Source: a virus. Taken from it: a stretch of 24,731 nucleotides of DNA. Below, piece by piece: positions 1 to 24,731 of the stretch. The translations under genes and the position numbers were made by a program. The notes beneath the pieces are model-generated. The model made no database searches. It was not told the DNA's origin and worked only from the letters and a program-made list of their open reading frames with translations. The stretch is from positions 1 to 24,731 of IMG/VR virus record IMGVR_UViG_3300042861_002536; one strand, written 5' to 3'. Each line of letters opens with the position of its first letter. Within the stretch, counting starts at the first letter, position 1.

Positions 1-79
1 GCCCAGGTGGGCTTCTCGCAACACGCCTCGATTCGACGTAAGTTGCGTTCCCATAAGGGTTTACGTCAACATAAGCCTC

Positions 80-361
80 TCATATCTCGACAACTTCGAG
101 CGCCGCGGTTTCCGCGGTTTCTGCGATTTCCGCGGCTTTTCGGATGGTGTCGATCGCCGCACGCAGTGCTCCGATTTCAGAGTGTCGCTTCAGTAAGTAG
201 ATGACATACTGGTGCAATTGATGCACGTCGGAGAAGTACCCATACTTGCTTGCCGCCAAAGCGGAGTCGGCTAGGGAGTGGATGACGCTGACGACCGCCG
301 TGGCGAGTACGACTTCTTCGTTGAGCTGTTTCTCAAGTGATTCAATAGCGTTGCTGTTCAT
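80..361 (-). CDS. Hypothetical early protein, 93 aa
   Basis: I do not recognise this protein. It is acidic, alanine/glutamate-rich and predicted largely helical, with an ALRAAIDTIRKAAEIAE stretch near the C terminus that could form a coiled coil. There is no signal peptide or membrane segment. The ATG lies 1 nt after the stop of the upstream gene and is preceded by AAGGAGC, so the two are cotranscribed and probably translationally coupled. It is the last recognisable gene of its cassette in the window; the 79 bases beyond its stop hold no supported gene. The reading frame is secure, the function unknown. Confidence 0.8.
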   Translation of the reverse strand: MNSNAIESLEKQLNEEVVLATAVVSVIHSLADSALAASKYGYFSDVHQLHQYVIYLLKRHSEIGALRAAIDTIRKAAEIAETAETAALEVVEI

Positions 362-362
362 C

Positions 363-515
363 TTAGCTCCTTTGGTTGCGTTGTGTAAGATCTTCCGTGG
401 TTTTGAGACTCAGTCGCTGGCGGTCGAACTCGTCCCATCCGTCAGCGATATCCTGGACGCAGCGATCGCACGGATCGTGTGCCGCGGATGTGTCACATGC
501 ACTGCAGGTGCCCAT
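363..515 (-). CDS. Small CxxC...CxxC protein, 50 aa (putative zinc-binding)
   Basis: This short gene has two close cysteine pairs, CSAC at residues 4-7 and CDRC at 16-19, the usual spacing of a small zinc ribbon or knuckle, followed by an acidic then basic helical tail. The start was chosen at the ATG preceded by GGGAGG; a longer frame upstream is only the repeated promoter/terminator module read as protein. It is the first gene downstream of promoter module 1 and sits directly ahead of the 93-aa gene. Zinc binding is inferred from spacing alone. It could be a small regulator, but nothing shows its target. Confidence 0.7.
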   Translation of the reverse strand: MGTCSACDTSAAHDPCDRCVQDIADGWDEFDRQRLSLKTTEDLTQRNQRS

Positions 516-555
516 GTGTGCCTCCCGTGTTGGCGTTGTGGTTTCGATCTCCACT

Positions 556-645
556 ATTTGAGCAGCGGCGCCGCGGTGTTTTTCGCAATTTTTTTGGGTG
601 ATGGCGAGGTTTATAGATGAGTGCAGTGGGGCCGCGGTCTTTTTC
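556..645 (-). promoter_or_regulatory. Promoter module 1: two GAAAAA-N17 elements
   Basis: Read on the minus strand, two elements follow each other: 645-617 (GAAAAA, 17 bp, ACTCAT) and 584-556 (GAAAAA, 17 bp, TCAAAT). Both have CTGC immediately before the second box. After the proximal element comes a short GTGG/CCAC hairpin and then the ribosome binding site of the 50-aa gene. The distal copy is the most diverged of its type (ACTCAT instead of ACTTAT). The promoter role is inferred from position, since it lies just after a terminator and just before the first gene of a cassette, and from recurrence in eight other modules. Confidence 0.7.
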
Positions 646-665
646 CTTGCTTTTTCAAAAATTGA

Positions 666-683
666 CCGGCCAGGAACGGCCGG
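666..683. repeat. Inverted repeat CCGGCC/GGCCGG upstream of module 1
   Basis: A 6-bp perfect inverted repeat (666-671 with 678-683) lies between the terminator of the previous unit and the distal promoter element. The same position in the other modules holds an inverted repeat of different sequence but similar size. No T-run follows on either strand, so it is not a canonical terminator. Confidence 0.6.
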
Positions 684-704
684 GACAAAACCGCGTCCGC
701 GGAA

Positions 705-744
705 GAAAAACAAAAAAGGGCGAGGGGCTTTCGCCCCCCGCCCC
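705..744 (-). terminator. Intrinsic terminator of the 775-3976 gene group
   Basis: On the minus strand a GC-rich stem (GGGCGGGGGGC with GCCCCTCGCCC) closed by a GAAA-type loop is followed by TTTTTTG and a further T-rich run. It sits 30 bases after the stop of the gene ending at 775. The same hairpin and tail recur after each cassette in the left part of the window. Confidence 0.85.
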
Positions 745-774
745 TTACTTTTAGTTGTGCTGCCCTGCGACGCG

Positions 775-1056
775 TTAGAAGTCGAGCGGCCAGTGCGCCG
801 ACATGAGATTGAAGACATGATACTCAAGCTTGCGAACAAGGTCCGCGGTGAATGGCACCGCTTCCCTGTCGACGAACTCTTGTGCTGCGAACTCGAAAGG
901 ACCAAAGTCCGTTCGGCCAGCGGTTAATCGAACGCTGACCGTTAGTTGGTCGTGCTCGAAATTTCCCACTGCGTGGATACTCCACGACCTTCCCGCCATA
1001 GTGAGAGTAGACATGAGATCGGGAAAGTCTTTTGTGCTGATGGCGTTCATATTCAT
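775..1056 (-). CDS. Hypothetical early protein, 93 aa
   Basis: This is an unrecognised globular protein without membrane segments, with a central alternating hydrophobic stretch (QLTVSVRLTAG) suggesting beta strands. Its ATG overlaps the stop of the preceding gene in an ATGA arrangement, pointing to translational coupling. A second ATG two codons later is an equally possible start, because only a weak GGA is available for either. It is the last gene before the terminator at 705-744, so it ends the long 3976-to-775 gene string. Confidence 0.75.
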   Translation of the reverse strand: MNMNAISTKDFPDLMSTLTMAGRSWSIHAVGNFEHDQLTVSVRLTAGRTDFGPFEFAAQEFVDREAVPFTADLVRKLEYHVFNLMSAHWPLDF

Positions 1057-1244
1057 TCCATTGAGTCCTTTAGAATCTGCTCTGCCTCAGCGGCAGTAAA
1101 GGTGGCGGTCCAGTTCCCCCACCCTTGGGCCTGCTCGACGCCGAGCATAAAAGCCCCTCTCTCGCTCTCCGTGTCGAACTCGTAACGTGTGATGCTTTCG
1201 GGACGCTCGCCCCAGAGAACAAACAGGCTCGACTTATGGCTCAT
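1053..1244 (-). CDS. Hypothetical early protein, 63 aa
   Basis: This small protein is of unknown function. The start is the ATG behind GAGGAGGACTGTG; a longer in-frame extension has no ribosome site and would run through the upstream gene. The C-terminal part (residues about 30-60, FMLGVEQAQGWGNWTATFTAAEAEQIL) looks like a small alpha/beta unit ending in a helix. The gene overlaps its upstream neighbour by 11 bases and its downstream neighbour by 4, a tight polycistronic arrangement. Confidence 0.75.
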   Translation of the reverse strand: MSHKSSLFVLWGERPESITRYEFDTESERGAFMLGVEQAQGWGNWTATFTAAEAEQILKDSME

Positions 1245-1458
1245 CACAGTCCTCCTCTTCGCACAGGGCGATACGATACTCATCCGGCCCATTGTCTTCC
1301 ATATCACCCATCTTAACCGCGAAAGCGATGTCCTTCAAATGCTCATCTAATGCCTCCTGCGCCTCGAGGCGGGTGGCAAAGGTCTCCTTCTCCTCTCCGT
1401 CTTCCACTGTCCAGACGTTTTCCCACTGTTGCCCGATAAGTAACTGAACTTCCCACAT
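1234..1458 (-). CDS. Hypothetical early protein, 74 aa
   Basis: Acidic small protein, not recognised. Its N-terminal half has a short beta-hairpin-like pattern (WEVQLLIGQQWENVWTVEDG) and then a helical segment rich in Glu and Ala (TRLEAQEALDEHLKDIAF), a layout seen in many phage proteins of the type 'peptide with a single ALDE/ALE helix'. The tail is very acidic with two cysteines. The start ATG has AAGGAGG at ideal distance, which overrules the longer frame. Confidence 0.75.
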   Translation of the reverse strand: MWEVQLLIGQQWENVWTVEDGEEKETFATRLEAQEALDEHLKDIAFAVKMGDMEDNGPDEYRIALCEEEDCDEP

Positions 1459-1469
1459 GCGACACCTCC

Positions 1470-1697
1470 TTACTCTTTGGTTTTGATGCTGATGACCTTC
1501 CGTCCGTGTTCCGCTAGGAACATTGTGATTGCTATCATGTCCGTTGGAACGATGTAGTCCCGACTGCATCCAAGAGCGATGCCTCCGCGGCAGTACCGCG
1601 ACGTTTGGTCGCGGCCTTCTGTTACGACAGATACTTCGTGTATTGCCCCACCCTCTTGTGGGTGAGTCGACTCAACTTCCCACTTACGCTCAGTCAT
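1470..1697 (-). CDS. Hypothetical early protein, 75 aa
   Basis: Unrecognised small protein with mixed charge, two cysteines (residues about 36 and 44) and no membrane segment. The ATG is preceded by GAGGG. Spacing to both neighbours is only about 10 bases, so it is one member of the same polycistronic string. Codon use and base composition match the flanking genes. The gene call rests on the ribosome site and operon packing; no function is suggested. Confidence 0.72.
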   Translation of the reverse strand: MTERKWEVESTHPQEGGAIHEVSVVTEGRDQTSRYCRGGIALGCSRDYIVPTDMIAITMFLAEHGRKVISIKTKE

Positions 1698-1706
1698 TTA
1701 TTTCCC

Positions 1707-1994
1707 TCAGGAACTATAGTCGTAATAGTGACGCCTAACACCGATCGACAGACCGACACCATTAGACTTCCAACCGTTCTTGGTCTTACGGAACACATGC
1801 TTTGCTCCATTAGGATCAGGCTCATATGAATAAGTCTGCGACTCACTCATGCCGTTCGTGTCCGTCCTGATGGCCTTGTCCTCCTGCACGGTAACGGTGC
1901 AACGAGTCACCTTGAGGATCGTACCCGCACGTCGATCACTCCACATGTAAATCGTAGCGCCATCACCAACCTTCGGCTCCGCCTGATCAGTCAT
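1707..1994 (-). CDS. Small phage protein, 95 aa, conserved family of unknown function
   Basis: The protein begins with a beta-rich region containing GDGATIYMWSDRRAGTI and ends with a motif of the form F.K..NGW.S...GLSIGVRRHYYDYS. From memory this pattern occurs in small hypothetical proteins of many phages and plasmids, where it is annotated only as a domain of unknown function; I cannot verify that here. The start was set at the ATG behind AGGAGGAAG, giving a 4-base overlap with the upstream stop. It is cytoplasmic by sequence. Confidence 0.78.
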   Translation of the reverse strand: MTDQAEPKVGDGATIYMWSDRRAGTILKVTRCTVTVQEDKAIRTDTNGMSESQTYSYEPDPNGAKHVFRKTKNGWKSNGVGLSIGVRRHYYDYSS

Positions 1995-2293
1995 TCTACT
2001 TCCTCCTGAACTAAGACCCATGCCTGCACCCATGTTCCCACGTCGATTTTGTCAATAGACGGAGAATCGTCAACCTGAATGTTCTCACACTCATAGAGTT
2101 CGCGAGCCTGGCGGACCAGTTCCGCCCCTGCTCGATGATCATAATCGAGTGCTGTTCTGGCTCTACTTATGGCCAACATTAGCTTGCCGTGGGTGCAAGT
2201 GTTGTCACACACTTGGCCACAGTTACATGCTGTGAACTGGTTATCCGCGATTTCCTCGGCGACAGCCAATAGCCCCTGTAATTCTTGAGACAT
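1991..2293 (-). CDS. Hypothetical early protein with Cys/His cluster, 100 aa
   Basis: Helical N terminus (LQGLLAVAEEIADN) followed by a tight cluster CNCGQVCDNTCTHGK, four cysteines and one histidine within 14 residues, and then a second helix and an acidic tail. Such a cluster could bind one zinc ion or form disulfides; which is not decided by the sequence. The start ATG follows AAGGAGGGAG. The ribosome site abuts the paired repeats at 2305-2357. Family not recognised. Confidence 0.76.
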   Translation of the reverse strand: MSQELQGLLAVAEEIADNQFTACNCGQVCDNTCTHGKLMLAISRARTALDYDHRAGAELVRQARELYECENIQVDDSPSIDKIDVGTWVQAWVLVQEEVE

Positions 2294-2304
2294 AGCTCCC
2301 TCCT

Positions 2305-2357
2305 TGTGTCGCCGCGGAAGACACATACTACTTCATGTGTCGCCGCGGAAGACATGT
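2305..2357 (-). repeat. Two direct copies of a 19-bp palindromic unit, 31 bp apart
   Basis: The 19-base unit TGTGTCGCCGCGGAAGACA occurs at 2305-2323 and again at 2336-2354. Each copy can form a small hairpin (GTGTC with GACAC around a CCGCGG-containing loop). The two lie between the stop at 2368 and the start at 2293, immediately 5' of the ribosome site of the 100-aa gene. They could be protein-binding sites, mRNA processing hairpins or a local duplication. Confidence 0.75.
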
Positions 2358-2367
2358 GCTGGAAATA

Positions 2368-2625
2368 TCAAACCTTAGCAACGCTACCGGTCCAGATCTC
2401 CCCTAATTCACTAAATTTTCTGAGAGACACCACGTATTTGCTGGGGGGATACTTGAATCTTGTCACAATATTGATGTTTTTCATCTCGCTGCGGAGTTTA
2501 GCCGCAGATACGATTTGATCTGCCTGCTCGCGGTTCGAGCATTCTACCACGTACTTGTTGATCTTGCCCTCAGATCCTCCCCACCCGGACATAAACTTAT
2601 CCGTCATGGTTACAAAAATAGCCAT
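2368..2625 (-). CDS. Hypothetical early protein, 85 aa
   Basis: Not recognised. Begins MAIFVTMTDKFMSGWGG and contains a central helix (SNREQADQIVSAAKLRSEM) followed by a beta segment, reminiscent of a small alpha/beta fold such as a ferredoxin-like unit, although that is only a pattern guess. The start lies behind GAGGAGGG; upstream in-frame sequence is the intergenic hairpin at 2648-2669 and is not coding. Basic overall. Confidence 0.76.
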   Translation of the reverse strand: MAIFVTMTDKFMSGWGGSEGKINKYVVECSNREQADQIVSAAKLRSEMKNINIVTRFKYPPSKYVVSLRKFSELGEIWTGSVAKV

Positions 2626-2647
2626 TGCAGTCCCTCCTCTTTCCACC

Positions 2648-2669
2648 GGGAGGGGTGTCCGCCCCTCCC
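2648..2669. repeat. Intergenic 8-bp hairpin, first copy
   Basis: GGGAGGGG (2648-2655) pairs perfectly with CCCCTCCC (2662-2669) around a 6-base loop. The whole hairpin recurs identically at 2973-2994. It is placed between a stop codon and the next ribosome site and lacks a T-run, so mRNA processing or separation of translation units is more likely than termination. Confidence 0.7.
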
Positions 2670-2682
2670 CTCGTCCACACAA

Positions 2683-2943
2683 TCACTTTCCTTTGTGAAA
2701 ATGACTAAACGTCAACGCATTAGACCTAACATCAATCAGCATTTTAGCCCCAATAAATGATCGAAAATCATCACTATCATCACAGTCACAATACATATGT
2801 GCTGTGGCTTCGACCGTAACCAATCCTCCTTCCGTGTCTGGACTCCAATACAAAACCCGCACCGGCGTTCCCTTGGGGATGAAATCGCCACCGGAGGTCA
2901 AATGTTGTTCATCAAGCGTGCAAAACATTTGGTTATTACTCAT
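2683..2943 (-). CDS. Hypothetical early protein, 86 aa
   Basis: Unrecognised. The sequence is beta-strand-like (TPVRVLYWSP, GGLVTVEATAHMYC) with an acidic CDCDDSDDF segment near residue 55, followed by a helix. Three cysteines and several histidines are present but without a standard metal-site spacing. The start ATG is preceded by AAGGAGTAG. Hairpins of identical sequence flank the gene on both sides, an unusual symmetry within this operon. Confidence 0.77.
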   Translation of the reverse strand: MSNNQMFCTLDEQHLTSGGDFIPKGTPVRVLYWSPDTEGGLVTVEATAHMYCDCDDSDDFRSFIGAKMLIDVRSNALTFSHFHKGK

Positions 2944-2972
2944 CTCACTACTCCTTCAATTACGTCAAAACC

Positions 2973-2994
2973 GGGAGGGGTGTCCGCCCCTCCC
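2973..2994. repeat. Intergenic 8-bp hairpin, second copy
   Basis: Identical to the hairpin at 2648-2669: GGGAGGGG (2973-2980) with CCCCTCCC (2987-2994). It lies between the stop at 3007 and the ribosome site for the gene starting at 2943. No T-run follows on the minus strand. Confidence 0.7.
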
Positions 2995-3006
2995 TTACCG
3001 ATCCCA

Positions 3007-3240
3007 TTAGGGCCATTGCGAGATCTGACTCGCTTCGACGCCCTTCAGTTCAGCGATCTGCTTGCGGAGACGCTGTAGTCTCCTTTCCAAGTCGTCGATC
3101 ATGGCGATTGAAACTCTTCCTGTCGACGCCAGCCACAGCTTGTACGCGTCCAACTCTGACACCCCGTCATAGCAGGAAGGCAACGTCGCCTCTTCGACAG
3201 ATTCTGGAATGTCTATGCCTAGTACTCGGCGCATCTTCAT
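3007..3240 (-). CDS. Hypothetical early protein with C-terminal coiled coil, 77 aa
   Basis: The N-terminal half (RRVLGIDIPESVEEA) is unrecognised. The C-terminal half, IDDLERRLQRLRKQIAELKG, has leucine/isoleucine heptad spacing typical of a short coiled coil, so oligomerisation is plausible. The ATG at 3240 overlaps the upstream stop as ATGA; a second in-frame ATG two codons on has better spacing from GGAGG and is an alternative start. Either way it is coupled to the preceding gene. Confidence 0.75.
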   Translation of the reverse strand: MKMRRVLGIDIPESVEEATLPSCYDGVSELDAYKLWLASTGRVSIAMIDDLERRLQRLRKQIAELKGVEASQISQWP

Positions 3241-3449
3241 CGTCCTCCAGCGGCCAGAGACCTCAACAACCAATCGTCTTCCTTGCCCCGCTCTCTGGCG
3301 TTAATCAGGTCAGATCCGGACCGTAGCCATGCTGCCCCTTGGTGCAGTCCCTCTGCGATCTCAAGGGCGTCGTCGAGGCATTCCGCTTCGACCGTAACCA
3401 ATGCCATGGCTGGCGTTATCTTCATCAACACGACATCGAACTTTTTCAT
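3237..3449 (-). CDS. Small protein resembling the DpnD/PcfM type, 70 aa
   Basis: The first 40 residues follow the pattern strand - V.VEAE..DDALEIAE - helix (KKFDVVLMKITPAMALVTVEA then the helix). This resembles short phage and plasmid proteins grouped as DpnD/PcfM-like, whose role is unclear. The assignment is from pattern memory and weak. The start is the ATG behind AGGAGGCTTGGAA. The 136-aa protein at 6189-6599 has a similar opening. Confidence 0.72.
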   Translation of the reverse strand: MKKFDVVLMKITPAMALVTVEAECLDDALEIAEGLHQGAAWLRSGSDLINARERGKEDDWLLRSLAAGGR

Positions 3450-3485
3450 TTCCAAGCCTCCTGGGTTAGCGCAACATAAGGATGA

Positions 3486-3722
3486 TTATCGGACGTTGAC
3501 TTCCACTCGATGACCGTAACACGGCGGTTCATATGTGCCGTCTAACAGCCAGTATCCGATCAGTAGGATATCGGTGTCGACCAAGGAACCATAGTGGTCA
3601 ATGTATTCGTTCACGTCGACGCGGCTAATGTTGAGGTAGTCCCAGCCCGTGTGGTCGACAACCCGTCCTGTCTCGTCGAATCTGATCATCCCACAACTGC
3701 CCGACGCTGTAAACGTCTTCAT
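3486..3722 (-). CDS. Hypothetical early protein, 78 aa
   Basis: Unrecognised small acidic protein. It has a hydrophobic patch DTDILLIGYWLLDG near the middle, too short and too charged at its edges for a confident transmembrane helix, and ends EPPCYGHRVEVNVR. The ATG is preceded by AAAGGAG and overlaps the upstream stop as ATGA, indicating coupling with the 85-aa gene. Two cysteines, no obvious metal site. Confidence 0.77.
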   Translation of the reverse strand: MKTFTASGSCGMIRFDETGRVVDHTGWDYLNISRVDVNEYIDHYGSLVDTDILLIGYWLLDGTYEPPCYGHRVEVNVR

Positions 3723-3976
3723 ACGGTCTCCTTTTCTTGTTCCCTGACTGCGTCCATAACTTGCTCGAAGTAAGAACCTTTTGCGTCGATGACGCCACTA
3801 AGCACGTTCTCCATCCTGCCCCGCTCGGCCGGATCAGAGATAGACAACACTAGTGGGCGGCTCAGAAACACGCCGTCGTCGGACTCTTTTCTATAGGCGA
3901 TTTCGCTTGCGACCCACATCATACGCACACCTCCTCGCTTGAAACTGCTCTCAATGATGACCGTACCCTGACCCAT
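3719..3976 (-). CDS. Hypothetical early protein, 85 aa
   Basis: Unrecognised. It opens with beta-like segments (GTVIIESSFKRGGVRMMWVASEIAY) and ends with a charged helix. The start ATG follows AAGGAGG. It is the first gene downstream of the terminator at 3994-4028, with only the ribosome site between the T-run and the start codon. No promoter fits in that gap, so expression probably depends on read-through from the GP88-like gene. Confidence 0.76.
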   Translation of the reverse strand: MGQGTVIIESSFKRGGVRMMWVASEIAYRKESDDGVFLSRPLVLSISDPAERGRMENVLSGVIDAKGSYFEQVMDAVREQEKETV

Positions 3977-3993
3977 GTGAGACCTCCTTAGAT

Positions 3994-4028
3994 AAAAAAG
4001 CCGACCCGGGACTCGCGTCCCGGATCGG
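3994..4028 (-). terminator. 12-bp intrinsic terminator or attenuator inside an operon
   Basis: On the minus strand, bases 4028-4017 pair with 4012-4001 over 12 positions (one G-T pair) around a GCGA loop, and the stem is followed by CTTTTTT. A second hairpin (GTCCCC 4061-4066 with GGGGAC 4076-4081) lies just upstream, after the stop at 4097. The next ribosome site starts within about 4 bases of the T-run, so this terminator separates two genes of one apparent operon. Confidence 0.85.
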
Positions 4029-4096
4029 TTGTGCGGGTTGGTTAGGCCCGCCCCGCGGAAGTCCCCTGCGAAACCGGGGACAGCCGCGGTTTACGA

Positions 4097-5002
4097 TTAG
4101 TGGATGCCGTTGGCGATGACGACACCCTTGAACCGCATGTCCCCACAAGCGTGGGTCCATGCCCCGTCCTTACCTTTCACGCACTCTCCGCACTTGCCTG
4201 GGCAGGAGAAAACTTTGGTATGCCCCAAAGCACGGGCCGCTTCGCGGACATGGTCGTGGTACTCCCGATTGTCGTATCGGGCACCACGCATCGAGATGAA
4301 CCGTTGAGGCACCGACACTGCGATATACTCGCCGCGGACCATCGGGAGGGTCAGCATAGTCGCCTTGGACACCTGCCGTTCCCGCCCCCCGCCGGACAGA
4401 TTGAGGACATAGTTGTCGGGCACTTTCTCGTGCCCCACCAACTCGTCCCAACTCTTGCTGTACCCATAGGCCTGTATGTCAGACCTTAGACGCAGAAGCT
4501 TGAACCAGAATGCAACGTCACTACGACTGCTGAAGTCGCCGTCAACGTAAAGACGCATCGTGATGTCCTTCGGGAGATCAAAGAACGCGTCTGCCACCAC
4601 TTCCGGCATAAACCGGAGTAGGATCGTATTCTGAACCTGCCTCCAGAAGGCACTTGCGTGCCTCCATCCGGTCAAGGTGTAACACCAAGACGCACATTCC
4701 CCCTTCCCGGGACATGTGAACAGACTGAGCGTTGACCATGTGAAGAATGGTAACTTAGTGTTCCCCTTCGGGATGAAGAGCGTGAACGGGACGCCTCGTT
4801 CCCCTCGGAGGAAAGACAATATCTTCTCGCCCTCCTGCCTCCAGGTGAATCCCGCCCCTTCCGCGGGCAGATCTGCTAGCGCCCGCTCGATCCCAATCGT
4901 TACCTTAGCCAACCCCTCAGTGCTCGCCAACTTAGCGAGCCTGAGAGCTTTCTCCCGTCCGAATACAACATCCGCCTTACGATTGCGTGTCTGCGTCGTC
5001 AT
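4097..5002 (-). CDS. GP88-family cysteine-rich phage protein, 301 aa
   Basis: The layout matches what I know of the GP88 family (named after a mycobacteriophage gene product): a CPGKGECASWCY motif at residues 97-108, RLYVDGDFSSR at about 150-160 (family pattern RLHVSGDF), a YGYSK segment, NLSGGG, and a C-terminal block with CPGKCGEC at 267-274 and a further Cys at 286, ending near a final histidine. The seven conserved cysteines suggest a metal or Fe-S site, but the family's biochemical activity is not established. The start follows GGGTG at the end of a CA-repeat leader. It is the first and largest gene downstream of promoter module 2. A 93-aa frame inside it on the same strand is a shadow. 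Confidence 0.85.
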   Translation of the reverse strand: MTTQTRNRKADVVFGREKALRLAKLASTEGLAKVTIGIERALADLPAEGAGFTWRQEGEKILSFLRGERGVPFTLFIPKGNTKLPFFTWSTLSLFTCPGKGECASWCYTLTGWRHASAFWRQVQNTILLRFMPEVVADAFFDLPKDITMRLYVDGDFSSRSDVAFWFKLLRLRSDIQAYGYSKSWDELVGHEKVPDNYVLNLSGGGRERQVSKATMLTLPMVRGEYIAVSVPQRFISMRGARYDNREYHDHVREAARALGHTKVFSCPGKCGECVKGKDGAWTHACGDMRFKGVVIANGIH

Positions 5003-5007
5003 GTGTC

Positions 5008-5050
5008 ACCCGTGTGTGTGTGTGTCAGGAAGCGTTTTCCGCCTCTCACT
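5008..5050 (-). promoter_or_regulatory. 5' leader of the GP88-like gene: hairpin plus CA repeat
   Basis: From the proximal promoter element the minus strand reads AGTGAGA, then a 6-bp hairpin (GAGGCG with CGCTTC, positions 5045-5029, one G-T pair), then a run of CA dinucleotides (about 5026-5011), then the ribosome site. The same order, with different hairpin sequence, precedes the first gene of the other cassettes. Confidence 0.6.
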
Positions 5051-5274
5051 ATTTGAGCAGCGGCGGCGAGGTGTTTTTCTAGAATTTTTCGAGGTTCACA
5101 CGATAGCCAAGATAAGTGCAGCAGGGCAGCCATCTTTTTCGCTTGCTTTTCCAAATTTTCAACCCGCCCAGTGCGGGTAGTACGCGCGCGCCGCGCCGCA
5201 CGATACGCGCCGCGGCGCGAGATGCGTGCGCATAAGCGCCACTATATAAGTGCAGCGGCGCCGACATGTTTTTC
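5051..5274 (-). promoter_or_regulatory. Promoter module 2: three GAAAAA-N17 elements
   Basis: On the minus strand the elements are 5274-5246 (ACTTAT), 5140-5112 (ACTTAT) and 5079-5051 (TCAAAT). Each has GAAAAA 17 bp upstream of the hexamer and CTGC directly before it. Between the first and second lies a GC-rich tract with a 14-bp perfect palindrome (5206-5219) and an ACCCGC/GCGGGT inverted repeat (5162-5178). Together they would drive the GP88-like gene. Confidence 0.7.
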
Positions 5275-5480
5275 CGCGGTTTTCGGTCAAGACAAGACCT
5301 GGGCGACCGGCCTTGTGTGGCTGTGACGCCACCAAGGACCAAGGGGGCTGGCGCCCCCTACTTATCAACCCCTACGGGGCGATGCGGACCAGGCTTTCGC
5401 CCGGTCCGAGAATCAAGAACGCGCCCCGCGGGCGCCCCAAAGGGCGAGGATTACCCCCGCCCCTACTGCTAATACCATCA
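5275..5480. other. Non-coding GC-rich stretch with hairpins
   Basis: No gene is supported. It holds an AGGGGGC/GCCCCCT hairpin near 5345, an imperfect GGACC/GGTCC stem near 5390-5415, and on the minus strand a degenerate copy of the usual cassette terminator (GGGCGGGG...CCTCGCCC followed by only TTT, around 5440-5462). The standard T7-G-T6 tail is missing, so the gene group ending at 5481 may terminate less cleanly than the others. Confidence 0.5.
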
Positions 5481-5693
5481 TCACTCCGCACTCTCCTTTC
5501 GGCATTGCTCGAGGTACTCTTCGGGGAGATTATCCTCGTACTGCCGGATGATGCGCTCGACGTCTTCGTCCGTCTCAGCGTCGTTGAGTTCGTCGTCCAA
5601 CTGATCCCCCTCTTCGCCTTGAACGAAGAGGGTCGCGCCCTTCGGAAAGCGCAATAAAATACCCACTCCCTGCCACTCGTACGAGTAACTCAT
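5481..5693 (-). CDS. Acidic hypothetical protein, 70 aa
   Basis: Unrecognised. A short beta-rich N terminus (WQGVGILLRFPKGATLFVQG) is followed by a strongly acidic helical region (DDELNDAETDEDVERII). The net charge is highly negative, as in some phage DNA-mimic or inhibitor proteins, but that is only a charge argument. The ATG follows GAGGAGGG and overlaps the upstream stop (ATGA). It is the last gene of its group. Confidence 0.77.
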   Translation of the reverse strand: MSYSYEWQGVGILLRFPKGATLFVQGEEGDQLDDELNDAETDEDVERIIRQYEDNLPEEYLEQCRKESAE

Positions 5694-5863
5694 TTCTTGC
5701 CCTCCTCTTTACCATAGACCAACATCTCGCCGAACTGCTTAACGCCTTGCCCCTGCAGGGCTGCGATCAAAGACAACAGCCCTTCCGACTCAGCAGACGG
5801 GTTGAGCCGAAGCCACTCTTGCTGTTGGCGCAACGCCATCCAGCTCAGGTTGAGGTCGTACAT
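5690..5863 (-). CDS. Small hypothetical protein, 57 aa
   Basis: A short frame starts MYDLNLSWMALRQQQEW and ends KEEGKK. It is helical with repeated leucines. It fills exactly the gap between its neighbours: the ATG has GGAGG eight bases upstream and overlaps the end of the 114-aa gene by 19 bases, and the stop overlaps the next ATG. That packing is the main evidence; no family was recognised. Confidence 0.75.
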   Translation of the reverse strand: MYDLNLSWMALRQQQEWLRLNPSAESEGLLSLIAALQGQGVKQFGEMLVYGKEEGKK

Positions 5864-6189
5864 TGTTTGTCCTCCAGTTCAAGACAGTTCTGATCAGCGA
5901 CGCCAACGACCATATCCCAAGTCCGACCCAGTCGAAACATCAACTCTATCGATATTTGTTTACCGACAGACTCTTCCAGCTTCTTTGAACTGCGCACTAC
6001 CGCAGCCAGTGTGGCGACGCGCCCTCTGCCAAGAGGGCAGACCACAAACCCGTTATCGATCTTTACGGGGTTGACGGAAAGATAATACCCTCTGGGGCAT
6101 CGCCCTTGGCCTTTCCTGTAGACGACACCCACCCTTATGTGGGTCATATCGTCTCGGAGAGATTTTACTGGTACATCCCATGTCTGCAT
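5845..6189 (-). CDS. Hypothetical early protein, 114 aa
   Basis: Unrecognised. It has several beta-like segments (THIRVGVVYRKG, GFVVCPLGRGRVATLAAVV) and a C-terminal part with cysteines near the end. There is no signal peptide. AAAGGAG precedes the ATG, and the ATG touches the stop of the preceding gene. It is likely cytoplasmic. The C terminus overlaps the start of the 57-aa gene by 19 bases. Confidence 0.75.
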   Translation of the reverse strand: MQTWDVPVKSLRDDMTHIRVGVVYRKGQGRCPRGYYLSVNPVKIDNGFVVCPLGRGRVATLAAVVRSSKKLEESVGKQISIELMFRLGRTWDMVVGVADQNCLELEDKQCTTST

Positions 6190-6599
6190 TACTTACTCCT
6201 TTCGATCCAAAAGAGTTTGCCGTTCAAAACCCGTTCGTACTCCGTCCCCTCCTCACCGTGCAGCCCGATCATGCCGCCCCCGTGGTAGGTGATGAAGTAC
6301 TCACCACCTTTCTTGATCACGGTGTAGCTTTTTGAGTCACAGTAAACCGTGCGCCCCAAGTCTACCGCCGACTTAATGTCTTCTATCTCGAGCAGCAACA
6401 ACCTTACCATTGCCTTTGGTGTCACGACTACATCGCTCGCCTCAAGTTCCAACGTCTCCTCATCCGACCATTCGATATCTTCGCCTGAACTAGCAAGCTC
6501 CACGGCAGCCTCTCTTGCTTCCTCCTCATTGCTTGCTTCTACGACCACGTTTGCAGCCATCAGTGCTGTACGAACAACCCTTACGCTATACCTCGCCAT
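6189..6599 (-). CDS. Two-part hypothetical protein, 136 aa, DpnD/PcfM-like N terminus
   Basis: Residues 1-45 follow the pattern YSVRVVRTA...VVVEASNEEEAREAAVEL, a strand-strand-helix unit also seen in the protein at 3237-3449 and, from memory, in DpnD/PcfM-like phage proteins. Residues about 85-136 form a separate beta-rich part (YTVIKKGGEYFITYHGGGMIG). The two halves are joined by an acidic linker. The ATG lies behind AAGGAGAG. Function unknown; the N-terminal assignment is tentative. Confidence 0.75.
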   Translation of the reverse strand: MARYSVRVVRTALMAANVVVEASNEEEAREAAVELASSGEDIEWSDEETLELEASDVVVTPKAMVRLLLLEIEDIKSAVDLGRTVYCDSKSYTVIKKGGEYFITYHGGGMIGLHGEEGTEYERVLNGKLFWIERSK

Positions 6600-6626
6600 G
6601 CGATTCTCTCCTTAGTGTTGTGTTTT

Positions 6627-6845
6627 TCAGTCAGCCTTGACAGCGTAGTTCTCCTTGATGTAATCGAGGATAGTAGCTTCAAACCCATGCACCTCCTCCA
6701 GCCCGTCCATTAGCGGGTCCGTCCAGGCGCACACCGCCCGCATCGGGTCCACCCCACAATGCGCCAACTTGAACAATTCCCTAGGGGTGAAGCACTCCTC
6801 CGCTACCCGCTTCAGGTCGATCGTAAGAAATTGTGGCACGCTCAT
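6627..6845 (-). CDS. Hypothetical early protein, 72 aa
   Basis: Mostly helical small protein of unknown family (LKRVAEECFTPRELFKLAHCG). Its start ATG follows CGGAG at the end of a CA-rich leader, making it the first gene behind promoter module 3. The TPRELFKLA segment could be a helix-turn-helix-like turn, but the protein is too short and too little patterned to claim DNA binding. Four downstream genes are probably cotranscribed. Confidence 0.77.
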   Translation of the reverse strand: MSVPQFLTIDLKRVAEECFTPRELFKLAHCGVDPMRAVCAWTDPLMDGLEEVHGFEATILDYIKENYAVKAD

Positions 6846-6901
6846 GTGTTTCTCCGTGTGTCTGTGTGTCTGTGTGCGGTTGGCGTTTGTTGCCTCCCAC
6901 T

Positions 6902-6990
6902 ATTTGAGCAGCGGCGGCGAGATGTTTTTCGGGAATTTTTCGGCTGAAATAATTTGAGCCGATAAGTGCAGCGGGGCGCCCAGCTTTTTC
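6902..6990 (-). promoter_or_regulatory. Promoter module 3: two GAAAAA-N17 elements
   Basis: Minus-strand elements at 6990-6962 (ACTTAT) and 6930-6902 (TCAAAT), both with the 17-bp spacer and CTGC before the hexamer. Upstream lies the CCGGCC/GGCCGG inverted repeat (7013-7030). Downstream the leader carries a minimal GGC/GCC hairpin (6894-6882) and a CA-rich stretch before the ribosome site of the 72-aa gene. Confidence 0.72.
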
Positions 6991-7048
6991 GCTTGCTTTT
7001 CCAAATTTTCGACCGGCCTAAAACGGCCGGGACAGCCGCGGCCGCGGG

Positions 7049-7090
7049 AAAAAACAAAAAAAGGGGCGAGGGGCTTTCGCCCCCCGCCCC
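7049..7090 (-). terminator. Intrinsic terminator of cassette 4
   Basis: On the minus strand the stem GGGGCGGGGGGC/GCCCCTCGCCCC with a GAAA-type loop is followed by T7-G-T6. It stands 26 bases after the stop at 7116. Between stop and stem lies an ACCGG/CCGGT inverted repeat with CA/GT runs (7091-7114) that recurs at the ends of the cassettes at 8548-8573 and 9749-9773. Confidence 0.87.
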
Positions 7091-7115
7091 CACACACACC
7101 GGCCACACACCGGTA

Positions 7116-7442
7116 TCACTCTGAATCGTCCGGCAAATGCCGGGTCATTGCTTCCAATGAGACGTGAGTGCTCCCACCTCGGTCCCCGAGGTCACTGAAG
7201 CGGAATCGCTTCAACTGTTTCTTTACCGCGGCGACCGCGGCTCGGGCTTCGGACCAGGTTTCCCATTCGTCGATGTATACTCTTCGAGACTGACCAGCGA
7301 GCACGCTGCCTCTCTCATAGGTCGTGTGCCCATACAAGACCGGGCGAAAGTGATAATATGTCTCGCCCCGCCCTTCCTCCAAAGTGAAATCCCACCTGCC
7401 AGAACGAGACAAAGAGACTATTCTGTCTGCTAAATTACTCAT
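7116..7442 (-). CDS. Hypothetical early protein, 108 aa
   Basis: Unrecognised. The N-terminal part is beta-rich with aromatic residues (WDFTLEEGRGETYYHFRPVLYG), followed by a long basic helix (EARAAVAAVKKQLKRFRFSD) after residue 65. The start is the ATG behind GAGGGGG, 1 base after the upstream stop; a longer in-frame extension overlaps the neighbour and lacks a ribosome site. It is the last gene of its cassette. Confidence 0.76.
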   Translation of the reverse strand: MSNLADRIVSLSRSGRWDFTLEEGRGETYYHFRPVLYGHTTYERGSVLAGQSRRVYIDEWETWSEARAAVAAVKKQLKRFRFSDLGDRGGSTHVSLEAMTRHLPDDSE

Positions 7443-7443
7443 A

Positions 7444-7746
7444 TCAATCCCCCTCGACAACAGTAGATGACATAACGCCATCGGCCAATTCGTACCACCC
7501 CACAGTGTCAAACGCTCCCCTCATGAGGTCATGCCACGGCTGTGGCAGTTCGGGGAAGTCGTCCTCAGCCTGTTCCTTCATCGCCTTGCCCAAGGCGATA
7601 GTCGCCTCTTCCCTGCGGCTGAGGGACAGGGTCCCTCGGCTTGAGTTATAAAGTTCCTGGGCAGATTCCCCCCAGCTTTCGCTGAGGTAGAGGTTCATTG
7701 CCCATGTCGCGTGGTTCTTCCACCCATTGTAATTGCAATCAGACAT
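7444..7746 (-). CDS. GWxNxxTW-motif phage protein, 100 aa (DUF7249-like)
   Basis: Residues about 6-20 read NGWKNHATWAMNLYLS. The pattern NGW.N..TW...LWL is a hallmark of a widespread family of short phage and plasmid proteins of unknown function, which I recall as DUF7249. The remainder is helical and acidic. The start is the ATG behind GAGG, overlapping the end of the 191-aa gene by 8 bases. The family assignment is from motif memory, so moderate. Confidence 0.8.
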   Translation of the reverse strand: MSDCNYNGWKNHATWAMNLYLSESWGESAQELYNSSRGTLSLSRREEATIALGKAMKEQAEDDFPELPQPWHDLMRGAFDTVGWYELADGVMSSTVVEGD

Positions 7747-8314
7747 TTGACACCTCGTAAGTGAAACCCATCTTCTCGACCAATACTGCTTCGATCTCTT
7801 GTTCGTTCGGACCACGATGCTCGTGGTACGAGAGAGAAAGTATTCCTATGACCTGCAAGACGGTCTCATCCGTCGGCGTCTCATTAAACTTTTGTCGTGC
7901 TAGCCTAAGAACAACCTCCGAAACCTCGTTCCAGAGGGCATCAGACTCGGCAGCACTGTACAGATCCTCGTCGAGGATCGGGTGGTCCTCCGCTCGATCG
8001 CAGAGCGATTCCCATGCCTGAAACGCTTTTGTTATTTGACCATGCTCATCGTAGACTTTGATGGCCCAGCCTTTTACCCAACCACAGGCGAAGTGGTTGT
8101 GATCCTCGGGGACAGCGTCTTCACCATGCGTGGCCATCTCTTTATCTATCACCTGTGCATTTACCCGATTCAGAAGGGAAGAGTCCCGGTTGTGGGTGTA
8201 GACGAGCGTCCACACCCCCTCCCTTGGTTCTGACCAAGAGAAAGCCTCCCATTTTCGCCAGTTATCCGCCATCGACGCGGCACGCGCCTTAAGCTTCTCC
8301 ATGTCCATGTCCAT
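7739..8314 (-). CDS. Conserved phage protein of unknown function, 191 aa
   Basis: Contains NHFACGWVKGWAIKVYDEHG (residues about 73-92) followed by a helix with the segment HPILDEDLYSAAE (about 112-124). From memory the combination 'H(W/F)A.GWV ... (D/H)YP(V/I)LDE..YS' marks a common phage family with no known role. The start is one of three ATGs in a row behind CGGAG; the second (8308) has better spacing. It is the first gene behind promoter module 4 and overlaps the next gene. Confidence 0.82.
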   Translation of the reverse strand: MDMDMEKLKARAASMADNWRKWEAFSWSEPREGVWTLVYTHNRDSSLLNRVNAQVIDKEMATHGEDAVPEDHNHFACGWVKGWAIKVYDEHGQITKAFQAWESLCDRAEDHPILDEDLYSAAESDALWNEVSEVVLRLARQKFNETPTDETVLQVIGILSLSYHEHRGPNEQEIEAVLVEKMGFTYEVSNV

Positions 8315-8356
8315 GTGCTCCGTGTGTGTGTCTGAGAGGCATCGTTGCTTCCCACT

Positions 8357-8446
8357 ATTTGAGCAGCGCCAGCAATAGGTTTTTCGAGATTTTTTTGGGC
8401 TTCCGTTGAAGTCTAGGATAAGTGCAGCGGGGCGGCCAGCTTTTTC
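8357..8446 (-). promoter_or_regulatory. Promoter module 4: two GAAAAA-N17 elements
   Basis: Elements at 8446-8418 (ACTTAT) and 8385-8357 (TCAAAT) on the minus strand, both with 17-bp spacers and CTGC before the hexamer. The CCGGCC/GGCCGG inverted repeat is at 8469-8486. The leader has an imperfect 7-bp hairpin (8352-8331) and a CA run before the ribosome site of the 191-aa gene. Confidence 0.72.
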
Positions 8447-8504
8447 GCTTGCTTTTCCAAATTTTCGACCGGCCTAAAACGGCCGGGACAGCCGCGGCCG
8501 CGGA

Positions 8505-8547
8505 AGAAAAAACAAAAAAAGGGCGAGGGGCTTTCGCCCCCCGCCCC
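8505..8547 (-). terminator. Intrinsic terminator of cassette 5
   Basis: The same stem-loop as at 7049-7090 with a T7-G-T6 tail on the minus strand. Upstream of it, after the stop at 8612, is a 9-bp hairpin without T-run (GGGGGCGGG 8578-8586 with CCCGCCCCC 8594-8602) and the ACCGG/CCGGT element. Confidence 0.87.
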
Positions 8548-8611
8548 CACACACACCGGCCACACACCGGTATCACAGGGGGCGGGCACTACACCCGCCC
8601 CCGCCCCTAGG

Positions 8612-8908
8612 TCAAATGCCCAGTCCGTTCTTGATCCCCAACTCTTGACACATCGACATAACCTCCTTGGGTAGGTCGAACACGCCATCGTAGTCTACGA
8701 GTTCCCCACCTTCGACGATCAGGCCGATCTCTGCGTGGTGGTTATTACCACCGGTTTTCGTATCATAGACTTCGGCGCAGACGGGAATACCGTCGTGGCA
8801 ATACAGATCGACTGTCACGCCTTTCGACCTTGAGGTGAGATCGACGCCGTTCGCGTCGATCATCCCGATCGTGCTGGATGCAAACTCACGCGTGATCGTA
8901 TTCTTCAC
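8612..8908 (-). CDS. Hypothetical early protein, 98 aa (GTG start)
   Basis: Unrecognised, with beta-rich segments (KGVTVDLYCHDGIPVCAEVYDT) in the middle and a short C-terminal helix. The start codon is GTG, overlapping the upstream stop as GTGA and preceded by AGGGGAC, which suggests re-initiation by ribosomes finishing the 104-aa gene. Two cysteines flank the central strand region. It is the last gene of its cassette. Confidence 0.76.
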   Translation of the reverse strand: MKNTITREFASSTIGMIDANGVDLTSRSKGVTVDLYCHDGIPVCAEVYDTKTGGNNHHAEIGLIVEGGELVDYDGVFDLPKEVMSMCQELGIKNGLGI

Positions 8909-9219
8909 TTGACTGTCCCCTGAAAGACGCCGGAGTTCTTCCGGCCGAATATTACCCTGAACTCAACCCATCTCTCGTCGCCGTCCTCGGCGAAGGTGAC
9001 GAACCCGCTTACCCTCTTTCCCCCGACCACCACCGACGCCGGGATGGAGAAGAAAGTATCGGCCGTGATGGCCAACCTCACTGCCCGGGCTTTTCCGTCC
9101 GGGCAGATGGCCTTGCCACGGACGAAACACCCCCATGGATTCCTCGTTATGACGTAGGTGCCCCTGTCGTACTCCCGTCGTTCCATACCACACCCAACCT
9201 GAACATTGTTCATTTTCAT
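8905..9219 (-). CDS. Hypothetical early protein, 104 aa
   Basis: Unrecognised and beta-rich. Its sequence alternates short strands with glycines (GTYVITRNPWGCFVRGKAICPDGKARAVRLAI, written here only as a guide to residues about 20-52), resembling a small beta-barrel. It is basic overall and could bind nucleic acid, but no motif proves it. The ATG lies behind GGGAGGTGAG, which also holds the upstream gene's TGA, so the two are coupled. Confidence 0.76.
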   Translation of the reverse strand: MKMNNVQVGCGMERREYDRGTYVITRNPWGCFVRGKAICPDGKARAVRLAITADTFFSIPASVVVGGKRVSGFVTFAEDGDERWVEFRVIFGRKNSGVFQGTVK

Positions 9220-9222
9220 GAC

Positions 9223-9504
9223 TCACCTCCCACAGGACGCATAAGCGTCCTGAACTTGTTCCAACAGATCCTTTGCCGTTTGCCTGAGGTCCTTGACCAT
9301 GGACGAGGCCGTCACCGACCCCGCCCCCCAGAACCCACGATGGTCCTGATCATAGTCCGATAATCCGCTACGGAGCGCCCACGCCCCGTCTGAGTACACC
9401 TGGAGTCGGACATCCATGTCCTCCCCCGGATCCACGTACTTGCGTGCCTCCTCGCGGGCCTCCTTGAGCGCCCATGTTACACTTGCGATACTTGGGAATC
9501 TCAT
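9223..9504 (-). CDS. Conserved small phage protein, 93 aa
   Basis: The protein has an N-terminal helix, then DVRLQVYSDGAWALRSGLSD (about 32-51), DHRGFWG (about 55-61) and a C-terminal amphipathic helix. The pattern 'VRLQV..DG.W..R.G...YD.DHRG.WG' is familiar from short proteins of phages and plasmids, unnamed in function. The start is the ATG behind CGGAG at the end of a CA-repeat leader; a longer frame would turn that leader into an artificial His-Thr repeat. Confidence 0.8.
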   Translation of the reverse strand: MRFPSIASVTWALKEAREEARKYVDPGEDMDVRLQVYSDGAWALRSGLSDYDQDHRGFWGAGSVTASSMVKDLRQTAKDLLEQVQDAYASCGR

Positions 9505-9556
9505 ATGCGCACTCCGTGTGTGTGTGTGTGTGTGGGAGGCATTGTCGCCTCTCACT

Positions 9557-9646
9557 ATTTGAGCAGCGGCAGCCAGAGGTTTTTCAAGAATTTTTTCGGT
9601 GTCTGCTGAAGCTTAAGATAAGTGCAGCGGGATGGCCACCTTTTTC
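9557..9646 (-). promoter_or_regulatory. Promoter module 5: two GAAAAA-N17 elements
   Basis: Elements at 9646-9618 (ACTTAT) and 9585-9557 (TCAAAT), spacers 17 bp, CTGC before the hexamer. Inverted repeat CCGGCC/GGCCGG at 9669-9686. The leader hairpin is GAGGC/GCCTC (9551-9536), then about 18 bases of CA repeat, then the ribosome site for the 93-aa gene. Confidence 0.72.
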
Positions 9647-9704
9647 GCTTGCTTTTCCAAATTTTCGACCGGCCTAAAACGGCCGGGACAGCCGCGGCCG
9701 CGGA

Positions 9705-9748
9705 AGAAAAAACAAAAAAAGGGCGAGGGGCTTTCGCCCCCCGCCCCT
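9705..9748 (-). terminator. Intrinsic terminator of cassette 6
   Basis: The same stem and T7-G-T6 tail as the terminators at 7049-7090 and 8505-8547. It lies about 30 bases after the stop at 9777, with the ACCGG/CCGGT element (9756-9773) between. The roughly 120 bases 9660-9773 are almost identical to 8460-8573. Confidence 0.87.
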
Positions 9749-9776
9749 CACACACACCGGCCACACACCGGTACGG

Positions 9777-10169
9777 TTAATAGCTCCAGTTGTTGATGTC
9801 CACCACTTTCTCACCCGGCGCCGACCGGGAGGTCTCGGGAGTGGCGTTGAACGCCACGGCGTTCGGATAATGCTCCCGGATGTTCTGCTCGCGAAGAGCC
9901 GTCAACATCGGGAAGGGGACCAGCACAATATCCACCTGCTCGCAGAGGGCCTTCAGCCGGGCCTGCGCGAGTTCGGACAAGACCATGGACACCTTGTACA
10001 GAGACATGCCCTTGATGTCCCCCACCAGGGTCTGCTCACGCCTCAGCGTGAACAAATCGCAGAACTCTCGCTGCTGTGGACCGCACTCGGTCCCGTCCGA
10101 AAAGCGGAAACCGTGAGAGGGACTCAGGCTCATGAGCCTGGCCCCGTTCGCCAACACATGAATGAACAT
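9777..10169 (-). CDS. Hypothetical early protein, 130 aa
   Basis: Unrecognised soluble protein with alternating helices and strands (LYKVSMVLSELAQARLKALCEQVDIVLV around residues 57-84). There is no signal or membrane segment. The ATG follows GAGGAGAGG. A CCCC-TTCG-GGGG tetraloop hairpin and the T-run of the terminator at 10208-10239 lie within 45 bases upstream, leaving no room for a promoter. Its expression therefore seems to depend on read-through of that terminator. Confidence 0.78.
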   Translation of the reverse strand: MFIHVLANGARLMSLSPSHGFRFSDGTECGPQQREFCDLFTLRREQTLVGDIKGMSLYKVSMVLSELAQARLKALCEQVDIVLVPFPMLTALREQNIREHYPNAVAFNATPETSRSAPGEKVVDINNWSY

Positions 10170-10207
10170 AGGCCTCTCCTCTGTCGTCGCCCCCGAAGGG
10201 GAAGTCT

Positions 10208-10239
10208 AAAAAAAGGGGGCGGACACCATGCCCGCCCCC
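10208..10239 (-). terminator. Intrinsic terminator/attenuator between 82-aa and 130-aa genes
   Basis: On the minus strand CCGCCCCC-type arms (10239-10232 and 10222-10215) enclose a small loop and are followed by TTTTTTT. The hairpin arms and loop are repeated at 11230-11254, there without the T-run. It follows the stop at 10260 by about 20 bases and precedes a gene lacking its own promoter. Confidence 0.8.
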
Positions 10240-10259
10240 CGTCCTCACCGACTAGACTT

Positions 10260-10508
10260 TTATACTTTCACCCCCAGAATCGCGCTTTCTACCAGGTAAT
10301 ACGCCGACATCACAATCATCTCATGCGTGGACCCGCCATCTAGGCGGTCCTCTGCTAGTACTTCCCACCCCTCGGGGGCGGGTTCTTCCGTTGATTCCAC
10401 TATATAGCCTCGAGGGCTGCTTATGAGTCTTACCCCGATGCCTCCGTCGTGGTTCGCCAATATGGCGGCTATCGCACAAGCGATAACCCGTGGATTGAGA
10501 GCGTTCAT
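10260..10508 (-). CDS. Hypothetical early protein, 82 aa
   Basis: Unrecognised. The N-terminal helix is hydrophobic (VIACAIAAILANHDGG, residues about 7-22) but short and followed directly by charged residues, so membrane insertion is doubtful. A beta segment GVRLISSPRGYIVEST follows, then a C-terminal helix. The start is the ATG behind AGGAGG; the longer frame only reads the CA leader as His-Thr repeats. It is the first gene behind promoter module 6. Confidence 0.77.
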   Translation of the reverse strand: MNALNPRVIACAIAAILANHDGGIGVRLISSPRGYIVESTEEPAPEGWEVLAEDRLDGGSTHEMIVMSAYYLVESAILGVKV

Positions 10509-10588
10509 GCGCGTCCTCCTGTGAGCGCCAGCACTTGCGCTGGGCGTGTGTGTGTGTGTGTGTGGGTGCCACATTTGCACCCCTCACT

Positions 10589-10844
10589 ATTTGAGCAGCG
10601 GGATCGAGAACTTTTTCACGATTTTTTTCGAGGTTTTGAGAAGGCTAGATAAGTGCAGCGAGATACCCATCTTTTTCGCTTGCTTTTCCAAATTTTCAAC
10701 CCGCTATGCGCGGCTGGTACACGCGGGCGCCGCGGAGGCGGTAAGATCGCCAACACAATAGTGCAGCGGCAAGGATAACTTTTTCACGATTTTTTTCGAG
10801 GTTTTGAAGGTTTAGATAAGTGCAGCAGGATCATCGCCTTTTTC
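10589..10844 (-). promoter_or_regulatory. Promoter module 6: four GAAAAA-N17 elements
   Basis: Elements at 10844-10816 (ACTTAT), 10785-10757 (ACTATT), 10677-10649 (ACTTAT) and 10617-10589 (TCAAAT), all with 17-bp spacers and CTGC before the hexamer. The block looks like a duplication of the two-element module, with a GC-rich spacer (10700-10750) that is nearly repeated in module 8. Leader hairpin GGGTGC/GCACCC at 10582-10564, then a CA run. Confidence 0.72.
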
Positions 10845-10865
10845 GCTTGCTTTTCCAAAATTTCG

Positions 10866-10885
10866 ACCGGCTATGCGCGGCCGGT
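10866..10885. repeat. Inverted repeat ACCGGC/GCCGGT upstream of module 6
   Basis: The inverted repeat (10866-10871 with 10880-10885) occupies the position of CCGGCC/GGCCGG in modules 1 and 3-5. The arm sequence is changed but pairing is kept. Copies with the same arms are at 11820-11839 and 12374-12393. Confidence 0.6.
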
Positions 10886-10905
10886 ACAGCCGCGGCCGGC
10901 AGAAG

Positions 10906-10947
10906 AAAAACAAAAAAAGGGCGAGAGGCCTTTCGGCCCCCCGCCCC
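10906..10947 (-). terminator. Intrinsic terminator of cassette 7
   Basis: Stem GGGGCGGGGGGCC with GGCCTCTCGCCC around a GAAA-type loop, followed on the minus strand by T7-G-T5. The outer loop-closing bases differ from the other copies (GGCC for GGGC) while pairing is retained. It stands a few bases after the stop at 10954. Confidence 0.86.
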
Positions 10948-10953
10948 TATCTG

Positions 10954-11202
10954 TCAGTCGCCGAGGTTCAGGAACTCCCGTCCCTGCTTGTATATCACCT
11001 TGGTAACCAGGACCAGATGGTGCTCACACCCGTCTGGGTGCTTATTGTACTCCCTTGCCTTGTCCATCAAGGCTCTCTCGAGAGCCTTGATGGGGGTCTT
11101 CCCCCACCCTATCCCCGTGTAGGGGCGGGCTGAGTCCCGGAACGATCGCGGGTAATGCCAAGGATCACAGTAGTGATCCGTTACTTCTGCCATGTACAAC
11201 AT
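10954..11202 (-). CDS. Hypothetical early protein, 82 aa
   Basis: Unrecognised. It contains the motif TGIGWGKTPIKALERALMDKAREY (helix after a glycine-rich turn, residues about 29-52), which in small phage proteins usually represents a single amphipathic helix; it is not a Walker A motif. The neighbour at 11267-11635 carries a similar GVGWGK segment, a curious shared feature. The ATG follows GAGGG. The hairpin at 11230-11254 precedes it. Confidence 0.76.
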   Translation of the reverse strand: MLYMAEVTDHYCDPWHYPRSFRDSARPYTGIGWGKTPIKALERALMDKAREYNKHPDGCEHHLVLVTKVIYKQGREFLNLGD

Positions 11203-11229
11203 AGTAATCCCTCAAACATGTCCCGAACA

Positions 11230-11254
11230 GGGGGCGGACACCATGCCCGCCCCC
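11230..11254. repeat. Intergenic hairpin, same sequence as terminator at 10208-10239
   Basis: GGGGGCGG (11230-11237) pairs with CCGCCCCC (11247-11254). The 25-base core matches the hairpin at 10215-10239, but no T-run follows here. It separates the stop at 11267 from the next ribosome site, so it may be a processing hairpin or a weakened terminator. Confidence 0.65.
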
Positions 11255-11266
11255 TTCTGTCGTCGC

Positions 11267-11635
11267 CTAGTAGATCTCCCATGCGACCATGGGAGCGCCA
11301 CGTTCGTGCCCCTCCATGATATCCCAAATCTGCCGACTATACTTGGCAAGGCGGTTCCTAGCTATCGTCAGTTGCTTTTCTGAGAGGGGCGACTTGTACC
11401 GCCTCTTGGCCGGGGGCGTCCCGCCCCACTGGAGCACCTGCTGGACGAAGGATGTCATGAGTGGGGCATCAACCTTGCCCCATCCCACCCCGTTCTCCAC
11501 GCCCGCCTGCTTGGCGGATTTTTCCGAGTCGGTTTGCCGCATGTAAAGCTCTAAGAGCATCGAGACGAGGAACGAGCGATCCTCCTGCATGCGCTCGGTG
11601 ATCAACTCTTTCACTGCGTCCTGTGTGCGTGCCAT
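11267..11635 (-). CDS. Hypothetical early protein, 122 aa
   Basis: Unrecognised, helical and basic. Residues 1-45 form a long charged helix (DAVKELITERMQEDRSFLVSMLLELY). A central part contains GVGWGK, and a lysine/arginine-rich segment PAKRRYKSPLSEKQLTIARNRL follows, which could contact nucleic acid. The start is the ATG behind CGGAG; an upstream ATG at 11662 would add nine residues but has a poorer site. First gene behind promoter module 7. Confidence 0.77.
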   Translation of the reverse strand: MARTQDAVKELITERMQEDRSFLVSMLLELYMRQTDSEKSAKQAGVENGVGWGKVDAPLMTSFVQQVLQWGGTPPAKRRYKSPLSEKQLTIARNRLAKYSRQIWDIMEGHERGAPMVAWEIY

Positions 11636-11709
11636 GTGTGTTCTCCGTTCGTGGGCACTCATGTACCCGTGTGTGTGAGTGTGCAAGCGTTGTACTTGCA
11701 CTCCTCACT

Positions 11710-11798
11710 ATTTGAGCAGCGGGAAGGATAACTTTTTCACGATTTTTTTCGAGGTTTTTGAAGGTTTAGATAAGTGCAGCAGGATGGCCTGCTTTTTC
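11710..11798 (-). promoter_or_regulatory. Promoter module 7: two GAAAAA-N17 elements
   Basis: Elements at 11798-11770 (ACTTAT) and 11738-11710 (TCAAAT), both with 17-bp spacers and CTGC. The inverted repeat ACCGGC/GCCGGT is at 11820-11839. The leader hairpin is GTGCAAG/CTTGCAC (11701-11681), followed by CA-rich sequence. Confidence 0.72.
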
Positions 11799-11860
11799 GC
11801 TTGCTTTTCCAAAATTTCGACCGGCTATGCGCGGCCGGTACAGCCGCGGCCGGTAGAAGA

Positions 11861-11901
11861 AAAACAAAAAAAGGGCGAGGGGCCTTTCGGCCCCCCGCCC
11901 C
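11861..11901 (-). terminator. Intrinsic terminator of cassette 8
   Basis: Stem GGGGCGGGGGGCC with GGCCCCTCGCCC and a GAAA-type loop, then T7-G-T5 on the minus strand. A second 7-bp hairpin (AGTCAGC 11905-11911 with GCTGACT 11921-11927) overlaps the stop codon at 11926. Confidence 0.87.
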
Positions 11902-11925
11902 AAGAGTCAGCAAGGCGCTCGCTGA

Positions 11926-12189
11926 CTATGCCCTTATCATCCATGCGGCCGCGTTCGTGGCCTCCTCAGGACAGTTCCCTTCCCAGAGCCAGAAGGTCTC
12001 CTTGCGCCTGTGATTGAATGGTATGGGGCACTCCGCCCCCGCGTCACAGACCACCTCCCAGAGGCCGCCCCCATAGATACGCAGCTTTATCACCGTGATC
12101 TCTCCCTCGGGTAGCTCGAGTGAGAGAATCGCGTCGCGGACTTCGGGCACGGATAGCTTCCGGTCAATGGCAATGAAAGCGTTGCTCAT
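11926..12189 (-). CDS. Hypothetical early protein, 87 aa
   Basis: Unrecognised small protein. It starts MSNAFIAIDRKLSVPEVRDAI, continues with a beta segment (EITVIKLRIYGGGLWEVVC) and has a Cys/His-containing C-terminal half (CDAGAEC, NHRRKETFW, NCPEE) without a regular zinc-finger spacing. The start is the ATG behind GGGGAC. It is the only gene between promoter module 8 and the terminator at 11861-11901, a one-gene cassette. Confidence 0.77.
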   Translation of the reverse strand: MSNAFIAIDRKLSVPEVRDAILSLELPEGEITVIKLRIYGGGLWEVVCDAGAECPIPFNHRRKETFWLWEGNCPEEATNAAAWMIRA

Positions 12190-12263
12190 AATGTGTCCCC
12201 ATGCGTGGGCACTCAAGTGCCCGTGTGTGTGAGTGTGTGAGCGTTGTACTCACACTCCTCACT

Positions 12264-12509
12264 ATTTGAGCAGCGGCAGAAAGCACTTTTTCACGATTTT
12301 TTTCGAGGTTTTGAGAAGGTTAGATAAGTGCAGCAGGATGATCGTCTTTTTCGCTTGCTTTTCCAAAATTTCGACCGGCTATGCGCGGCCGGTACACGCG
12401 GGCGCCGCGGGCGCCAGTAAGATCGCCAACATAATAGTGCAGCAGCAAAGATAACTTTTTCGAGGTTTTTGAGGGTTTAGATAAGTGCAGCGGCATGATC
12501 GTCTTTTTC
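12264..12509 (-). promoter_or_regulatory. Promoter module 8: four GAAAAA-N17 elements
   Basis: Elements at 12509-12481 (ACTTAT), 12461-12433 (ACTATT), 12352-12324 (ACTTAT) and 12292-12264 (TCAAAT), all with 17-bp spacers and CTGC. The layout and the GC-rich spacer (12390-12430) closely match module 6, except that the two distal elements are only about 48 bp apart. Leader hairpin GTGTGAG/CTCACAC (12255-12235). Confidence 0.72.
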
Positions 12510-12570
12510 GCTTGCTTTTCCAAAATTTCAACCGGCCCAGAGCGGCCGGGACAACCGCGGCCGGTAGAAG

Positions 12571-12610
12571 AAAAACAAAAAAAGGGCGAGAGGCTTTCGC
12601 CCCCCGCCCT
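12571..12610 (-). terminator. Intrinsic terminator of the gene-less cassette
   Basis: Stem GGGCGGGGGGC with GCCTCTCGCCC around a GAAA-type loop, then T7-G-T5 on the minus strand. It follows promoter module 9 by only about 40 bases. An inverted repeat CCGGCC/GGCCGG (12532-12549) lies beyond, ahead of module 8. Confidence 0.86.
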
Positions 12611-12644
12611 GATATGTGAGTGTGCGAGCGTTGCATTCGCACCT
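12571..12644 (-). ncRNA. Putative short RNA from a gene-less cassette, about 70 nt
   Basis: Between the proximal element of module 9 and the terminator there is no ribosome site or convincing open frame. There is only the leader hairpin GTGCGA/TCGCAC (12642-12622), a short linker and the terminator stem. If the promoter works, the product is a two-hairpin RNA of about 70 nt. It could equally be a remnant of a cassette that lost its gene. Confidence 0.45.
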
Positions 12645-12650
12645 CTCATA

Positions 12651-12739
12651 ATTTGAGCAGCAGCAACAGGCACTTTTTCACGATTTTTTCGGGAGTTTTT
12701 GAGAAGCTTAATATGTGCAGCAGGATGAGCCTGTTTTTC
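12651..12739 (-). promoter_or_regulatory. Promoter module 9: two GAAAAA-N17 elements
   Basis: Elements at 12739-12711 (ACATAT, a variant hexamer) and 12679-12651 (TCAAAT), both with 17-bp spacers and CTGC. The inverted repeat upstream is the longest of the set: ACCGGCCC (12769-12776) with GGGCCGGT (12781-12788). Confidence 0.7.
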
Positions 12740-12741
12740 AT

Positions 12742-12880
12742 ATTTTCGCTTGCTATTCCACAATGTCAACCGGCCCGGTAGGGCCGGTACAAAGAGGAGA
12801 CGGGGAGGGGGGACCGGCCGGTCTGCTGACAGATTTTCGCTTGCTATCCCACAATGTCAACCGGCCCGGTAGGGCCAGGA
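12742..12880. repeat. Partial module duplication, about 48 bp units
   Basis: The stretch 12742-12789 (the conserved TTTTCGCTTGCT tract plus inverted repeat) recurs at 12833-12880 with a few changes. The second copy lacks the GAAAAA-N17-hexamer, so it is a truncated module. It marks the right-hand edge of the repeated region. Confidence 0.7.
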
Positions 12881-12911
12881 CAAGGTGGGTGGGACGCGGC
12901 CGGTCTGGCGA

Positions 12912-12946
12912 CAAAAAAAGGGGGGGAGCCGATCGGCTCCCCCCCT
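12912..12946 (-). terminator. Intrinsic terminator, distal of a pair
   Basis: A near-perfect palindromic stem (GGGGGGGAGCC around GATC and its complement) is followed by TTTTTTTG on the minus strand. It has a different sequence from the left-hand cassette terminators. It lies about 10 bases beyond the terminator at 12957-12991, making a tandem pair. Confidence 0.85.
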
Positions 12947-12956
12947 TGGGTGGCAA

Positions 12957-12991
12957 CAAAAAAAGGGGAGGGAGCGATTCGCTCCCCCCCC
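12957..12991 (-). terminator. Intrinsic terminator, proximal of a pair
   Basis: Stem GGGGGGAGCGA with TCGCTCCCTCCCC, then TTTTTTTG on the minus strand, about 20 bases after the stop at 13014. With the following copy it should give very efficient termination of the unit starting at 14390. Confidence 0.86.
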
Positions 12992-13013
12992 GTGTTCACC
13001 TCTTGTTGGCGCC

Positions 13014-13193
13014 TCACTTCCAGATGTCGGCGCCTGCCTCGATCTGGTCGACCAGATCAGCTTCTATCCTCCTGAGCCTTTCGGCCAGTTTCGGCCTTTC
13101 GGCCGCTTGTAACCAGATGGCCTTCATCGCGGCCTCATCAGAGATGAGGAAAGCATTCACAAACCGAACGATCGTTTTCGTTGCACGAACCAT
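13014..13193 (-). CDS. Small hypothetical protein, 59 aa
   Basis: A short, helical, charged protein (FLISDEAAMKAIWLQAAERPKLAERLRRIEADLVDQIEAG over residues about 15-54), possibly a coiled coil in its second half. The start is the ATG behind GGAG; the longer in-frame extension runs through the GGT repeat and hairpin and into the neighbouring gene in another frame. It is the last gene before the double terminator. Family not recognised. Confidence 0.74.
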   Translation of the reverse strand: MVRATKTIVRFVNAFLISDEAAMKAIWLQAAERPKLAERLRRIEADLVDQIEAGADIWK

Positions 13194-13211
13194 AGCTAGA
13201 CTCCAAAAACA

Positions 13212-13261
13212 GGTGGTGGTGGTGGTGGTGGTGGTGGGGGGGAGCCGATCGGCTCCCCCCC
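13212..13261. repeat. (GGT)8 microsatellite next to a hairpin copied from the terminator
   Basis: Eight GGT units (13212-13235) adjoin a 26-base palindrome (13236-13261) identical in core to the terminator stem at 12912-12946, but without its T-run. Together they fill the gap between the 335-aa and 59-aa genes. The triplet run is liable to slippage and could vary in length. Confidence 0.75.
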
Positions 13262-13272
13262 GGTGGTTGTTG

Positions 13273-14280
13273 TCACACCGTAGCAGGTGTGTACTTGTCT
13301 GCCATTCGCTGGGTGGCCTCTGCCACCGCAGGTCCCTTGAAGAGTTCAAGCCCCTGGCCCAACTCTGCCAGCAGTTTCTTCCGAAGGCCATAGCAGGCCT
13401 TCATCGGGCGGATGCCTTCCCAAGGCTTCAGCCCCTCCACCTTGTTGATTGATATGGCCCACAGGACGATAACATCCTCAGGATAATTGTTGATCGTATA
13501 GTAGACGATCTCTGCGATTCTCTCGACCATATCGGGATCGGTTTCTTCCGCCTGCACGGCTGGATCAGTCTCTCGACTGACCACCTCATTACCCTCGAGG
13601 GTAACGGGTTTTTCTTGCTTTGGGTCGATCGCCACCCCGTCGGCGTCCCGCTTTACCCCCCTCGCTCTCCCGTTCACCAGTTCTGACCAGATCATGGCAG
13701 CTATGCGACAAACGTATGCTATAACCGTCCGATCCGTCGCCGGTCGTCCGTTCTTAGATACTCCCTTAAAGGGACACGGTTTGTCCTGCTTGGTGGCGTC
13801 GATGAAGCTTAGAAACACCGTCCCTATGACGGAATCGGCCGCATGGTGGGAGGCTTGATCGTCCCCACGCCTAGCGTGATCGGCGATCTCCTGCTGAATG
13901 TTAGGCTTAGCCGTCACGCCGGAGGCCTTGCCTCTTGCCTCATTTGGTGACCCTGACCGAGCTTGTTTCGCAATGGCGCCCGTTTTGGCGCACAGATCGA
14001 GCGTAGGCTTTATGAGCCTTTGAAGGTCCGAGAACGCTTCATTCTCGGACCGACGATCGACCGGCATCTCGATCTTGTCGGGAGACCTAAGGTTAACGGA
14101 CTTCCAAGCTCTCATAAGAGCCGATAAGGGGCTTTTCTCATCCGTACACTCAACGGGAGGATAGAAGACCCGACCGGGAGCTGGAATCCCCGGACCGGGC
14201 ACACGTTTTGCCGTTTTGCGACCGAAAACAACGCTCATAAGAGACGCGAACCATCCGAAAACAGTTGAAATAATGGACAT
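13273..14280 (-). CDS. Hypothetical protein with hydrophobic N terminus, 335 aa
   Basis: The largest minus-strand gene apart from the terminal block, not recognised. Residues 1-19 are hydrophobic (IISTVFGWFASLMSVVFG) and then basic (RKTAKR), so a short membrane-associated or peripheral helix is possible. Residues about 90-150 are low-complexity and charged. The C-terminal region (about 165-330) is predicted helical, with segments TVIAYVCRIAAMIWSELVN and VERIAEIVYYTINNYPEDVIVLWAISIN. The start is the ATG behind GGAGAG. A sigma70-like promoter lies about 80 bp upstream. It may be a replication or host-takeover protein, but nothing in the sequence decides this. Confidence 0.82.
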   Translation of the reverse strand: MSIISTVFGWFASLMSVVFGRKTAKRVPGPGIPAPGRVFYPPVECTDEKSPLSALMRAWKSVNLRSPDKIEMPVDRRSENEAFSDLQRLIKPTLDLCAKTGAIAKQARSGSPNEARGKASGVTAKPNIQQEIADHARRGDDQASHHAADSVIGTVFLSFIDATKQDKPCPFKGVSKNGRPATDRTVIAYVCRIAAMIWSELVNGRARGVKRDADGVAIDPKQEKPVTLEGNEVVSRETDPAVQAEETDPDMVERIAEIVYYTINNYPEDVIVLWAISINKVEGLKPWEGIRPMKACYGLRKKLLAELGQGLELFKGPAVAEATQRMADKYTPATV

Positions 14281-14361
14281 CGAAGCTCTCCAATCGTGCC
14301 AGTTTCGCACCATAGGGAACCACCCATGGCGTGCTGAATGTGGCACCATTCAGCGGTTGAA

Positions 14362-14390
14362 AGTAAAGCATATTCCCTTGAAATAGTCAA
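14362..14390 (-). promoter_or_regulatory. Sigma70-type promoter with extended -10
   Basis: On the minus strand TTGACT (14390-14385) is 17 bp from TTTACT (14367-14362), with TGC just before the second box, an extended -10. It is close to the bacterial housekeeping consensus and faces the 335-aa gene. It differs from the GAAAAA elements in its upstream box but shares the 17-bp spacer and TGC. Confidence 0.75.
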
Positions 14391-14590
14391 GAGAATTTAC
14401 ACAATAGAATCAAGGTAGTTGGTGGGGTGTTTATATACTTGAACACGACCGACGCGCCCCATGCCCGCCGCCGGGGGGGCCTTCCGACACACCAAGCCAT
14501 CAATCCCAAAAGTAACACCCCTTCTTGTCCGGTGGACCTGTGTTTCCCCCACCCATATTCCTCTGGTGTAAAACCAGTAGGAGGTATGTC
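14391..14590. other. Divergent intergenic control region
   Basis: No gene is supported in this 200-bp stretch between leftward and rightward genes. It has an inverted repeat GTGTT-N10-AACAC (14427-14446) spanning an AT-rich core with TATA, and a GC-rich tract at 14450-14485. A clear rightward promoter could not be assigned. The ribosome site of the first late gene (AGGAGG, 14579-14584) closes the region. Confidence 0.6.
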
Positions 14591-14743
14591 ATGATCCCCA
14601 CGCGTCTTACCGCGGTTGAAACGGGCGAAGTGAGCCAGAGTGTGCAGGCTGATCTCAGCGTGCCTGACCCGGCCTTTGCTGTCGCCGTTCACATTATTTC
14701 AGAGAGCACCATTGACGATGCAATATCCACCGGGAGTGACTGA
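14591..14743 (+). CDS. Small hypothetical protein, 50 aa, first gene of the rightward operon
   Basis: The ATG has a textbook AGGAGG six bases upstream, the strongest start in the rightward block. The protein (MIPTRLTAVETGEVSQ...) is acidic, without motif or cysteine. Its end overlaps the start of the sigma-like gene by 26 bases, and that gene has only a weak ribosome site of its own. It may therefore act mainly as a leader that couples translation. Family not recognised. Confidence 0.7.
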   Translation: MIPTRLTAVETGEVSQSVQADLSVPDPAFAVAVHIISESTIDDAISTGSD

Positions 14744-15278
14744 AGAGCAATTTCTGGAAGCGGTAAATAAGGCCTGCGAGATTCTTGCTCGGTCCTTCGC
14801 CTTCGGTTATTACGATGCCGACGACATACGCCAGGAGGCTGCGATTTTCGCGATCGAAGCATTAGGCAGATATGATCGTTCGCGTCCGCTCGCAAATTTC
14901 ATCTATGCGCACATCAAGAATAGGCTCATCAACTTCAAGCGAGACAGGTTCCACCGAAACGATCCCCCCTGCGAGTTGTGCTCCAGCGGCACCAAGCATA
15001 CCAACGGCGAGTTCTGTGAGAAGTTCTTGGCTTGGAAATCCCGGAATGCGGCCAAGCAATCTCTCATGAAGCCCATTGACTTAGGTGATCGGGACGATCT
15101 TGACGCGGTTTGTGAGGACCTCACGGAAAACCTGTCTCGGGAGGAGATTCTCTCCAAAGTGGATGTGGGTTTACCTATCGAGCTACGCTCGTCTTATTTG
15201 AAAATGATTGCTGGCGAGTCTGTTCCCAAGGTCAAGCGTGATGCTGTGGCTGCGAAAATTCGGGAGATTTTGTCGTGA
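14718..15278 (+). CDS. Sigma-70-like RNA polymerase sigma factor, 186 aa
   Basis: Residues about 18-78 match sigma region 2: YDADDIRQEAAIFAIEALGRYD followed by R.LANFIYAHIKNRLINFKRDR, the core-binding and -10-recognition segment. A CxxC-x5-H-x5-C cluster (C85, C88, H94, C100) follows and may bind zinc. The C-terminal 35 residues (RSSYLKMIAGESVPKVKRDAVAAKIREIL) look like a reduced region 4 helix-turn-helix. The gene heads the head-gene operon, so a late-transcription role is likely but inferred. The start is ATG 14718 with a weak AGAGAG, apparently coupled to the 50-aa gene. The stop overlaps the next start as GTGA. Confidence 0.85.
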   Translation: MQYPPGVTEEQFLEAVNKACEILARSFAFGYYDADDIRQEAAIFAIEALGRYDRSRPLANFIYAHIKNRLINFKRDRFHRNDPPCELCSSGTKHTNGEFCEKFLAWKSRNAAKQSLMKPIDLGDRDDLDAVCEDLTENLSREEILSKVDVGLPIELRSSYLKMIAGESVPKVKRDAVAAKIREILS

Positions 15279-16117
15279 GTTATCGCAAGGGCCAAATGTC
15301 GACGACAGAAAAGACTTTTATTCGGTCTTCGTCTGGTAAATTAACGCCCGACCAGATTGCTGAGAGTTTGAACAGGTCACCCAAGCAGGTACGTGCCTAT
15401 CTTGATGAGCACAATGTTGCTGGCGTCGCTATTGCTCCTCCCGAAGGTGAAGAGGCGGAGCTGCTAGAGGTTAGGCACAAGCTACGTCGCACCATGGCGT
15501 GGCAGCATCTCAGGGAAGAGCTGGCCAATGACGAGTTGGCCTACTTCGAGGAGAAGTATTCCCAATACATGACTCAATTCCGTGAAGATGTGCTCGTGAC
15601 AGAAGAAACGCAGATCTTCCTGGTTATCAAGCTCGAAATCATGATGCACCGCAACTCGACAGCCAAACGCTCCTGTGCCGTCGACATCGAAAGGCTGTCC
15701 AAACTGCGCGATAATTTCCAGGGGCGTTTCAGCAACCCATCGGATATGTCCGACTCCGAGCGAGACTACCTACTCCAACTCGAAACTCAAATTACCGCAT
15801 GCAAGGCGGCCGAGGCCGCCAAGTCGAACGAGTTCATAAAGCTCGAAGAAAAGCACCAGGCTCTCCTTAAAGACCTGAAGGCGACTCGAGATCAACGTGT
15901 GTCCCGCATTGAGTCCTCTAAAGAGACCTTCCTCGGAGTTATTCGTCGCCTCCAGGACGAAGGACAGAAGGAGTTTGCGGGGCGCCATATGGAGCTTTTG
16001 CGCGTCGCCGCAAATAGAGAGGGACGAAGGTTGGGGTCGGCTCACAAGTATGACGACGGGATTGAAGATTTGCCCGTGCTCAACGCCGAAACAGTGGGGG
16101 AAGAAGATGCAGAATGA
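15275..16117 (+). CDS. Putative small terminase subunit, 280 aa
   Basis: The N terminus has a DNA-binding helix-turn-helix pattern (TPDQIAESLNRSPKQVRAYLDE, residues about 25-46). A long helical middle contains heptad-like stretches (about 75-230), and the tail is acidic. DNA-binding domain plus coiled-coil oligomerisation and the place just ahead of the large terminase fit a small terminase, but TerS proteins are too diverse to be sure. The start is GTG behind GGGAG, overlapping the sigma stop (GTGA); an ATG at 15296 is an alternative. It might instead be a transcription regulator. Confidence 0.7.
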   Translation: MSYRKGQMSTTEKTFIRSSSGKLTPDQIAESLNRSPKQVRAYLDEHNVAGVAIAPPEGEEAELLEVRHKLRRTMAWQHLREELANDELAYFEEKYSQYMTQFREDVLVTEETQIFLVIKLEIMMHRNSTAKRSCAVDIERLSKLRDNFQGRFSNPSDMSDSERDYLLQLETQITACKAAEAAKSNEFIKLEEKHQALLKDLKATRDQRVSRIESSKETFLGVIRRLQDEGQKEFAGRHMELLRVAANREGRRLGSAHKYDDGIEDLPVLNAETVGEEDAE

Positions 16118-16280
16118 ATCAACCGTTTATTCCATACAGCTTCACCGCGGCGAGACCCGAGTGCTTTCCCACACCTTGTCTCTTAGAGAGGCGGAGATAT
16201 TCTTGCGCGCCGCGCGGCATCTCGTGAAGTTTCTGGAACAAGCTTATGGTCTCCAGGAGTTTGATCGCCGTGCCGACTGA
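16107..16280 (+). CDS. Small hypothetical protein, 57 aa
   Basis: A short frame starts MQNESTVYSIQLHRGE and contains a helix SLREAEIFLRAARHLVKFLEQAYG. The ATG has a purine-rich GGGGGAAG upstream, overlaps the preceding gene by 11 bases and overlaps the nuclease start. It bridges exactly the gap between the two, so it is very probably real. Function unknown. Confidence 0.72.
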   Translation: MQNESTVYSIQLHRGETRVLSHTLSLREAEIFLRAARHLVKFLEQAYGLQEFDRRAD

Positions 16281-16764
16281 AGAAAAATTCACTGTCGTCA
16301 AAGACACCCGCGAACAACAAGGGTGGAATTTTCACGTTGGTAAGGCCTGCGCCGGGATGGAGGTAGGCACCCTGAAGACGGGAGACTACTCGCTACGTGG
16401 CCTTGAGACGCTTTTGACTATTGAGCGCAAGGGTTCAGTCGAGGAGTTTGCCGGCAACGTCACTCAGGCCCGATTCGAGCGGGAGCTGGAGCGTATGCGG
16501 GACTACCCACACGCTTTCCTGGTTCTAGAGTTTACTATGGACGATTTACTTCGTTTCCCGTATGGTGGCAACATTCCCCACAGTAAGCTACCATATATTC
16601 GCGTCAAAGGGCCATTCCTGATGAGGCGGCTCATGGAAATTCAGGTCAATTACCCGGTCAAGGTTATCCTCGCGGGTAAGCATGGCCAAGATGTCGCCCA
16701 TCAGATTTTCCGGAGAGTGCTCGATGTCCACCAAAGACCAGGATCGAATCAAGCGGCTGATTGA
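16270..16764 (+). CDS. ERCC4-fold nuclease, 164 aa
   Basis: The sequence shows the ERCC4/XPF-type nuclease signature: VVKDTREQQGW near the N terminus, then LKTGDYSLRG, then the catalytic IERKGSVEEFAG (the V/E-R-K-x3-D/E-type motif) and a following helix with RFERELERM. Such domains cut branched or structured DNA. The GTG at 16270, nine bases after AGGAG, is preferred to the upstream ATG at 16246. The gene ends 41 bases inside the terminase gene, so coupling is strong and a role in resolving branched concatemers before packaging is plausible but inferred. Confidence 0.84.
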   Translation: MPTEEKFTVVKDTREQQGWNFHVGKACAGMEVGTLKTGDYSLRGLETLLTIERKGSVEEFAGNVTQARFERELERMRDYPHAFLVLEFTMDDLLRFPYGGNIPHSKLPYIRVKGPFLMRRLMEIQVNYPVKVILAGKHGQDVAHQIFRRVLDVHQRPGSNQAAD

Positions 16765-19552
16765 CCACGCATGGCTGCTCTCGGAGCAGGACTTGGCCTA
16801 CGTCACCTCATCCACGCCGGTGGAACAACTAGAGGCCCTGATCACTCTTCCTGTCGACGCCGCTCATCCTCTAAGGACCATTCGTGGTGAAATCACGCCC
16901 GAAAGTCTGCTTAGAGTGATGCGGAATCCCGATTATTTTCCGTTTACCTGCAAGCTACTGCTAAACGTAGATATCATGCCGTTCCAGCATGTGATTCTGC
17001 GGGAGTTGTGGAATCGCCCCTTCCCCATGCTCATCGGAAGCCGCGGTTTGGGTAAGTCATTTCTCCTAGCTCTCTACTCAATTCTCCGGCTCACATTCAC
17101 TCAGGGGTCGAAGATAGCTGTCATTGGGGCAGCTTTCCGTCAGTCCAAAGTGATATTTGAGTACATGGAAAAGTTTTGGTCCGACGGAGCCTTGCTTCGC
17201 GACCTGTGTGGTACGGCCAAGGGGAGAGCGGGGCGCGAGCAGGGGCCAAGGCGAGATATCGATCGATGCGAAATGATTATTGGCGAATCCACTGGTATCG
17301 CATTGCCGCTGGGCAACGGCGAAAAGATTAGAGGCCAGCGTGCCAGTTACATCATCTGTGACGAATATGCTTGTCTGGGCGCGGGCACCTTGGTCGAGAC
17401 CGACAAGGGGCTATTCCGTATAGAGGAGACCGAGGAGCGCGAGGATCTTTCGTTAAACACTGGTGATGAAAGGGGTTACGAATTCCCCAGCCACTTCATA
17501 CGCACCCCGCCCACTACGGCCTATCGCGTCACCACCGAGAATGGATTTTCTTTTGTTTGCTCAGGTATTCACCAGGTTCTTACTCAGAGTGGCTGGAAGC
17601 TTGGCCGCGAATTAACTGCTGGTGACTCCCTGCCCATGCCGTCCACTTATCGTTTTCCCGAAGGTCAAACAGATGGAGATGAGAGTCTGGCCTGGCTGAT
17701 AGGTCAAACGGCAGATCTAGGTGGCCAAACACACTCGTCCATTTTGGTTTCCCCCTTCTCTGTCGTCGCCAGCTATCTTGAGTGCCTTCTATCCAGAGAA
17801 GACTTTAAGGATGGTCTGTCAGAAACTATGGCTCGAGAGACACAGATACTTCTCCTTAGATCCGGCCAGTATTCGTCGATTCAGCAGATTGACGACTCCC
17901 GATGGCTTCTGGTCGTTAAAAGTGGTCCTGTTCCACAAGCGTTATTTGTCACGTCTGTCGAACAACTTCCGGGTACTCAGGTTCTTTACGATTACTATCT
18001 TCCAGAAGGAAATCGGTTTGTTGCCAACGGATTCGTTCAACACAACTCGATTCCTCCTGAAATTTATCAGAATGTCGTCCGAGGCTTTGCCTCGGTGAGT
18101 GCCGATCCTGCGTCGGGTGTTCGGCACCAAGCCCGCGTCCGACTCTTGAAAAAACTTGGTTATTGGTCGGAAGACGACGAGAAGGCTGAAGCTAAGATCT
18201 TGCGCTCAAATCAGAACGTCATATCTGGGACAGCCAACTACGCTTTCAATCATTTCTACAAAACTTGGAAGATCTATAAGGCCTTCATCGAAAGCCGCGG
18301 CGACAAAAGGAAATTGGAAGCGATTTTCGATGGTCCCGTACCTGAAGGGTTCGACCACCGAGACTTCTCGATTATCCGCATCCCCGTGGATCTTTTGCCG
18401 CGCGGATTCATGGACGAAAAACAAGTTAGCTCGGCTAGGGCCACCCTGTCAAAAAGCAGTTACATGATTGAGTTTGGGGCCGCTTTTGCGACCGATTCGG
18501 AGGGGTTCTTCAAGCGTAGTTTGATTGAGTCGTGCGTCGCCCGTCATCAGAATGCGATCATTCAAGATGGCGAGACTATCCACTTTACTGCCAGCTTGCT
18601 AGGAGAAGATGTACCCCACATCATGGCCGTAGACCCCGCTTCAGAACGCGATCACTTTTCTGTCGTCGTCCTCGCCTTGTATCCTACTCACCGGCGGATC
18701 GTTTACTGCTGGACGACCAACAGAAAGGCGCACAAAGAACGCCTGAAGCGTGGGACGATCAAAGAACAGAACTTCTATGCCTTCTGCGCCCGTAAACTCC
18801 GCGAACTTATGATCTCTTTCCCCAACGTCGAAAGAATTTGCATCGACTCCCAGGGCGGCGGCGTAACCGTTGAGGAAGCCCTTCACGACACAGAAAAGCT
18901 CAAAGAAGGCGAACAGCCGATTTGGCGTATCGTTGATCCCGATCCTAAAAAAATCAAGGACTCCGACGGCAAGCCAGGTCTACATATTGTTGACATGGTC
19001 AACTTTGCAGACGGCCGATGGCTTATAGATGCCAATCATGGCCTCAGGAAAGATCTAGAAGATCGAGTACTCCTATTCCCGGCCTTCGACACAGCTATGC
19101 TCGGTCTGGCTTATGAAGAAGACAAGGAGGCCGGGCGCATCGTTACCCGCGACGACGAAGAGGTGTCCCTGTATGACACTCTCGAAGATGCCATGGTTGA
19201 CATCGAGGAATTGAAGGACGAATTGGCATCCATCGTACACACCGCCACTACTGGCGGGCGTGACCGGTGGGATGTCCCTTCCGCAAAACTGCCGGGGTCT
19301 AGGGCCGGCAAGCAAAGAAAGGACCGTTATTCTGCCCTTCTCATGGCCAACTCTGCTTCCCGCACTATTCAAAGGGCCGAGCCGATCAAACAGTATCAGG
19401 CGGTTGGAGGATTTGCCAATAATGTTCGTGGCGGCAGCGGCGATCTCTACATCGCGCCCGAGTGGTTCTTGAAGTCCACACGAGGTTCCTACGGTACGGT
19501 CGTGGGGCGCGATGGTGTAGAACAAGGAGATCCCACCGCAAACGGAATGTAA
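16724..19552 (+). CDS. terL: Terminase large subunit with in-frame intein, 942 aa precursor
   Basis: DNA-packaging motor. The N-terminal ATPase has Walker A-type GSRGLGKS (residues about 105-112) and Walker B IICDE (about 211-215), the latter followed at once by an intein at residues 217-441. The extein resumes with SIPPEIYQNVVRG, restoring the terminase consensus DE(Y/F)ASIPPE. The C-terminal RNase H-like nuclease shows MAVDPASERDH, ICIDSQGGG and a later acidic EDAMVDIEEL. Spliced length is 717 aa. The start was chosen at ATG 16724 behind GGAGAG rather than an in-frame ATG 14 codons earlier. Confidence 0.93.
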   Translation: MSTKDQDRIKRLIDHAWLLSEQDLAYVTSSTPVEQLEALITLPVDAAHPLRTIRGEITPESLLRVMRNPDYFPFTCKLLLNVDIMPFQHVILRELWNRPFPMLIGSRGLGKSFLLALYSILRLTFTQGSKIAVIGAAFRQSKVIFEYMEKFWSDGALLRDLCGTAKGRAGREQGPRRDIDRCEMIIGESTGIALPLGNGEKIRGQRASYIICDEYACLGAGTLVETDKGLFRIEETEEREDLSLNTGDERGYEFPSHFIRTPPTTAYRVTTENGFSFVCSGIHQVLTQSGWKLGRELTAGDSLPMPSTYRFPEGQTDGDESLAWLIGQTADLGGQTHSSILVSPFSVVASYLECLLSREDFKDGLSETMARETQILLLRSGQYSSIQQIDDSRWLLVVKSGPVPQALFVTSVEQLPGTQVLYDYYLPEGNRFVANGFVQHNSIPPEIYQNVVRGFASVSADPASGVRHQARVRLLKKLGYWSEDDEKAEAKILRSNQNVISGTANYAFNHFYKTWKIYKAFIESRGDKRKLEAIFDGPVPEGFDHRDFSIIRIPVDLLPRGFMDEKQVSSARATLSKSSYMIEFGAAFATDSEGFFKRSLIESCVARHQNAIIQDGETIHFTASLLGEDVPHIMAVDPASERDHFSVVVLALYPTHRRIVYCWTTNRKAHKERLKRGTIKEQNFYAFCARKLRELMISFPNVERICIDSQGGGVTVEEALHDTEKLKEGEQPIWRIVDPDPKKIKDSDGKPGLHIVDMVNFADGRWLIDANHGLRKDLEDRVLLFPAFDTAMLGLAYEEDKEAGRIVTRDDEEVSLYDTLEDAMVDIEELKDELASIVHTATTGGRDRWDVPSAKLPGSRAGKQRKDRYSALLMANSASRTIQRAEPIKQYQAVGGFANNVRGGSGDLYIAPEWFLKSTRGSYGTVVGRDGVEQGDPTANGM
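17372..18046 (+). other. Intein in the large terminase, 225 aa
   Basis: Begins with Cys (CLGAGTLVETDKGLFRIEE, block A), has SGIHQVLT as block B, and ends RFVANGFVQHN followed by Ser, i.e. block F, the terminal His-Asn and a nucleophile at +1: a class 1 splicing element. The middle keeps degraded traces of a LAGLIDADG endonuclease (SLAWLIGQTADLGG and LLLRSGQYSSI) but lacks the acidic catalytic pattern, so homing activity is probably lost. It sits between Ala and Ser just after Walker B. Confidence 0.92.
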
Positions 19553-19557
19553 TCCCA

Positions 19558-21627
19558 ATGAGCGAAAATAAGCCACTCTTTGTCACTGCCGAAGACAAAG
19601 ACCAGTCGTATCAGAACGGCCAGGTCATCGTTCGCAACAATGGGCGAGCTACCGCCGGCAATACGTTCCGCAACGTCTCAAACCCGAACATCTCTGTGCG
19701 CGAAGGGTTCGATCGTCGGGATTACGACTTCTTTCGACCCGGAGAAGCGATTCCCACCAGAGACGTCGATATCATTGGCGCCTGCATGCAGGCTTATGAC
19801 CGCATCGGAATTGTTAGAAATACGGTCGACATGATGTCGGAATTCGCCTGCCAGGGAATCGATTTAGTCCATCCAAATCCAAGGATCGAGAAATTTTTCA
19901 AGGAGTGGTTTAACAAAATCAACGGAAAAGAGCGTACTGAGCGCATCTTGAATATGCTCTTCCGGACGGCAAATGTCATCATCAAGAGGAGTACTGCCCG
20001 CTTGTCTGATGATGACGCGGCCCTTCTGCAGCGCGGTCACGCAGCCGACACGAACCCCGATATCCCACGACCCGCCAAGCCGATGGAGATCCCTTGGGAG
20101 TATACGATCTACAACCCGCTTTCTGTCGACGTTTATGGCGCGGAACTAGCCCCCTTCCTTGGGGCAAAATATTTCCGCTATGGTATTCGCATCTCCGAGA
20201 TAGTGGCAAAACGCCTCAAGAAGCCTACCATCGACATGGAACAGATGGTCAACAGTCGTGTTCCGCGAGAAGTTCTTGATCTCGCTCGCCAGGGGGGAAA
20301 GCTGATACCTTTGGATCCAAACAAGACCATAGCACTCTATTACAAGCGGGACGACTGGCAAGTGTGGGCACGCCCCATGACTTTTGCAATCCTTGAAGAT
20401 CTGATGATGCTGCGCAAGATGAAATTAGCTGATCTGGCAGCTCTTGATGGTGCCGTGTCTCATATTCGACTGTGGAAGTTAGGCAGTCTTGACCACCGCA
20501 TCTTGCCTACCGAAGCAGCTATTGCTCGACTGGCAGACATGTTGATGAACAATGTTGGTGGTGGATCCATCGACCTCATATGGGGTCCGGAGCTAACACT
20601 TTCTGAAACATCGACAGACATCAGCAAGTTCTTGGGTGAGGAAAAATACCGTCCGATCCTCAATAATATTTTTGCTGGACTGGGGATACCACCAGGACTT
20701 ACTGGTCTCCCGGCTAGTCAGGGATTTGGCAATAACTTTGTTTCTTTGCAGACATTGGTCGAGCGATTGCAATACGGACGAGATATACTCGCCCGATTTT
20801 GGACCAATGAGATTCGGATCGTTCAGCAGGCCATGGGTTTCCGCCTGCCTGCTCAGGTTGTCTTTGACCAGCAGACTCTCACTGACGAAGCCTCTATGCA
20901 GAGACTCCTAATCGACATGGCTGACAGAGGTCTAATTTCTGAAGAGGCCGTACAAGAACGATTCAGCCTCATTCCCGAGATTGAACGTGTTCGTATTCGA
21001 CGGGAGACACGCATGCGTCGCGACGGAAATATGCCCTTCCGTCCTGGACCATTTGTCACCGATACCCAGGAGGCGGTTAAAAAGATTTTCGCTCAAAACG
21101 GCGCAATGTCTCCACCTGATTTCGGCATCGACGCCACGCCCGCTGATTCCATCGAGCAGGGTGGGTCCGCGCCAGTCGACCGCCCTAAGGGTCAGCCTGG
21201 GCAAGGGCGCCCCGATGGCTCCATGGACACCCAACCACGCAAGCGGCGCGAAATGAAACCGGCCCAGGCCGAATACGCAGAAGCTTTCGTCTGGGCTGAC
21301 TCTGCCCACCGCCAGGTCTGTGAAATTACTCAGCCGGCCTATCTCAAATCTATCGGCAAAAAGAACCTGCGTGAGGCTTCTTCTGAAGAAATCGCCGCGC
21401 TCGAAGAGTTTCGCTTCGCTGTTCTTTGTCAGTTCACGGTTGGCGAAGAAGTCACAAAAAAGAAGATAAAAGAAATCTTGACTAAGTTGATAAAGATTCC
21501 GGAACCCGTTCGAGAATTGCACAAGCAAACTCTCGCCCGTTTCCTTGCAACGAAGGGTTCAGTGCCTACGGCCGAGGAGCGAAGGAAAATTGAAGCCTCT
21601 GTTTATGTTACTTACTCGGTGATCTGA
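19558..21627 (+). CDS. Portal protein, 689 aa
   Basis: The position directly after the large terminase and the features fit a portal, the dodecameric ring of the capsid vertex. Visible are RNTVDMMSEFACQGIDLVHP (about 80-99), a long mixed middle, and the segment NNIFAGLGIPPGLTGLPASQGFGNNFVSLQ typical of portal proteins, then RDILARFWTNEIRIVQQAMG. The C-terminal 150 residues are charged and Pro/Gln-rich before a helical end. The start is the ATG five bases after the terminase stop, with only a weak GGAA; an upstream extension would overlap the terminase. Confidence 0.88.
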   Translation: MSENKPLFVTAEDKDQSYQNGQVIVRNNGRATAGNTFRNVSNPNISVREGFDRRDYDFFRPGEAIPTRDVDIIGACMQAYDRIGIVRNTVDMMSEFACQGIDLVHPNPRIEKFFKEWFNKINGKERTERILNMLFRTANVIIKRSTARLSDDDAALLQRGHAADTNPDIPRPAKPMEIPWEYTIYNPLSVDVYGAELAPFLGAKYFRYGIRISEIVAKRLKKPTIDMEQMVNSRVPREVLDLARQGGKLIPLDPNKTIALYYKRDDWQVWARPMTFAILEDLMMLRKMKLADLAALDGAVSHIRLWKLGSLDHRILPTEAAIARLADMLMNNVGGGSIDLIWGPELTLSETSTDISKFLGEEKYRPILNNIFAGLGIPPGLTGLPASQGFGNNFVSLQTLVERLQYGRDILARFWTNEIRIVQQAMGFRLPAQVVFDQQTLTDEASMQRLLIDMADRGLISEEAVQERFSLIPEIERVRIRRETRMRRDGNMPFRPGPFVTDTQEAVKKIFAQNGAMSPPDFGIDATPADSIEQGGSAPVDRPKGQPGQGRPDGSMDTQPRKRREMKPAQAEYAEAFVWADSAHRQVCEITQPAYLKSIGKKNLREASSEEIAALEEFRFAVLCQFTVGEEVTKKKIKEILTKLIKIPEPVRELHKQTLARFLATKGSVPTAEERRKIEASVYVTYSVI

Positions 21628-21682
21628 TTTGCCCCGCACCCCGGCTCATCCGGTGTAGAACTCGAAGGAGGCACACCACGCC

Positions 21683-23080
21683 ATGAAGATTACCGTATTT
21701 TCCGCCGAACGCGAGGCGGGTCTTGAGGACCTGATCCAGGCTAATGCTTCGGTCGCGCTCCTTGCCGACGCTACCATCACTGAACCTTTCGAGGTTTCGG
21801 AGACAGCAAAAGCTTATCTTCTGGCAACTGCCGAGAATAAAGGGCAGATTGACCTTCATTATATCAAGACCCTTATGGTAAGCACTGGCTGGAACAAGAA
21901 CGACGACGTCTTTGATTCTGCCGAGATGTGGGCCGCTCGCCACAGCCCCGAAGACAAGCCATTCAATTTTGAACATAATCAAGCTGATATAATTGGCCAC
22001 ATAACTGGTAGCCAAGCGGTTGATGTTGAGTTGAAGCCTATTCCAGAAACGACTCCTGTTGCCGAGTTGCCTAACCCATATCACATCGTCACGACCGCTG
22101 TCCTTTACAAAATTTGGGAAGACCCCGAGCGTCAGGCTCGAATGGACCGACTTACCGCAGAGATAGCTCGCGGGGGGTGGTTCGTGTCGATGGAAGCCCT
22201 TTTCCACGGCTTCGACTATTCGGTCAAGACCGCGAAGGGTCGTCGGATTGTCGCTCGTAACGAGAAGACGGCGTTCCTCACAAAACACCTCCGTGCGTAC
22301 GGAGGGGATGGTACCTATGAGGGTGCCCAGATCGGCCGCGTTCTGCGGAAGATCGTGTTTTCTGGCAAGGGTCTGGTAAAAAAACCGGCCAACCCAGACA
22401 GTGTTATCCTCGAAACGGCCAACGCTTCGGGGTATGAACTTCCCAGAGAGGAGAGTTTAACAATGAACGAAGAGATAAAAACCACCGAGGCCGAACTCGC
22501 CGCGGCTAATCAGCGGGCAGCCAAGCTTGAGGGAGAACTCGCAGCTTATGCGGCTGAGCTGAATGCCCTAAAGGCTACTCAGCGCCAATCCGCTCTCAAA
22601 GCGACCGCAACCGAACTTCTGGGCGGAGGCTCAGACGCCATCGCCGAAGCTTTGACCCATCTCAGTGATGACCAGTTCGTTGTCGCCCTAGCGGCCGTTA
22701 ACGACTATCTCGCTGCCAAGCTCGCGGCTTACAAAGAAGCCGAACAGCGTGCTCAAACCGTCCAAACTCTTAAGGCTACTGTTGAAGAGATGAAGAGTAT
22801 TCTTCAGCAAATCAAAGAAGTAGTCCATATGGAAGACAAAGAAGAAAAGGAAGAAGAGACTGAGGCCGCTGGTAAGTCGGTCAAGAAGATGACTCTTCCG
22901 AAGAAGGCGCCTCCTCCGGAATCCGCAAAGGTGGTAACCGGTAGTATTCTCAATAACGTGATCCCAAGCGAGGAACCGGCCCTCGCTGATTCGGCGGCCG
23001 ACCAAAGTGTTAACAAGGTCGCTGCTCAGATCGCCGCTTTTTTCGGGGCGGATGAGACCGAAGAGCCGGCGGCTGAGTAA
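21683..23080 (+). CDS. Prohead protease fused to scaffold protein, 465 aa
   Basis: Residues 1-245 form a herpes/phage-type prohead serine protease: His98 in FNFEHNQADIIGHITG and Ser169 in WFVSMEA, followed by a GLVKKPANPDS segment typical of the family. Residues from about 261 are alanine/glutamate-rich, coiled-coil and then highly charged (KEEKEEETEA), as in scaffolds, which are degraded during maturation. AAGGAGG lies 11 bases before the ATG. A strong internal start at 22463 would yield the scaffold alone. It follows the portal and precedes the capsid genes, as usual. Confidence 0.88.
   Translation: MKITVFSAEREAGLEDLIQANASVALLADATITEPFEVSETAKAYLLATAENKGQIDLHYIKTLMVSTGWNKNDDVFDSAEMWAARHSPEDKPFNFEHNQADIIGHITGSQAVDVELKPIPETTPVAELPNPYHIVTTAVLYKIWEDPERQARMDRLTAEIARGGWFVSMEALFHGFDYSVKTAKGRRIVARNEKTAFLTKHLRAYGGDGTYEGAQIGRVLRKIVFSGKGLVKKPANPDSVILETANASGYELPREESLTMNEEIKTTEAELAAANQRAAKLEGELAAYAAELNALKATQRQSALKATATELLGGGSDAIAEALTHLSDDQFVVALAAVNDYLAAKLAAYKEAEQRAQTVQTLKATVEEMKSILQQIKEVVHMEDKEEKEEETEAAGKSVKKMTLPKKAPPPESAKVVTGSILNNVIPSEEPALADSAADQSVNKVAAQIAAFFGADETEEPAAE
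22463..23080 (+). CDS. Internal, in-frame start giving free scaffold protein, 205 aa
   Basis: Codon 261 of the protease-scaffold gene is ATG, with AGGAG (22449-22453, inside a GAGAGGAGAG run) nine bases upstream, as good as any start in the window. The product would be only the coiled-coil scaffold part, without the protease. Nested scaffold genes are known in other phages (lambda Nu3 inside C). Expression is inferred from the ribosome site; the site is also coding (REES), so some chance remains. Confidence 0.68.
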   Translation: MNEEIKTTEAELAAANQRAAKLEGELAAYAAELNALKATQRQSALKATATELLGGGSDAIAEALTHLSDDQFVVALAAVNDYLAAKLAAYKEAEQRAQTVQTLKATVEEMKSILQQIKEVVHMEDKEEKEEETEAAGKSVKKMTLPKKAPPPESAKVVTGSILNNVIPSEEPALADSAADQSVNKVAAQIAAFFGADETEEPAAE

Positions 23081-23106
23081 GTTTTTTCCCAAAGGAGATC
23101 TGAACG

Positions 23107-23571
23107 ATGGCACTGAAACCTGATCGTCACATCTTGGAGAGCGATATCTCCTTGGTGTGCAACGATGTCCACGAAAAGGGCGTAGCCCTTGTCTACAGCA
23201 CCGCAGCTAGCGGCGCTGGCCTTTACACACCGGGCGTTGTCAGCCTTGCTGCCAATAGCTCAGGCAAAGTGGCTGCTGGTATCAGCTTGTCCAACTTTGT
23301 CAACATCGACCAAACTCGTCAAAAAAGAAACTTTCAGCGCGATGAGCAAATCATCGGCGAGAAAACGCCCCTCTTGAAAAAGGGTTGGGTTGTCACGGAC
23401 CGCATCGCATCCGGCGTGTCAGGCTCGGTTGACGCCGGTGTCACTGCTTATGTCGGCGCGAGCGGGTTGCTTACCCCGACCGCTTCTACTAATCCTAAGA
23501 TCGGTCAGTTCGCCGGCAAGGTGGACGCCGAAGGGTTTGTTAAGGTCTACGTTGACCTTCCACAAATCTGA
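23107..23571 (+). CDS. Putative head decoration/stabilisation protein, 154 aa
   Basis: A glycine/alanine/valine-rich beta protein (SDISLVCNDVHEKGVALVY, SGKVAAGISLS, FAGKVDAEGFVKVYVDLPQI), the composition and size of capsid decoration or head-associated beta-sandwich proteins. Its position between scaffold and major capsid genes is the standard one. A near-perfect AAAGGAGAT precedes the ATG, indicating high expression. Identity is inferred from context and composition rather than from a recognised motif. Confidence 0.75.
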   Translation: MALKPDRHILESDISLVCNDVHEKGVALVYSTAASGAGLYTPGVVSLAANSSGKVAAGISLSNFVNIDQTRQKRNFQRDEQIIGEKTPLLKKGWVVTDRIASGVSGSVDAGVTAYVGASGLLTPTASTNPKIGQFAGKVDAEGFVKVYVDLPQI

Positions 23572-23600
23572 TCAGGTAACCACCCAGGAGACACATTGAC

Positions 23601-24620
23601 ATGAAGAAGCCTAGCGAAGAAATGGTCGGGTTGCTCCGTCGCGCCGGCGACCATTCGTTCGAGACTGCTTGCGCCGCTCAGCAAGAGCTGGCCAAGGCCC
23701 TTACCCTTCCCCTGCGACAGGGGATTCTCAAGGGTGACATCGTAACCGGGATTTTTGATCCCATCTACTTTGCCCCAGGTACGGCCGTTGAGTTCCCGCT
23801 CGACTTCCTTGCTCCTGGAACTGAGAAAGACTTTGTTGCTTACACCGTGCCAGCTCAGGGGCGCATCCCTGAAAAGCACGTCAATGGCGACTTCGTCATG
23901 GTGCCAACGTACGAAGTGGCTGACTCCATTGACTTCGCATTAAAGTATGCTCGCGATGCCCGTTGGGATATCGTTGGTCGCTGTATGCAGGTTTTGGAAG
24001 CATCGTTCGTTCGCAAGATGAACGACGACGGATGGCGCACCATTGTTTCGGCTGGCAACAGTCGTAGCTTGGTGGTATATGACACCGCGGCCACACCCGG
24101 CCTGTTCACCAAACGTCTAGTGGCCTTGATGAAAACCATCATGCGTCGCAATGCGGGTGGTAACAGCACATCGGTTAATCGTGGCCAGCTAACTGACCTT
24201 TATGTCAGCCCAGAAGCCATGGAAGACATGCGCACTTGGGATCTTTCCCAGGTGGATGACTTCACCCGTCGGGAAATCTTCTTGGCAGGCACTGGCAACG
24301 AAGAGTACGGCCTTACTCAGATCTTCGGAGTAAAGCTTCACGATCTCGACGAACTCGGTGTGGGTCAGGATTACCAGACCTACTTCACCAGCACCCTCAG
24401 TGGGTCTCTGGACTTCGGTAGCGCCAACGACGAAAAACTTGAACTGTGCGTCGGCCTCGACCTCAGCAAGGACGACTCGTTTGTGATGCCATGGCGTCAG
24501 GAAATCGAGATTTTTGAAGATCCGACCTTCCATCGTCAGCGTCGCGCCGGCTTCTACGGATTCGGCGAATACGGCTTCTCGGTACTTGACAACCGTCGCG
24601 TTCTGCTCGGCGCTCTGTAA
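23601..24620 (+). CDS. Major capsid protein, HK97 fold, 339 aa
   Basis: The N terminus is helical, followed by a long loop region (YFAPGTAVEFPLDFLAPG), a spine helix-like stretch (DSIDFALKYARDARWDIVGRCMQVLEASFVRKMN) and the segment QLTDLYVSPEAMEDMRTWD. The C terminus carries beta strands and MPWRQEIEIFEDPTFHRQRRAGFYGFGEYGFSVLDNRRV, the pattern of a HK97-type P-domain end. Length and place after scaffold and decoration genes agree. CAGGAGAC precedes the ATG. No separate delta domain is obvious because scaffold is encoded separately. Confidence 0.9.
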   Translation: MKKPSEEMVGLLRRAGDHSFETACAAQQELAKALTLPLRQGILKGDIVTGIFDPIYFAPGTAVEFPLDFLAPGTEKDFVAYTVPAQGRIPEKHVNGDFVMVPTYEVADSIDFALKYARDARWDIVGRCMQVLEASFVRKMNDDGWRTIVSAGNSRSLVVYDTAATPGLFTKRLVALMKTIMRRNAGGNSTSVNRGQLTDLYVSPEAMEDMRTWDLSQVDDFTRREIFLAGTGNEEYGLTQIFGVKLHDLDELGVGQDYQTYFTSTLSGSLDFGSANDEKLELCVGLDLSKDDSFVMPWRQEIEIFEDPTFHRQRRAGFYGFGEYGFSVLDNRRVLLGAL

Positions 24621-24642
24621 GGTATCTCGGTCGCGCTGTTAT

Positions 24643-24674
24643 GGGGTGGCCTTTGGTGGCCACCCCTTTTTCTT
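24643..24674 (+). terminator. Intrinsic terminator after the major capsid gene
   Basis: A perfect 9-bp stem GGGGTGGCC/GGCCACCCC (24643-24651 with 24658-24666) with a 6-base loop is followed by TTTTTCTTT. It stands 22 bases after the capsid stop and would end the strongly expressed head operon, or reduce expression of what follows. Confidence 0.9.
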
Positions 24675-24684
24675 TGAGGGCAAT

Positions 24685-24731
24685 ATGATGATTTGGATTT
24701 TGATTTTAGCTCTGTCGGCATGTCCGTGTGG
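24685..24731 (+). CDS. Start of a further gene, possibly a lipoprotein (partial)
   Basis: After GAGGG come two ATGs and a hydrophobic stretch MMIWILILALSACPCG that runs off the window. LSAC resembles a lipobox, but no positive charge precedes it and only 15 codons are visible. It lies just after the terminator, so any promoter or read-through is unknown. Low certainty. Confidence 0.35.
   Translation, partial: MMIWILILALSACPC

Follow-up and report, generated by a model that had tools for sequence, protein, structure and literature searches.

Two-box, promoter-like elements with an exchanged upstream box in a group of related phages

The locus raises the question of what a short element, repeated 23 times on one strand between small phage genes, does there and which factor reads it. 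The window (the whole stretch of DNA analysed, a 24.7-kb viral fragment of 24,731 nucleotides) encodes on its plus strand a sigma-like protein, a D5-like regulator, an ERCC4-type nuclease, an intein-bearing terminase and a portal. These are followed by two proteins named from their position, a putative protease and the capsid protein. About 14 kb of small genes lie on the minus strand, divergent from the structural genes, and most of those tested have no Pfam or PHROG match.

Layout of the elements and their modules

In the window, the element has the form GAAAAA-N13-CTGC-WCWWAT and occurs 23 times, on the minus strand only. The copies form nine groups of 2, 3, 2, 2, 2, 4, 2, 4 and 2 within 556-12739, the span given in the first-pass annotation (Table 1), and occupy the spaces that separate the likely minus-strand genes. 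Each copy is made up of two short boxes and a free 13-base middle without evident internal base pairing. The fixed spacing, single orientation and intergenic placement described earlier hold in the window. Positions 1-6, 20-23, 25 and 29 are invariant, with C at position 25 in 23/23. CTGC always precedes the hexamer and CGCTGC usually does, with G at position 19 in 22 of the 23 copies and C at position 18 in 16.

The pattern GAAAAA-N13-CTGC-N5-T matched the window 23 times in reverse and 0 times forward, and a reversed-pattern control also gave 0. GAAAAA-N17-TCAAAT alone occurs nine times in the window versus 0 in 100 dinucleotide shuffles. When the distance from GAAAAA to CTGC or AGGC was varied over 6-21 bp, 13 bp accounted for 23 cases and the other spacings for at most 8 each. 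A weight matrix from the 23 sites scored its own sites at 32-41 bits and the rest of both strands at 8 bits or less, leaving a gap of 24 bits to any other window position.

The elements had been described as one type with a variable hexamer, but they fall into two classes. E1 (CTGCAC..., n = 14) has CTGCACTTAT, ACATAT, ACTCAT or ACTATT. E2 (n = 9) carries CTGCTCAAAT and is nearest to the gene. The usual arrangement is an E1-E2 pair, 60-61 bp apart. We rejected a coding explanation (open frames, e.g. ...PLLK stop) because spacer differences also occur outside third codon positions and because E1 and E2 are 60 bp apart in some pairs and 61 bp in others.

On the minus strand, a typical module begins with an intrinsic terminator, a CCGG hairpin and an AT-rich stretch with AGCAAGC, followed by E1, which ends CTGCAC(T/A)... 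After about 31 bp comes E2, with CTGCTCAAAT at its end and AGTG or TATG after it; a stem-loop leader, a CACACA-rich stretch and a start codon about 40-80 bases downstream come next. Each block was thought to lie between a terminator and a first gene. A strong terminator indeed stands just upstream in 8 of the 9 modules; at 5051-5274 there is a weak hairpin only. Because these terminators are directly upstream, a restart signal is needed, and with a terminator before and a gene after, the start signal must come from E2 or from the segment upstream of E1.

Leader stems begin at position 30-33 in 15 of 17 E2 copies of the window and its relative G005 (mean z -2.4), and some copies with different sequence fold into the same stem. 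Since the stem usually starts 2-4 bases past the hexamer, a transcription start 6-8 bases past it would trim the outer stem. The start may lie nearer to the hexamer than that. The stem is also closer than the 6-9 bases at which known phage sigma promoters start downstream (PMC8948821), which counts against a phage sigma promoter here.

Table 1. Features of the window, with strand
Feature	Position	Strand
E1 (ACATAT), head module	12711..12739	-
E2 (TCAAAT), head module	12651..12679	-
E1	12481..12509	-
E1 class (ACTATT), spacer E2-like, without leader stem	12433..12461	-
E1	12324..12352	-
E2	12264..12292	-
E1	11770..11798	-
E2, upstream of phrog_21015 gene (11267-11701)	11710..11738	-
E1	10816..10844	-
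E1 class (ACTATT)	10757..10785	-
E1	10649..10677	-
E2	10589..10617	-
E1	9618..9646	-
E2	9557..9585	-
E1	8418..8446	-
E2, upstream of gene 7739-8314	8357..8385	-
E1	6962..6990	-
E2	6902..6930	-
E1, solitary extra copy	5246..5274	-
E1	5112..5140	-
E2, upstream of GP88-like gene	5051..5079	-
E1 (ACTCAT)	617..645	-
E2	556..584	-
Leader stem-loop, begins 2 bases after E2, z -4.9	12229..12262	-
Leader stem-loop after E2, z -5.3; differing sequence, same stem as 12229-12262	11675..11708	-
Leader stem-loop after head-module E2, z -3.4	12613..12650	-
Leader stem-loop after E2, z -4.9	9532..9555	-
Intrinsic terminator before module at 556	715..746	-
Intrinsic terminator before module at 6902	7062..7091	-
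Intrinsic terminator before module at 8357	8519..8548	-
Intrinsic terminator before module at 9557	9718..9749	-
Intrinsic terminator before module at 10589	10917..10948	-
Intrinsic terminator before module at 11710	11872..11901	-
Intrinsic terminator before module at 12264	12583..12610	-
Sigma-70-like TTGACA-N16-GAAAAT, in conserved upstream segment of head module (CCGG hairpin, then ATAGCAAGC)	12742..12769	-
Phage sigma-like protein (Sigma70 region 2; three-helix C-terminal part), upstream of terminase	14640..15278	+

Replacement of the upstream box between relatives

Capsid protein (MCP) searches gave 31 viral loci and six loci in bacterial genome bins. The relative G005 is 149,106 bp long, its first and last 127 bases are identical, and its MCP is 95% identical to that of the window; the MCP of G010 is 90% identical. 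G005 carries 27 elements of the form GAGYCAAAC-N10-CTGC, and G010 carries 24 of the form GAGACAAT-N11-(C/A)(T/G)GC. In all three phages the distance from the first base of the box to the CTGC/AGGC core is exactly 19 bp, and both relatives have the E1/E2 arrangement of the window with different boxes. The E2 consensus is GAAAAA...ct.g.tgCCGCTGCTCAAATAGTGaG in the window, GAGCCAAACc.c.....AACTGCAATaAGGGTGa in G005 and GAGACAAT.T.g..c.GACAGGCACTCT...tGagg in G010, and a further E2 form, GAGACAAT...CTGCACAAGG, occurs in L150. E1 keeps CTGCAC in all three consensuses. The part that the family conserves is thus the CTGC core (AGGC in the E2 of one relative), not the hexamer TCAAAT or ACTTAT, as had been proposed.

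Each genome carries one of the three boxes to the exclusion of the others, save one or two stray matches. Counts of GAAAAA, GAGCCAAAC and GAGACAAT are 23/0/0 in the window, 1/17/0 in G033, 2/27/0 in G005 and 0/0/24 in both G010 and G035. A blind gapped word-pair search independently returned GAAAA-14-CTGC, AGCCA-13-CTGC and ACAAT-13-GCAC, one for each of three lineages. The GAAAAA-N13-CTGCTCAAAT matches in IMG/VR (74 stretches) are nearly all single and most likely chance; only those in L037, a near-identical strain, are real. Neither the capsid protein nor the module tested had a match in INPHARED phages.

The first-pass annotation had suggested scanning a full phage genome. In the 149-kb G005, all 27 elements are at 127.8-147.2 kb on one strand, and the other strand has none. 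Being confined to this single 20-kb minus-strand region, the elements are not spread equally over genes and both orientations.

Different boxes precede the same genes. The GP88-like gene (50% protein identity) is preceded by GAAAAA in the window, by GAGCCAAAC in G005 and by GAGACAAT in G010. Upstream of gene 7739-8314, GAAAAA in the window corresponds to GAGCCAAAC in the G005 orthologue, and the phrog_21015 gene has GAAAAA in the window and GAGACAAT in the G010 and L150 orthologues. The element was therefore replaced or converted at these genes with its spacing kept. A search of viral contigs for the GP88-like gene found no relatives.

Candidate factors and competing readings

The boxes are unlike the housekeeping consensus, as noted at first reading. 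GAAAAA agrees with TTGACA at 2 of 6 positions at all 23 sites, and position 2 of the second hexamer is C in 23/23, where a sigma-70 promoter has A. A sigma-70 promoter scan of the window listed none of the elements, and by the sigma-54 criterion (GG about 11-12 bp before GC) the spacer has no conserved GG. The poor TTGACA/TATAAT fit and the wholesale box change between close relatives support the suggested non-housekeeping factor.

Our preferred reading, with a probability of roughly 0.6, is that E2 (and probably E1) are minus-strand promoters read by a phage-supplied non-housekeeping factor, likeliest a phage sigma on the host core polymerase. Two domains a fixed distance apart would touch the upstream box (positions 1-9) and the CTGC core plus flanks (about 18-29), leaving the middle of the element unread. 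Contact at two points with an unconstrained stretch between them is typical of a sigma holoenzyme. The terminator would end transcription of the preceding unit and the element would restart it, the new transcript opening with the stem-loop leader, which possibly shields the 5' end. If the domain that reads the upstream box changed specificity, a matching change would be selected at every site. The replacement of the box at all 24-27 sites, with geometry and core kept, would fit such a changed domain. Once the limits of the second box are corrected, comparison between the genomes supports the promoter reading well.

Two kinds of sigma-like protein are candidate factors, neither of them tied to the boxes. 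The window protein 14640-15278 and two G005 proteins match Sigma70 region 2. The model of the window protein aligned with sigma region 2 over 72 residues (Z 8.6, 2.3 A); a Z of 8 is not far above chance for helical models, and the Pfam match agrees. This sigma is conserved also in relatives where no elements were seen, and its C-terminal part shows only moderate differences between phages with different boxes, so that it is more likely a late factor, as we infer from these comparisons. The second G005 sigma (109679-110197) has region 2 and a WhiG match across both domains (E 1.3e-4). Among the contigs searched it was found only in G005, and the quality of its predicted model was too poor for use.

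The promoters might instead be read by a host factor, such as a Planctomycete extracytoplasmic-function or other alternative sigma, so that three boxes would mean three hosts. Planctomycetes have many alternative sigmas, and the first genes transcribed on infection require a host-recognised promoter. In a Gemmataceae genome bin, one contig has a capsid protein 70-72% identical and a terminase beside kinase-WD40, SNF2 and other chromosomal-type genes, as would be expected of a provirus in a Planctomycete, with binning errors possible; other bins with relatives include Chitinophagia, Flavobacteriales, SAR202 and others. The window phage itself, which is uncultured, probably infects a Planctomycete. 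The Gemmataceae contig has no elements, and its apparent gapped repeats were dismissed as lying within coding sequence. In 95 Gemmataceae genomes, GAGACAAT-N11-CTGCA had 5 matches (two share one sequence) versus 1 in the control, and GAAAAA-N13-CTGCWCWWAT had 1 versus 2; the true hosts may be other genomes. The elements are thus rare there, near control level and with no clear use. These counts, and boxes that are exclusive although the capsid proteins are 90-95% identical, make a host factor unlikely.

We consider it less probable still that E1 and E2 are RNA processing or stability signals, with transcripts coming from the hairpin-ATAGCAAGC segment or by read-through from the previous gene. 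The sigma-70-like TTGACA-N16-GAAAAT just upstream of the head-module E1 means that E1/E2 could be transcribed leader instead; in addition, a stem-loop follows E2, and many G010 E2 copies lie between genes without a terminator. Against this, the element has two short boxes and a free middle with no evident pairing, an Rfam search gave no match, and a box change at every site at fixed distance better fits two-point DNA recognition. In G010 and G005, many E2 copies stand alone before genes and lack the upstream segment, which favours a promoter role of E2. A further alternative, that the phage encodes its own single-subunit or multisubunit RNA polymerase and that these promoters start transcription directly past the core, seems very improbable. 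The leader stem implies a T7-like start close to the core, and G005 and G010 have G-rich starts (CTGCAATTA followed by GGGTGAG, versus CACTATA followed by GGGAGA in T7). However, a T7-type promoter is one unbroken sequence and has no box some 30 bp ahead of its start, whereas the element has a 13-base variable middle. The different polymerase considered in the first-pass annotation is unsupported: none of the large ORFs scanned in the 149-kb relative matched an RNA polymerase. A PF00940 search of G005 was empty, but it lacked a working control; several large ORFs are unannotated, and the window is a fragment.

Meaning and comparison with known systems

More tentatively, at somewhat less than even odds, these phages would represent a probably Planctomycete-infecting family with one two-box geometry, 23-27 sites per genome and at least three exclusive upstream-box alphabets switched genome-wide at orthologous genes, the CTGC core being near-constant. 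One altered domain in a phage transcription factor would account for the orthogonal specificities. It is an old question how the specificity of a regulator can shift in step with that of its dozens of sites, and T7 and T3 are the usual example. In the present phages, close relatives that share a sigma-like two-box layout would preserve the switch, so that the half of the signal that changes can be seen directly. The wholesale swap of one box is of specialist interest. It would supply promoter sets that are orthogonal to one another, and an initial look at how genes are controlled in probable phages of Planctomycetes, a phylum with few tools.

In the related phages T7 and T3, the many promoters and the polymerase differ together, the promoters being contiguous 23-bp sequences and the polymerase single-subunit. 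The elements described here also differ together between related phages, but no such polymerase was recognised in G005. The start-associated sequences of Cluster K mycobacteriophages are 13-bp GGGATAGGAGCCC at the translation start, with 17-bp inverted repeats, in 11-19 copies before a subset of small genes and nearly all in one orientation, and some bear an extra upstream part (PMC3203893). They are likewise multicopy, but they are contiguous, without two boxes at fixed spacing, and the window differs in sequence and geometry.

The middle/late promoters of phiEco32 (sigma gp36) have a single box, tAATGTAtA, at six sites without an upstream box (PMC8948821, PMC4331800); these phage-sigma promoters were also found as conserved intergenic motifs. 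The late promoters of Salmonella phage 7-11 (sigma SaPh711_gp47), GTAAtg-(16)-aCTA at eight sites upstream of late genes, are a proven two-box case (PMC8948821). The promoter consensus differs between 7-11 and the related phiEco32, and their sigmas, only 15% identical, were independently acquired (PMC8948821). In our phages, by contrast, the capsid proteins are 90-95% identical, the geometry is kept and one box is swapped. The likeness to 7-11 lies in two short boxes with fixed spacing, oriented towards phage genes, and in a phage family that encodes a sigma-family protein. Host polymerase with a phage sigma is proven in 7-11, whereas the sigma pairing here is a candidate only, and the 23-27 sites, in two classes, stand before small genes divergent from the structural genes.

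Conserved segment upstream of the promoter-like elements

A conserved segment lies 5' of E1, one of the two element classes, in most modules of the window and in the three element-bearing relatives. Within it, a CCGG hairpin is followed by an AT-rich stretch and then by AGCAAGC. The segment is possibly a host-type promoter or an operator.

ACC/GGT triplets form a long run (window 13200-13260) that adjoins a CG-rich hairpin and lies downstream of the gene at 13273-14349. Many regularly spaced CAAGG/CAGGG words give a tandem-repeat-like stretch in the loci of two capsid relatives (L102 and L103).

Elements at gene ends in G010

In G010, the relative with a 90% identical capsid protein, every copy of the element is directly preceded by T. 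At four sites, the TGA within TGAGACAAT closes, in frame, an upstream ORF that starts with ATG and runs for at least 58 codons, and therefore the element overlaps the end of the preceding gene.

Features with coordinates
Feature	Location	Strand	Remark
Conserved pre-E1 segment, head module	window 12742-12860	(-)	two TTGACA-N16-GAAAAT matches inside
Elements overlapping an ORF stop	G010 (L126/L127) 17549, 20397, 21341, 23560	(+)	TGA in TGAGACAAT
Terminase large subunit with intein	window 16682-19552	(+)	

An intein, an intein-like insert and a putative provirus

A RecA-like protein of G005 (the relative with a 95% identical capsid protein) carries an intein-like LAGLIDADG insert. In JAIEMG010000205.1 (L155, L162-L165), planctomycete-type chromosomal genes adjoin terminase and capsid genes of the window's phage family, a gene neighbourhood consistent with a provirus in Gemmataceae.
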